The position numbers were made by a program, and so were the translations under genes. This document shows, piece after piece, positions 1-59,068 of a DNA stretch of 59,068 bases. Numbering within the stretch: position 1 is the stretch's first letter; each line of letters starts with the position of its first letter. Below the pieces are notes generated by a model. The model did not search any database. It was not told where the DNA came from and worked only from the letters and a program-made list of their open reading frames with translations. Origin of the DNA: an uncultured Alphaproteobacteria bacterium (GTDB lineage: Bacteria; Pseudomonadota; Alphaproteobacteria; RF32; CAG-239); assembly GCA_944391345.1 (NCBI GenBank), contig CALXTE010000010.1:1-59068 (forward strand), read 5' to 3'.

Positions 1-93
1 TCTTGCCAAAATACAAAAATAAAATACTCAATTTTATTTATTCGTTAGCAATTAAATTTTGTAATTGTGGAATTTTATATTGAAAATTTGCTC

Positions 94-122
94 TTGACGC
101 TTTGGAAATGAAGGGGTATAAG
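94..122 (+). promoter_or_regulatory. sigma70-type promoter of a short transcription unit
   Basis: TTGACG at 94-99 and TATAAG at 117-122 are separated by 17 bases, a near-consensus housekeeping promoter. Transcription would start near 129. No long gene follows; the next element is a small hairpin-rich unit that ends at the terminator near 268. Confidence 0.6.
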
Positions 123-128
123 GTGTTC

Positions 129-268
129 ATTATGGTGTTACACAAGATGTGTAAAAATGGCTTTATTTTGAAAAAAATAAAATTTTATAACAATGAGTTA
201 TAGAAAATATAGCAGGGGGTCTTACTGCCCCTGCCAATAAAAAGACCGTCCGAAAGGGCGGCTTTTTT
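129..268 (+). ncRNA. candidate small RNA or peptide-encoding transcript
   Basis: This is the stretch between a strong promoter and a clear terminator, about 140 nt. It contains a hairpin TTACAC/TGTGTAA near 136-155, a 7-bp GC-rich hairpin (212-218 with 228-234), and the terminator stem. A 23-codon reading frame starts with ATG at 132, only a few bases after the expected transcription start, and ends with TAG at 201-203. I recognise neither an RNA family nor the peptide. It is not a tRNA: there is no T-arm GTTCGA motif. It could be a regulatory RNA, a leaderless micropeptide mRNA, or both. Confidence 0.35.
241..268 (+). terminator. rho-independent terminator
   Basis: Stem CCGTCC (246-251) pairs with GGGCGG (256-261) across a GAAA tetraloop and is followed by six T. 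It closes the short unit that starts near 129. Confidence 0.8.
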
Positions 269-455
269 ATTGGCATTTAGGGGAAGTTGATGAGAACTTT
301 TGATAAAGTGAGTTCGACGCCAAACGAAAGGCGGGCGGATGCACGCCGGTGAGCGAAAGCGAATGAGTGCGAAGGAACAAGCATTGCAAAGCAATGTCGC
401 GGACAATCTTATGGGTCTGTTTCTTAAGATGAAGACGCTGAAAAGCGTCTTTTTT
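269..455 (+). other. GC-rich non-coding island ending in a terminator
   Basis: About 185 bases with no convincing gene. The middle (about 310-400) is clearly richer in G+C than its surroundings and holds several short self-complementary pieces, for example CGCC/GGCG near 310-325 and CATTGC/GCAATG near 382-396. It ends at the terminator at 433-455. The composition and hairpins suggest a structured RNA, but I cannot match it to RNase P, SRP RNA, tmRNA or 6S RNA. A weak minus-strand reading frame covers it and looks like a by-product. Confidence 0.25.
433..455 (+). terminator. rho-independent terminator
   Basis: AGACGCT (433-439), GAAA loop, AGCGTCT (444-450), then a T run. This is the second of three terminators within the first 550 bases. 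Confidence 0.8.
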
Positions 456-505
456 ATAAAATCTTGTCTAATGGCTTTCTAGAGCTGTTTGCTCAGGTCG
501 AAAGT

Positions 506-547
506 GTCCTCACGTACTAGTTTGTATGTTGAGGACTTTTGTTTTTT
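506..547 (+). terminator. rho-independent terminator, long stem
   Basis: GTCCTCA (506-512) pairs with TGAGGAC (530-536). The stem continues as CGTAC/GTATG around a single bulge, with a six-base loop, then TTTTGTTTTTT. It isolates the secE promoter from upstream transcription. Confidence 0.75.
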
Positions 548-631
548 AGAATTTTATTGCTAAACTTTATGAGAGAAAAAATTTTTTCTTTAGTCGTGTC
601 TGTTTTAATCCTTGAAACAAAAAGATAGTTA

Positions 632-660
632 TTGACATATCTAAAATAATTTACTATCTT
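632..660 (+). promoter_or_regulatory. promoter of secE-nusG
   Basis: TTGACA at 632-637, 17-base spacer, TATCTT at 655-660. Expected transcription start is near 667, almost on top of an in-frame ATG at 668 that is read through into secE. The leader from 667 to 742 is G+C-rich at its 5' end. Confidence 0.7.
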
Positions 661-742
661 GTCGGCAATGAGGCGGGCGCGTTGGGCGATGCGGCGCAAT
701 GTGTCTTGTCGGTTTTTTATTTGTTTTTTATGGATTTGTTTC

Positions 743-940
743 ATGGCAAAAGTTAGTCCGATACAGTTTTTCAGACAGGTCAAGCAAGAAGTTAAAAAAG
801 TTACTTGGCCGACAAAGAAAGAAGTTATGCAGTCTTCGATTATGGTTATCATTTTGGTCGTGATTGCCGCAACATTCTTCTTCTTTGTTGATCAGATTTT
901 GGGCTGGATTGTTAAATTGGTTTTAGATATTGGAGTTTAG
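743..940 (+). CDS. secE: preprotein translocase subunit SecE
   Basis: A 65-residue protein, the usual size of the short single-span bacterial SecE. It has an amphipathic N-terminal helix, the conserved VTWPTKKE motif (about residues 20-27), then one transmembrane helix (about 34-58). SecE clamps SecY in the inner-membrane Sec translocon. I chose ATG at 743 because MAKVSP matches the usual alphaproteobacterial N-terminus. The frame stays open upstream to an ATG at 668, which would add 25 residues and would be nearly leaderless. No clear Shine-Dalgarno precedes 743. nusG follows after 5 bases, the standard secE-nusG operon. The tRNA-Trp gene often found upstream is absent. Confidence 0.95.
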   Translation: MAKVSPIQFFRQVKQEVKKVTWPTKKEVMQSSIMVIILVVIAATFFFFVDQILGWIVKLVLDIGV

Positions 941-945
941 GTCCT

Positions 946-1479
946 ATGGATGCTCGTTGGTATGTTGTAAATGTTTATTCCGGCTCGGAAAAGAAAGTGG
1001 CCGAATCGATTAAAGAGCAGGCGGTTTTGAAAGGTATGGAAGACCGTATCCTTGAGGTTATGGTTCCGACCGAAGAAGTTGTTGAGATGAAAAAGGGTGC
1101 TCGCGTTAGTTCTGAACGCAAGTTCTTCCCCGGTTATGTTTTGGTTAAAATGGTTATGTCTGATGATGCTTGGCATATTATTCGTAATACGCCACGCGTT
1201 AGCGGGTTCCTCGGAAGCCGTAACAAGCCGCAACCGATTACCGAGGCTGAGGCTCAACGCATTATCAAACAAATGACGGAAGGCGTTGAACGTCCGCGTA
1301 CCGCTATTGAGTTTGAAAATGGTGAACAGGTTCGGGTTATTGATGGGCCGTTTGCTTCCTTTGTCGGTGTGGTTGAAGATGTTGATGCCGAAAAAATGCG
1401 TCTTAAGCTTTCGGTTTCTATCTTTGGTCGTTCAACACCGGTTGAGCTTGAGTTTTCTCAGGTTGAGAAGATTAAGTAA
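946..1479 (+). CDS. nusG: transcription termination/antitermination factor NusG
   Basis: A 177-residue protein with the complete two-domain layout. The N-terminal NGN domain (RWYVVNVYSGSEKKV) binds the RNA polymerase clamp, and the C-terminal KOW domain (VRVIDGPFASFVGVVEDV) binds S10 or Rho. The factor suppresses pausing and links transcription to translation or Rho. Length and motifs are normal. It lies 5 bases after secE, with AGG just before the start. The usual next gene, rplK, is not adjacent: it is about 19 kb away. Confidence 0.97.
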   Translation: MDARWYVVNVYSGSEKKVAESIKEQAVLKGMEDRILEVMVPTEEVVEMKKGARVSSERKFFPGYVLVKMVMSDDAWHIIRNTPRVSGFLGSRNKPQPITEAEAQRIIKQMTEGVERPRTAIEFENGEQVRVIDGPFASFVGVVEDVDAEKMRLKLSVSIFGRSTPVELEFSQVEKIK

Positions 1480-1544
1480 GTATTTTATGGTTAGGTTAAA
1501 GGGTTTCGGTTTGCCGAGCCCTTTTTTTGTAAGGAAAGGTTGCC

Positions 1545-2027
1545 ATGATTAAAAGTTTTTTGAACGAATTTAAAAAATTTGCCATGCGCGGTAATGTGAT
1601 TGATATGGCGGTTGGTATTATTATCGGTGCTGCGTTTGGAAAAATTGTGGACTCTTTGGTGAAAGATGTGATTATGCCACCGATTGGGCTTTTGCTCGGG
1701 AAGGTTGATTTTTCTAATCTTTATTTGGTGTTGAAGTCAGGGGCAAGTGATGCTGTTTATAATTCTTTGGCGGCGGCTCAGGCTGATGGCGCGGTAACGC
1801 TGAATTATGGCTTGTTTCTTAATGCCGTTATCAGTTTTACCATTGTGGTTTTTGCCGTTTTTATTTTGATTAAAGCGATTAATAAGTTGCGGGCCAAGAT
1901 TGATAAAAAAGAGGCTCAAGATGCTGCTAAAGCCGCACCGAAAACAAAAATCTGCCCTTATTGTTGTTCTGAAATTGCGGCGGCGGCCGTCAAATGTCCG
2001 AACTGTACCAGTGATTTGAAAAAATAA
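1545..2027 (+). CDS. mscL: large-conductance mechanosensitive channel MscL
   Basis: A 160-residue inner-membrane protein that opens under membrane tension and releases solutes during hypo-osmotic shock. The MscL signature is at the N-terminus ([24 protein letters not shown]), followed by the second transmembrane helix at about 88-108. After the cytoplasmic helix the tail holds two CxxC pairs (CPYC and CPNC, about residues 138-155), a zinc-ribbon-like end seen in a subset of MscL proteins. A good Shine-Dalgarno (AAGGAAAGG) precedes the ATG, and a strong terminator follows. Confidence 0.95.
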
Positions 2028-2030
2028 AAA

Positions 2031-2058
2031 AAACGGAGGCTTCGAACCTCCGTTTTTT
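2031..2058. terminator. bidirectional terminator between mscL and the lipoprotein gene
   Basis: AAACGGAGG (2031-2039) pairs with CCTCCGTTT (2047-2055), flanked by an A run and a T run, so it can serve both converging genes. Confidence 0.85.
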
Positions 2059-2061
2059 GTT

Positions 2062-2670
2062 TTAATATTCTTGAATGTGACTGTTGCCGACAACATACAT
2101 ATTCAGATATTGATTGATGTTCTTTTCCATGCTGGCATTGAAGTCATCCATTAACTTTTTGACCATGGTGTTCCAATATCTTTCTTTTTCATCAATCTCG
2201 GTATGCGCCGGAATGGTCAGCTCTCTCCAAGCTTCAATGGTGGTTTCTGCCGTGCTTAATGAATCCGGATCAGTTACCATTAACACAGCAACAAGTTTGG
2301 CGCGATATTTGATTTTATTGGCGGTAAACAAATCCGGTGTGTTGATTTCTTCTTCAGTAACACTGGCGTCTTTGATGATGAATTTGGCAACTTTGTTACT
2401 GCTGAAATCGACAGCCTTAAGTCTTTCCGAGGCCCAGATTCTAGCGGCTTTTTCAATGGATATCGGGAACAAGTGCTCAACATTCGGGCGCTGGAATGAT
2501 GGGGTGAACTCAGAGATAATGTCAACTTTGTTGACTTTTAGTTGAATCGGCGGAAGGTTGCTGAAGCTGGGGTCTTCATAGCGGCTGGGTTCCGCGCGAT
2601 TGTCGTTTATGCTGCTGCAGCCTTGAATGACTAAGATTGCGGCAAAAACAGATAATATTTTCTTTAACAT
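2062..2670 (-). CDS. conserved lipoprotein of unknown function
   Basis: About 202 residues from the ATG at 2670. An ATG 12 bases upstream is also possible, but GGAAA sits at a better distance for 2670. The protein starts with a lipoprotein signal peptide ending in VIQGC, so the mature protein should be lipid-anchored. The rest is soluble, without membrane spans, and has a conserved-looking acidic/aromatic C-terminal half (TIEAWRELTIPAHTEIDEKERYWNTM). I do not recognise a named family; similar small lipoproteins are common in Alphaproteobacteria. It converges on mscL. Confidence 0.75.
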   Translation of the reverse strand: MLKKILSVFAAILVIQGCSSINDNRAEPSRYEDPSFSNLPPIQLKVNKVDIISEFTPSFQRPNVEHLFPISIEKAARIWASERLKAVDFSSNKVAKFIIKDASVTEEEINTPDLFTANKIKYRAKLVAVLMVTDPDSLSTAETTIEAWRELTIPAHTEIDEKERYWNTMVKKLMDDFNASMEKNINQYLNMYVVGNSHIQEY

Positions 2671-2739
2671 GAATTTTTCCATTCATAAAAGTTATTTTAC
2701 GATTTTAGCTTATCATACGCCTTATTGATTAAAAAATCG

Positions 2740-3657
2740 TTATTGTTTGATCAGTTCTCCTTTGGCAAAGCTATATTGCTCACCACAGAATTCACATTTT
2801 GCCGTGATGGTGCCGTTTTCGGCCAGAGAGTCAAGCTCTTCTTCTTTCATGGCGCTTAAGATATTGTGCAGTTTTTCGCGGCTGCAACGGCAGCCAAAGC
2901 GGTAAGTTTTGTTTTCAGAGACTTCTAGGCCGTTGGCATGATACAGCCGGTGCAAAAGGTCTTGGTTGCTTAAGTCAGCATTGAAAACTTCGTCGGCTTG
3001 AAGGCTTTCGGCAAAAATGATGGCCTCTTTCCAGCTTTCTTCAATATCTGTGTCTTCGCTGATTTTGCCTCCGGCAGAGGGAAGCTTTTGAATTAAAAGT
3101 CCGGCAGCAGCCCAGCGGCCTTCCGGTGTTTGGGGCTTGTGAACAAACAGGCGAATAAAAGTGTCTATTTGCTCGGACTGGCGGAAATATCTCATGGCGC
3201 AATCAGCCAGTGTTTTTCCTTGGATGTCGGTCACGCCCTGATAGGTTTTATCGGGACCGCCTTGGTCTACCGTAAAAGCCATGTAGCCATGGCCTAAAAA
3301 GTTTGGTGTTTCTTCATGTTCACCCAAGGTTTTTCTTAAAGCTTTGGCGGCATTGATGCGGTCACGGTCATATTGTGCCGTGGCTCTTACTATGCCTTCG
3401 GAAGTGACATCTACCGCGATTGTTCCGACCGGACCGTCGCTCTTGGTTTGAAAGCTGAACAGACCGTCGTATTTTATGGTGCTGGACAGCAAAGCGGTTA
3501 AAGCCGTGCTTTCGGCAATGATGTCGTTGAGTGTTTCGGGGTAATCATGACGCGAGATGATGTCATTGATAACTTTGTCCAGCCGTACTATTCGGCCAAA
3601 AAATGCGCCGTTGTTGATATGAAATGATGCACAGCTGTCAAAATTTTTATTAACCAC
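2740..3657 (-). CDS. hslO: Hsp33 family redox-regulated chaperone HslO
   Basis: About 305 residues. Hsp33 is a cytosolic holdase activated by oxidation of four zinc-bound cysteines. The C-terminal switch is intact: CRC near the sequence GCRCSREKL and CEFC near the end. The N-terminal domain carries typical Hsp33 sequence (GRIVRLDKVINDIISRH). I chose the GTG at 3657 because AAGGA lies 9 bases upstream. The longer version from ATG 3726 adds 23 residues that do not look like Hsp33 and would run into the divergent recX gene. Only about 70 bases separate the two divergent starts, so their promoters must overlap. Confidence 0.93.
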   Translation of the reverse strand: MVNKNFDSCASFHINNGAFFGRIVRLDKVINDIISRHDYPETLNDIIAESTALTALLSSTIKYDGLFSFQTKSDGPVGTIAVDVTSEGIVRATAQYDRDRINAAKALRKTLGEHEETPNFLGHGYMAFTVDQGGPDKTYQGVTDIQGKTLADCAMRYFRQSEQIDTFIRLFVHKPQTPEGRWAAAGLLIQKLPSAGGKISEDTDIEESWKEAIIFAESLQADEVFNADLSNQDLLHRLYHANGLEVSENKTYRFGCRCSREKLHNILSAMKEEELDSLAENGTITAKCEFCGEQYSFAKGELIKQ

Positions 3658-3726
3658 AGTCTTATTCCTTACTATATTATCTTTATCGTTATTATAGTAT
3701 TTAGCTAATTGAAGAGGATTTTGCAA

Positions 3727-4269
3727 GTGGAACTTGATGAGAAATCTTTAAAACCTAAGAAATTGCGCAAGATTACAAAGCAGCGACTGCAGAATATTGC
3801 CCTTTATTATTTGCAACGATTTGAAACATCAGTAGAAAATCTGCGGACGGTGCTTTGGCGACGGGTTAAGGATTATGCCTTTTATGTGCCGGAATTTAAT
3901 GTGACCGAAGCTGAAGGATGGATTGAAGAGATTTTGGCTGATTTTCAAAAGCGTCATTATGTTGATGACAAGCGCTTTGCAGAGCTTAAAATCAGAGATT
4001 ATTTGGCGCTTGGAAAATCTGAAAATTATATCCGTCTTAAAATGGCGCAAAAAGGCGTGGCGGATGAGCTGGTTAATCAGATTTTGTCAGAGCAGGAATT
4101 TGACCCTTTTCAAAATGCGCTTAAACTTGCGAAGAAAAAACGAATTGGTCCTTTTCGCCCGGTAGAAGAACGCGCGGATTTTTGGCAGAAAGATGTTGCC
4201 GTTTTGGCGCGTGCCGGTTTTGACTATGATGTGGCAAAAAAAGTTATGGAATTTTCCGCGGAAGATTAA
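3727..4269 (+). CDS. recX: RecX family regulatory protein
   Basis: About 180 residues, all-helical, with the RecX three-helix repeat pattern (ALYYLQRFETSVENLRTVLWRRVKDYAF; YVDDKRFAELKIRDYLALGKS; KMAQKGVADELVNQIL). RecX proteins modulate RecA filaments during recombination and repair. recA is not in this window. The start is uncertain: GTG at 3727 lies 8 bases after AGAGGA, while TTG codons at 3709 and 3721 are in the same frame. Confidence 0.85.
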   Translation: MELDEKSLKPKKLRKITKQRLQNIALYYLQRFETSVENLRTVLWRRVKDYAFYVPEFNVTEAEGWIEEILADFQKRHYVDDKRFAELKIRDYLALGKSENYIRLKMAQKGVADELVNQILSEQEFDPFQNALKLAKKKRIGPFRPVEERADFWQKDVAVLARAGFDYDVAKKVMEFSAED

Positions 4270-4272
4270 AAC

Positions 4273-4335
4273 TTGACAAAAATATTTTTTTCTGTTACTA
4301 TTAGCGGCAATTACTTATCTTATTGTGTTTATATT
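4273..4335 (+). promoter_or_regulatory. promoter and SD-less AT-rich leader (family member A)
   Basis: TTGACA at 4273-4278, 17-base spacer, TACTAT at 4296-4301. The short leader ends TTATTGTGTTTATATT directly before the ATG and has no purine-rich ribosome-binding site. Seven other promoters in this window have the same layout. Confidence 0.7.
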
Positions 4336-4917
4336 ATGAATAAAAATTTATTAAAAAAACTAATCTTTTGGAAAAAATGGGTTTTTCCGGGGATGTATTG
4401 TTATGCTGACGGAACCGTTTCATCAAAGTCCGAATTGAATGGTCAAAAGGCTTGCGGAGTGGTGGCTTTTGTGCGTAAGCATGAATATTTTGCTTTCGGT
4501 ATGGCGCAAGAGGAGCTGCCTTTTTTTTCTGATGAGCTTTCTTATGAAAAAGTGTGGGAAAAACAAAATGGGAAAGATGCGACGCATTTTATCGCTGGAA
4601 GAGCTAAAGCAGAAGGTAAACATGCCGAGGCCGTGCAATTTTGCTTGAATTATGATTGTGCCGGTTTTGAACAAGGAGCGGCTTTTTTGCCAAGCAAGTA
4701 TGAATTTTTAGCAGCGTCTCAGTTTTATGAGACAATCTCTAAAAGTTTTGAAAATATCGGAGCCCCGACGATGGATTATGGCTCAATGTATTGGACAGCT
4801 TCGGGGTTGTGTTTTTATCCGGTTTGGATGCGTGGCTATGGCTATAACTTTGGTTTTGGTTCAGTTCCGTTCAATCGAAAATGTTTGGTGCGGCCAATGT
4901 TTCGTTTTTCTTATTAA
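4336..4917 (+). CDS. lectin-fold (DUF1566-like) protein
   Basis: A 193-residue protein without a signal peptide. The C-terminal half carries the pattern of DUF1566/Lcl-type C-type-lectin-like domains: a helix with EAVQFCLNY, then GAAFLPSKYEFLA, then YWTAS, a tryptophan-containing strand, and a final RPMFRF strand. It resembles the protein at 37982-38656 (GVVGYVD, EAAEYCAEY, GEAFLPSLDEL, YWSSS in the same order) and, more weakly, the one at 27786-28328. Function unknown; related folds bind ligands or act as phase-variable display proteins. It starts at the ATG after the SD-less leader and is followed by a terminator, so it is monocistronic. Confidence 0.7.
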   Translation: MNKNLLKKLIFWKKWVFPGMYCYADGTVSSKSELNGQKACGVVAFVRKHEYFAFGMAQEELPFFSDELSYEKVWEKQNGKDATHFIAGRAKAEGKHAEAVQFCLNYDCAGFEQGAAFLPSKYEFLAASQFYETISKSFENIGAPTMDYGSMYWTASGLCFYPVWMRGYGYNFGFGSVPFNRKCLVRPMFRFSY

Positions 4918-4945
4918 AAAAAGCTGCCTTCTGGCAGCTTTTTTC
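4917..4945 (+). terminator. rho-independent terminator
   Basis: AAGCTGCC (4921-4928), TTCT loop, GGCAGCTT (4933-4940), then T run. Confidence 0.85.
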
Positions 4946-5039
4946 GTTATAATTTCACCTTATTTTGAAAATAGTCTTGAAAGCATGAGGAGATTATGAT
5001 ATATTAGATTCGTGAAGACAAGCTAAGAAAGGTGATATT

Positions 5040-6377
5040 ATGTTGAATTCGCGGAATTATGCGGTTTTGGCCGCAATGCTGTCGGCGGCCGGATTGTTGC
5101 CGATGAGCGCAATGGCAAATATTTCTTTTGCCGAGGGTGGAGAACAACTTATCAACACACTTCACACACACCTCTATTCTCCGGCCTCGGGCTTGTCTTC
5201 TTCTGATGAGATTAAACTGGCGGCGGTATGTTTTATTAATGATACAGCGGCTTGCAGTGGTGAACAGTTTGGTAATACCGAAAACAGTGGTGGAAACGGT
5301 GATTCTGGTGGAGCGCCGGATTATGATTTGAATGACGCCGAACGCTGCCGCAAAGAAGGTTATGGACTGACTTCTTGTGCTGCCGGAGAAACACCCGAAG
5401 GATTTTGTATTTATAACAGCAATTATTTTGCCCGTTGCGTATGCCCATCGGGTTACAAAACTTGTGAACCGCCTTATTATGGTGTGGGTACGGCTTGCGG
5501 TGATAAATATGCATCTTGTGAAGAAGACACCGAACGTGCCTGCAAAGAACTTGATCCCGAATTTACCGATACTTGTCAATCCGGTTGGAAAGTTGATCCA
5601 AACAATACATGTCAGTATGATAAAACTTTCGGAAAATGTTGTAACCTTTGCGAAGGCTATGATTACACCACTATTCCCGAAGGATATATCGCTGACGGCG
5701 CCGCTTGTGTCGATTGTAACGGAACAAGCAAATATAAAATCAAGATTAATCCTTGCGATGGCTTCCAAGATTGCGGCATCATGGGCGGCGATACCGGAGC
5801 TAAAACTTGTATGTCCGGCTCACAGATAAAATATGATAACTGCAAACCTTGTCCGAACTTGGGAACACTTTCGAGCTGTCCAAATCCATTCACTTGTACG
5901 TTAGAAGAATGCTCCAACCTTTATTACAAATCCGGATGCCAGTCCGGCTACGACTGGAACGCTTCTGCCCAAACTTGCACACCGCAGTGTGGCAGTGAAT
6001 ATAAATATACTTGTACCCGTTACTCTGAATATCCTATAGGCGATTCTTGTGGCGGAAAGTATAAGCAATGTTCTTGCTATTTCGATGAAACTTATTGTTA
6101 TGTATGGTCTGAAGATGGTTGTATGATATCTGGTTATCTGGGTACGGAGCTTGTTATACGAAATTTTGATGCTGTTAATAATTGTATTGCAGGCAGTAAT
6201 GGATATGCGAAAATACTCTATCGCCATGAATCTTATTGTGTGTTAAGTACTGGAGAATCTGTACATTTGGGAACATCACAGACTACTGGCGGATATTTTT
6301 CTGTTAGTAGTTGTCAGTCTCTCGCAGGTACTTCTTCTATCTGGTCTCAGGGTGGAATTTGCTGTTATTCAGACTAA
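5040..6377 (+). CDS. secreted cysteine-rich protein of unknown function
   Basis: A 445-residue protein with a clear signal peptide (ALPMSAMA-type cleavage region near residues 20-26). I count 40 cysteines, about 9% of the protein and nearly all after residue 60. They come in short spaced modules such as CVCPSGYKTC, CCNLCEGY, CKPCPNL and CSCYFDETYC. This looks like an exported, disulfide-rich protein. It has no membrane span after the signal and no recognised catalytic motif. The linker near residues 80-95 is rich in Gly, Asn and Ser. An AAAGGTG ribosome-binding site precedes the ATG. Weak resemblance to EGF/keratin-type cysteine modules is probably convergence. Confidence 0.8.
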   Translation: MLNSRNYAVLAAMLSAAGLLPMSAMANISFAEGGEQLINTLHTHLYSPASGLSSSDEIKLAAVCFINDTAACSGEQFGNTENSGGNGDSGGAPDYDLNDAERCRKEGYGLTSCAAGETPEGFCIYNSNYFARCVCPSGYKTCEPPYYGVGTACGDKYASCEEDTERACKELDPEFTDTCQSGWKVDPNNTCQYDKTFGKCCNLCEGYDYTTIPEGYIADGAACVDCNGTSKYKIKINPCDGFQDCGIMGGDTGAKTCMSGSQIKYDNCKPCPNLGTLSSCPNPFTCTLEECSNLYYKSGCQSGYDWNASAQTCTPQCGSEYKYTCTRYSEYPIGDSCGGKYKQCSCYFDETYCYVWSEDGCMISGYLGTELVIRNFDAVNNCIAGSNGYAKILYRHESYCVLSTGESVHLGTSQTTGGYFSVSSCQSLAGTSSIWSQGGICCYSD

Positions 6378-6395
6378 ATTGTGGCTGTTTTGTAC

Positions 6396-6441
6396 ATTCA
6401 CATAAAAGAAACGAAATTTTCTTCGTTTCTTTTATGTGAAT
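6396..6441. terminator. 19-bp perfect inverted repeat, probable transcription barrier
   Basis: Bases 6396-6414 are exactly complementary to 6423-6441 around an 8-base loop. It sits between two converging genes. There is no clean T run on either side, so it may be a bidirectional terminator of unusual form or an mRNA-stabilising hairpin. Confidence 0.6.
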
Positions 6442-6474
6442 TACTTTATGGAAAGTTTTGAACTTATTTTGAGG

Positions 6475-6657
6475 CTATTTTTTATTACAATTACAGCCTT
6501 TGTGGCATTTGTCGTCTTTGTGGCAATGGCAATCATCGCCGCAAGTGCAATCTTTGTCGCAATGGCAGCCTTCGCTGCACTGGTGGTTTTCGTCGCAGGT
6601 GCAGTTGTCGCCGCAAGTGCAATTCGGGTTTTTGCATTTTGGATTATTGCAACTCAT
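6475..6657 (-). CDS. metallothionein-like cysteine-rich small protein
   Basis: A 60-residue protein with 16 cysteines (27%), five histidines and many Asp, Lys and Asn, with no signal peptide and no aromatic residue. Cysteines are arranged as repeated CxC and CxxxC units (NCTCGDNCTC, DCTCGDDCHCH). This is the composition of a metal-binding metallothionein, but it is not an obvious member of the cyanobacterial SmtA family. The Shine-Dalgarno AAGGAG is excellent, which supports real translation. truA is upstream on the same strand, 77 bases away. A metal-buffering or redox role is inference. Confidence 0.75.
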   Translation of the reverse strand: MSCNNPKCKNPNCTCGDNCTCDENHQCSEGCHCDKDCTCGDDCHCHKDDKCHKGCNCNKK

Positions 6658-6734
6658 GTTTTTTCTCCTTTATTAAGTCTTTTCTAAAATCTAATTTAGT
6701 CTTTTGATTTTGGATTATCAAGGTTTTTGTGATT

Positions 6735-7475
6735 TTAGTACCCAACCTTGCTCAGATATAATCCTCCGGCAGGGGCTGTGGGGCCGGCGGCTTTGCGGTC
6801 TTTGGCCTCAAGAATGGTTTTGATAGCCTCCGGCGGAATGCGTCCTTCGCCGACAAGCTTTAAGGTGCCGACCATGTTTCTGACTTGATGATGAAGGAAA
6901 GACCGTGCCTCAACCTCAAAAATGATTTCCTCACCTTCTTGGCGGATGTCGATTTTATCCAAGGTTTTAACCGGAGATTTGGCCTGACAAGCCGATGCAC
7001 GAAAAGAACTGAAATCATGATGTCCGATTAAAAATTTTGCGCCTTCTCGCATCTTTTCAATATCCAGCGGATAAGGTGTCCACCAAACGCGGTTCTTTAG
7101 CAAGGGACTGGGGGCGCGGCGGTTGAGAATGCGGTAAATATAGGCTCTTTTTTTGGCAGAGAATCGGGCGTTAAAACTCTCATCAACGGCTTCAACCGAG
7201 AGAATCGAAACAGGGGCTTCTTCTTGCAATAAATTTCCGTTAAAGGCCTCTTTAATCTTCCATTCCGGCATTTCGCGATTGAGGTCAATATGGGCAACTT
7301 GGGCAAGCGCATGAACGCCGGCGTCGGTTCGGCCGGCAGAGGTGATTTCTTTATGTTCGCCGTTGAGCTTGTCTAAAATATCTTCAAGGTATTGTTGAAC
7401 ACTTGGGCCGTCCAACTGTCGTTGCCAGCCCAAGAGATTTGTTCCGTCATATTCAATCGTGAGTTTGTAGCGCAT
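6735..7475 (-). CDS. truA: tRNA pseudouridine(38-40) synthase TruA
   Basis: A 246-residue enzyme that isomerises uridines 38, 39 and 40 in the tRNA anticodon stem. The catalytic aspartate is in the GRTDAGVHA motif (about residues 48-56). Other family blocks are present: YDGTNLLGWQRQ at the N-terminus, FNARFSAKKRAYIYRI, and FLHHQVRNMVGTL near the C-terminus. Length is normal. It follows the oxidoreductase gene by 13 bases and is probably co-transcribed with it. Confidence 0.96.
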   Translation of the reverse strand: MRYKLTIEYDGTNLLGWQRQLDGPSVQQYLEDILDKLNGEHKEITSAGRTDAGVHALAQVAHIDLNREMPEWKIKEAFNGNLLQEEAPVSILSVEAVDESFNARFSAKKRAYIYRILNRRAPSPLLKNRVWWTPYPLDIEKMREGAKFLIGHHDFSSFRASACQAKSPVKTLDKIDIRQEGEEIIFEVEARSFLHHQVRNMVGTLKLVGEGRIPPEAIKTILEAKDRKAAGPTAPAGGLYLSKVGY

Positions 7476-7488
7476 TTCGGAAAAAAGA

Positions 7489-8505
7489 TTATTCCGCAGC
7501 CAAAGTCAGCATTTCTTCTGCTTTGTTAAAGCCGAGTTTGTCTTGAATCTCCCACAAAACGCGGAGAGCGGCAAGGGCGTCTTCACCGGTGATGCGGGGG
7601 GTGGCCTGACCGTTTATGCAGCTGACAAAGTGATTTAATTCAGCCTGCAAAGGTTGGTTGGTCGGAATAAATAATTGTTCGACACTGCCTTTTAAGCCAT
7701 AGTTCATCCATTCAGGAATTTCTTCTTGATTAACATAAGGCATACGACCTTGTGAATGGACGTTTATGCTTTGATTGATGAAGTCCATGTCGATATAGTT
7801 TGTATCGGTTGTAACGGTCAAAGTTCTGACACGGGCTTGGGTAATGCGGCTGGCGGTTAAGTTTGCCGTAACGCCGTTTTCAAACTCTAATAAAGCCGTG
7901 ATGTAATCTTTGCCGGAAGCATGGTCTGGGGTGCGAACTGCAGCGGCCTGAATGTTTTTGACCTTATCTTTTACCAAAGACAAAACAACTTCAACGTCGT
8001 GAATCATCAAGTCCATGGCAACGTCAACGTCGGTAATACGTCCGGAAGCGGCTGACATTCTTTGTGCGGTCAGAGAACGGATTTTGCCGGCGTCGTTTAA
8101 GATTTTGTGCATTTGTTCAACGGCCGGATTGAACTGTTCAATATGTCCGACAAGCAAGGTAACATTATTTTTCTTGGCGGCATTAATCAATCTTTGGCAG
8201 CCTTCTTCGGTGGTGGCCAAAGGTTTTTCCATCAAGCAATGAATGCCTTTGTTTAAGAAAAATTCACCAACGTCTGCGTGGGTTACCGAAGTTGTGACAA
8301 CGCTGACGGCATCTACTTCTTTGGCAACATCTTCCATGCTGGCAAAAGCTTTTATGCCAAACATGTCGGCGGCTTTTTGTGCTGCTTCGGGGAATATGTC
8401 ATAAACACCGACAAGCTCTACACCTTGTAAAGACTTGTATGTTTTTAAGTGGTTGCGTCCCATTACGCCGGCGCCGATAACGGCTACTCTTATTGTATTT
8501 GTCAT
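7489..8505 (-). CDS. Gfo/Idh/MocA family NAD(P)-dependent oxidoreductase
   Basis: A 338-residue protein with an N-terminal Rossmann fold (VAVIGAGVMGRNH, about residues 7-19) and the EKP motif (EKPLATT, about 93-99) whose lysine is catalytic in this family. The C-terminal alpha/beta substrate domain follows. Members oxidise sugars, inositols or UDP-sugars; the substrate cannot be told from sequence here. A UDP-amino-sugar dehydrogenase role in surface-glycan synthesis is possible but unproven. It is the first gene of a minus-strand pair with truA. Confidence 0.88.
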   Translation of the reverse strand: MTNTIRVAVIGAGVMGRNHLKTYKSLQGVELVGVYDIFPEAAQKAADMFGIKAFASMEDVAKEVDAVSVVTTSVTHADVGEFFLNKGIHCLMEKPLATTEEGCQRLINAAKKNNVTLLVGHIEQFNPAVEQMHKILNDAGKIRSLTAQRMSAASGRITDVDVAMDLMIHDVEVVLSLVKDKVKNIQAAAVRTPDHASGKDYITALLEFENGVTANLTASRITQARVRTLTVTTDTNYIDMDFINQSINVHSQGRMPYVNQEEIPEWMNYGLKGSVEQLFIPTNQPLQAELNHFVSCINGQATPRITGEDALAALRVLWEIQDKLGFNKAEEMLTLAAE

Positions 8506-8701
8506 AGATAACCCTCAAGTAAATTGGATACAAATTACTTTTTCTCTTCTTACCTAGCACGTTTTTTTATTTTTTGCATTAAACAACTTGTTACAATTTG
8601 TTACAAAGATTTCTTCGGTCAATTATTTGAATTTTTTGCTTTATAATTTTGTTTTTTGAGGGTAACCTATAAAAAATTAGTTCTTAAAAACGGTATAAAT
8701 C
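8506..8701. other. AT-rich divergent intergenic region
   Basis: 196 bases between two divergent starts. A plus-strand TATAAT is at 8642-8646/8647, with a poor -35. The leader before the ATG at 8702 contains CTTAAAAA (8683-8690) and no Shine-Dalgarno, a distant echo of the accessory-gene leaders described elsewhere. TTGTTACA occurs twice near 8589-8604. Nothing else is evident. Confidence 0.3.
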
Positions 8702-10651
8702 ATGCGTAGTTCTTTGCTTAAGCTTTTTTCTTCTTTATGTGTTGTGATGATGAGCGCTTGCGGTGCGGTTGAGGAAAAGCCTCAGCCCGAGGCGGTGCCG
8801 GCGGCTAATCCGCTGACATTCGGGGCTTGTGTTTTTTCTTCTAACACACCGACCGAGGTTTCCGGTAAACTGCATGTTTATGACGCAATGGCACGTGCGG
8901 CCAAGTATAATTCTTTGAGCTTAGCCCAAACAATGCAGAAGAAAATTTATTCTCAGAACCCGAATATGTCGCCTAAAGACATTATTAATAATGTTCTTAA
9001 TACTCCGGATGAAGGCGGAGCAATTTATAACGGGGTGCGGGTGTTGGATTATGCTTTGATGTATGCCGGTGTGTATTTGAGTGAAAATACGGGAGCCGCC
9101 GAAAGTCTTATTTTGCAAAAATCTGCGCAGAGCCTCGCTCTGGCGGCGGTTAAAACGCAGGGCGATATTATGATTGCCGAACGTGAAATTCGGGAAATAA
9201 ACTCGCTTATTAAAGACGAAAAGAAAAATTTGGCCCTTTTGAGTGCAAAATATAATAATCAGGGTAATCTTTCCGCTGAAGAAATTGACTATAAAACGAC
9301 GCTTGAGGCGGCTTTGGTCAGTCTGCCGAAAACAAGAGAAGCTTTGGTTGATGAAATAATTGCTTATCGTCAACTGGTGAAAAACAAAAACGAAAAGCTT
9401 GAATTGGACGGGCGCAAGTTTTATGAGCTTGATGTGTTTGATAAAAAGCTAACGCCCGAGGTATATCAGCAGGCGGCTTTGGCGAATCGGGCTGAGTTTC
9501 AGTTGCCTTTGGCCAAGCTTAATGATGTGAGTTTTGAAAAAATCCGTCAATATGCAAATTTAACCTATGATACTGATAAAAGTCAGGAAATGGGCGGGGT
9601 TGATCAAAACAGCGAACTTTATGACGAAGCGTTGCAGGGGCGGGCTGCCGCGGCGGCTAATGCTTTGATTGACGCCATTGTGGCTTATCATGCGGAAGTA
9701 AACAAAGGGGCTAACCCTCGGCTCAGAGATAAAATTTTTGATGAATTGGCGGCGTCAATCTTTGTGCAGATTGATTTGATGTATCAGGTTGTGCTGAAAG
9801 CTGATTTTGATTTTCAGACAACGACAAAAGAAATTTCGGAGCTGACAAAAGAGGTTAATCGCTTGAAAAATCGGTCTTTGTCGCCTTCGCTAAAAGCGGA
9901 TTTGTTGAACAAAAAAATTAAGCTCATCACGCTTAAAATCAAGCAAAACAGAATTCGCTCCGAGCGGACAACGGCTATGGCGGCTTTGTATTTTTATGCC
10001 GGATACGCGCCGTTTAACTGCACTTTGTTGAATTCTGCTCCCGATAAGATTGCTGATGTGCTCAAATCCGGTTTTAATGCCGACAGAATCAGGCTATTGA
10101 GCGCGGCTATTGATAAAACCAAAGTTCAGAAGGCTTTGCCTGAGGCCGATGCTAATGAGGAAAAAGGTTGGGCAAAGGGTGAAAATTGGCTCGAAGCAGT
10201 GGTTGAAGGAAAGGCTGGCTCTGCTTCGGTTGTGAGCGAATCGAAACATAATACAGAACCGGCATCGTTGTTGCCGCCTATGGAAAAAAGCAGTTATTCG
10301 GTTCCCCGTGCTTCAAAACAGCTAAAAAACAAACCAACCCTGAAAAAGTCTAAGGTCTTGGCGGAAGACGAAGTTCAGCCTAAAGGCGATTTTGAGCCCT
10401 ATGTTCATAAAGATGCCGAAAGTTTGCGCTATATGCAGCTTGGGGCTTATGTTGATGCTGAAAATTCCGAAAAAGACTGGGCGCGTTTGTCGGCCACTTA
10501 TCCGGCCTTGAAAAAGTATAAGCCGATTTATCAAACGGCCGTGGTCGATGGTAAAAATTATACAAGGCTTATGGTTTATTCAGAAAAAGGACAGCTCAGC
10601 AGTCTGTGCAATGAATTGCGCCGCAATAAAGAAGAATGCTTTTTGAAATAA
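8702..10651 (+). CDS. TolC-like lipoprotein with C-terminal SPOR domain
   Basis: A 649-residue protein. It begins with a lipoprotein signal (MMSAC). Residues about 60-440 have the helical coiled-coil layout of outer-membrane efflux (TolC-family) proteins, including RVLDYALMYAGVYL, which resembles the WNVLDFGLSYY segment, and long heptad helices. After a Lys/Ser/Pro-rich linker the last 75 residues look like a SPOR domain (YMQLGAYVDAENSEKDWARL), which in other proteins binds denuded septal peptidoglycan. The fusion suggests an outer-membrane channel or tether recruited to the division site. No membrane-fusion or RND partner gene is adjacent. The start has no clear Shine-Dalgarno. Confidence 0.7.
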   Translation: MRSSLLKLFSSLCVVMMSACGAVEEKPQPEAVPAANPLTFGACVFSSNTPTEVSGKLHVYDAMARAAKYNSLSLAQTMQKKIYSQNPNMSPKDIINNVLNTPDEGGAIYNGVRVLDYALMYAGVYLSENTGAAESLILQKSAQSLALAAVKTQGDIMIAEREIREINSLIKDEKKNLALLSAKYNNQGNLSAEEIDYKTTLEAALVSLPKTREALVDEIIAYRQLVKNKNEKLELDGRKFYELDVFDKKLTPEVYQQAALANRAEFQLPLAKLNDVSFEKIRQYANLTYDTDKSQEMGGVDQNSELYDEALQGRAAAAANALIDAIVAYHAEVNKGANPRLRDKIFDELAASIFVQIDLMYQVVLKADFDFQTTTKEISELTKEVNRLKNRSLSPSLKADLLNKKIKLITLKIKQNRIRSERTTAMAALYFYAGYAPFNCTLLNSAPDKIADVLKSGFNADRIRLLSAAIDKTKVQKALPEADANEEKGWAKGENWLEAVVEGKAGSASVVSESKHNTEPASLLPPMEKSSYSVPRASKQLKNKPTLKKSKVLAEDEVQPKGDFEPYVHKDAESLRYMQLGAYVDAENSEKDWARLSATYPALKKYKPIYQTAVVDGKNYTRLMVYSEKGQLSSLCNELRRNKEECFLK

Positions 10652-10722
10652 AATGTTTGTAAAATGGAACAATTTGGCGTATTATGTACTTTAGTTGATG
10701 TTAATTTTCTATGAGTTGACTG

Positions 10723-12000
10723 ATGGACGATTCTGATAACAATAATGTTCGTTGGCATGCGGTTTCTACCCTGCGCGATGATGAAGTTGATTTTGATGAA
10801 AATTGGCTGAATGAAGCAATTGATCAGATGTTGTCGGGTGAAAATAAACATCATGAAACTGAAAAGGTTGAAGTCGTTTCCGAAAATACCGAAGCTATGT
10901 CGAATGAGCCGCATTTAGAGAGTAGTTCGGCTCGTAGTCCTTCGGTTTCGCCGGTGGCGCTGGCTGACGAGCAAGAACTTGTTTTTGAAACAGAAGCGCC
11001 GGCACCGATTGATATTCCGTCACAATCACACAAAGAACATTCTTTTGCCGGTAAGGTTTTGGAAAATGCTTCTTTTGCCGGACAGACTTTGGATAATGAG
11101 AGTTTTCGCGGTGCGTCTTTGATTAATGCTGATTTTAGCGGCGTTAATCTTAAAAATGTGGATTTTTCCGGTGCAGATTTATCCGGTGCAGATTTTTCTA
11201 ATGCCAAGCTTGACGGTGTGGACTTGTCCGGTGCAATTTTGCGTGGCACAAAGTTTCCTAAAGCAAAGCTCGATAATGTTAAATTTAGCGGTGCGGATTT
11301 GGATAACGCCGATTTGTCGGATGTTGACTTAAATGAGTTGTCTTTAGAAGATTTGCAGGCTCTTATTGAATATCTGGCAAAATATTTTCCGCATAAGCTT
11401 AATTTTGCATTGTTAAATCTTCGACTTTTGGATTTGACGCGGATTGATTTGGCGAAATGTGATTTGCGCGGGGCTGATTTTACCGGCATTGATTTTACCG
11501 GTGTCAGCTTGGTCGGGGTTAATTTGAGCGAATGTATTATCACGCCGCAGCAAATTGCTCAGGCACTGGGGCGGCCGCCGACAATCGAAGAAATGAAACA
11601 GCTTTTTGCTCCCAGAGATAAAGAGAAAAAAGGTAAAGGCTTTTCCGGAATTGATTGGCAAGATTTCTTTTTTAATAATAAAGAAGTCGGGGTTTGGGAT
11701 TTTTCAAAAGACAAGGGGATTTCGGTTGAAACATTGGTGAATGCCGGACGGAAGGTTTTTCGCCGTCAAGCCGATAAGCCTCATGCCAAGGAAAATGACA
11801 GCCAGGAACAAACTCAAGGTGTTGAAAAGACACAAGCCGAAATTGATAAAGAAAAGGTTTTGGAAAATATTGAAAAGAATCGACAGGCCGTGTTAGAGGC
11901 GCGAAAAGAACGCCAAAAGGAGCAGGCTCTTGAAGAACATAAAAAAAATCGTGAAATTGATTTTTCTTTGGTGCGCGGCAGGGGCTCTAATGAGCGCTAA
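10723..12000 (+). CDS. pentapeptide-repeat protein
   Basis: A 425-residue cytoplasmic-looking protein. The first 100 residues are acidic and low in complexity. Residues about 105-205 are tandem A(D/N)LxX pentapeptides (for example ADFSGVNLKNVDFSGADLSG), then a helical insert, then more repeats to about 265. The tail is charged, with a predicted coiled coil (about 365-415). Pentapeptide repeats form a right-handed quadrilateral helix; known members include gyrase-protecting Qnr/MfpA proteins, but most have no known role. The next gene, an orphan VirD4-like ATPase, starts 37 bases on, so they may be an operon. Confidence 0.85.
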   Translation: MDDSDNNNVRWHAVSTLRDDEVDFDENWLNEAIDQMLSGENKHHETEKVEVVSENTEAMSNEPHLESSSARSPSVSPVALADEQELVFETEAPAPIDIPSQSHKEHSFAGKVLENASFAGQTLDNESFRGASLINADFSGVNLKNVDFSGADLSGADFSNAKLDGVDLSGAILRGTKFPKAKLDNVKFSGADLDNADLSDVDLNELSLEDLQALIEYLAKYFPHKLNFALLNLRLLDLTRIDLAKCDLRGADFTGIDFTGVSLVGVNLSECIITPQQIAQALGRPPTIEEMKQLFAPRDKEKKGKGFSGIDWQDFFFNNKEVGVWDFSKDKGISVETLVNAGRKVFRRQADKPHAKENDSQEQTQGVEKTQAEIDKEKVLENIEKNRQAVLEARKERQKEQALEEHKKNREIDFSLVRGRGSNER

Positions 12001-12037
12001 GGCTTAATTTTTTCTTGCCGGAAGTGTACTATCACTC

Positions 12038-14401
12038 TTGAAATTTTTTGTTTCTTTAGGTATGATAGCCTTTGTTATTGCAAAGGTTGCTATGGAAAAT
12101 TTGTATCAAAAACGCATAAATGCCAGAAAGTGGTCTTGGTGGGCAAAAGCTTTGTTTGTGGCTTTTTGCACGGTGGTTTATTTTTGGATTGCGGATTTGT
12201 TTGTGCTGATTGTTTATCAGTATGCCGAATATGGTTTTTCTACCAAAAATACGCATAAAATTTATCAATTTTTGTTGGATGTAAGACAGCGGCCATCGGT
12301 GGTTTTTGATGCTTACGGGCTTTGGGCTTCGGCCTTTTGGAATGCGGCGAATCCTAAGCTTACACTCTATATTCCCCTTTTGGTGCCGCTGCTTTTTCTG
12401 TTTATTGTGTTCAGAGCTTATATGGGCTCGCAAAGCTCTTTTAATTTGTGGTATCGGCTGCATAACAGATTTGCCAAAAGCGAAGATGTGCGCTATATGT
12501 CTTTGAGCAATGGGCATACAGTGTTTTTGGGAAGATTTGAAGGAAAAACGCTCTCTCCGGATAAGGCCAGTGCCTCTTTTGTGTGGGGAGAAGACGGTTT
12601 GGGCAAGACTTCGACCGTTGCGGTGCCGTCCATCTTAATGGCTAATCGTGCCAGTGTGGTTGCGATTGACACAACCGGGGATATTTTACGTTATACTTCG
12701 GGACATCGCTGTTCTCAGGGAAATGTTTTTTGTTTTGATTGGAAAAAAACAGATAATCCGGCTCAGAACGAGTTTTGGCCAAGGTGGAATCCTTTGTCAT
12801 CACGCGATTTGCCGCAGAAAAATCCTAAGCGTGCGCTGTATCTTAGAAAACTGGCGGCTCATTTTGTTTCCTTATCAAATAATAAGACTTTAGATGCTTT
12901 GAGTTTGAACGCGGTTGATACGCTTTTTAACTTTTTTGCCGCAAAGTTTCAGAATGCTTGCGCTAATGATTATTTATTGGGGCGTTTGCTTGATAATGGC
13001 GCGTTGTCAGACGAAGATAAAAATGTTTTGCTCAGTTATTATTCTCATATGCCGGAAGAAGTGACAAAGCAGGCTGTAATTGATTTGCAAAATGATAGCG
13101 TTACGGCTCAGAATTATCTGCCTATCGGCGGGTGGAACGGGGTGCCTGATGCTTGGAAAGGAAAAGAGCTGTGTTTGGCGATGATTGCCGATGTGCTGCA
13201 AGTATTAGCCCTTAAAAAAAGCAAAAATCATAATCAAGATGTTATCGGCGAATTTTTTCAAGATTTGCGAAAAGAAGCGATTTTCTTTGGTTATGATCCA
13301 CGGCTTGATAGCATGCTTTCCGAGCTTATGATGCTGGATGCCGAGCTTAAGGCCGTTTTGTTGGTTAAGCTTAATGATGCTTTTGAAATCTTTAGGTATC
13401 AAAATATTCGTGAGCGGACCTCGTCAAGTGATGTTTCTCTTAAAAATGCGCGGGGTTTTAAAGACAAAAATTCAGGTGAATGGCGGCTTTCTACTTTTTA
13501 TTTATCTGCCGATAATCCGCAGTCAGCCTTTATGTCACGGCTGATGTTGGATATGCTCTTGATGCGCAATATGGAAAAGCATAAGGCGTTTCCTGCGACC
13601 CAGATGCTGGTTGTTATTGATGATTTGGATAAATTGCCTAAATTTGAGATGCTTGAAAATGCTTTGTCATTTGGTTTTGAAAGCAATATCAGCTTGTTAT
13701 TGCTTACAAGAGGGTTGAAGTCGGTCAGTGAATTGTATGGAAAAGCTTGGGTGGAAAATTTGTTGGCTTGTTGCTCATATAAATTATTGTTTGCTCAAGA
13801 TAATGTGGCGTTGAGCAAGCAATTTCGGGCAATGGCGGTATTCGGAGCCAAGACATTGCAGATTCCGGCATTTAAAACACGGGCTTTTTCTAAGGTAAAA
13901 AGCGGTGTGGCCGATGCTTTTTATTATCGCAAAATCGCAGATAATTTGCTTAATTTACGCGAGAATAAAAATATTACCAATGGTCAGCATTTGCTTTTGG
14001 TGTCAGGGTTTTATAATTTGCCGGTGAAGGTTGATGCCGAAAGGTTTAATCTGGATGCGCGGTTTAATCTGTTGTCGCAGAAAAGGGCAAATATTTCTCT
14101 TCCGGCGTCGTGGGTGAGCCGTCGCGATGCTCAGGATATTGATGTGCCTTCTCGTGTTTGGGTTTTGAGGCAGGCTGATGCGGCGCTTGATAAACAAAAT
14201 CAGATGAATGAGGTCGAGGTTCTTCCCGAAGAAAAAATTGCTCATGAATTAGTGCCCGAAAATGATAATAATCTTCCGGAAGAGCCAAAAAATGTTTCGG
14301 TTTTTGCTCAGGCCAGCGGTAGCGATGATGAGTGGTGGATGAATGATGATGCTTTTGCGGTGCAAAGTTCTGAAGATGTTGGTTTGTTAAAGAATTCTTG
14401 A
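12038..14401 (+). CDS. VirD4/TraG-like type IV coupling ATPase, orphan
   Basis: Up to 787 residues. Three hydrophobic segments occur in the first 130 residues (about 1-18, 37-60, 108-126). Then comes a P-loop ATPase domain with Walker A GEDGLGKTS (about 184-192) and Walker B MLVVIDDLDKL (about 522-532). This is the layout of T4SS coupling proteins that pump DNA or protein. No relaxase, VirB genes, integrase or origin of transfer is nearby, and the flanking genes are ordinary chromosomal ones. The acidic C-terminal tail (about 725-787) may be a recruitment region. The start is uncertain: TTG at 12038 or ATG at 12062. Confidence 0.75.
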   Translation: MKFFVSLGMIAFVIAKVAMENLYQKRINARKWSWWAKALFVAFCTVVYFWIADLFVLIVYQYAEYGFSTKNTHKIYQFLLDVRQRPSVVFDAYGLWASAFWNAANPKLTLYIPLLVPLLFLFIVFRAYMGSQSSFNLWYRLHNRFAKSEDVRYMSLSNGHTVFLGRFEGKTLSPDKASASFVWGEDGLGKTSTVAVPSILMANRASVVAIDTTGDILRYTSGHRCSQGNVFCFDWKKTDNPAQNEFWPRWNPLSSRDLPQKNPKRALYLRKLAAHFVSLSNNKTLDALSLNAVDTLFNFFAAKFQNACANDYLLGRLLDNGALSDEDKNVLLSYYSHMPEEVTKQAVIDLQNDSVTAQNYLPIGGWNGVPDAWKGKELCLAMIADVLQVLALKKSKNHNQDVIGEFFQDLRKEAIFFGYDPRLDSMLSELMMLDAELKAVLLVKLNDAFEIFRYQNIRERTSSSDVSLKNARGFKDKNSGEWRLSTFYLSADNPQSAFMSRLMLDMLLMRNMEKHKAFPATQMLVVIDDLDKLPKFEMLENALSFGFESNISLLLLTRGLKSVSELYGKAWVENLLACCSYKLLFAQDNVALSKQFRAMAVFGAKTLQIPAFKTRAFSKVKSGVADAFYYRKIADNLLNLRENKNITNGQHLLLVSGFYNLPVKVDAERFNLDARFNLLSQKRANISLPASWVSRRDAQDIDVPSRVWVLRQADAALDKQNQMNEVEVLPEEKIAHELVPENDNNLPEEPKNVSVFAQASGSDDEWWMNDDAFAVQSSEDVGLLKNS

Positions 14402-14412
14402 GTGAAGTAGAT

Positions 14413-15756
14413 ATGGAAGATACACTTTTTTCTAGCAATATGAAACGCCCGTTGGCAGACAGACTCAGACCACAGACTTTGGCCGAGGTGGTGGGGCAGG
14501 ATCAGGTTATTGGTGATGATGCTCCGTTAGGGAGAATGGTGCGCTCGGGGAAAATTTCTTCTTTTATTCTCTGGGGGCCTCCGGGGTGCGGAAAAACAAC
14601 TATTGCCCGCGTGATTGCCGAGCATACAAATCTGTATTTTGAACAAATTTCGGCCGTGTTCTCCGGTGTGGCCGACTTAAAGCGCGTGTTTCAATATGCT
14701 CAAGAACGGCGAGCAAATCAAGGTAAAGGGACTTTGCTGTTTGTCGATGAAATTCATCGTTTTAACAAATCTCAGCAAGATGGATTTTTGCCTTATGTTG
14801 AAGACGGTACAATCATTCTTGTCGGAGCAACTACCGAAAATCCGTCTTTTGAGCTGAATGCCGCTTTGCTCTCACGGTGTCAGGTTTTTGTTTTGAACCG
14901 TTTGGAAGAACCTGAATTTGAAATTTTATTACAGCGTGCCGAAAAAGAAATGGGCAAGCCCTTGCCGGTTGATGATGAAGCGCGTGCTTTTATGAAGTCG
15001 GTGGCAGACGGTGACGGGCGCTATATCCTTAATCTGGCCGAATCGGTTTGGAATTATGCTAAGGCCGGTGAGGTGTTTGACAAAGACATGATTATGAAGA
15101 TTATTCGTTCGCGCGCGCCGGTTTATGACAAAGGGCGCGACGGGCATTATAATCTGATTTCGGCCGTGCATAAATCTCTGCGCGGGTCTGATGTTGATGC
15201 CGCGCTTTATTGGGTGGCGCGTATGATCGTTAGCGGTGAAGATCCGAAATATCTTTTGCGGCGAATGACGCGTTTTGCCGTGGAAGATGTGTCATTAGCT
15301 GATCCGAATGCGGTGACGCAGGCGATTGCTTGTTGGGAAACTTATGATCGTTTGGGGTCTCCGGAAGGAGATTTGGCTATCTTTCAGCTTGCTGCTTATT
15401 TGGCTACGGCGCCAAAATCGGTCGGTGTGTATAAAGCCATGTACGCGGCCAAAGATGCTGCGCGGCGTACCGGTTCACTTATGCCGCCCAAAAATATTCT
15501 TAATGCGCCGACAAAGCTGATGAAACAGCTCGGATATAGTGAAGGTTATGAATATGATCCCGATTGCGAAGACGGATTTTCGGGGGCAAATTATTTTCCG
15601 GAGGGAATGCACCGTCAAAAAATGTATTTTCCGGTTGATCGCGGTTATGAACGCGAGATTAAGAAAAGAATCGAGTATTTTGATAAGTTAAGAGCTCAAA
15701 AACAGGCACAGAAGCGTAAAGAAAAACAATCTGAAAATGGTGAAGACAAGTCATAA
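14413..15756 (+). CDS. rarA: replication-associated recombination protein RarA (MgsA)
   Basis: About 447 residues, an AAA+ ATPase that acts on stalled replication forks. Walker A GPPGCGKTT and Walker B LLFVDEIHRF are intact, followed by the sensor-1 GATTENPSF and the C-terminal tetramerisation domain (ARRTGSLMPPKNILNAP). The preceding gene's stop (14399-14401) overlaps a TTG at 14398 in this frame. I prefer ATG 14413, which starts MEDTLF like many RarA proteins. rluC follows after 21 bases. Confidence 0.95.
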   Translation: MEDTLFSSNMKRPLADRLRPQTLAEVVGQDQVIGDDAPLGRMVRSGKISSFILWGPPGCGKTTIARVIAEHTNLYFEQISAVFSGVADLKRVFQYAQERRANQGKGTLLFVDEIHRFNKSQQDGFLPYVEDGTIILVGATTENPSFELNAALLSRCQVFVLNRLEEPEFEILLQRAEKEMGKPLPVDDEARAFMKSVADGDGRYILNLAESVWNYAKAGEVFDKDMIMKIIRSRAPVYDKGRDGHYNLISAVHKSLRGSDVDAALYWVARMIVSGEDPKYLLRRMTRFAVEDVSLADPNAVTQAIACWETYDRLGSPEGDLAIFQLAAYLATAPKSVGVYKAMYAAKDAARRTGSLMPPKNILNAPTKLMKQLGYSEGYEYDPDCEDGFSGANYFPEGMHRQKMYFPVDRGYEREIKKRIEYFDKLRAQKQAQKRKEKQSENGEDKS

Positions 15757-15777
15757 GGTGAAAAGGAAAAAAATGAT

Positions 15778-16722
15778 ATGGCCGGCGTTTCTTTGATTAA
15801 AGTAAAAGCATGTGATGACGGAATGCGGTTAAACCGCTGGTTTTTGAAATATTATCCGGGGTTGTCTTTGGGGCGGTTTCAAAAACTTTTGCGTACCAAG
15901 CAAATTAAAGTTGACGGGCAACGAGCCGAGGCTTCTTTGAAGCTTGCCGTCGGACAAGAAATTCGTGTGCCGCCGCTTGATGAAGAAAAGTCTTCTGCCC
16001 AGGTTAAAAAAGATTTTGTGTCGGCAAAAGATGCTGCTTTTGCTCAGTCTTTGGTGATTTATAAAGACAAGAATATTTTGGTGCTTAACAAGCCTTCCGG
16101 TTTGGCGGTGCAAGGGGGGACAAATACTAATCGTCATATTGACGGCATGCTCGAGGCTCTGACTTTTGAAGCTGCAGAAAAGCCGAAACTGGTTCATCGA
16201 ATCGATAAAGACACCAGCGGTTTGCTCCTCTTGGCGCGAAACAGAAAATATGCCGAGCTATTGACCAAAGCTTTTCGTGAGCATCAGTTGCAAAAAACTT
16301 ATCTTGCCTTTTGTTTTGGAACACCGGCTCAGCCGCAAGGCGAGATTAAAAACAAATTGCTTAAAGTTGGGGAAAAAGTTGTGGATTCGGCGGAAGGAAA
16401 GCCTGCCGTGACGCATTATTGCGTGATTGATTCCGTCGGGCAGAAATTTTCTTTGATTGAGGCTTGTCCTTTGACCGGACGTACGCATCAAATTCGTGCA
16501 CATCTTGAATCTATCGGTTGTCCGATTGCCGGAGATGATAAATATTTTGGCGGCGAACGTAAAAAATTTTCTATTTTGGCGGATAAATTGTATCTTCATG
16601 CATATAAAATTAATCTTTCGCCCTTATATAATAAGAAAATGGAATTAACCGCGCCTTTGCCGGCGTATTTTGTTGATACACTGCAAGCTGCAGGCATTAA
16701 TGTTAAGGAGTTTACCAAATGA
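15778..16722 (+). CDS. rluC: 23S rRNA pseudouridine synthase, RluC/RluD type
   Basis: A 314-residue protein with an N-terminal S4 RNA-binding domain (SLGRFQKLLRTKQIKVDGQR) and a catalytic domain with the HRIDKDTSGLLLLAR motif holding the active aspartate (about residue 142). The GRTHQIRAHL block is also present. It isomerises specific uridines in 23S rRNA. RluC is the likeliest assignment from its place beside the ATP12-type gene in Alphaproteobacteria, but RluD cannot be excluded. Its stop overlaps the asmA start by 4 bases (ATGA). Confidence 0.9.
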   Translation: MAGVSLIKVKACDDGMRLNRWFLKYYPGLSLGRFQKLLRTKQIKVDGQRAEASLKLAVGQEIRVPPLDEEKSSAQVKKDFVSAKDAAFAQSLVIYKDKNILVLNKPSGLAVQGGTNTNRHIDGMLEALTFEAAEKPKLVHRIDKDTSGLLLLARNRKYAELLTKAFREHQLQKTYLAFCFGTPAQPQGEIKNKLLKVGEKVVDSAEGKPAVTHYCVIDSVGQKFSLIEACPLTGRTHQIRAHLESIGCPIAGDDKYFGGERKKFSILADKLYLHAYKINLSPLYNKKMELTAPLPAYFVDTLQAAGINVKEFTK

Positions 16723-18965
16723 GATTTGTCAGGATTATTTTTAAGTTAATTTTGGTGTTGCTGGTTCTTATTATCCTTGGCGGATATATCTTTTTGCGCA
16801 CGTTTGATTTGAACAAGTACAAGCCCCTTATTGCGCAAGTTACCGAAGAACAGCTTGGGCGTAAGCTGGTTATTAACGGAAATGCCGAGCTGGGAATCTC
16901 ATTTGTGCCGACTTTGGTGCTTAATGATGTGACTTTTGAAAATGCTCCTTGGGCTTCAACCGAAAATATGGTCAGTGTTGAAAAAATAGAGATTACTTTA
17001 GCGGTTTTGCCTTTGTTGGAACGTAAGGTTCAGATTGATAATATCTCTATTATTCGTCCGGAAATTAATCTGGAAATAGCTGCAGATGGTGCTACAAACT
17101 GGGATTTTTCGAATGTTAAAAAACCTTCGGCACAGCAGCTGGCCGTTTTGAAAGACCAAGCGGTGGCTACCGGCTTTATAAGCGCAGACAAAGCTGATAA
17201 GGCCGCCGAGGTTATTGCCGAAAAACCGCAAGCCATTGCTTTGGCCGGTTTTGCTGCCAATAATGTTGAGATTGAAAATGGCGCTTTTGTGTTTGCCAAT
17301 CAGCAATCCGGAGAGGTTATTTCTGCGGTTTTGAATAGTTTTCAAATGTCGACAGACAGTCTTGATGATCCGATTAATGCGACGTTTGATGCTGTTTATA
17401 ATAATCAATCTATTAAAGGAAGTGCACAGCTTGGGGCGATAAATGATTTGTTGAACGAAAAGCCTGACTTCCCGATAAAAGCTGACGTTGCGGCTTATGG
17501 CGCCGAGGTGAAGGCTAATGGCGTGGTTAATGGCTTGCTCGACGGTAATATCAGCTTTGATATGGCGCTTGATGTGTATAATCCAAACGGTAATTTTGGG
17601 GCGCCCGAGATTTCTTTGCTAGGAAATGCGGCGGGGACAGCTCAGAAAATTGCGTTGAAGCTTGATAAATTAACCGTGAACGGCAATGTTTTGACCGGTC
17701 AAGTTAATGCTGATTTGACCCAGAGTTTGCCTTTTGTTAAGGCTCAGCTAAGCAGTGATTTTATTGATGTAACGACACTTATGCCGGCAGAGCAGAAAAC
17801 AGCCTTTGTTTTGCCTTCTTTGATATCTTCGGCTCAGGCATCGGAGTTGGTGCCGCCGACGGTTATTCCTTATGAGTACTTGGGGATGGTGAATGCAGAG
17901 GCTTTGATTAATGTCGCAAATCTGAAAATTAATCCTCAATTGCAGGTTCAGAATGTGGCCTTGAATGCTAAGCTGAATAATGGGGTTTTAGTCATTAATC
18001 CTCTGAGTGCCGTTGTGGGCGGTGGTGATGTTTCTTTAACCGCCACGATTGATGCGGCAAAGAAGTCTTTATCTTCAAGCCTAAAAGCTCAGAATGTGGT
18101 CTTGCAAAGTTTGTATATGCCGCTGAAAGCTAATCCGTCCAGTCCAAATTTCGGTATTCTTGAAGGCGGTAAGTTGGATGCTGATATCCGTTTGAACGGA
18201 AGTGGTTCTAATTTGCGCCAGCTGACAGATTCTTTGAGCGGGCAAGTTATTTTGATTGCCGGCGAATCCGTTGTTCAGACCGGACAATTGCAGATTTTGA
18301 GCGGAAATTTTGTGACCCAGTTGCTTAATGCTCTTAAAATAGATAAAAATATTGATAAAAACATCAATATGAAATGTGCGGTCGTGCGCAGTGATGTCAG
18401 CAAAGGTGTGTTTACGTTTCCGAAGGGAATTGTCTTTAACGGCAAAAAGCTGAACTTTGTCAGCTCCGGTACACTTAATCTGAATAATGATGCGATTGAT
18501 TTTTCGTTGCGGCCTTATTCCGGAGAAATTGTTGACGCTAACTGGGCGCAGGCCTTGTCTTCGTTCTTGCGGGTTAAGGGAACTTTGCAAGACCCGAAAA
18601 TCGTGTTGAATGATACGCAGGCAATCAAAACGCTTATCGGCGTTGTAACAACCGGCGGAACGGCTTATTTGGGCTCACAGTTGTTGTTGGATTCCGATAG
18701 TTCGCCCTGTTACACGGCTTTAATCGGCACGCCTTATGCGTCACGTTTTCCGGCTCCAAGCAAAACTCAGCAGGCCACGCAGGCTGTTTATCAAGGCGCA
18801 AGCGATGCCGTTAGTGATGGGGTGACTGCCGTAACTGACACTGCAAAAGGCGCTGCTAATATGGTTAAAGACGGAGCAAAAGATGCCGCGTCAGATTTGA
18901 AGTCATCGGTTAAAGATTTGAGAAATGCGGCGCAAGGATTGTTTGATTCCTTTAAGCGTAAATAG
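16719..18965 (+). CDS. AsmA-family protein
   Basis: A 748-residue protein with one N-terminal membrane anchor (about residues 5-26) and a long periplasmic part of the AsmA/DUF748 type. The conserved AsmA start is visible: FDLNKYKPLIAQVTEEQLGRKLVI, then NDVTFENAPW. The C-terminal AsmA block (SLSGQVILIAGESVV; GTLNLNNDAIDFSLRPYSG) is also present. These bridge-like proteins are implicated in phospholipid movement to, and homeostasis of, the outer membrane. The tail (about 690-748) is low-complexity, Ala/Asp/Lys-rich, and may form an amphipathic helix. It sits within an operon-like run from rarA to acyP. Confidence 0.88.
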   Translation: MRFVRIIFKLILVLLVLIILGGYIFLRTFDLNKYKPLIAQVTEEQLGRKLVINGNAELGISFVPTLVLNDVTFENAPWASTENMVSVEKIEITLAVLPLLERKVQIDNISIIRPEINLEIAADGATNWDFSNVKKPSAQQLAVLKDQAVATGFISADKADKAAEVIAEKPQAIALAGFAANNVEIENGAFVFANQQSGEVISAVLNSFQMSTDSLDDPINATFDAVYNNQSIKGSAQLGAINDLLNEKPDFPIKADVAAYGAEVKANGVVNGLLDGNISFDMALDVYNPNGNFGAPEISLLGNAAGTAQKIALKLDKLTVNGNVLTGQVNADLTQSLPFVKAQLSSDFIDVTTLMPAEQKTAFVLPSLISSAQASELVPPTVIPYEYLGMVNAEALINVANLKINPQLQVQNVALNAKLNNGVLVINPLSAVVGGGDVSLTATIDAAKKSLSSSLKAQNVVLQSLYMPLKANPSSPNFGILEGGKLDADIRLNGSGSNLRQLTDSLSGQVILIAGESVVQTGQLQILSGNFVTQLLNALKIDKNIDKNINMKCAVVRSDVSKGVFTFPKGIVFNGKKLNFVSSGTLNLNNDAIDFSLRPYSGEIVDANWAQALSSFLRVKGTLQDPKIVLNDTQAIKTLIGVVTTGGTAYLGSQLLLDSDSSPCYTALIGTPYASRFPAPSKTQQATQAVYQGASDAVSDGVTAVTDTAKGAANMVKDGAKDAASDLKSSVKDLRNAAQGLFDSFKRK

Positions 18966-18973
18966 GAGGAGCG

Positions 18974-19483
18974 ATGGGCGTTTCTATTGAAAAATCTCAA
19001 GCTGCTATTATTGCCGATCGGGCGGTTCTGACAGCGCGTTTGATGCAATTTGCACGCTCGGACTGCTTGCTTTATTGGGCGCCGAACGAGGAGGTTTTTA
19101 GGCGGCAAGAAAAGTTGTGGTTGCCGGTTTTGCAATGGGTGGGCGAGCTTATCCACGGTGAGCTGGAGACGACCAAAGGTTTGGACGAGCCTTTGGAAAA
19201 CCGCAAATATGCTCCTTTTTTTGAAAAAATAATTCAAAATTTGAGTGATGCGGCGTTTGCTGCCTTTTACTTGGTTGCGTCGATTACTCGGTCTAATCTT
19301 TTGGCCTTGGCTTTTGTTAAAGGTAAGCTGTCGGCTGATGAGGTTTTTGAATCCGCTTTTGTTGAAGAATTATGGCAGGCAGAGGTTTGGGGAATCGATG
19401 AAGAAGCTGAGAAAAGGCGTCAATCCATTCGTTCCGAACTGCGAGAGATTGAAAATTTTTTGCATAAAAACGGCGAAAAGTAA
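18974..19483 (+). CDS. ATP12-family F1-ATPase assembly chaperone, lacking the N-terminal domain
   Basis: A 169-residue protein that matches the C-terminal helical domain of ATP12: ARLMQFARSDCLLYWA, then RRQEKLWLPVLQW, and near the end LWQAEVWGIDEEAE. ATP12 helps assemble the F1 alpha subunit. Typical alphaproteobacterial members are about 230-250 residues. The N-terminal domain with the LDGR and TPA motifs is missing, and the 8-base gap after asmA leaves no room for it. A real ribosome-binding site (AGGAGG) precedes the ATG, so this is a clean short gene rather than an assembly break. Confidence 0.8.
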   Translation: MGVSIEKSQAAIIADRAVLTARLMQFARSDCLLYWAPNEEVFRRQEKLWLPVLQWVGELIHGELETTKGLDEPLENRKYAPFFEKIIQNLSDAAFAAFYLVASITRSNLLALAFVKGKLSADEVFESAFVEELWQAEVWGIDEEAEKRRQSIRSELREIENFLHKNGEK

Positions 19484-19773
19484 TGGAACGCGAAGTTTAT
19501 ATCAAAATTTATGGTCGGGTGCAAGGAATCGGTTTTCGTTGGTGGGCAGTGAAAAATGCCGAAGAAATCGGCGGCATTTCCGGTTGGGTGCGAAATGTTG
19601 AGGACGGTACGGTCGAAATTATGATGTCTGGCGAAGAAGAAAATATTGATAAAATGCTGCTTGCCTGTCACAAAGGCCCGCCGCTTTCGCGCGTTGATAA
19701 TGTTAAATTTGTGGTGGGGCGCTGGAGCGGTTTTTTGCCACCGATTGAACAAGGTGTGTTTAAGCGTGTTTAA
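19483..19773 (+). CDS. acyP: acylphosphatase
   Basis: A 96-residue enzyme that hydrolyses carboxyl-phosphate bonds in acyl phosphates. The family signature GRVQGIGFRWWA is near the N-terminus, with the phosphate-binding arginine in FR. The catalytic asparagine is in WVRNVEDGTVE (about residue 39). Start and preceding stop overlap by one base (TAATG), indicating translational coupling to the ATP12-type gene. The C-terminal end (FKRV) is slightly longer than average. Confidence 0.93.
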   Translation: MEREVYIKIYGRVQGIGFRWWAVKNAEEIGGISGWVRNVEDGTVEIMMSGEEENIDKMLLACHKGPPLSRVDNVKFVVGRWSGFLPPIEQGVFKRV

Positions 19774-19774
19774 C

Positions 19775-19808
19775 AAAAAAAGGCAGAGGTTTGTCCTCTG
19801 CCTTTAAT
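19775..19808. terminator. bidirectional terminator
   Basis: AAGGCAGAGG (19780-19789) pairs with CCTCTGCCTT (19795-19804) around TTTGT, with an A run on the left. It separates acyP from the converging gene, whose stop lies in the stem. Confidence 0.8.
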
Positions 19809-20403
19809 AGTTTTCCAAAGCAAGCTGCCCTTTCAGCATGGCTTCGTTGTTTCTGATCAAATCTTGGAAGCGGTCTTCTTCTGCAATATGCAGGTTTAAG
19901 ATTATGATGCTTTCAAGCAAGAGCCTGAGGGAAGTTTCTTCTTGTTGGAGAAGAATTTCATCGGAAACAATTGTGTCTAAAAAGCTAAAGATAAGCTCTT
20001 CGTTATCACCTTGTTCCCATATTTCTTCTTCGCTCAGCGCTTTTCCTAATTTTTGGGTTTCGAACTGCAGGTATTTCCTTACCGACGGATTTAATTCTTC
20101 CGTTGTTTCGAGCATATAAAAGATATGCAAGCGGGAGAGTGTCAGCCATTCGCGGTTTAATTCTTTATTGTCACAAATTTTTTTAATTTCATCTATGACA
20201 GCTCCGCATTGTCCTTTACAGCCGTCACGGCAGTCCGAGTTCTTCAAAACAAAAATTTTGAAGATAAGGTTCGATACCAACAAGTCTAGTAGCATATCAG
20301 CGATTTTTATATCATCGCTGCGTTGCTTGAAAATCTTAATTTCTTCCTCATTTGGCATAATCGTTGAGATTATATCACAAATGACGTTTTTTATCTTTTT
20401 CAT
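19804..20403 (-). CDS. hypothetical helical protein
   Basis: A 199-residue acidic, mostly helical protein with no signal peptide. I do not recognise the family. Visible features are a cluster of three cysteines (CRDGCKGQC, about residues 58-66), possibly metal-binding or redox-active, and a Leu/Glu-rich C-terminal half. It is monocistronic, with its own TTGACA promoter and an SD-less AT-rich leader, and lies back-to-back with the rplK promoter. Confidence 0.65.
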   Translation of the reverse strand: MKKIKNVICDIISTIMPNEEEIKIFKQRSDDIKIADMLLDLLVSNLIFKIFVLKNSDCRDGCKGQCGAVIDEIKKICDNKELNREWLTLSRLHIFYMLETTEELNPSVRKYLQFETQKLGKALSEEEIWEQGDNEELIFSFLDTIVSDEILLQQEETSLRLLLESIIILNLHIAEEDRFQDLIRNNEAMLKGQLALENY

Positions 20404-20476
20404 AGTTAAATAATTTTAATTTCATAATTATAGTTATCCGGACTCGCTTTATACCTTAATGGACAAAATTTGTCAA
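20404..20476 (-). promoter_or_regulatory. promoter and SD-less leader (family member B)
   Basis: Reading on the minus strand, TTGACA (20476-20471), 17-base spacer, TATAAA (20453-20448). The leader ends AAATTAAAATTATTTAACT before the ATG, with no purine-rich ribosome site. The -35 is about 50 bases from the -35 of the divergent rplK promoter. Confidence 0.7.
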
Positions 20477-20525
20477 GTAGAATCGTCGCGAATTTTTAAA
20501 TTTTTTTTATTTTTCAAAAAAATGC

Positions 20526-20553
20526 TTGTAAAATAAAATAATTATGTTATACA
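20526..20553 (+). promoter_or_regulatory. promoter of rplK-rplA
   Basis: TTGTAA at 20526-20531, 16-base spacer, TATACA at 20548-20553. Expected start is near 20560, giving a leader of about 110 nt that contains the L1-binding mimic. Confidence 0.65.
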
Positions 20554-20614
20554 AAACCGACTCTTGAGAAGGAATCGTGTCTTTTTCAGGAGTGATTGTG
20601 TTAATTAATAATTT

Positions 20615-20648
20615 CGTGGGAGGCGAGCCATCGTCTAATTCAACCACG
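20615..20648 (+). promoter_or_regulatory. L1 autoregulatory site mimicking the 23S L1 stalk
   Basis: CGTGG (20615-20619) pairs with CCACG (20644-20648). After an asymmetric internal loop (G opposite AATTCAA), an inner stem AGGCGA/TCGTCT closes on GCCA. The GTGGGAGGC and ACCAC portions copy the L1-binding helix of 23S rRNA. This fits the known mechanism in which excess L1 represses rplK-rplA translation. The site ends 23 bases before rplK. Confidence 0.75.
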
Positions 20649-20671
20649 ATCCTAATAAAGAGGTTTTTGAA

Positions 20672-21109
20672 ATGGCTAAGTCTAAAAAGAAAATTTTAGG
20701 TTTAATCAAGCTTCAGATTCCGGCCGGAAAGGCTAACCCTTCTCCTCCGGTTGGTCCGGCTTTGGGTCAAAAAGGCTTGAATATTATGGATTTCTGCAAA
20801 CAATTTAATGCAGCTACCCAAAAAATGGAACCGGGTATTCCTGTTCCGGTTGTTATTACCGCTTATGAAGACAAATCTTTTGTTTTCGTTACAAAGCTTC
20901 CTCCGGTTTCTTACTACATCAAAAAAGCTGCTAATATTAAGTCAGCTTCTAAAGAACCAGGAAAAACCATTGCCGGTCAAATCACTATGGCTCAGGTTAA
21001 AGAAATTGCCACCGCTAAGTTGCCGGATTTGAACTGCTCAACAGTTGAATCTGCAATGAATATGGTTAAAGGTCAGGCCGTTTCTATGGGCGTTAAGGTT
21101 GTGGAGTAA
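20672..21109 (+). CDS. rplK: 50S ribosomal protein L11
   Basis: A 145-residue protein with the L11 signature. The N-terminal domain contains [30 protein letters not shown], including the proline-rich element used by translation factors. The C-terminal 23S-binding domain contains the [11 protein letters not shown]-like loop and ends [18 protein letters not shown]11 sits at the GTPase-associated centre and is needed for RelA activation. AGAGG precedes the ATG. rplA starts 4 bases later. Confidence 0.98.
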
Positions 21110-21113
21110 GACA

Positions 21114-21797
21114 ATGCAGGGAAAAAGAATTGTAAACGCTTATAAAACAGTTGATAAAACAAAGTCTTATTCTTTGAAAGAAGCTGTTAAAATCGTTAAA
21201 GAAAATGCTACTGCAAAATTTGACGAAACAATTGATTTGGCAGTTAACCTTGGTGTTGATCCGAAATATGCTGACCAGATGGTTCGCGGTGTTTGCGCTC
21301 TTCCACACGGAAACGGCAAAACCATTCGCGTTGCCGTTTTGGCTCAGGGTGAAAAAGCTGATGAAGCTAAAGCTGCCGGAGCTGATTTGGTCGGAGCTGA
21401 AAATCTTATCGACTCTATCTTGAGTGGTAAAATTGAGTTCGACAGATGCATTGCTACTCCTGATATGATGGGATTGGCTGGTCGTGTTGCTCGCGTTTTG
21501 GGTCCGAAAGGCTTGATGCCGAACCCGAAACTCGGTACTGTTACCGCTGATGTTGCCAATGCCGTTAAAAAGGCTAAGGCCGGTGAAGTTCAATATCGTG
21601 TTGAAAAGAACGGTATTGTTCATGCCGGTGTTGCTAAAGCAAGCTTCTCAGAAGATAAAATTTATGACAACGCTAAAGCTTTTATGGATGCTATCATTAA
21701 AGCTAAACCGGCTGGTGCTAAAGGAACTTATATTAAAAAGATTTCTTTGAGCAGCACCATGGGTGTCGGCGTTAAGGTTGATGCTTCTGCCTTGTAA
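21114..21797 (+). CDS. rplA: 50S ribosomal protein L1
   Basis: A 227-residue protein with normal two-domain L1 sequence, including the [17 protein letters not shown]-terminal block and the signature [18 protein letters not shown]1 forms the mobile stalk at the E site and acts as translational repressor of its own operon through the site at 20615-20648. I chose ATG at 21114 (start [10 protein letters not shown]), because GGAG lies 6 bases upstream; an in-frame GTG inside rplK is less likely. Confidence 0.98.
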
Positions 21798-21807
21798 TTT
21801 TTGAGAT

Positions 21808-21838
21808 TTAGGCAGCTTCTGAAAAAGGGGCTGCCTAA
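21808..21838 (+). other. hairpin after rplA
   Basis: TTAGGCAGC (21808-21816) pairs perfectly with GCTGCCTAA (21830-21838). No T run follows, so it looks like a processing or mRNA-stability hairpin rather than a terminator. Confidence 0.5.
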
Positions 21839-21879
21839 GTCTGTTGAGCGGGGCTTGACTCTTGAGGTTAAGATTCTGC

Positions 21880-21908
21880 TTGACAGTTGAGTTTTTTTGG
21901 TGTTTAAC
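21880..21908 (+). promoter_or_regulatory. possible internal promoter for rplJ-rplL
   Basis: Perfect TTGACA at 21880-21885, 17-base spacer, but weak TTTAAC at 21903-21908. A promoter ahead of rplJ is common in bacteria. It would give a leader of about 470 nt that includes a tandem near-repeat (TTTTCTTGATTGAT at about 21977 and 22035) and the L10 site. Confidence 0.45.
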
Positions 21909-22103
21909 ACCGATATCTAAGTTTTTTGGATATTATTAGAGAAAGGGCTTTGAGCTCAAGCTTTGAGGTGAAAGACTTTTCTTGATTGATATTTTGAAAG
22001 AGAAATTTCTTCATTTATGTTTTTAAGTGATGATTTTTCTTGATTGATGTTTTGAGTGAGGATTTTCCTTGCTCGCTCTTCAGAGGCTTTGCGCCTTTGA
22101 AAA

Positions 22104-22249
22104 CTGTCCAAGACCGTAGGTGGTGGGCTATTATTAAAAACTTGGGGTTAAGGCATTGGTTCTTAAAACGGGTTTTTCTTGGTAACCTTTCTTAATTGTC
22201 CTACGTAGACGGGAGTAGAGAATTTTTTTATCTTTTTTCTCCTGGACAG
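22104..22249 (+). promoter_or_regulatory. ribosomal protein L10 leader
   Basis: An outer stem CTGTCCA (22104-22110) with TGGACAG (22243-22249) encloses the conserved blocks AGACCGTAGGTGG and CCTACGTAGACGGGAG. The TAGG and CCTA segments can pair with each other. This is the arrangement of the L10-(L12)4 binding leader that represses rplJ-rplL when the complex is in excess. It lies about 130 bases before the rplJ start. Confidence 0.82.
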
Positions 22250-22378
22250 ATTAGGTCTTGCTTGGTTGCCGTTTGACGGCAAGTAGGCAATGTGTGTAAA
22301 AAATGACATTGCTTTTAAGGCGATGCTTTGTTTGAGGCGTTTGCTTTATGAGGCGGTGTTTTATAGTGGAGACAACAA

Positions 22379-22861
22379 GTGAATCGCGAAGAAAAAGCAC
22401 AGTTACTCAGCGAGCTTAATGAATTGTTTTCTAAGTCTGAAGTTGTGGTCGTTTCTCATTATAAAGGATTGACCGTTAAAGAAGTTTCGGAACTTAGAGA
22501 TAAAATCAGAGAAGCCGGCGCTGGTTTCAGAGTTACTAAAAATCGCATTACTCGTCTTGCTCTTAAAGGCACAAAATTTGAAGGTTTGGCTGACCTGTTC
22601 CAAGGTCCGACTGCGGTTGCTTTTGCCAGTGATCCGGTTTCTGCCTGCAAAGTTTGTGTTAACTTCGCAAAAGATAATGAAAAATTGGTTATCGTTGGTG
22701 GTGCTACTGATACTGGTATTCTTACAATCGACGAAATCAAAAAATTGGCAAGCATTCCTTCTATGGACGAACTGCGCGCCAAGATTATTGGTCTTTTGCA
22801 GGCTCCCGGTGCTCAGTTGGCTCGTTTGGCCAAGGCATACAGCGAAAAAGAAGCTGCTTAG
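22379..22861 (+). CDS. rplJ: 50S ribosomal protein L10
   Basis: A 160-residue protein, the base of the L7/L12 stalk. It has the family blocks VVVSHYKGLTVKEVSELR and RVTKNRITRLAL near the N-terminus and the helix for L12 dimers at the C-terminus (LLQAPGAQLARLAKAYSEK). The start is GTG at 22379, with GGAG 8 bases upstream. It is controlled by the L10 leader and followed by rplL after 119 bases. Confidence 0.97.
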   Translation: MNREEKAQLLSELNELFSKSEVVVVSHYKGLTVKEVSELRDKIREAGAGFRVTKNRITRLALKGTKFEGLADLFQGPTAVAFASDPVSACKVCVNFAKDNEKLVIVGGATDTGILTIDEIKKLASIPSMDELRAKIIGLLQAPGAQLARLAKAYSEKEAA

Positions 22862-22872
22862 TTTTTTTTATT

Positions 22873-22906
22873 TTTCAAGCGGGGAGCTTAAGGCTCATGC
22901 TTGAAA
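22873..22906 (+). other. hairpin between rplJ and rplL
   Basis: TTTCAAGC (22873-22880) pairs with GCTTGAAA (22899-22906), with an inner GAGCT/GGCTC stem. No T run follows. It may adjust the ratio of L12 to L10 by protecting the rplL mRNA end. Confidence 0.45.
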
Positions 22907-22980
22907 GAATAAGCTAAGTAAAGAGTAACAAGTTTGTGATTTTAATTTTTTAGATTTAATTTATTTTTTGGAGAAAAATT

Positions 22981-23352
22981 ATGGCCGATTTAGCCAAGTT
23001 AGTTGATGAATTGTCAGCTCTTACCGTTATGGAAGCTGCTGATCTTGCAAAAATGTTGGAAGAAAAATGGGGCGTTTCTGCCGCTGCTGCTGTTGCTGTT
23101 GCTGCCGGTGGCGCTGCCGGTGGTGCTGCTGCTGAAGAAAAAGACGAATTTACAATCGTTCTTGCTGAAGCCGGCGCTAATAAGATTAACGTTATTAAAG
23201 AAATCCGCGCTATTACCCAATTGGGCTTGAAAGAAGCTAAGGATCTCGTTGACGGTGCTCCGAAGACTGTTAAAGAAGGTGTTGCTAAGGCTGAAGCAGA
23301 AGAAATCAAGAAGAAACTTGAAGCTGCCGGCGCTAAGGTTGAATTGAAGTAA
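22981..23352 (+). CDS. rplL: 50S ribosomal protein L7/L12
   Basis: A 123-residue protein. The N-terminal dimerisation helix ([26 protein letters not shown]) is followed by an Ala/Gly-rich hinge, then the factor-binding C-terminal domain ([28 protein letters not shown]). Normal in length. GGAG lies 8 bases upstream. Unusually, rpoB does not follow: a strong terminator comes 47 bases later, and about 5.9 kb of accessory genes intervene. Confidence 0.98.
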
Positions 23353-23398
23353 TCCTTCTTAGTACCTTTCTGTTCCTCTGAAAGTTATTTCAGAGATA

Positions 23399-23447
23399 AA
23401 ATCCCGATTATGCCTCTCCTGTTATGGCTGATCGGGATTTTTTTTGT
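23399..23447 (+). terminator. strong terminator of the rplJ-rplL operon
   Basis: AAATCCCGAT (23399-23408) pairs with ATCGGGATTT (23431-23440), then eight T. It cleanly ends the ribosomal operon, so rpoBC cannot be co-transcribed from it in the usual way. Confidence 0.85.
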
Positions 23448-23501
23448 GTTTGAAAGCTGAATGGAGATAAGTTGTAAAATATGGTGAGATTCTGTTTCTG
23501 T

Positions 23502-23880
23502 TAATTTTGTCTAAAACAATAAAGGGATGGTGAGGGGTGTGATGAGAGGGGCAGAAAAGCGATGGAGAGGACGAGTGGAAAGGGGCAGGAAAGTACTGGA
23601 GGTAAAGTGGAAAGGGATAAGAGTGTGTCTGCAAGGAGAGGTAAGAGTGAGAAGGCAATGGATGGCGATAAGAGAGTGTGAACAAGAGGCGATTGAAATC
23701 GGAAAGGATGGGTGCAAGCTGATGAGTGAAGTGAAAAAAATGGGTGGGTAAGCGGAGAGTGGTTAAACGAGGGAGAAAGGAGGAAGGTTCAGAGAGAGAA
23801 AAATTGGAGAGAGGAAAGATGAGGGGTAGGGTAAAGGAGTTAAGGCAAAAGAAAAATATAAATGAGTTGCACAAGGCAAT
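23502..23880 (+). repeat. purine-rich tract with 17-bp periodicity, type 1
   Basis: About 380 bases without a believable gene. From 23521 to 23880 I count 74 pyrimidines in 360 bases (79% purine on this strand). It opens with TAATTTTGTCTAA (23502-23514), then GGGATG 22 bases from the motif start. Internal matches occur at multiples of 17: GGGGCAGAAAAGCGATG at 23548 and GGGGCAGGAAAGTACTG at 23582 (offset 34, 13 of 17 identical); GATAAGAG...GTGTG at 23616 and 23667 (offset 51). Frames are open on both strands only because pyrimidine-containing stops are rare. A related tract follows rpoC. Confidence 0.5.
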
Positions 23881-23948
23881 GATTATTCTTTTCAATAAAG
23901 CATTTGTGGGGTAGGATTGATTGGCTATAATGAGTCAGAGGGCGTTTG

Positions 23949-24356
23949 ATGAAGGCGATAACCATTTGGCAGCCTTATGCGCAAGCGATTGCACTGGGGT
24001 TGAAAAAGTTTGAGACGCGGTCCTGGGCGACGAGATATCGCGGAAAGCTTGCCATTCATGCCTCGCATAGGCCGCTTTCTAAAGAGCGCAAGCTCTTGGC
24101 GGAAAAGTATCATATCAAAGATTGTGCCTTGGGTGAGGTGATGGTTGTGGCCGATTTGGTTGATTGTATTTTGATGACGGAAGAATTTATCCAAGCGCAG
24201 AGTGAAGCTGAGCGTGATTTCGGTGATTGGCGTGTCGGGCGGTATGCATGGCGGCTTGAAAATATTGAGGTTTTAAAAAATCCGGTTAAACTATCCGGAA
24301 AACAAGGTTTGTGGAATCTAGAGCTTCTAACCATTCATAAGAGTGTGTTATGCTGA
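23949..24356 (+). CDS. ASCH-domain protein
   Basis: A 135-residue protein with ASCH/PUA-like sequence: MKAITIWQPYAQAIALGLKKFETRSW, then YRGKLAIHASHRP, then GEVMVVADLVDC and the C-terminal YAWRLENIEVL. The WQPYA...KKFETRSW and R/H-rich strands are typical of ASCH domains, thought to bind RNA or modified nucleotides; some have ribonuclease or amidohydrolase activity. I take the ATG at 23949. No operon partner is obvious. Confidence 0.85.
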   Translation: MKAITIWQPYAQAIALGLKKFETRSWATRYRGKLAIHASHRPLSKERKLLAEKYHIKDCALGEVMVVADLVDCILMTEEFIQAQSEAERDFGDWRVGRYAWRLENIEVLKNPVKLSGKQGLWNLELLTIHKSVLC

Positions 24357-24459
24357 AAGTTTGATGCTCTTTTTTGTTTTTAAATCAGGGTAAGTCATAA
24401 AAAATTAAACAGTTTGTTTTATTTTTTATTTGTCTTGTGATTATTCAAAGGGGATTGTT

Positions 24460-24759
24460 ATGAAAAAATATTGTTTGCTTTTGGGTGTGGCGATTTTGGT
24501 TGGTGGTTGTTCTCATCTTGATAAATATATGACTGTTAGTTCAAATGCTTCGGCTCAGGAAAAGTTTCGAGCTTGTGCTTTGACCGAGGCGAATTCGATG
24601 TTACAGAACGGAACGCTCTTTACCAAAAGTTTGACCGTGACCAAAGATGAGATTGTCAGCACTTGTCTTAAAAAGATGGCGCTTGAAGCCGCCGGAATTG
24701 ATTCCGAGGCGCAGACAATCGCGACAAATGTGATTAATGCTTTGCGTGCGGCTCAATAG
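24460..24759 (+). CDS. small lipoprotein
   Basis: A 99-residue protein with a lipoprotein signal ending LVGGC (lipid-attached cysteine at about residue 17). The mature part is about 80 residues, helical, with two further cysteines (RACALTEA and STCLKK), possibly a disulfide. I know no function. AAGGGG lies 6-9 bases before the ATG at 24460, and a bidirectional terminator follows. Confidence 0.75.
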   Translation: MKKYCLLLGVAILVGGCSHLDKYMTVSSNASAQEKFRACALTEANSMLQNGTLFTKSLTVTKDEIVSTCLKKMALEAAGIDSEAQTIATNVINALRAAQ

Positions 24760-24772
24760 GTTGTTTTCTTAG

Positions 24773-24806
24773 AAAAATCCCTCATTTGGAAAAATGAGGG
24801 ATTTTT
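24773..24806. terminator. bidirectional terminator
   Basis: AAAAATCCCTCATT (24773-24786) pairs with AATGAGGGATTTTT (24793-24806) around a 6-base loop. It serves both converging genes. Confidence 0.85.
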
Positions 24807-25532
24807 CTATCTTCTGTCCGATGAAAAGTAATTTTTTAATGTTTGCCATATGTCGGGTGATGTGATGCTTCTTTTCATGGTGGTTTCAAGCTTGGTTTTA
24901 TCTTTTATTTTATTTTCCGTTTCTTTGGTAAATTCAATAATTGCTGCATTTTCTTCTTTATTTTTCCAACGTTTAAAATTTATAGCGGCGTTTTTTATGG
25001 CAAGGCTGTAAATCTCGTCTTGGTTATATTCGCGCGGAGTGCCTTCAAAGCTCTCAAGCCGGATGGTTTCATTTTCTTTTAGAAAATCGCCGATTTCGGC
25101 AAGGGATTTGGCCAGCGTCATATTATCTTCATCTTTTTGCCACGAGGTGCGGATTGTTTGGATTATTTGGGCGTAAATTTTCTTTTTATCCTCTCGCGTT
25201 TGGGCTTTTGAAAGGTCTTTGTTGAGAAAAGGTAAGAGTTTGCGCGCGTTGTCAGCACATCTCTTGTAAGATTCTTGACGCATTTGGGCGGATTTGTCCG
25301 TTCTTATTCCTGAGTATTTGTCGGCAATAAATCTATATGATTTTATTAAAAAACGGAGCTTTTCTTTGCTGAGCGGATAGTCCTTTTCAACTTGCAATAA
25401 GAAGCTGTCTAATTTATCAAGATTTTTTTCTTTTATAGCGTCGGATAGTGTGTGGTTTAAGCATGATTTTTGAAAAAGCTCGTATTTATTTTGGTCAATC
25501 GGGGATAAAAATTCTTTTGGCTTGCTTGTCAT
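24807..25532 (-). CDS. hypothetical helical protein
   Basis: A 241-residue charged, helix-rich protein (many Lys, Glu and Asp) with no signal peptide or membrane span. No family recognised. The start ATG at 25532 has AAGGG upstream; an in-frame extension to 25595 is less likely. It lies back-to-back with the small gene at 25649. Confidence 0.65.
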   Translation of the reverse strand: MTSKPKEFLSPIDQNKYELFQKSCLNHTLSDAIKEKNLDKLDSFLLQVEKDYPLSKEKLRFLIKSYRFIADKYSGIRTDKSAQMRQESYKRCADNARKLLPFLNKDLSKAQTREDKKKIYAQIIQTIRTSWQKDEDNMTLAKSLAEIGDFLKENETIRLESFEGTPREYNQDEIYSLAIKNAAINFKRWKNKEENAAIIEFTKETENKIKDKTKLETTMKRSITSPDIWQTLKNYFSSDRR

Positions 25533-25648
25533 TGTGTGGCCCTTTTTGCTTGATTTATTTGCTGTTAGTGTAGCAGAAAATTGTGTTGTATGCAAGATTG
25601 TTTTTCTTTATTATCTTGGTTGTGATTTTCATTTTGAAAGGTATGGTT

Positions 25649-25927
25649 ATGGAAAATTTTGAGGTTTTGAAAAAATTGTGGGCGGATAAACACGTTTTGG
25701 ATATTGAAATTAAAGACCATATTGATGAGCTTAAAGCCAAAGATACTTATATGAAGGCGCTGGATATTCCGAAAACCGAAAATGATTTCAGAAAAAACTT
25801 TGAAAAAGAGCTGATTGATTTGTATCTCTTAATTGCGGTTAAGTTTGCTGATGCTGAGGGACAGGAAAAAGTGCAGGCTCGTTTGAATAATGTTCTTGAA
25901 AAAATTAAAAAGCGGAATGCCGCTTGA
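25649..25927 (+). CDS. hypothetical small helical protein
   Basis: A 92-residue acidic helical protein (MENFEVLKKLWADKH...). No family recognised and no signal peptide. Three start codons lie close together; I chose ATG 25649, since AAAGG is at a good distance. It has a normal ribosome site, unlike the next two genes. Confidence 0.55.
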   Translation: MENFEVLKKLWADKHVLDIEIKDHIDELKAKDTYMKALDIPKTENDFRKNFEKELIDLYLLIAVKFADAEGQEKVQARLNNVLEKIKKRNAA

Positions 25928-25937
25928 GCTTCTGTGC

Positions 25938-26009
25938 TTGACATTGTGAACTTTTTTTCATACTTTAGTTTTGCTAATTTATTATTATTCACTTAAAAAT
26001 TATGATATT
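25938..26009 (+). promoter_or_regulatory. promoter and SD-less leader (family member C)
   Basis: TTGACA at 25938-25943, 17-base spacer, TACTTT at 25961-25966. The leader holds TTTATTATTATTCACTT (25978-25994), then AAAAATTATGATATT, then the ATG. The 17-base block is identical to the one in the leader of the minus-strand gene starting at 28328. Confidence 0.75.
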
Positions 26010-26537
26010 ATGGTTAAATTTAATTTTGGTAAAAAAAGAAAGTTTCAATCAAATGATCGAGATGCTTTCAAAGTTCATCTGGCTATGAACGCTCCGGTGG
26101 TTTATCCAGAAGATCTTTTGGATACCATTGCTTTGGCGATTTCTCTAAATTTGGGAACAGCGGTTTTGTTGTCGGCGGAAAATATTTATCTTTATCATCT
26201 TTACATGCCCGAAGATAATGAGTATTTGGGATGTTTTTATGGCGTGAAGTTTCATGAGCGCTATTATGGTAATGTGCTGGGTCGCGGTGAAATTATTTCT
26301 TTTTCGGACAGTTTGTTCTGTGTTAAGGAATCTCAAGATCTTTTGCTGCCGCTTAAGAAAATTAATGATGATTTGTATTTTCTTGCTTGTCATTATAATC
26401 ATTCCGGACAAGAAATTTCGGTTCTCGATTTTAAGAAAAGGTCTATGGGCAGTGGTGAGGAAAAACTTCTTTATCATTTTGAAAAAGATGTTTCATGTGA
26501 AGAAGCTATCCGCTTTTGTTATGATATGCTTTCTTAA
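26010..26537 (+). CDS. hypothetical protein
   Basis: A 175-residue soluble protein, basic at the N-terminus (MVKFNFGKKRKF) and mixed alpha/beta after it. No family recognised. It is expressed from the SD-less leader upstream and is followed 29 bases later by a TrpF-like barrel gene, also without a Shine-Dalgarno; the two probably form an operon. Confidence 0.65.
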   Translation: MVKFNFGKKRKFQSNDRDAFKVHLAMNAPVVYPEDLLDTIALAISLNLGTAVLLSAENIYLYHLYMPEDNEYLGCFYGVKFHERYYGNVLGRGEIISFSDSLFCVKESQDLLLPLKKINDDLYFLACHYNHSGQEISVLDFKKRSMGSGEEKLLYHFEKDVSCEEAIRFCYDMLS

Positions 26538-26566
26538 TGATTTTTATTACTTAAAATTTTTATGTT

Positions 26567-27301
26567 ATGAAGCTAACGACGATTACACTTTCCGGTGCGA
26601 ATGAGTTTACCGATATGAAGGCTTTGCTTAATCTGTGTGAGAAGTATCCCTTAGCAGAAATCGGTATTCAGGTATCTGGTGAAAAAGCAGCTTTTGGTAT
26701 GGCTCGGTATTGGTGGATTTGGGCTTTGGCTCTTTATGTGACGCCGTTTACAAAACTGGCATTGCATGTGAATAAAGACTGGGTAGAGGCCTTTTGTGCC
26801 GGAAAAATTCCTAAAGAGTTGGATACTTTTTTGAGCTTGCAGCATGATAATGGTGAGCCGATTTTTTCTCGGGTGCAGCTTAACTTCAAAATCGGGCGCG
26901 AAAAAGATTTTAATGTTCTTGTGTTGCGAAATATGATACGTAAATACAGCGCTCAACGCTTTATTTTGTCTTATAACGACAGCAACAAAGAAGTCATTCA
27001 TTATCTTTATCAAGAAGGGCTTGAGTTTGACTGTTTGTATGATTCTTCTTTCGGTGGTGGAATTCTTCCCGAAAAGCGGTTGCCTTTGATTTATCCCGAT
27101 GTATATCAAGGCTATGCCGGCGGGTTGTCTCCGCAAAATGTTTTAATCGAACTTAACAAAATTAAAAAGGTTTTGGCTGACGACGATGAATTTTATATTG
27201 ATGCGCAGAAAGGGCTGGAAGACGATGACGGTCATCTTTCACTTGAAAAATGCAATCTTTATCTTAAAAAAGCCTCAAAATGGGCGGAAAAAAATTTGTA
27301 A
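26567..27301 (+). CDS. phosphoribosylanthranilate-isomerase-like TIM-barrel protein
   Basis: A 244-residue protein. The C-terminal part has the TrpF-type pattern: FDCLYDSSFGGG, then GYAGGLSPQNV, then DEFYIDAQKGLEDDDGHLS, which match the phosphate-binding and DVSSGVE-like positions of phosphoribosylanthranilate isomerases. The N-terminal half is divergent (ARYWWIWALALYV). No other tryptophan gene is near, so it may act on another sugar phosphate. It sits in an SD-less pair with the preceding gene; its leader (TTATTACTTAAAATTTTTATGTT) repeats the leader motif even though no promoter fits in the gap. Confidence 0.5.
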   Translation: MKLTTITLSGANEFTDMKALLNLCEKYPLAEIGIQVSGEKAAFGMARYWWIWALALYVTPFTKLALHVNKDWVEAFCAGKIPKELDTFLSLQHDNGEPIFSRVQLNFKIGREKDFNVLVLRNMIRKYSAQRFILSYNDSNKEVIHYLYQEGLEFDCLYDSSFGGGILPEKRLPLIYPDVYQGYAGGLSPQNVLIELNKIKKVLADDDEFYIDAQKGLEDDDGHLSLEKCNLYLKKASKWAEKNL

Positions 27302-27304
27302 CTG

Positions 27305-27346
27305 AAAAATCCCTTGGTTGTTTTTGTCGCCAAGGGATTTTTTTTA
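27305..27346. terminator. terminator between converging genes
   Basis: AAATCCCTTGG (27307-27317) pairs with CCAAGGGATTT (27330-27340), with a T run on the right and an A run on the left. Confidence 0.8.
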
Positions 27347-27688
27347 TTTCTTGTTAATCTTGTTGCCTTGCTTATCTATGTAAAACCAGTCATCGCTGTC
27401 CCAATAATGATATTCGCCATGAGAGTCGGTTACGGCTTTTGAGCTGCCGCTTTCGGTGACTTTGGCAATGCCGTTTTCAAACGGGTAGCCATAGGCATAT
27501 TGGGGCTCAATTAAGACTTTGCCATCCGGTGTGGCATAGCCGATTTTTCCGCTTTTGGTGTCAACAATGCGGATGGTGCCGTCTTTGACATAGTCATTGC
27601 CGTTATCATATTGGTAAATGGCGTAATGTTTGTTTAAGCTGCAGGCGGCGCAAAATAGTGCTGCTAAGAGAATGATTTGTTTTTTCAT
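27344..27688 (-). CDS. WG-repeat-like lipoprotein
   Basis: A 114-residue protein with a lipoprotein signal ending FCAAC. The mature part holds a WG/beta-propeller-like repeat (KSGKIGYATPDGKVLIEPQYAYGYPFENGIAKV) and a second partial copy. WG repeats are common in secreted proteins and lipoproteins, but their role is unclear. A normal Shine-Dalgarno (AAGGA) precedes the ATG. Confidence 0.75.
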   Translation of the reverse strand: MKKQIILLAALFCAACSLNKHYAIYQYDNGNDYVKDGTIRIVDTKSGKIGYATPDGKVLIEPQYAYGYPFENGIAKVTESGSSKAVTDSHGEYHYWDSDDWFYIDKQGNKINKK

Positions 27689-27747
27689 TTTGCTATCCTT
27701 AATTATTTGAGCAATTTTATTTTATTTCATTTTTTTCTTTTTATAAA

Positions 27748-27781
27748 GAAAAAAATCAGCTTCCGGAAAGAAGCTGATTTT
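27748..27781 (-). terminator. terminator of the lectin-like gene
   Basis: AAATCAGCTT (27753-27762) pairs with AAGCTGATTT (27771-27780). On the minus strand it is followed by a T run, downstream of the gene ending at 27786. Confidence 0.75.
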
Positions 27782-27785
27782 AGGG

Positions 27786-28328
27786 TTATTCAAATTCGGC
27801 AATTTCGATGACTCTGCGGGCTTTGAATTTGCCATGGCGGTTGGCGCTGGAAAGCCCCTGTTGTGTTTTGTAAAGGAAGGCAATCCAAGCGTCATAATCA
27901 TGACATTTTCCGGTTGTCCAGTAATCACCTTTAAGCGGCTGACCATTGATTGAGGTGATAAAGCCGTTTAGCTTGTTTAAGTCTTCTTCGTTCAGATTGA
28001 TTATCTTTTTCCAAAAAAACTTTGAGCCGCTGTTACATTTTTTGCCCTTGAGAAGTGCTTTAGAGCAAAAGTTTTGCGCTTTGTTATAGCTCATTTTGTC
28101 CGGAATTTCTTTGAGTTGTATTGCACAACCGAAGATAATCACGCCCCACGGGATTTTGCCAACTAGCGGAAACCAGGAATGTGTGCCGTCCGTGTAGAGA
28201 ATTTCGTATTCCAATTTTTCGGCGGCAGTGGGAGCAATGTTCCATGCGGAAAGGATATCTTCTTTGCTTAACCCGTTTTGTTTCATAATTTCTTGAATGG
28301 CGGCAAGCGCCTGTTCTTTGGTATCCAT
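27786..28328 (-). CDS. lectin-fold (DUF1566-like) protein, divergent
   Basis: A 180-residue protein. After a helical N-terminal region, the part from about residue 58 on shows the lectin-like pattern: WGVIIFG, a helix with NKAQNFCSK, SKFFWKKI, a central GDYWTTGKCHDYDAWIAF, and a final KARRVIEI strand. These line up with the YWTAS and YWSSS cores of the proteins at 4336 and 37982. Several cysteines occur (FCSK, KKCN). The homology is weak and rests on pattern alone. It has its own promoter and SD-less leader. Confidence 0.55.
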   Translation of the reverse strand: MDTKEQALAAIQEIMKQNGLSKEDILSAWNIAPTAAEKLEYEILYTDGTHSWFPLVGKIPWGVIIFGCAIQLKEIPDKMSYNKAQNFCSKALLKGKKCNSGSKFFWKKIINLNEEDLNKLNGFITSINGQPLKGDYWTTGKCHDYDAWIAFLYKTQQGLSSANRHGKFKARRVIEIAEFE

Positions 28329-28400
28329 AATAGTATGATTTTAAAAGTGAATAATAATAAAAAACTTCTTTTGTTATAGCAGAGTCTAGTTTTTTGTCAA
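28329..28400 (-). promoter_or_regulatory. promoter and SD-less leader (family member D)
   Basis: On the minus strand, TTGACA (28400-28395), 16-base spacer, TATAAC (28378-28373). The leader holds TTTATTATTATTCACTT, then TTAAAATCATACTATT before the ATG. The 17-base block is the same as in the leader of the gene at 26010. Confidence 0.75.
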
Positions 28401-28417
28401 GTTATTTTAAAAAGCAA

Positions 28418-28441
28418 AAAAGCCGTGGGGTTAACCACGAC
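28418..28441 (-). terminator. terminator of the membrane-protein gene
   Basis: GCCGTGG (28422-28428) pairs with CCACGAC (28435-28441, one G-T pair). On the minus strand it is followed by a T run. The gene's stop codon lies in the loop. Confidence 0.7.
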
Positions 28442-28892
28442 TTTTTTTAATGATTATGCCAAGCAGAATGCCAAAAGTGCCGATGACTTCTACGACAGTG
28501 GCAATGCCGAGGATAGCTAGTCCGGCAAAAGTGTAAAGCAAGCCGGAGAATCCGCAATAGCCGAGCATATAAATGGCAATGCAGGCAGCAATAAAGAGCA
28601 GAAGGATTATGATTGTTCCTTTGACGTGCTCTTTTTTGTCTTTGGCTTTAATCAAGGCATAAGCGGCATAAACCGGCATGAACATACCGAACGCGCCGCA
28701 GAAAAATCTTATCCAATCCGCCCAATTTATTTGCGTGTTTAGACCACTCAATCCGCCGAAGATGCCTACTGCAAACAGCAAAACATAGAGGCTTATTAAT
28801 TGCATGATTGTTGTGTCTTGATTTTTTTCGATGTCGTAAGCAACTTTGCCTAGGACAAGCGCACAGATTGTGCCGATAATTGTAATTTCCAT
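28431..28892 (-). CDS. small multi-span membrane protein
   Basis: A 153-residue protein with five hydrophobic segments (about 3-16, 30-46, 62-82, 93-112, 118-148). There is no recognised family and no catalytic motif. I start it at the ATG at 28892, immediately after an SD-less leader; a longer open frame to 29129 is non-coding, because promoter elements lie within it. Function unknown. Confidence 0.65.
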   Translation of the reverse strand: MEITIIGTICALVLGKVAYDIEKNQDTTIMQLISLYVLLFAVGIFGGLSGLNTQINWADWIRFFCGAFGMFMPVYAAYALIKAKDKKEHVKGTIIILLLFIAACIAIYMLGYCGFSGLLYTFAGLAILGIATVVEVIGTFGILLGIIIKKSRG

Positions 28893-28963
28893 AATTGTAT
28901 GTTTTTTCGAGTTAATAATATAGTTTTCATGTTTCTTATAATGCGTTACGAAAATTTTGTCAA
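28893..28963 (-). promoter_or_regulatory. promoter and SD-less leader (family member E)
   Basis: On the minus strand, TTGACA (28963-28958), 17-base spacer, TATAAG (28940-28935). The leader ends TATTATTAACTC, then GAAAAAACATACAATT, before the ATG. It resembles the leader of the gene at 39611. Confidence 0.7.
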
Positions 28964-29057
28964 GTAGTTTAAGCGAGAAGTCGGCGGTTTTAAAAGAATT
29001 AAGAATCTTTCCTTGGGATAAAATTAAAAAAACTTGACTCAATTTGCAAAAAAATAC

Positions 29058-29086
29058 TTGCCATTTTAGACTTGCAGTTGTATAAG
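29058..29086 (+). promoter_or_regulatory. promoter of rpoB-rpoC
   Basis: TTGCCA at 29058-29063, 17-base spacer, TATAAG at 29081-29086. A second -35-like TTGACT lies near 29035. The leader of about 170 nt carries a hairpin CGGAG/CTCCG (near 29207-29221) next to a GC-rich segment; no known RNA family is recognised. It shows that rpoBC has its own promoter, away from rplL. Confidence 0.65.
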
Positions 29087-29265
29087 AATACGACTTTTTG
29101 TTTTTTATTATTTTGCGAATCTGCGTCAAGAGGTTTTCTTTATAGGTCAGTGGTGTGGCGCGGTTCTGTGAATAAATTTCGTTTTTTCAACATTCTGCAG
29201 GCGGGTTCGGAGCTTGGCTCCGTGTGGATTGCCGCGGATTTTTAACTTATAAAGGATGAAGGCTA

Positions 29266-37625
<8,360 letters not shown>

Positions 37626-37650
37626 TTTAGACTTTAGGTTTGATCTTTGA

Positions 37651-37682
37651 GGAGGGTAGAGAAATCTACTCTCCTTTTTTTT
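37651..37682 (+). terminator. terminator of rpoB-rpoC
   Basis: GGAGGGTAGA (37651-37660), GAAA loop, TCTACTCTCC (37665-37674), then eight T. Confidence 0.88.
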
Positions 37683-37701
37683 GAGATTTCTTTGTTGTGG
37701 C

Positions 37702-37820
37702 TAATTTTGTCTAATCGATAGTGGGGGATGATTTTGGCAAGAGGAGGAGAGCGGCAATAAGCAGGGAAAGGCAAGAGGAGTAGAGTGGCAAGAAACGGGG
37801 AATGGCAAAATTTAGGATAA
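37702..37820 (+). repeat. purine-rich tract with 17-bp tandem repeat, type 2
   Basis: It opens with TAATTTTGTCTAA (37702-37714) and GGGATG at 37725, the same head as the tract after rplL. GGCAA then recurs at 37736, 37753, 37770, 37787 and 37804, exactly 17 bases apart. Units 1 and 3 agree at 15 of 17 positions (GGCAAGAGGAGGAGAGC and GGCAAGAGGAGTAGAGT), so a 34-bp double unit is likely. Line 37741-37800 is about 85% purine. No coding sense. The rest of the gap, to 37902, holds nothing I can name. Confidence 0.6.
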
Positions 37821-37902
37821 GTATGAGAGGTTGTGGTAGTGGATGAGTATATTGCAATAATTTATATTCGAATGTTAATCGAGAGATGTTTTAGATTTTA
37901 TG

Positions 37903-37981
37903 TTGACAAAATCTGGAAAGTCTAATAGTGTTTGGGCAAGTGTTTATTATTTTAGTTTTATAATTTTAAATCTATATTGTT
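37903..37981 (+). promoter_or_regulatory. promoter and SD-less leader (family member F)
   Basis: TTGACA at 37903-37908, 17-base spacer, TAGTGT at 37926-37931. The leader contains GTTTATTATTTTAG and ends ATTTTAAATCTATATTGTT before the ATG, with no ribosome-binding site. Confidence 0.65.
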
Positions 37982-38656
37982 ATGGAAAGACAAGAGAAAA
38001 AATCCAAAAAAGAAATTTGGAAGGAATTTTCTTTGGAATTTCTGTCGTTATGCAGTGAGCTGTGGTGTTGGTGTTTTCCAAAGGGAACAAATTTTGAGCC
38101 CAAAGGGAAAATTCAGAAAAAGAAAGTCGGGATGTTTTATTATGCCGAAGACAAGTTGTTTTCTGAAGAACTCATTCCGAACAAAACTGTGACCGGTGTT
38201 GTGGGGTATGTAGATAAGACTGGTGAGCATGGTTTGATTGTGCTTTTGCATCAAAAGCTGTTGTTTTGGGCCAATGCTGGTTTGTTTTTTGATATGCCAA
38301 ATGGATTGAGCGGAAAAGAAAATACCTGTTTAATTTTAAATGTGGCTAAAGATAACTGGATAACAGCAGAGGCAGCGGAGTATTGTGCAGAATACGCTGT
38401 TGATGGTGTTAAAGCAGGAGAAGCATTTTTACCAAGTCTTGATGAGCTTAAAAGTTTTTATGGCAATAAGATTCTTATTAATGCAAAATTGGCTTTAATA
38501 AAAGGTGCTGATTTATTTAGTGACTGGTACTATTGGTCTTCTTCTGAATTTTCTGTTGATTATGCTTGGTATCAATATTTTAGTACTGGTTATGTTGGTA
38601 AAAATCATCATAGAAAAGACAGTGGTGGTTATGTTTGTCCTGTTATAGAATTTTAA
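37982..38656 (+). CDS. lectin-fold (DUF1566-like) protein
   Basis: A 224-residue protein. After a charged helical start, it has GVVGYVDKTGEHGLIV, a helix ITAEAAEYCAEYAV, AGEAFLPSLDELKSF, and YYWSSSEFSVDYAWYQYF near the C-terminus, closing with GGYVCPVIEF. This is the classic DUF1566/Lcl pattern, clearer than in its relatives at 4336 and 28328. The C-terminal half is rich in Tyr, Asn, Asp, His and Ser, as in ligand-binding lectin folds. Function unknown; no signal peptide, so a cytoplasmic or non-classical exported role. Confidence 0.75.
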   Translation: MERQEKKSKKEIWKEFSLEFLSLCSELWCWCFPKGTNFEPKGKIQKKKVGMFYYAEDKLFSEELIPNKTVTGVVGYVDKTGEHGLIVLLHQKLLFWANAGLFFDMPNGLSGKENTCLILNVAKDNWITAEAAEYCAEYAVDGVKAGEAFLPSLDELKSFYGNKILINAKLALIKGADLFSDWYYWSSSEFSVDYAWYQYFSTGYVGKNHHRKDSGGYVCPVIEF

Positions 38657-38673
38657 TTATTTATTTAATTTTG

Positions 38674-38707
38674 TATCCGGTTGGCGTATTGCCGCCGGAT
38701 TTTTTTG
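38674..38707 (+). terminator. rho-independent terminator
   Basis: ATCCGG (38675-38680) pairs with CCGGAT (38695-38700), with an inner GGC/GCC stem, then TTTTTTT. The T run leads straight into the next promoter. Confidence 0.8.
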
Positions 38708-38777
38708 TTGACAAAAAAATAAAGTTTTGTACTATGAGGGTAATTAACTATTATTGTTTCACTAAAAATTATTTTAT
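38708..38777 (+). promoter_or_regulatory. promoter and SD-less leader (family member G)
   Basis: TTGACA at 38708-38713, 16-base spacer, TACTAT at 38730-38735. The leader reads TAACTATTATTGTTTCACT, then AAAAATTATTTTAT, then the ATG. Confidence 0.75.
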
Positions 38778-39059
38778 ATGAATATTTATTATGTGTTGAT
38801 TGCCGTGGTTGTTATTGCGGCTGTCGTTATTTCGCTTTTGTGTGTCGCGTTAAACAAAGCTAAGCGTGATTTGAAGACAAGTAAAGGGATGTTCGATGTG
38901 CCTCTTCTTAAAATTGGGACACAAATGTGCGGTGAGATTCTTAACGATTTACAAGGAGATATTGGTTATCGCGAGGTCAATGGTTTGGGCGATGATGAGG
39001 AAACCGTTAATAAGAAAAACTTGGCACGGAAGATAAACTTTACGTTTTTTGCCGATTAG
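38778..39059 (+). CDS. small single-span membrane protein
   Basis: A 93-residue protein with one N-terminal transmembrane helix (about residues 4-27) and a soluble, helical, cytoplasmic-side tail. No family recognised. It is first of a pair with the membrane protein at 39095, 35 bases on; both are SD-less. Confidence 0.6.
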   Translation: MNIYYVLIAVVVIAAVVISLLCVALNKAKRDLKTSKGMFDVPLLKIGTQMCGEILNDLQGDIGYREVNGLGDDEETVNKKNLARKINFTFFAD

Positions 39060-39094
39060 TGAATTCTGAGTGTTTAACTTAAAATTTTTTGGTT

Positions 39095-39454
39095 ATGACA
39101 GAATTTTATTTGGTATTGCTTGGCTGTGCTTTCTTTATTGTTTTTTTTATTGTTGGTTGGGCGATAGATAATTATCGTGAACTTGTAAGGCTTAGAAAAG
39201 CTTATGACGCCAAAGCTGAACAATGCGTGGTTACCCATGAGGCGATGTTGACCTTAATTCGAGAGTTTACGCGAGAAGAACTGGAGCTTTATTTGAAAGA
39301 TTATTCCGAGAGGCTTTGTGAATTGTATCCGGAGCACAATGGAAATAAGACACTCATTAAAATCTATGAGCTTTTGGTTGAGGAAATAGAGTTACGTCTT
39401 TCAAGTCTTGATGAAGACGGGCGTTCTTCCGGTGGCATTACGGTCGAAGCGTGA
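39095..39454 (+). CDS. small single-span membrane protein
   Basis: A 119-residue protein with an N-terminal transmembrane helix (about 4-25) followed by a long charged coiled-coil-like region (ELELYLKDYSERLCELY...). No family recognised. The start ATG at 39095 is preceded by TTTAACTTAAAATTTTTTGGTT, the leader motif without a promoter. Probably forms a membrane complex with the preceding product; that is inference. Confidence 0.6.
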   Translation: MTEFYLVLLGCAFFIVFFIVGWAIDNYRELVRLRKAYDAKAEQCVVTHEAMLTLIREFTREELELYLKDYSERLCELYPEHNGNKTLIKIYELLVEEIELRLSSLDEDGRSSGGITVEA

Positions 39455-39455
39455 T

Positions 39456-39485
39456 TAAGTTTGAAAAGGTCGGAAACTTTTTTGT
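39456..39485 (+). terminator. probable terminator
   Basis: AAGTTT (39457-39462) pairs with AAACTT (39474-39479), then a T run. The stem is weak. Confidence 0.45.
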
Positions 39486-39526
39486 TTAAAACCGGCGGAT
39501 TACATACGTTTTGCGCAAATATTTTA

Positions 39527-39610
39527 CTTGATTCTTTATCTCCTTTGTTATACAACGTGATTACTTACTTATAATTAATCTTATTATTAACTCTTAAAAA
39601 AAATAATATT
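39527..39610 (+). promoter_or_regulatory. promoter and SD-less leader (family member H)
   Basis: TATACA at 39549-39554 with a weak -35 (CTTGAT, 39527-39532, 16-base spacer). The long leader ends TTATTATTAACTC, then TTAAAAAAAATAATATT, before the ATG. The weaker -35 makes this the least certain promoter of the set. Confidence 0.5.
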
Positions 39611-40306
39611 ATGTGTAAACAAGAAAAGTTTGAGGAACTTTCAACCAAATATGGTGGGGAGTTTGCCACGTTGATGAAACATTCGCGCTACAATGGTCCG
39701 GTTATCTTTTTTGATTTGCGCCTTTCTCACTTGGAAGCTTTGAAAATTCCTAATTCCGAAGAAAAAATTATGCCTTTGATCGAAATGCTTGATTTTTTTA
39801 TTCGCGGTTACGAACAAATGAACAGCTTTATCCTTTGTGATGATGTTTCTTTGTGCCGGTTTTATTCAACAAACCAGATTTGCAAATTGTTGAGCGCAAA
39901 GAATCCAAAGCCCGAATTTATGTGGCACAATATTTTTCCGATGTCGGAATTTCATAGTTTTTTGCCCAGTGAGGTTCATATGAATTTTCCTTTGGCGGAG
40001 TGGTATGCCTGTCACGGAAATGCCTTTTCCTGTATGCGCTTTAAGGAGATTCCTAAGTCTTATTTCAAGTATGGGACGGAAATCGTCGGTGTAGAAAATT
40101 ATCTGCCGGAGATTATGTATTTTCTGATGGAAAATATCAAAAACGGCTATTATCCTCACGTGATTTATCCCTGTTTGTATAAGACAGAGCGTGCTGTTCC
40201 CGGTTTTCAGCCAAAGGTTGTGTATTGGCATAGGGATATTCAACCGATGGATTGGGAAGAAGACAAAGCTCCTGAAAAAGTTAGGTATCCACATGCAACA
40301 CATTAA
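39611..40306 (+). CDS. hypothetical protein
   Basis: A 231-residue soluble protein with many aromatic residues and His/Cys (YACHGNAFSCMRF; YPCLYKTERAVPGF). No family recognised and no signal peptide. Possible mixed alpha/beta fold. It is monocistronic, from an SD-less leader, and ends at a bidirectional terminator before ftsZ. Confidence 0.6.
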   Translation: MCKQEKFEELSTKYGGEFATLMKHSRYNGPVIFFDLRLSHLEALKIPNSEEKIMPLIEMLDFFIRGYEQMNSFILCDDVSLCRFYSTNQICKLLSAKNPKPEFMWHNIFPMSEFHSFLPSEVHMNFPLAEWYACHGNAFSCMRFKEIPKSYFKYGTEIVGVENYLPEIMYFLMENIKNGYYPHVIYPCLYKTERAVPGFQPKVVYWHRDIQPMDWEEDKAPEKVRYPHATH

Positions 40307-40313
40307 TTGTTAA

Positions 40314-40351
40314 AAAAATACCTTCAGTTTGGTGCTGAAGGTATTTTTTTT
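40314..40351. terminator. bidirectional terminator
   Basis: ATACCTTCA (40318-40326) pairs with TGAAGGTAT (40336-40344), with A run left and T run right. It also terminates the ftsZ end of the minus-strand dcw operon. Confidence 0.85.
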
Positions 40352-40365
40352 GCATAATTCTTATT

Positions 40366-42069
40366 TTATCTGCGGCGCAGGAATGACGGAATCTCGAGGT
40401 TGAGTTTTTCATCATCGGTGCCGTTGCTTTCCGAAAAAGTCGGGGTCATTTGTTCGTAGCGTTCCATGGCCTCTTTCTTTTTGCGGTTGCGCTTGGCAAT
40501 GGAAAAGCCGGTAACACGTTCGATTAAAGTCGGTGTATATTCTTCATCATCTTCTTCAACAATCAGTTTTTCCGGTTCTTCGGCTGCCGGTTTTGGCGCA
40601 AAAGTGTTTGCTTTCGGAGTTGAAAACAATTCTGGTTCTTCTTCAACCATTTTTACGCTGCTTTTCGGGGCGAAATTGTTTTCGTTTGAGCTCAAGGCCG
40701 TTTCAAACTCGGTGACGGCGTCCTCGGGTTTGTTATTAATAATAGCTTTGAATAGAGAGGAAGCCTTGGGCATTTCGTTAATGACGGCTGATGTTTCATT
40801 TGCATTAAATTCTTCATCAGCGGGCACAGTTTCTTCCTCTACGGGAGAAGGTTCAACGGCCTCTTGGGTTTGGGTCTCTATTTTTATGGTCATCAGAGTT
40901 TCTTCCGTTTTGGGGGAGGATTCTTCTGATGTGGTTTCTTCGGTTATCGGCGTTGCTTTAGTTGCAGAAAATTTTTCGAGATTTGAGTCAATTTCTGCCG
41001 AAGGAACAACCGGTTTTTCAACTTCTTTCACGCCGTAGCTTTGTTCAATGTAACTTGCTATTTTGGCAGCTTGCGGCTGTTGCGGATGCGACTTGGCGTT
41101 TCCGCCGATGCCGGTGGCAACGATAGAAACACGAATCTTTCCGGCCAAGCTTTCATCAAAGCTGGAGCCAAAAATGATATTTGCTTCTTCATCGACTTCT
41201 TCTTTGATGCGGCTGGCGGCTTCATCAATTTCAAACAAAGTGATATCCGTACCGCCGGTGATGTTGATTAAAACGCCTTTAGCGCCATGCATGTTACAAT
41301 CATCAAGTAATGGGTTGGATAAGGCTTGTTCAGCGGCTTTGACGGCACGATCTTCGCCTTCGGCTTCGCCGGTGCCCATGATGGCTTTGCCTTTGTCTTG
41401 CATGATGGATTTGATGTCTGCAAAGTCAAGGTTGATTAAGCCCGGCATCATCATCAAGTCGGTAATCGAGCGAACGCCGGAATATAAAACATTGTCCGCC
41501 ATGATGAAGGCGTCGGCTAATGTGGTTTTTTTATCAGCAATACGAAACAGATTCTGGTTCGGAATGATAATGATACTGTCGACCGATTTGGTAAATTCTT
41601 CAACAGCGGCTTCAGCGGTTTCCATTCTTTTGCGGCCTTCGAACTGAAAAGGTTTGGTAACGACGCCGATGGTTAAAATCCCTTTGTCTTTGGCCAGTTT
41701 TGCTACAACCGGAGCTGCGCCTGATCCGGTACCGCCGCCCATGCCGGCAGTAATGAAAACCATGTTGGCGCCTTCGATTTCTTTTTCAATTTCTTCTTTG
41801 GCTTCTTCTGCGGCAAGTTTTCCGATTTCCGGACGAGCGCCGGCTCCAAGACCTTGGGTGGTTTGGAGGCCAAGCTGAATCTTGCGGCTGGCGTTGGAAT
41901 GAGCAAGAGCCTGAGAATCGGTATTTGCTACGATAAAGTCTACGCCTTCAAGATTTTGGGCAATCATGTTGTTGACCGCATTGCCGCCGCCACCGCCGAC
42001 GCCTATGACTGATATGCGTGGTTTTAAGTGGGTTATGCTGGTTTCCGGTACGGCTAGTTTGATAGACAT
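40366..42069 (-). CDS. ftsZ: cell division protein FtsZ
   Basis: A 567-residue tubulin-like GTPase that forms the Z-ring. The N-terminal GTPase core (about 1-330) has [10 protein letters not shown] and the tubulin signature GGGTGSG (residues 111-117). A long acidic, Thr/Glu/Pro-rich linker (about 335-540) separates it from the C-terminal peptide IPSFLRRR, which binds FtsA and other partners. The linker is long, as in other alphaproteobacterial FtsZ. It is the last gene of the dcw-like operon, 91 bases after ftsA. Confidence 0.98.
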
Positions 42070-42160
42070 TCTTCTTATTTCTCCAATGTTTTATTTTTCT
42101 CGTTGGGTTTAGTATAGAGAAAATTCATTAAACAATAGTTAGCATGCTTTATTTTTATGA

Positions 42161-43414
42161 TTAAAAATTTTGTTTCATCCAGTCAAAGATTTTGCCGAAT
42201 CCGCTGCTGCCGCCCGAGGCTTTGTTAATGATTTTTCCGGGTTTTTTTTCGGTGTAGTTCAGGGCGAAAAGCAATAATCCAACCGCGGTGGAAAATGACG
42301 GATTATATAAATTTTCGGGCAAGGTTAATACATTGCGCGGTTTGCCCAGCCGAACTTGTTTGTCCAGAACCATGGCGGCGACGTCTCTGATTCCGGATAA
42401 ACAAGAGCTGCCGCCGGTTAGAACCACGCGATGGCTCGGGCTGCCTCTTAGCCCATGGTCTTCTAGTTTGCGGTTTACCAGTTCAAACATTTCTTCAACA
42501 CGCGGGGTGATGATGCTTATTAATTCGGCTTTGGGGACTTGTTTGATTGAGCTGTCGTCTTCTTCTCCGACAGGGTAAACGTTTATGGTTTCTTCTTTGT
42601 CCTTACTGGTCATGAAAGCGCAGCCATGCAAGGTTTTTAATCTTTCGGCATGCGTGAAAGATGTGGTCAAGCCCCAAGCAATGTCGTTGGTAATATTATT
42701 GCCGCCGACAGGCAAAGCTGAGAAATATGTCGGGTGTCCGTGTTTGAAACTGCAGATGCTGGTGGTGCCGCCGCCAATGTCAACAATCGTGGCGCCGAGT
42801 TCCATTTCATCTTCAACCAAGCAAGATAGTCCGGATGCATAAGCTGAAAAAGCTTTTTCAGCAATTTCAAGATGGGCATTTTCGATTATGGTTTGTTCGT
42901 TGCGGAACATGATGTCCGGTATCAGCCCGAGTAATATATCAACCGAAAGCTCTGAGCCATAAATATTGCGAGGGTCTTTAATTTCTTCTCCTTCATCGCA
43001 ATGATAGCCCATCGGAAGGCAATGGATGAGTTCGTGGCCTTCGACGTTTATTTTATGAATGCCTTTTTCGATAACTTTGTTTATGTCATTCTCGTTTATC
43101 GGACGATTTTTGTTAATGGAAATGGAGGCGCTTTTGATGGTGCTTTTTATTTTGTCTCCGGAAACATTGATGATAACGCGATCTATTCTTTCATTAGCCA
43201 TTTGTTCGGCGGTTTCTACGGCATTGCAGACGGCGAGCGTGGCTTGATTTAGGTCTGTAATGACGCCGTTTTTGATGCCTTTGGAAGCGTTATATCCGTA
43301 ACCGACTACGTTTATTCTTTTATCGCGGCTGATTTTGGCGATGATGCAGCATACTTTTGATGAGCCTATGTCTAAGGCGGCTACAGTCGTTAGTCGGTTA
43401 AATGAATGATTCAC
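42161..43414 (-). CDS. ftsA: cell division protein FtsA
   Basis: A 417-residue actin-like ATPase that tethers FtsZ to the membrane. It has the start VAALDIGSSKVCCIIAKI, the ATP-binding VDIGGGTTSICSF, and a C-terminal amphipathic helix (GKIFDWMKQNF) for membrane binding. Shine-Dalgarno AGGGG lies upstream. It is 12 bases after ftsQ, in the usual order. Confidence 0.96.
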   Translation of the reverse strand: MNHSFNRLTTVAALDIGSSKVCCIIAKISRDKRINVVGYGYNASKGIKNGVITDLNQATLAVCNAVETAEQMANERIDRVIINVSGDKIKSTIKSASISINKNRPINENDINKVIEKGIHKINVEGHELIHCLPMGYHCDEGEEIKDPRNIYGSELSVDILLGLIPDIMFRNEQTIIENAHLEIAEKAFSAYASGLSCLVEDEMELGATIVDIGGGTTSICSFKHGHPTYFSALPVGGNNITNDIAWGLTTSFTHAERLKTLHGCAFMTSKDKEETINVYPVGEEDDSSIKQVPKAELISIITPRVEEMFELVNRKLEDHGLRGSPSHRVVLTGGSSCLSGIRDVAAMVLDKQVRLGKPRNVLTLPENLYNPSFSTAVGLLLFALNYTEKKPGKIINKASGGSSGFGKIFDWMKQNF

Positions 43415-43426
43415 TTTTTTCCCCTT

Positions 43427-44308
43427 TTATAACTTTTGTTCTTTGGTGGCTGCTTTTTTACGCGGCTTTCCGGTCTTTTCTATTGTCACAATTACTTTCT
43501 TGGGTAATCTTAAATCGATTTTGGTTAATTTACGTTTAAGAATGTTTTTTTCAGCATTTATTTTTATTAATTTCTTCCAAGCTTGTTCAACATTTTTTTC
43601 GGGGAGCATAATGGTGATGCCGTGCTCTATGTCGTCTAAGATTATGTTCCAGCGGCGCTCGGAGATATAGTTTGCGGCTTTAATGCGTTTGAAGATTTCA
43701 GACCCGTCATTTATGATGCTGAGCAGATTGTTGATGTTTTCGGGGGCGCCGGCACCGACTATTAATAAAATTTGTTGCGGTGGGATATAGTCTGCTTCAA
43801 TGACGTTTCCGTCCTCATCTATCGGATGGAATCTTTCGTTATATTGCCAGAGGCTTTTGACCTCATGCTCATCAATGTCTATTTGGATAATATTCGGGAA
43901 AAAGCTCTTTTTAACGGCAACATTTTTTACCCATGGCAGCTGTTCAACTTGATAGCGAATATCATTTAGGTTTGCTTTTAAGATGTTGTCTTGGCGGGTG
44001 AGGCCTATGGCATTGTTTATTTCTTCTATCGTGGTGTGGTGGCGGCCGCGAATGATGATGTCGTCTATTGTGAAGCCGAGGTGGCTGCTCAACTCATATA
44101 GAGAATCTTGAAAGCTTATCAGCTGTTTGTTAATTAAGTCGTTTTTTAGGGTGAGGGTCACAGAAGCCAGAAAAAATATTATGCCCAAGATTATGGCATT
44201 GCCAATCAGTCGATAGGGAAATTCGCACGGCAAGGTGACAACACTGTTTTCCGGTGCTTTTTTTTCTTCTGTCGGGGAAGGAGATGTTTTTTCTTCTTCG
44301 GTGTTCAT
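43427..44308 (-). CDS. ftsQ: cell division protein FtsQ
   Basis: A 293-residue bitopic protein of the divisome, with a Pro/Glu-rich cytoplasmic start, one membrane helix (about 31-53), and a POTRA domain (about 75-145: FTIDDIIIRGRHHTTIEEINNAIG). It links FtsB/FtsL and FtsA. The position between murB and ftsA is normal, except that ddl, often between them, is absent. murB ends 4 bases upstream. Confidence 0.92.
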   Translation of the reverse strand: MNTEEEKTSPSPTEEKKAPENSVVTLPCEFPYRLIGNAIILGIIFFLASVTLTLKNDLINKQLISFQDSLYELSSHLGFTIDDIIIRGRHHTTIEEINNAIGLTRQDNILKANLNDIRYQVEQLPWVKNVAVKKSFFPNIIQIDIDEHEVKSLWQYNERFHPIDEDGNVIEADYIPPQQILLIVGAGAPENINNLLSIINDGSEIFKRIKAANYISERRWNIILDDIEHGITIMLPEKNVEQAWKKLIKINAEKNILKRKLTKIDLRLPKKVIVTIEKTGKPRKKAATKEQKL

Positions 44309-44312
44309 CTTT

Positions 44313-45242
44313 TTATGCTTCTTTATTAATCCCTATTTTTTTGACTTCCCATTCCAGTGTGATGGCGGTTTCTGCTTTAACGCGTTTGATAATTTCTTCT
44401 CCAAGGTCTTCAATGTCTTTGGCGGTGGCATTGCCGGTGTTTACCAAAAAATTGCAATGCTTTTTAGAGACTTTGGCGCCGCCGATGCTTAAATTTGCAC
44501 AGCCTGATTTTTTGATTAATTCCCAAGCTTTCAATCCTTCGGGATTTTTAAAGGTGGAGCCGGCGGTTTTTACATTATGCGGCTGACTTTTTTGACGTTT
44601 GTTTTTCATCTCGTTTATTTTTTCGAGAATGATTTGCGGTTTTTCGGGGTGGGTTTTAAAAGTGATGGCGGTAATTATCCAATCTTCAGGAAAAAAGCTG
44701 CTGCGGTATGAAAGCTGCAAGTCTTCAACCGGAATCTCTTTTATTTCACCGATGTCGTTAATGACTTCGGCACTGATGATAACGTCTTTTACCTCGGTTC
44801 CGTAGCAGCCGGCGTTGGTTTTTATCGAGCCGCCGATGGCTCCGGGGATAGTGGTTAAAAACTCCAGTCCGCCGCATTCTTCTTTGAGCAATATTGACAT
44901 AAGGTCAACGTTTCTGAGGCCGGCTCCGCAGGTGAGTTTATCTCCGTCTTTTTTATATTTTCTAAAGGCGGGAGAATCCAGTTTGATGACAACGCCGGGG
45001 ATGCCGCCGTCGCGTACCAGCAAATTTGAGCCGCCGCCGATGACATATAGCGGTATGTTACGCGGGCGATTGGCCATGAAAAAGCTTAAATCTTCTTTGT
45101 CTGCCGGCAAGTACATTATTTCTGCAGGACCGCCGACGGCAAACCATGTGTGTTTTTTCATTGGCTCATTTTCTTTGTATTTGCCTCGGACCGAGGGTAA
45201 AAGGTCTAAAATCGGTGATTTTTCTTTGAACAGGTTAAACAT
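44313..45242 (-). CDS. murB: UDP-N-acetylenolpyruvoylglucosamine reductase MurB
   Basis: A 309-residue flavoenzyme that reduces the enolpyruvyl group to give UDP-MurNAc. The FAD motif VIGGGSNLLVRDGGIPGVVIKL and the PGAIGGSIKTNAG block are intact; the C-terminal SIGGAKVSKKHCNFLVN is typical. I start at ATG 45242 (AGGAG 8 bases upstream); this overlaps the end of murG by 8 bases. murC, which usually separates murG and murB, is missing. Confidence 0.95.
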   Translation of the reverse strand: MFNLFKEKSPILDLLPSVRGKYKENEPMKKHTWFAVGGPAEIMYLPADKEDLSFFMANRPRNIPLYVIGGGSNLLVRDGGIPGVVIKLDSPAFRKYKKDGDKLTCGAGLRNVDLMSILLKEECGGLEFLTTIPGAIGGSIKTNAGCYGTEVKDVIISAEVINDIGEIKEIPVEDLQLSYRSSFFPEDWIITAITFKTHPEKPQIILEKINEMKNKRQKSQPHNVKTAGSTFKNPEGLKAWELIKKSGCANLSIGGAKVSKKHCNFLVNTGNATAKDIEDLGEEIIKRVKAETAITLEWEVKKIGINKEA

Positions 45243-46356
45243 TTTGCGGCTCCTGTTTGATGACTTTATCTTCAATCGCATTCGCAAGGCGTTCGGCAGC
45301 GTTGGTGATGGCTATTTGTTTTGCTGCTTGTGACATCGATTCCAGTTCTTGAGGATTGTCCATTAAATCATTTAATTTGTCTTTTAGCCAAAGAGAGGTG
45401 AAGTCCGTTTGCTTTACAACAATGGCGGCTTTGTTTTTTTCGAGTTCGGCGGCGTTTCCGCTTTGGTGGTCATCTGCGGCGGTCGGCAGCGGAACTAAAA
45501 TTGACGGCAACCCAGCGGCGGCAATCTCACTGACGGAAGAAGCGCCTGCTCGGGATATAATCAGCTGACTGTTGGCATATAAGTCAGCCATGTTGTCAAA
45601 AAAGTGCGAGATTGTGATGTCTATATCACTTCCTTGATAGTCTTTTTTTAGGTCATCAACATCTTCTTTGCGGCATTGCTGATAGACTTTTAGGCGTTTT
45701 CTTTTTTCTATCGGCAGGGAGCTTAATGCGGAAGGCAAAATACTGCCGAAAATTTTTGCGCCTTGGCTGCCACCCAAGACTAATAGCTGAAATTTGTCAT
45801 TAGCAACGGTGTAAGGTTTATGGTGTAAAGCGGCAATGTTTTCTCTTATCGGCATGCCGGTTACAATATTTTTGACCCGTGACGGTGCATATTTGACCTT
45901 TGTAAAGCTTTGGGCAACAAAAGTGGCGTATTTGCTCAAGAAACGATTGGTGCGGCTCATGACTGAATTTTGTTCATGAATGATGAGCTTTTTTCTGAGC
46001 AGAATCGCGGCCAGTGCGCAAGGGAAAGAGGCATAGCCGCCAAAGCCGACAACGCAGAGCGGTTTTTCTTTTATCAATACGATACAAGCCTGCAAAGTTC
46101 CAAGGGCAAGTTTGAACAAACTTTTTAATTTGAAAAGGTAAGACTTGCCGACCAGAGCTCCGGATAAAACTGCATAATTCGGCATTTCTCCCAGTTTGCC
46201 GTGGTAGTTGTTTTGGCCGCGGGAATCTGTGACCAGTACCAAACGATAGCCGCGCTTGCTTAATTCTTCGGCCAGAGCTTCAGCCGGATAAACGTGGCCT
46301 CCGGTGCCTCCGGCGGTTAATATGATTAAGCCTTTATCTTCAGTCTTCTGATTCAT
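45235..46356 (-). CDS. murG: UDP-GlcNAc-lipid I transferase MurG
   Basis: A 373-residue peripheral membrane glycosyltransferase that makes lipid II. The N-terminal TAGGTGGHVYPA loop and the donor-site region (LVLGGSQGA; SRAGASSVSEIAAAGLPSILVPLP) are intact. Start ATG 46356 has GAGGAC upstream and overlaps the end of ftsW by 17 bases; overlap with murB follows. This is a tightly coupled ftsW-murG-murB stretch. Confidence 0.96.
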   Translation of the reverse strand: MNQKTEDKGLIILTAGGTGGHVYPAEALAEELSKRGYRLVLVTDSRGQNNYHGKLGEMPNYAVLSGALVGKSYLFKLKSLFKLALGTLQACIVLIKEKPLCVVGFGGYASFPCALAAILLRKKLIIHEQNSVMSRTNRFLSKYATFVAQSFTKVKYAPSRVKNIVTGMPIRENIAALHHKPYTVANDKFQLLVLGGSQGAKIFGSILPSALSSLPIEKRKRLKVYQQCRKEDVDDLKKDYQGSDIDITISHFFDNMADLYANSQLIISRAGASSVSEIAAAGLPSILVPLPTAADDHQSGNAAELEKNKAAIVVKQTDFTSLWLKDKLNDLMDNPQELESMSQAAKQIAITNAAERLANAIEDKVIKQEPQNV

Positions 46357-47476
46357 CTTTGTCCTCCGCATTTACGTTTTTGCGTGTTATTGCCAGTAGC
46401 ATTCCCATGCCAAGAGCGGTTGCCAGTAAGGATGAGCCTCCGTAAGATATGAAAGGAAGTGTCATGCCTTTGGTCGGCATGAGGTGCAGGGTGGAGGCCA
46501 TGTTTATAATTGCTTGTAATCCGAATGAGGCCGATAAGCCGGCTGCCGAGAGTATGATAAACAAGTTGCTGTCTTTGAGGGACAAAATCATGGCGCGAAT
46601 GACAATAGCTGCATAGATACCGACAATTATTAAACATAAAAATAGTCCGAATTCTTCTCCGGCAACGGCAAAAATAAAGTCTGTATGTGCGTCGGGAATG
46701 TTGGCTTTGACCACACCTTCTCCGGGGCCGCGACCGAAAATGTGGCCGTTGCTGAACGCTTCAAGCGATTTTCTGACTTGATAGCTGAGTTCTCCTCCGG
46801 AAGCCAAAAATTGTTCGACACGATTGTGTACATGGTCAAAGGTAAAATAGGCCAGTACTAAAAGCACGACACCGGCAGCGCCGAATATTGCCACAAAGGT
46901 TAAGGACAAGCCGCTTAAAAATAACTGAAAGCCCCAAATTGCGGTGACCACAATCGACATTCCGACATCAGGCTGGAGTGCCAAAAGGCATATGGTTAAG
47001 CAGTAAAGCCCAAAAGATAACACATCTCCGGGGAAGTCGTTGTGCCGTTTTTGCCCTTCAAAAAGCCAAGCTGCAACAACTGCAAACAGAGGTTTGATAA
47101 ATTCTGAGGGTTGGAGTGAAATGCCCATTATTCTTATCCAGCGGGAGGCGCCTTTGGTGGCTTCACCACAAAACAGCGTGGCAATCATCAGGCATATCAC
47201 GATGACAAAGCCAATAATTGATAAGCGCCTGATGGTCTTTAGATTTTGCATGGATATCAGAACCATTAAGCCATAAGCAATCGGGATAAAAACCAGTTGG
47301 CGTTTGATAAAGTGAAAAGTATTGGCGCCGATGCGGTTGGCAACCGAGGGGCTGGCTGAGAAATTTAGAAATATGCCGAAGATGATGAGTACCGTGACAA
47401 GCGAGAGCAAAACCTTGTCTACGGTCCACCACCAGTTGCTGATTAAGCTTCGGCTATTGCGAGAGAATTTTATCAC
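46340..47476 (-). CDS. ftsW: peptidoglycan polymerase FtsW
   Basis: A 378-residue SEDS-family protein with about ten membrane spans. It polymerises lipid II at the septum together with FtsI. The family signature at the C-terminus (PTKGMTLPFISYGGSSLLATALGMGMLLAI) and KRQLVFIP at the start are present. It begins 4 bases after mraY. murD, usually between them, is missing. ftsI is not in the window. Confidence 0.93.
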   Translation of the reverse strand: MIKFSRNSRSLISNWWWTVDKVLLSLVTVLIIFGIFLNFSASPSVANRIGANTFHFIKRQLVFIPIAYGLMVLISMQNLKTIRRLSIIGFVIVICLMIATLFCGEATKGASRWIRIMGISLQPSEFIKPLFAVVAAWLFEGQKRHNDFPGDVLSFGLYCLTICLLALQPDVGMSIVVTAIWGFQLFLSGLSLTFVAIFGAAGVVLLVLAYFTFDHVHNRVEQFLASGGELSYQVRKSLEAFSNGHIFGRGPGEGVVKANIPDAHTDFIFAVAGEEFGLFLCLIIVGIYAAIVIRAMILSLKDSNLFIILSAAGLSASFGLQAIINMASTLHLMPTKGMTLPFISYGGSSLLATALGMGMLLAITRKNVNAEDKDESED

Positions 47477-47480
47477 GCTT

Positions 47481-48533
47481 TTATTCTCCTATTTTGCACA
47501 AGGACAGAAGGCCGATGATGGTCAGCTGCAAGCCTATTAACCAAAAGCGCAAGACAACGGTGGTTTCTTTCCAGCCGAGTTGTTCAAAGTGATGATGAAT
47601 CGGTGCCATCAAAAATACGCGGCGTTTGGTTCTTTTGTACCAGAAAACCTGGATGATATCAGATAAGGCCTCGATTACAAAAATTCCGCCGATAATGGCC
47701 AGTGCAATTTCATGCTTGGTTATGACGGCGATTGTGCCGAGCAGGCCGCCCAGAGCCAAAGAGCCGGTATCTCCCATGAAGATTTTGGCCGGAGGGGCAT
47801 TAAACCATAAAAAGCTGATGCAGCCACCGATGACCGCGGCGCAAAGCACAGCAATTTCTCCGCTGCCGGCTATGGGGGTGACATTGACATAAGTGCTGAA
47901 ATCTGTTCCACAGGCATAAGCAATCAGCATAAAAGCGAAAAAGGCAATCGTGCATAATCCTCCGGCCAGTCCATCAAGTCCGTCACTTAGGTTTACAGAA
48001 TTGGCGGTGCCGACAATCACAAACATGGCAAAAGGAATGTAAAACCAGCATAAATTAAGTGCCAGGTTTTGAAAATACGGAATGCTCATGGCAAAGCGTG
48101 TTTCGGCCGCCGTGGCATAGCTGATTAAGCCGATGGCCAGAATCGAGGCGCCAAATTCCATCATCAGGCGATGGGGGCCGGTGATGGCGAGTGAACTGTT
48201 TTTGCTGACTTTGATATAGTCATCAGCAAAGCCGATTAAGCCGTAAATCAGATAGATGAACAAAGCGCTTAAGACAAAAGCATTTGTTAGAGAGCACCAC
48301 AAAAGAATCGATACCAAAGAGCTTCCGATGATTAAAAGTCCGCCCATGGTCGGGGTGCCTTTTTTGGTCTCAAGGTGGCTCTTGGGGCCGTCTTCTCTTA
48401 TCGGTTGACCTTTGCCTTGGTGGTGTTTGGCAAAAGCAATGAATTTTGAGCCGAATGACAGCCCTAGAATCAGTGCGGTGAAAAATGCAAATAAGGCTCT
48501 GAAACCTATCGAATCGATTATATTTTCAAGCAT
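47481..48533 (-). CDS. mraY: phospho-MurNAc-pentapeptide transferase MraY
   Basis: A 350-residue integral membrane enzyme that forms lipid I. Ten spans are predicted; catalytic motifs are intact: GFADDYIKV, NSVNLSDGLDGLAGG and FMGDTGSLALGG, and the histidine-rich loop APIHHHFEQLGW. It is the first gene of this minus-strand cluster. The upstream neighbour is a terminated ptsN, not murF/murE. Confidence 0.97.
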   Translation of the reverse strand: MLENIIDSIGFRALFAFFTALILGLSFGSKFIAFAKHHQGKGQPIREDGPKSHLETKKGTPTMGGLLIIGSSLVSILLWCSLTNAFVLSALFIYLIYGLIGFADDYIKVSKNSSLAITGPHRLMMEFGASILAIGLISYATAAETRFAMSIPYFQNLALNLCWFYIPFAMFVIVGTANSVNLSDGLDGLAGGLCTIAFFAFMLIAYACGTDFSTYVNVTPIAGSGEIAVLCAAVIGGCISFLWFNAPPAKIFMGDTGSLALGGLLGTIAVITKHEIALAIIGGIFVIEALSDIIQVFWYKRTKRRVFLMAPIHHHFEQLGWKETTVVLRFWLIGLQLTIIGLLSLCKIGE

Positions 48534-48617
48534 GGTTGTTCCTTAGTTCTGAAGCGTGATTTTGAATAGTATTACCTTAGCGAAAATATCTAAAATAAAG
48601 ATTAAGATTGCTAACAA

Positions 48618-48653
48618 AAATCCCCTCAAATTTTTTTTGTTTGAGGGGATTTT
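48618..48653 (-). terminator. terminator of the ptsN end of the lpt operon
   Basis: AAATCCCCTCAAA (48618-48630) pairs with TTTGAGGGGATTT (48641-48653). On the minus strand it is followed by a T run. It separates the kdsD-ptsN operon from mraY. Confidence 0.85.
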
Positions 48654-48668
48654 GTTGCATTTGAATTT

Positions 48669-49112
48669 TTATTCGCTCAGCACGGCATAAGCTTCATCTT
48701 CATTTTTCGCGCGGCGCAATTTTTCGCAACTGTTTTCATCTTTTAATAGGCGAGAAATTTGGGCCAAAGCGGTCAAGTGATCCGCTCCGCTCGAATCCGG
48801 AGATATCAACATAAATACCAAGTCTATCGGTTTGTTGTCGATTGCTTCATAATTCATCGGAGATGACAGTCTCATGAAAATGCCATAGATCTTATCCAGA
48901 TTTTCTAAGCGGGCATGGGGAAGAGCCGTGCCGCCACCGAATCCGGTCGTGCCTAAGTTTTCACGCTCAAGCAGAGCGTCAAAAATTGTGCGCTCGTCTA
49001 TGCCGCATAAGGCAGAAGCTTTTTCTGCCAATTCTTGCAGCAATTGACGCTTGCTACCGGCTTTGATATCAAGATAGATACTTTTTTGATTAATGATATT
49101 TGCGATTTTCAT
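48669..49112 (-). CDS. ptsN: PTS IIA-like nitrogen-regulatory protein PtsN
   Basis: A 147-residue IIA(Ntr) protein. The phosphorylated histidine is in TALPHARL (about residue 66), within GTTGFGGGTALPHAR. It belongs to the Ntr branch, which signals nitrogen and potassium status. It follows hpf by 17 bases and is the last gene of the kdsD-lptCAB-rpoN-hpf-ptsN group, a typical arrangement. Confidence 0.94.
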   Translation of the reverse strand: MKIANIINQKSIYLDIKAGSKRQLLQELAEKASALCGIDERTIFDALLERENLGTTGFGGGTALPHARLENLDKIYGIFMRLSSPMNYEAIDNKPIDLVFMLISPDSSGADHLTALAQISRLLKDENSCEKLRRAKNEDEAYAVLSE

Positions 49113-49129
49113 TTTATGAAGCCTTCGCC

Positions 49130-49699
49130 TTATGCCTTGGGTTCAACCCAGCCGATGTTGCCGTCTTTGCGGCGATAAACCATGCTGATGTGATTGTTGG
49201 CGCTGTTTTTGAACAAAATGGCGCATTCATCAGCCAGGTCCATTCTCATAACGGCTTCGCTAACCGTGCAGACAGGAATGTTTGCTTCTGTTTCTGCAAT
49301 GGTTAAAGGCGCATCTTCGTTAATGTCGAGCTCTTCGTCTTTTTCAATCAGCGGGAAAATTGCCTGATGTGCAATTTCGGCCTCTTCCAAGCCGGCTTTG
49401 CCTTTGTGGTCATTTAATTTGTTTTTGTGGCGACGCAGGCGGGTGGCAATGTGCTGATTGGCCGAATCAAACGCAGAGTAAGGATCGGCACAGGCTTCGC
49501 TTGAACCTTTTAATACAATATTTTTCGCAGGGTGTACGGTAACTTCTGCTAAGAATTCTTCGCCTTCTTTTGAAAAAGCGACCGTGCAGCTTATCGGTGC
49601 CGGAAAGTATTTGTTGACGGAATTCATAATTCCTTCTTCAACATGTTTGCGCAGTCTGTCACCAATGTCTACTTGTTTTCCTGTTAATGAAATTTGCAT
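49130..49699 (-). CDS. hpf: long-form ribosome hibernation promoting factor
   Basis: A 189-residue protein. The N-terminal HPF/YfiA domain (about 1-100) binds the 30S decoding centre; a linker leads to the C-terminal dimerisation domain (about 130-185: SEAVMRMDLADECAILFKN). This is the long form that gives 100S disomes, common in Alphaproteobacteria. AAGGAAA precedes the ATG. It lies between rpoN and ptsN. Confidence 0.94.
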   Translation of the reverse strand: MQISLTGKQVDIGDRLRKHVEEGIMNSVNKYFPAPISCTVAFSKEGEEFLAEVTVHPAKNIVLKGSSEACADPYSAFDSANQHIATRLRRHKNKLNDHKGKAGLEEAEIAHQAIFPLIEKDEELDINEDAPLTIAETEANIPVCTVSEAVMRMDLADECAILFKNSANNHISMVYRRKDGNIGWVEPKA

Positions 49700-49792
49700 G
49701 TTTTTTTCCTTACATTAATTAATAAAAATCTTTCTTATTTTAGTGTTCCGAATCTATCTCATTTTTCTGAAAATAGCAAGCTTATTTTTGTT

Positions 49793-51277
49793 TTATATTT
49801 TTCGTTTTTCACGTTTGCGTTCCGATGATGGGGCTATTTTCATGCTTTCGCGGTATTTTGCAACGGTTCGGCGGGCAACTTTTAGGCCTTCACGGGCCAA
49901 AAGCTCAGATATTTTATCATCTGACAAAACTTTTTTGGGGTCTTCGTTTTCTATCATTTGTTTGATTTTGTGCTTGATGGCGGTTGTCGACTGATTTTCG
50001 TCTCCGCTATAACTGCCGGCGGCGGCCGAGAAAAAGTATTTTAGCTCAAAAATTCCGAGCGGGGTGTGCATATATTTATTAACCGTGGCGCGGCTGACCG
50101 TGCTTTCGTGCAGCTCAACGGCATCTGCGATGTCTTTTAAGGCCATGGGTTTTAGCCCTTCAATGCCTTTTTCAAAAAAGTCGTGTTGTGATTTTACAAT
50201 TTCTTCACTAATGCGGAGAATCGTGTCGGCACGCTGATGGAGGGCGCGGATTAAAAAGTTTGCGCTGCTGCTTTGATTTTTGATATATCTTTTGGCTTCT
50301 TTATTTTTTTCGCTCAGGTGTTTTATTTCTTTATAATAACGTTGGTCAATCAAAATTCGCGGCAGTGAGCGGCTATTGAGTTCGACAATGAACTCACCGT
50401 ATTTGTTGCGGCGTACAAAAACATCGGGAATGATATAGTCGGTTGCTTTGATGTCATATTCTAAGGCCGGTTTGGGATTGGTCGATTTGATGTCGGCAAT
50501 CATTTCTTTTAAGTCTTCATCACTGATGTTTAGTTTTTTTTGCAGCTGTTTATATTCTTTTTGGGCGAGCAAATCGAGGTTTTGCAAAAGCTCTTGTATT
50601 TTGATGTCAAGTCGGTCTTTATCTTTGAGTTGCAAGGCAATGCATTCGCTCAGGCTTTCGGCAAAAATGCCGGATGGTTCCAGCTCTTTTAATTTTTCAA
50701 GCACTTGTTTTATGTTGTTTTCTTGGGTGTGCAGAATGGCTGCGATTTTTTTTGTATCGCCTCTGAAATATCCGCTTTCATCCAGAAAGCTCATCAAGCG
50801 GAAAGCGATTAATTTTTCTTTGGGCGATGAAAAATTAATTTCTATTTGTTCACTCAAGTGTTGGAACAAGGTTTTGGGCGATGAGAGTTTTTGCTCAAAA
50901 AAGTCGTAGTCTTCTTCGGCGGAATTTCTTTTGTCTTTGCTTTTGGCGTAGTCTTGCCAATCATAGTCATTTGAAGTTTCATAGCCTTCACGGTCAGAGC
51001 CGTCGTCGTCAAAAGTGTTGCCTAAGTCAATGTCGGGTGATGCTTCATCCGTTGTTTCAGTAGGCGAATCGTAATCATCTATGGTTTGTTCTTTGGTGTC
51101 ATCTTGGGCAAGAAAGTCTTCTTCTCTTTCAAGTAAGGGATTTGATGCGAGTTCTTGTTCTATCACGCTGCTGAGCTCAAGATTAGACATCTGTAACAGG
51201 TTTATGGCCTGTTTCAGTTGCGGCGTCATCAAGAGTGACTGCGATTGTTTTATTTCTAATTTAGGCGTGATAGCCAT
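49793..51277 (-). CDS. rpoN: RNA polymerase sigma-54 factor RpoN
   Basis: A 494-residue alternative sigma factor. The N-terminal Q-rich activator domain (LEIKQSQSLLMTPQLKQAINLLQMSN), an acidic linker, the core-binding domain and the C-terminal RpoN box ARRTVAKYRE (near 480) are present. It needs AAA+ activators, none of which is in the window. It lies between lptB and hpf, the standard place. No obvious -24/-12 promoter was seen here. Confidence 0.95.
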   Translation of the reverse strand: MAITPKLEIKQSQSLLMTPQLKQAINLLQMSNLELSSVIEQELASNPLLEREEDFLAQDDTKEQTIDDYDSPTETTDEASPDIDLGNTFDDDGSDREGYETSNDYDWQDYAKSKDKRNSAEEDYDFFEQKLSSPKTLFQHLSEQIEINFSSPKEKLIAFRLMSFLDESGYFRGDTKKIAAILHTQENNIKQVLEKLKELEPSGIFAESLSECIALQLKDKDRLDIKIQELLQNLDLLAQKEYKQLQKKLNISDEDLKEMIADIKSTNPKPALEYDIKATDYIIPDVFVRRNKYGEFIVELNSRSLPRILIDQRYYKEIKHLSEKNKEAKRYIKNQSSSANFLIRALHQRADTILRISEEIVKSQHDFFEKGIEGLKPMALKDIADAVELHESTVSRATVNKYMHTPLGIFELKYFFSAAAGSYSGDENQSTTAIKHKIKQMIENEDPKKVLSDDKISELLAREGLKVARRTVAKYRESMKIAPSSERKREKRKI

Positions 51278-51303
51278 TCTATGCGCGGCTCCCCTAAATT
51301 TGA

Positions 51304-52044
51304 TTACATTGAGAAATTATCGCCCAGATAAACTTTGCGGACTTCTTTGCTGGCAACGATTTCGGACGGAACACCTTCCATTAAGACCGAGCCCCCATGC
51401 AAAATATACGCACGGTCGATAATGTCTAAAGTTTCACGCACATTGTGGTCGGTGATTAAAACGCCGAGGCCGCGGTTTTTGAGCTGGGATACCAAAGTTC
51501 TTATCTCTCCGACGGCAATCGGATCAATACCGGCCAAAGGCTCATCAAGCAAGATGAAATTCGGTTGGCTGGCTAAAGCACGGGCGATTTCCAGGCGGCG
51601 GCGTTCTCCGCCGGATAACGCAATGGCCGGTGATTTTCTTAAATGAGCAATCGAAAATTCTGAGAGCAGTTGCTCTAACATATTTTCTTGCTCGCTGATA
51701 TCGTCCGTTACAATCTCGAGAATCGCTTTGATGTTTTCTTCTACGGTTAAAGAGCGGAAAATAGAGGCCTCTTGCGGCAGATAGCCGATACCCATGCGGG
51801 CGCGGCGATACATCGGCAAATTGGTAATGTCTTTGCCGTCAATATGGACATCGCCATAATCCGGCGTGATTAAGCCCGTAACGCAATAAAAGCAAGTGGT
51901 TTTGCCGGCGCCGTTGGGTCCTAATAAGCCGACAGCTTCGCCTCTTTTTACATGGAGAGATACGTTGCGCAAAACCGGTCTGTTTTTATATTTTTTTCCG
52001 ATATTAAAAACTTCTAGCGTTGATACGGCAGAATTATTCAACAT
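51304..52044 (-). CDS. lptB: LPS export ABC transporter ATPase LptB
   Basis: A 246-residue ABC ATPase that powers LPS transport with LptFG. Walker A GPNGAGKTT, the signature LSGGERRRLEIARAL and Walker B FILLDEPLAGIDP are intact, followed by the switch histidine (ITDHNVRE). The start ATG 52044 overlaps the end of lptA; a longer in-frame start is possible but would translate lptA sequence. Confidence 0.96.
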   Translation of the reverse strand: MLNNSAVSTLEVFNIGKKYKNRPVLRNVSLHVKRGEAVGLLGPNGAGKTTCFYCVTGLITPDYGDVHIDGKDITNLPMYRRARMGIGYLPQEASIFRSLTVEENIKAILEIVTDDISEQENMLEQLLSEFSIAHLRKSPAIALSGGERRRLEIARALASQPNFILLDEPLAGIDPIAVGEIRTLVSQLKNRGLGVLITDHNVRETLDIIDRAYILHGGSVLMEGVPSEIVASKEVRKVYLGDNFSM

Positions 52045-52846
52045 GATTTTCTTTCTCCTTGTCGGAAGGGGTTTTATCTTTCTTTTGGCTGCTTTGGCGG
52101 AAGACACCGGAAACGCGGCTGCCATTTTCTCCGGCAAGCATGCGGCTGATGCCGGTATTTAAATCCGTTTCGGCGTAGTTGCCGCGCAGAATGCTGCCGT
52201 CTTGGTTGATGACAACATCTTCATAAAGTTTTACTTTGCCTTCTTTGGGTAAATAAATTCCTCTTTTAGAAGTGGCGGTTGCCTGAGGCGTGGTGATTTT
52301 TACATTGCCGGCGATGTTGACTTTATTCATCGCGAGGTTGCCTTGTTTGTCTTTTTCAAAGTAGCTAATCATTTCATCTGATTGGACTTTGTTTTGTTTA
52401 TTATAAGCGGTGACATTGCCATAAGCCGTGGCTTTTGCCTCTTTCGGATAATAAATGATTTTGTCTTCCGCAGTGATGATGTCGCCGTTTTGATTGACAA
52501 TCTTGGCCGGCTTTCCGGTTAATATTACTTCTTCTTTGCCAAGGTCATAGTCCATTGTGTTGCCAAAGGCCTGAGCATTTTGGCCTGAAGCTTTGACATT
52601 GCCTTTGGCGTGAAGTGTTTTGAAAATGGTTTTGCCGTTTTTATCTTCATCGTAAAAAGCGGTTAGGGTATCTGCATTTATGCTGTTTCCGTCTTTTTTT
52701 GCAACAGCATTGCCGACGGCTACCAATTTTTTTTCATTTTGATGAAGTTCTACCTGTTTATCGGCAAAAACCTCTAAGTCCTGACTTTGTGCCGGAGAAG
52801 TGTTTAGAAGAAATATGCTGAGTAAAATTGCCGTTGTCTTTTTCAT
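52034..52846 (-). CDS. lptA: LPS transport periplasmic protein LptA
   Basis: A 270-residue protein with a signal peptide (cut after about residue 21: TSPAQSQ) and OstA/LptA beta-jellyroll repeats. It bridges LptC and LptD across the periplasm. At 270 residues it is longer than E. coli LptA, with more jellyroll turns, and has a charged tail. It overlaps lptC by 4 bases. Confidence 0.9.
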   Translation of the reverse strand: MKKTTAILLSIFLLNTSPAQSQDLEVFADKQVELHQNEKKLVAVGNAVAKKDGNSINADTLTAFYDEDKNGKTIFKTLHAKGNVKASGQNAQAFGNTMDYDLGKEEVILTGKPAKIVNQNGDIITAEDKIIYYPKEAKATAYGNVTAYNKQNKVQSDEMISYFEKDKQGNLAMNKVNIAGNVKITTPQATATSKRGIYLPKEGKVKLYEDVVINQDGSILRGNYAETDLNTGISRMLAGENGSRVSGVFRQSSQKKDKTPSDKEKENHVE

Positions 52847-53514
52847 TTGTTGCCCTTTAGTTGTTCTTCTTTTATTATAATATGGGTCTTGCCGGTGAAA
52901 ATTAACAGGTTTTGGTTTTTATAAAATTTGAAGCCGTGAGAATCTATCTTGCCTAAAGCACCCTCTCCATGAGTTGGGGTGGTGCTGATTCCAAAGTTTT
53001 GTTTGAAATCATATTCCATGGCCTCGGTGGTGGCGGTATAGCCTTCGCTATATGTTACTTTGACGTTTTGCTCTAATCGAAGCGTATTTTTATTTTGGTC
53101 ATAATAGCCGACGGGGGCTTCAATGTCATACCAAGGCCCTTTCAGAGTGGGAATTTTGCCTTTGGGGTTGCTGAGCTTGATAAGCTTTGACCCCGGAGCG
53201 GTTTCGTCAATGTTATTTGCGGTGAATTCGTTGACTTTGTTATCTTTGTCGGTGATAAAAAGTTCGGAGCTTTCAACATGGAGCTTTTCAAGCTCTCCTT
53301 GCTTGGGCAAAGTAATGTCTAAGCCAAAACTGTCTTCAGATTGTTTGGCATGAGGTATGATAATCAACAGACCCAACAAAATTGCCGCTAAACTCGGAAA
53401 TAACAGCTCTATGCTTTTTATCAGCTTGTGGCGACGGTCAATTTCGGGGCTCTTGCTTTCTTTCTTGAGCCCCGTGTTGGCAAAATAAGAATCAATGTCT
53501 TTGTTATTTTCCAC
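52843..53514 (-). CDS. lptC: LPS export protein LptC
   Basis: A 223-residue bitopic inner-membrane protein: a basic cytoplasmic start, one transmembrane helix (about 32-50), and the periplasmic LptC jellyroll (DITLPKQGELEKLHVESSELF...). It passes LPS from LptBFG to LptA. It is 3 bases downstream of kdsD and overlaps lptA. Confidence 0.88.
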   Translation of the reverse strand: MENNKDIDSYFANTGLKKESKSPEIDRRHKLIKSIELLFPSLAAILLGLLIIIPHAKQSEDSFGLDITLPKQGELEKLHVESSELFITDKDNKVNEFTANNIDETAPGSKLIKLSNPKGKIPTLKGPWYDIEAPVGYYDQNKNTLRLEQNVKVTYSEGYTATTEAMEYDFKQNFGISTTPTHGEGALGKIDSHGFKFYKNQNLLIFTGKTHIIIKEEQLKGNK

Positions 53515-53517
53515 TTT

Positions 53518-54480
53518 TTAGGCTACTCCTGCTTTTAAGCAATCATGCATGTGGATAATGCCTATCGGAATTTTATTGTCGACGACAAATAATTGGGTTA
53601 TGCCTTTGCCGGTGTTGTTCATGATGTTTAAGGCTTCGGCAACCAAAATATCTCCGGTGATGGTCTTGGGATTAACCGTCATAATGTCTTTGGCCGTTTT
53701 GGTCATAACATCGTTGCTCATGCTGCGGCGCAAGTCACCATCGGTTATCATGCCGACGAGGTTGCCGTTTGCGTCAATTACGCCGACGCAGCCAAGCATT
53801 TTGGTGGTCATGGTTAAGATGACTTCTTGCATGGGAGCATTTTCTTTAACCAACGGCAATTCATCTCCTTTATGCATTAGGTCAGAAACTTTTTGCAGAA
53901 AGGCACCGAGTTTTCCTCCGGGGTGGCGCTGTTTGAAATCAGTTTTTGTGAATCCTTTTCTTTCCAGCAAGGCAATGGCCAAAATATCACCCAAGACAAT
54001 GGTGGCCGTGGTTGAAGATGTTGGGGCCAAACCCAGCGGACAAGCCTCTCCGTCATTGGGCAAGGTTAGTAAAATGTCGCCGGCTTTGCCTAAAGCGCTG
54101 TCGGGATTCTTGGTAATCGCAATTAATGGAATGCCATATCTTTTGCAATAGACGATGATGTCGGAAAGTTCTTTGGTCTCGCCAGAGTTTGAAATGGCCA
54201 AGACACAATCTTTTTCGGTAATCATGCCGAGGTCCCCGTGGCTGGCTTCTCCGGGGTGAACAAAAAATGACGGTGTGCCGGTTGAGGCTAAAGTTGCCGC
54301 TATTTTAGAGCCGACATGGCCTGATTTTCCCATGCCGGTTACAATGACACGTCCTTCAATCTTTTGCATTAAATCCAGAGCTTGGCTTAAGTGCTCATCA
54401 AGGTTGTCTTCCATCATGCGAAGGGCTTCAACCTCTTTATCAATTGTGTGTTTGGCAGAGGTAATGTCTTTATTTTCCAT
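53518..54480 (-). CDS. kdsD: D-arabinose 5-phosphate isomerase KdsD
   Basis: A 320-residue enzyme that converts ribulose-5-phosphate to arabinose-5-phosphate, the first step to Kdo. It has an N-terminal SIS domain (GRVIVTGMGKSGHVGSKIAATLASTGTPSFFVHPGEASHGDLG) and two C-terminal CBS domains (about 205-318). First gene of the lpt operon; the upstream region has an extended TATAAA but no convincing -35. Confidence 0.94.
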   Translation of the reverse strand: MENKDITSAKHTIDKEVEALRMMEDNLDEHLSQALDLMQKIEGRVIVTGMGKSGHVGSKIAATLASTGTPSFFVHPGEASHGDLGMITEKDCVLAISNSGETKELSDIIVYCKRYGIPLIAITKNPDSALGKAGDILLTLPNDGEACPLGLAPTSSTTATIVLGDILAIALLERKGFTKTDFKQRHPGGKLGAFLQKVSDLMHKGDELPLVKENAPMQEVILTMTTKMLGCVGVIDANGNLVGMITDGDLRRSMSNDVMTKTAKDIMTVNPKTITGDILVAEALNIMNNTGKGITQLFVVDNKIPIGIIHMHDCLKAGVA

Positions 54481-54569
54481 AGTTCATTATCCGAGTATTG
54501 TTAATTTTATAGCAGAACAATATTCCTTTTGTTGTTAAAAAGCAAGCCTTTTCCCAAAAGTTCTAACAA

Positions 54570-54926
54570 TCAGGGATTTTGAGCAAAGCCCATAACATCT
54601 CCGGTTATCGTCCATTCGCTATGGCTGAACAAGGGTAAAAAACGGATGGTATGATATTGGATCTCTACATTGCTCAGATAATCACCTTTGTATTGTTGCA
54701 GTGTTTTTTCTATGGCATTATCGAGTTTTGGGGTTTCGCCGAACGGGATAAATACAAGCCAGCCTTCTGAGGTGGAAGTTGTGACTTGTTCTTTTATGAC
54801 ATGATTGTCTTGTTCAAAATATTTTAACGGTGTGGGGCGTGAGGTAAGAATTCCATAGTGTCCTTCCGAAGTGGTACAGGCACTGAGTAAGAACATTAGT
54901 CCTAAAGCGATTTTATGTTTCATCAT
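54570..54926 (-). CDS. small lipoprotein, paralogue of the next gene
   Basis: A 118-residue protein with a lipoprotein signal ending LLSAC. The mature part (GWLVFIPFGETPKLDNAIEKTLQQYKGDYLSN... SEWTITGDVMGFA) resembles the upstream gene product (GVFLFFPQGYPNLEYAVRRALDSAEADILVN... NTITVKGDAVKLA), so the pair arose by duplication. Function unknown. The start overlaps the preceding stop (ATGA), so translation is coupled. Confidence 0.75.
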   Translation of the reverse strand: MMKHKIALGLMFLLSACTTSEGHYGILTSRPTPLKYFEQDNHVIKEQVTTSTSEGWLVFIPFGETPKLDNAIEKTLQQYKGDYLSNVEIQYHTIRFLPLFSHSEWTITGDVMGFAQNP

Positions 54927-55288
54927 TCAAAACCTCCAAACATCGGGGCAAGTTTGACGGCATCGCCTTTGACCGTAATCGTGTTTTCTCCGCCGAGTAA
55001 ATACCATGAGCTTTTGTATTCGGCTTTGGCGTTAACCAAAATGTCGGCTTCGGCACTGTCTAAGGCACGACGAACCGCGTATTCCAAATTTGGATAGCCT
55101 TGCGGAAAAAACAGAAAAACGCCGGTGCTGTCGCTGCCGCTAACCCCTTTAACAACTGTGGCTTTTTGCAGTTGGCGCGCTTCAACAGCCGTGATTTCGG
55201 GAGAAATAACGCCAAGCTCGGCAATGCGTTGTGTGCTTGTGCAGCCGCTTAATAATATAAGTATTGCCGCCAGCCCGATTTTGTTCAT
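54923..55288 (-). CDS. small lipoprotein
   Basis: A 121-residue protein with a lipoprotein signal ending LLSGC. The mature domain is a small alpha/beta unit related to its downstream neighbour, of a type found in TRL-like lipoproteins. Function unknown. A Shine-Dalgarno GAGGAG precedes the ATG. Confidence 0.75.
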   Translation of the reverse strand: MNKIGLAAILILLSGCTSTQRIAELGVISPEITAVEARQLQKATVVKGVSGSDSTGVFLFFPQGYPNLEYAVRRALDSAEADILVNAKAEYKSSWYLLGGENTITVKGDAVKLAPMFGGFE

Positions 55289-55664
55289 GAATTGCTCCTC
55301 GTTATTTGTTTTTGCTTATTCTAGTTGCTTTCTTTTAAAACTTCGTTAAATAGACTCAAATTGACTCAAAAAACGCTTTGGAAGAGATCAGAAACTGGTC
55401 TTCTCAATGACTCTTTTCAAGGATTTACGAATCGCTTTTCTCTCTTTCTTAATAAAAAGTAAATGTTTTTTAGACTCAAATCAAAGAAAATTTGCAAAAG
55501 GCTCTTGACTTTATTTTAAACTGAATCTAGTATGCCGAGACTCGATTAGACAAGGGGTGCTTTGTGCTATGCGCTTTTTGTGTGTTTCACAGGAGAAGAA
55601 TAGTACGTTTGCTCCTTAATTGTCTGGTTTCGAGATGTGTAATGTTTTAATAAGGAAAATAGTG
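55289..55664 (+). promoter_or_regulatory. rpsL promoter and leader region
   Basis: TTGACT at 55505-55510, 17-base spacer, TAGTAT at 55528-55533 is the likely rpsL promoter, giving a leader of about 125 nt. Upstream, 55289-55500 holds no gene; AACGCTTT/GAATCGCTTT-like fragments and two copies of GACTCAAA are visible but not interpretable. AAGGAAAA lies before the rpsL ATG. Confidence 0.6.
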
Positions 55665-56518
<854 letters not shown>

Positions 56519-56539
56519 CGCGAAGAAGAGGATTTTATT

Positions 56540-58615
56540 ATGGCTCGTACACATAAACTTGAATTGTACAGAAATATCGGTATTATGGCTCACATCGATG
56601 CCGGTAAAACGACAACAACCGAACGTATTCTGTATTATACCGGTCAAAACCACAAGATTGGTGAGGTTCATGAAGGCGCTGCCACCATGGACTGGATGGA
56701 ACAGGAGCAAGAACGCGGTATTACTATTACCTCCGCTGCTACAACCTGTTTCTGGAAAGGTCACAGAATTAATATCATCGATACGCCGGGCCACGTTGAC
56801 TTCACTGTCGAGGTTGAACGTTCTTTGCGCGTGTTGGATGGTGCAATTACGGTTTTTGATTCCGTTGCCGGTGTTGAACCTCAGTCTGAAACCGTTTGGA
56901 GACAAGCTGATAAATACGGGGTTCCTCGTATTTGCTTCTGCAACAAAATGGACCGTATCGGTGCTAACTTCTATCGTTGCTTGGATATGATTGTTGACCG
57001 TTTGGGCGCTCGCCCGATGGCTTTGCAACTTCCGCTCGGCGTTGAAGCTGACTTCCGCGGCGTTGTTGATTTGTTGAACATGAAGGCTATTGTTTATACC
57101 GGTGATACTGCTGATTCTCCTATCGAAATTCAGGAGATTCCGGCGGATATGCGTGAGGCTGCCGAAAAATATCATCACGAAATGGTCGAAATGGCCGTTG
57201 AGGAAGATGAACAGGCTATGAACGATTATCTTGAAGGTAAAGAAGTTTCCGTTGAAACTTTGAAAAAATGCATCCGTAAGGGTACTATTGCTCAAGATTT
57301 CGTTCCGGTCTTCTGCGGAACCGCTTTCAAAAACAAAGGTGTTCAGCCTTTGCTTGATGCCGTTATTGATTATTTGCCTTCTCCTCTAGATATTGCCTCT
57401 ATCAAAGGTGTTAATCCGGATACCGGTAAAGAAGAAGAAAGACATCCGGCCGATGATCAGCCTTTGGCTGCTTTGGCGTTCAAAATTATGAACGACCCGT
57501 TTGTCGGTTCTTTGACCTTTACTCGTATTTATTCCGGTACTATGTCTGCCGGCTCTTATGTCTATAACTCGGTTAAAGACAAAAAAGAGCGCGTCGGTCG
57601 TATGCTTTTGATGCATGCTAATAAACGTGAGGATTTGAAAGAAGCTAATGCCGGTGATATTATCGCTTTGGCCGGTTTGAAAGATACTACTACCGGTGAT
57701 ACGCTTTGCGATCAGGCTCATCCGATTGTTTTGGAAAATATGGAATTTCCGGATCCGGTTATTGAGCTTGCCGTTGAGCCGAAAACCAAGGCCGATGTCG
57801 AAAAAATGGGCATTGCTTTGTCTCGTTTGGCTATGGAAGATCCTTCTTTCAAAGTATCTTCAGACCCAGATTCCGGACAGACAATCATCAAAGGTATGGG
57901 TGAACTTCACCTCGAGATTATTGTCGACCGCTTGAAACGTGAGTTCAAAGTTGATTGTAATGTCGGTGAGCCGCAAGTTGCTTATCGTGAAACCATTACA
58001 AAACCTTGCGATATTGAATATACTCATAAAAAACAATCCGGTGGTGCCGGTCAGTTCGCTAAGGTTAAAATTAAGTTCTCTCCGATTGAGGGCTATAATG
58101 GCTTTGAATTTGAAAATACTGTTGTCGGCGGTAATGTTCCGAAAGAATATATTCCGGGCGTCGAAAAAGGTTTGCGCTCCGCTATGGATGCCGGTGTTAT
58201 TGCCGGATATCCGGTTACCGGTGTTCACTGCAACCTTTATGATGGTGCTTATCACGAAGTCGACTCTAACGTTATGTGCTTTGAAATTGCTGCTCGCGCT
58301 GCTTTCCGTGAAGGTATGCGTCAGGCCGATCCAAAGCTCTTGGAGCCGATTATGAAAGTCGAAGTTGTTACTCCGGAAGAATATATGGGTGACATTATCG
58401 GTGACTTGAACTCTCGCCGTGGTCTGGTCAGTGGCATGGATCAGCGTGCAAACGCCCGTGTTATTGATGCCAGTGTTCCTTTGGCGAATATGTTCGGTTA
58501 TGTTAACACTTTACGTTCTTTGTCTCAGGGCCGTGCTCAGTTTACTATGGTCTTCGATCATTATGCCGAAGTTCCTAAGGATGTGGCTGAGAAGGTTAAA
58601 GCTAAGAACGCCTAA
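56540..58615 (+). CDS. fusA: elongation factor G
   Basis: A 691-residue GTPase that drives translocation. G1 [15 protein letters not shown] (about residues 16-30), G2 [10 protein letters not shown]3 DTPGHVDF and G4 NKMDR are intact; domain IV (GGAGQFAKV) and domain V are present. Shine-Dalgarno AGAGGA lies upstream. It is followed by a tandem repeat instead of running straight into tuf. Confidence 0.98.
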
Positions 58616-58856
58616 AATTTCGTTTTTAACGGGAAGCTAGAGCAATTTTACGTTATCTCAAAAAATTCATGTACTGCTCTGTACACTAAAATTTTTTTCG
58701 TAACTAGAAATCACTCTATCTTCCTCGTTAAAAACAAAATTTCGTTTTTAGGGAAAGCTAGAGCAATTTTACGTTATCTCAAAAAATTCATGTACTACTC
58801 TGTACACTAAAATTTTTTCGTAACTAGAAATCACTCTATGCTTCCTCGTTAAAAAC
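58614..58856 (+). repeat. tandem pair of 122-bp palindromic elements
   Basis: Copy 1 is 58614-58735 and copy 2 is 58736-58856; they differ at only a few positions. Each copy is an imperfect inverted repeat: the left end GTTTTTAACGGGAAGCTAGAG is complementary to the right end CTCTATCTTCCTCGTTAAAAAC, and the centre TGTAC / GTACA with A-run and T-run arms also pairs. A long RNA hairpin is expected in fusA read-through transcripts. There is no coding content. Confidence 0.8.
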
Positions 58857-58904
58857 AATGATTGAGTTTGTTTATTTAATTTTTTTAATTTGGAGTTATT
58901 CTAA

Positions 58905-59068
58905 ATGGCAAAAGAGAAATTTGAGCGTAGCAAACCGCACTGCAACATCGGTACGATTGGCCACGTAGACCACGGAAAGACCACCTTAACGGCAGCGATA
59001 ACAAAAGTATTGGCAGAAAAAGGCGGCGCAAACTTCACAGCATATGATCAAATTGATAAAGCTCCGGA
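58905..59068 (+). CDS. tuf: elongation factor Tu, 5' part (cut by window end)
   Basis: 54 codons of EF-Tu. The start [20 protein letters not shown] and G1 GHVDHGKTT (P-loop) are clear. GGAG precedes the ATG by 8 bases. The remainder (about 340 residues) is outside the window. Confidence 0.97.

Follow-up and report, generated by a model that had tools for sequence, protein, structure and literature searches.

The leaders shared by ten accessory genes in the window, i.e. the whole 59,068-nt stretch of DNA that was analysed, are probably the 5' untranslated regions of a class of genes with Shine-Dalgarno (SD)-independent initiation, likely assisted by ribosomal protein S1, within a standard expression module. 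The host is probably a gut-dwelling, uncultured alphaproteobacterium, whose core genes start with SD sites and in which the SD-less signal belongs to an accessory gene set. As a strict SD was found ahead of 142 of the 295 called genes, SD use has not been lost genome-wide, and the anti-SD CCTCCTTT is intact in three 16S genes from the host's family. SD-led and SD-less starts form two classes side by side in the genome of a host whose family keeps its anti-SD. S1 and bS21 are each encoded by a single gene, that of S1 specifying a six-repeat protein of 562 residues; a search for a second copy of either returned none.

All ten leaders described in an earlier sequence-only reading were found where it had placed them (Table 1). 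None of the genes has at least four consecutive AAGGAGGT bases at -18 to -4, in agreement with the reported lack of a ribosome-binding site. Five of the ten genes have a further in-frame start, no more than 60 codons away, that carries an SD-like 4- or 5-mer, in each case at least 17 codons inside the gene. The 17-base identity between the 26010 and 28328 leaders (TTTATTATTATTCACTT) was reproduced, as was the partial match of those of 4336, 20403 and 37982. Genes 26567 and 39095 lie in operons that leave no room for a promoter, as had been noted, each closely following a same-strand gene and lacking TTGAC in the preceding 110 nt. Of the eight TTGACA-type promoters counted in that reading, seven are clear, with an exact TTGACA within 80 nt upstream (the genes so marked in Table 1), and the eighth, that of 39611, has only a weak -35 element. 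Its description of the proteins as unrelated requires amendment, given that 28328 and 37982 have kin elsewhere in the genome, also preceded by such leaders. The product of 37982 matches Lcl_C, below the curated cut-off for Lcl_C.

Table 1. Promoters and leaders of the ten SD-less genes of the window, with their motif scores.
Gene	Feature	Positions	Strand	Score
4336	TTGACA promoter (4273) and partial leader	4273..4335	+	below the limit of 10
20403	TTGACA promoter (-73) and partial leader	20404..20476	-	17.1
26010	TTGACA promoter (25938, -72) and full leader TTATTATTCACTTAAAAATTATGATATT	25938..26009	+	25.9
26567	Leader, 29 nt after upstream gene, without TTGAC	26538..26566	+	18.3
28328	TTGACA promoter (-72) and full leader	28329..28400	-	23.5
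28892	TTGACA promoter (-71) and full leader	28893..28963	-	23.3
37982	TTGACA promoter (-79) and partial leader	37903..37981	+	16.2
38778	TTGACA promoter (-70) and leader	38708..38777	+	18.3
39095	Leader, 35 nt after upstream gene, without TTGAC	39060..39094	+	20.4
39611	Weak promoter (TTATAC/TATAAT) and full leader TTATTATTAACTCTTAAAAAAAATAATATT	39548..39610	+	24.9

The motif also occurs beyond chance outside the window. The sequence-only reading had proposed a genome scan with a matrix from all ten leaders; a matrix built from seven of them was applied to 800 kb of host sequence that excluded the window. Among 1130 ORFs of 80 or more residues, the first ATG scored at least 10 in 21 cases, and in 1 of 1130 after shuffling; among ORFs shorter than 40 residues, such scores were reached at 21 of 10464 first ATGs (Fisher p 4e-11). 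The pattern TTATTATTN{12,24}ATTATG was found 25 times in the genome and its reversed version once; stricter patterns yielded no match or the seed only. The refined consensus comprises TTATTATT (or TTATTGTnT), AACT, AAAA at -14 to -11, T-7, A-6, A-3, and TT immediately before the ATG.

A logo was computed from 49 genes selected with an expectation-maximization (EM) model (score at least 12, no SD of four or more bases, and A+T of at least 80% in the last 24 nt), which gave A frequencies of 0.69-0.86 at -14 to -11, T-7 at 0.73, A-6 at 0.69, A-3 at 0.71, T-2 at 0.88 and T-1 at 0.98, with G at 0-0.06 across -19 to -7. Because these genes were chosen on the motif, the boxes are partly circular, with the exception of positions -7 and -6, which stood outside the EM model, and of the hold-out test. 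Some of the lowest-scoring members look like wrong starts, and the EM list is contaminated by SD genes below a score of about 15. Gene 28892 was left out by the A+T limit, and 4336 fell below the list threshold. Counts of promoters, folding and composition were restricted to the 33 of the 49 genes with scores of at least 15, of which 32 entered the promoter count, one having no upstream neighbour. Ahead of 302 SD genes, TTATTATT occurred once, i.e. without enrichment, and TAACT seven times (6.2 expected). A mild excess of TTAAC (15 vs 6.4 expected) and AACTT (15 vs 8.1) before the SD genes indicates that AACT, as a component of the motif, may be less than fully restricted to the SD-less class.

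The leaders are unstructured, with a minimum free energy at -30 to +20 of -1.5 kcal/mol for the 33 motif genes against -4.2 kcal/mol for the 302 SD genes. Weaker structure around the start is described for non-SD genes of many species in PMC5397173, and the leaders could in principle be nothing but A+T-rich, open 5' ends in an A+T-rich genome, devoid of specific recognition. We consider this very unlikely, since shuffled leaders score far lower, the motif positions are fixed, AACT is specific, and two patterns searched in viral sequences returned 13 and 113 matches, compared with 1, 0 and 17 for scrambled patterns of equal composition.

Beyond the claims of the sequence-only reading, the motif genes share a promoter at a nearly fixed distance. 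Where motif genes have 60 or more nt of upstream space, TTGAC is present in 22 of 29, nearly always at -65 to -80, compared with 18 of 169 SD genes (p 1e-12), in which its position is scattered. In a wider check of genes with 100 or more nt of upstream space, examined up to 200 nt, TTGAC preceded 12 of 17 motif genes and 18 of 113 SD genes, and TTG[AC][CT]N-15..18-TAnnnT preceded 7 of 17 and 22 of 113, respectively. In most motif genes TTGAC(A) thus precedes the start by about 70 bases, and the usual unit consists of a promoter followed by some 35 nt of leader. The predicted -10 element ends some 42 nt before the ATG in most of them, which makes leaderless transcripts less likely, and at this nearly constant distance a TTGACA/TAnnnT promoter should start transcripts about 35 nt before the ATG. 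The resemblance of TATTAT to a -10 box, together with the nearly fixed spacing from -35 to ATG, might suggest that TTATTATT is itself a -10 box or operator outside the mRNA. That reading is hardly credible, as in most genes the -35 and -10 elements are found some 12 nt upstream of it, the box positions are tied to the ATG, and two motif genes have no room for a promoter. The proposal that the motif acts on the mRNA most likely holds, in view of this anchoring to the ATG, the weak folding and the retention of the leader in two operon positions without TTGAC; with only 2 of 32 motif genes promoterless in operons, the argument derives mainly from the anchoring.

Regarding known systems, PMC6847099 describes A at -3, -6, -12 and -13 and the run from -14 to -11 as positive determinants in Flavobacterium. 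The host leaders resemble the SD-free region of Flavobacterium johnsoniae (PMC6847099) in the absence of an SD, in A at -14 to -11, -6 and -3, and in weak structure. They differ in that the host is an SD-using proteobacterium with the anti-SD of its family intact, that the signal is confined to one gene class, and that a TTATTATT-AACT block, TT before the ATG and TTGACA promoters are added.

This likeness raises the question of whether the leaders arrived with their genes from Bacteroidota or their phages, which have similar starts, and are merely tolerated. G+C is lower in the motif genes (0.387, 33 genes) than in length-matched SD genes (0.422, 222 genes; p 2e-6), codon fit is weaker in the former (p 0.003), and the nearest named relative of one leader-bearing phage gene comes from a phage hosted by a flavobacterium. 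Starts on a Bacteroides plasmid favour A-12 to A-14, T-1 and AACT..AAA (5 of 37 vs 0.2 expected), but they show A-3 at only 0.22, A-6 at 0.32 and TTATTATT in 0 of 37. A flavobacterial phage has TTATTATT in 0 of 45 starts, TTAACT once (1.0 expected) and no AACT..AAA (1.2 expected), and a plasmid search with one motif protein gave no match. The Bacteroidota promoter type is TAnnTTTG, unlike the TTGACA/TAnnnT promoters of the motif genes. Moreover, the leader is found in different genera of the family, and diverged paralogues have it too: among the five of the 28328 product in the host genome, 31-38% alike, four have kept it. Import is accordingly judged improbable. The motif recurs throughout the genus and, more weakly, in the family. 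A class-wide scan used a pattern too tight to inform, with a single match in the host genome itself; of 237 genomes from outside the family, 9 gave one or two matches and 7 gave matches to the reversed control.

A second resemblance is to the T7 epsilon enhancer (UUAACUUUAA; PMC8748333), which has its TTGTTTAACT core at a similar distance before the ATG between U-rich 5' and A-rich 3' flanks; TTGTTTAACTTTAA is present in the T7 gene 10 leader. The AACT/TAACT core of the motif occupies the same region as the epsilon core, and the exact 10-mer is not required. Epsilon precedes a strong SD (GGAG in the T7 record), whereas the host leaders have no SD and carry AAAA there instead. Epsilon was originally proposed to be complementary to 16S positions 458-466, which has since been doubted. 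According to PMC8748333, more recent proposals ascribe the effect of such enhancers to S1, and the T7 enhancer was dispensable ahead of an SD in Agrobacterium, also an alphaproteobacterium. Pairing of the motif with 16S helix 17 was rejected, as the Escherichia coli AAAGTTAA at 459 is absent there in the three family 16S genes. The longest motif complements in these genes span 6-7 nt at varying places. Pairing elsewhere in 16S was not supported either, with mean best duplexes, for 25 leaders per 16S, of -9.8, -10.7 and -10.2 (L184, L185 and L186) against -9.3, -9.5 and -9.9 for shuffled leaders. The largest difference, of about 1 kcal, was that of L185, in which 11 of 25 leaders chose one stretch; this was not so in L184 or L186.

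SD-less, AT-rich phage leaders in IMG/VR contigs have TTGTTTAACTnnAAA..ATTATG or TTATTATTAACTnAAAA..ATTATG before ORFs, as in the host; of the 69 distinct ones, no more than 10 can be accounted for by overlap with the TAnnTTTG (-7) promoter of Bacteroidota. A bulk phage origin of the motif genes was not supported, as the strict motif occurs only 13 times in the viral collection, once per contig, and 40 motif proteins yielded six PHROGs families. These 40 (38 of the 49-gene set plus 4336 and 28892) gave 0 PADLOC families, so they were not taken as defence genes, and 7 Pfam families compared with 63 over 40 SD proteins, figures that refer to families rather than to proteins matched.

This mostly Pfam-less character, the common promoter geometry, and an AACT whose specificity exceeds the needs of a generic U-rich site for S1 would suit a regulon, in which an RNA-binding protein or small RNA reads TTATTATT-AACT-AAAA and switches the accessory set together. 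Such a regulon is unlikely, however: an ordinary TTGACA/TAnnnT promoter drives the set, the analysis turned up no regulator, and no Rfam family reached its gathering score within the window. Of 21 TTATTATT[AC]A[CT] matches in 859 of 1635 kb, 16 lead an ORF of at least 50 residues or an open ORF, and an antisense RNA gene was not evident among the 21, five of which were judged by eye only, pairing of 8-10 nt being possible. The similar leader before ORFs of unrelated phages also argues for a general ribosomal preference. Of the undescribed co-regulated set previously suggested, a genome-wide SD-less class with a shared leader, distinct from SD genes, stands, while a regulator or small RNA lacks support. 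A search of open-licence literature by motif strings and topic gave no report of the leader among the matches listed.

Putative recognition by S1 is the most plausible of the three proposals made in the sequence-only reading. Under SD-independent initiation, transcripts would begin, judging from the promoter, a short way 5' of TTATTATT and about 35 nt before the ATG. A landing site for S1 would be provided by the U-rich block TTATTATT/TTATTGTnT-AACT, A-14 to A-11, A-6 and A-3 would occupy the mRNA channel as in Bacteroidota ribosomes, and block and A positions would jointly stand in for SD pairing. One standard promoter and an SD-less leader would make a compact module for accessory genes, with core genes retaining SD sites and other promoters, and the data would be explained without a dedicated regulator.

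A broader, less likely reading is that this SD-independent start signal is intrinsic to the ribosome and sequence-specific (U-rich, UUUAACU, A-rich -14 to -11, A-6 and A-3), with the T7 epsilon enhancer as an SD-coupled relic and with AT-rich phages of other hosts sharing the signal. The whole alphaproteobacterial family would then mark its accessory genes in this way, which would let the cell tune core and accessory synthesis separately, e.g. via S1 availability. How start codons are chosen without an SD is a long-standing question, and the SD-less class offers a compact consensus open to mutation. It would also become possible to test the old epsilon enhancer by itself as a signal for initiation. 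Such a signal would further aid gene callers in placing starts in uncultured bacteria and would flag a group of little-characterised genes that share one expression module.

All ten window leaders that the sequence-only reading had described as lacking a Shine-Dalgarno (SD) site and sharing an AU-rich motif were borne out as described, with no SD at the gene's own start in any (0/10). The matrix scan proposed there also set real starts apart from controls. When 800 kb from beyond the window was scanned with a matrix built from seven of these leaders, scores of at least 10 were reached by 21/1130 long first-ATG ORFs, compared with 1/1130 shuffled and 21/10464 short ORFs (at least 12: 12, 1 and 7, respectively). 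Among 769 ATG-start candidate genes, an EM model scored 55 at 14 or above versus 7 shuffled, and 113 versus 33 at 10 or above, so the lower part of this list is mixed.

In the 49 cleanest genes (EM score at least 12, no SD of four or more bases, A+T at least 80% in the last 24 nt), a T-rich block around TTATTATT is followed by AACT or AATT, A-14..-11, T-7, A-6, A-3, T-2 and T-1, with T-7 and A-6 at positions outside the model. The AAAA-to-ATT gap, allowed to vary from 2 to 11, converged mainly on 7 (0.56). Some genes carry a variant first block, TTATTGTnT, with about four extra bases ahead of AACT. Folding of motif leaders is weak (-1.5 versus -4.2 kcal/mol for SD genes).

The host genome comprises 1.63 Mb in 44 contigs, the window being one of them (C10). 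By rpoB comparison it falls among uncultured Alphaproteobacteria, with MAGs as the closest named relatives throughout (88, 85 and 83% identity); a rabbit sample name ('Lapin') among the rpoB matches, together with the usual source of such MAG sets, suggests a gut origin. Core genes rely on SD sites, with a G/A peak at -11 in the average leader and AGGA, GGAG or GAGG before 142/295 called genes. The host's own 16S gene is absent from the 44-contig assembly; in three complete 16S genes of its family, the 3' end before the flank is CCTCCTTT. Before 302 strong-SD genes, TTATTATT occurred once and TAACT seven times (6.2 expected); TTAAC (15 versus 6.4 expected) and AACTT (15 versus 8.1) showed a mild excess, and TTATTATT may therefore mark the class more specifically than the AACT part does. 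The G+C content of motif genes is lower than that of SD genes (0.387 versus 0.422), and 40 of their proteins yielded 7 Pfam families in total, including HD, HAD and cytidylyltransferase enzymes, versus 63 for 40 random SD proteins. The 28328 product was found in 4/33 family genomes, and the label 'accessory' rests on the Pfam misses and this one search.

Diverged small-protein families with a Y.DG-like core have several copies in the host genome; BLAST links the 28328 relatives and the pair 37982/L019 3905, the remainder being grouped by eye, and one such protein matches Lcl_C below the cut-off. Between rplL (22981-23352) and rpoB (29266), which usually adjoin, accessory genes in both orientations occupy about 6 kb (window 23400-29250); in a more distant relative (locus L048), an rplL-like ORF (9496) ends just ahead of rpoB (10001). 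On contig C23, the same gene start with an identical leader occurs in opposite orientations (L040, 2122 (-) and 10309 (+)), an apparent inverted duplication. On different contigs, L016 2560 and L035 1021 have nearly identical leaders and similar N-termini.

Host-genome positions of Y.DG-like proteins and of the recurring promoter element
Feature	Locus	Position	Context
Y.DG-like protein	window	4336	
Y.DG-like protein	window	27786-28328	
Y.DG-like protein	window	37982	
Y.DG-like protein	L011	18645	
Y.DG-like protein	L029	10659	
Y.DG-like protein	L030	15694	
Y.DG-like protein	L019	3905	
TTTTGTCTA element	L005	18401	motif-gene promoter
TTTTGTCTA element	L009	near 16350 (minus)	motif-gene promoter
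TTTTGTCTA element	L035	8508	motif-gene promoter
TTTTGTCTA element	L020	17202	motif-gene promoter

Where 60 nt or more are free upstream of the gene, TTGAC lies within 110 nt before the ATG in 22/29 motif genes, nearly all at -65 to -80, versus 18/169 SD genes at scattered positions, and 23 aligned motif-gene promoters show a TAnnnT-like box downstream of TTGACA(A). Motif genes thus usually combine a promoter, a short leader and a start codon at nearly constant spacing; the operon-internal genes 26567 and 39095 retain the leader only. The TTTTGTCTA element, a possible operator, recurs in several of these promoters, twice fused to TTGAC, and also occurs in two congeners (L343 and L341), with three further sightings elsewhere. 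A regulon, with a dedicated factor controlling the motif genes together, is unlikely: it needs a new factor, and none was found by Rfam over the window, among S1/bS21 genes or in antisense matches in 859 kb.

The pattern TTATTATTN{12,24}ATTATG occurs 25 times in the host genome, 4-24 times per genome in 11 congeners (reversed-pattern controls 0-2) and 0-11 times in 29 other family genomes (controls 0-6); the rest of the class is mostly at control level, with a few small excesses. With the host matrix at a score of at least 8, matches were found at 7/1250 long-ORF versus 0/4580 short-ORF ATGs in a congener, 9/1238 versus 1/4026 in another genus, and 0/14975 versus 1/21147 across 72 loci from less closely related alphaproteobacteria. 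TTGAC precedes 3/5 congener matches (-70, -74, -82); in the other genus it lies at -67 in 3/8, at -84 and -46 in one each, and is missing in three. Promoter and leader are retained in 4/5 host paralogues of the 28328 product (31-38% identical), one of the four having a stop inside the matched stretch; the start finder returned no start for the fifth. Of all 17 loci of this product, 7 gave no start, and poor matches are seen at several of those from other species.

IMG/VR contains 13 copies of the strict motif, 12 before ORFs of at least 74 aa, with two pairs alike, versus 1 and 0 for two scrambled versions. TTGTTTAACTnnAAA..ATTATG was found at 113 loci; 46 of the 69 distinct ones precede an ORF that is open or at least 60 aa long, versus 6 of 17 when scrambled (p 0.026 for the ORF fraction). 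One phage gene with this leader encodes a product sharing 41% identity with a protein of a named flavobacterial phage, in which neither TTAACT nor AACT..AAA is in excess. In a Bacteroides plasmid, A-12..-14, T-1 and AACT..AAA prevail, and A-3 and TTATTATT do not. SD-free Bacteroidota thus share the signal in part, not whole.

The T7 gene 10 leader, whose enhancer (epsilon) is reportedly treated in existing work as an initiator, contains TTGTTTAACTTTAA ahead of its SD. The effect of this enhancer was originally attributed to base pairing with 16S 458-466; mutation gave that idea no support, S1 was put forward instead, and the element was dispensable in Agrobacterium (PMC8748333). For our motif, the complementary site for 458-466 pairing is absent from the family 16S genes. 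At SD-free Flavobacterium starts, the A positions reported in PMC6847099 are those of the motif leaders.

Given its sequence, place, gene class, promoter geometry, SD absence, weak folding and recurrence in relatives, we moderately favour reading the motif as an SD-independent, probably S1-assisted start signal within an expression module. Transcripts would begin near the leader's 5' end, S1 would contact the leader, and initiation at these starts would proceed independently of an SD; such a module requires no new factor.
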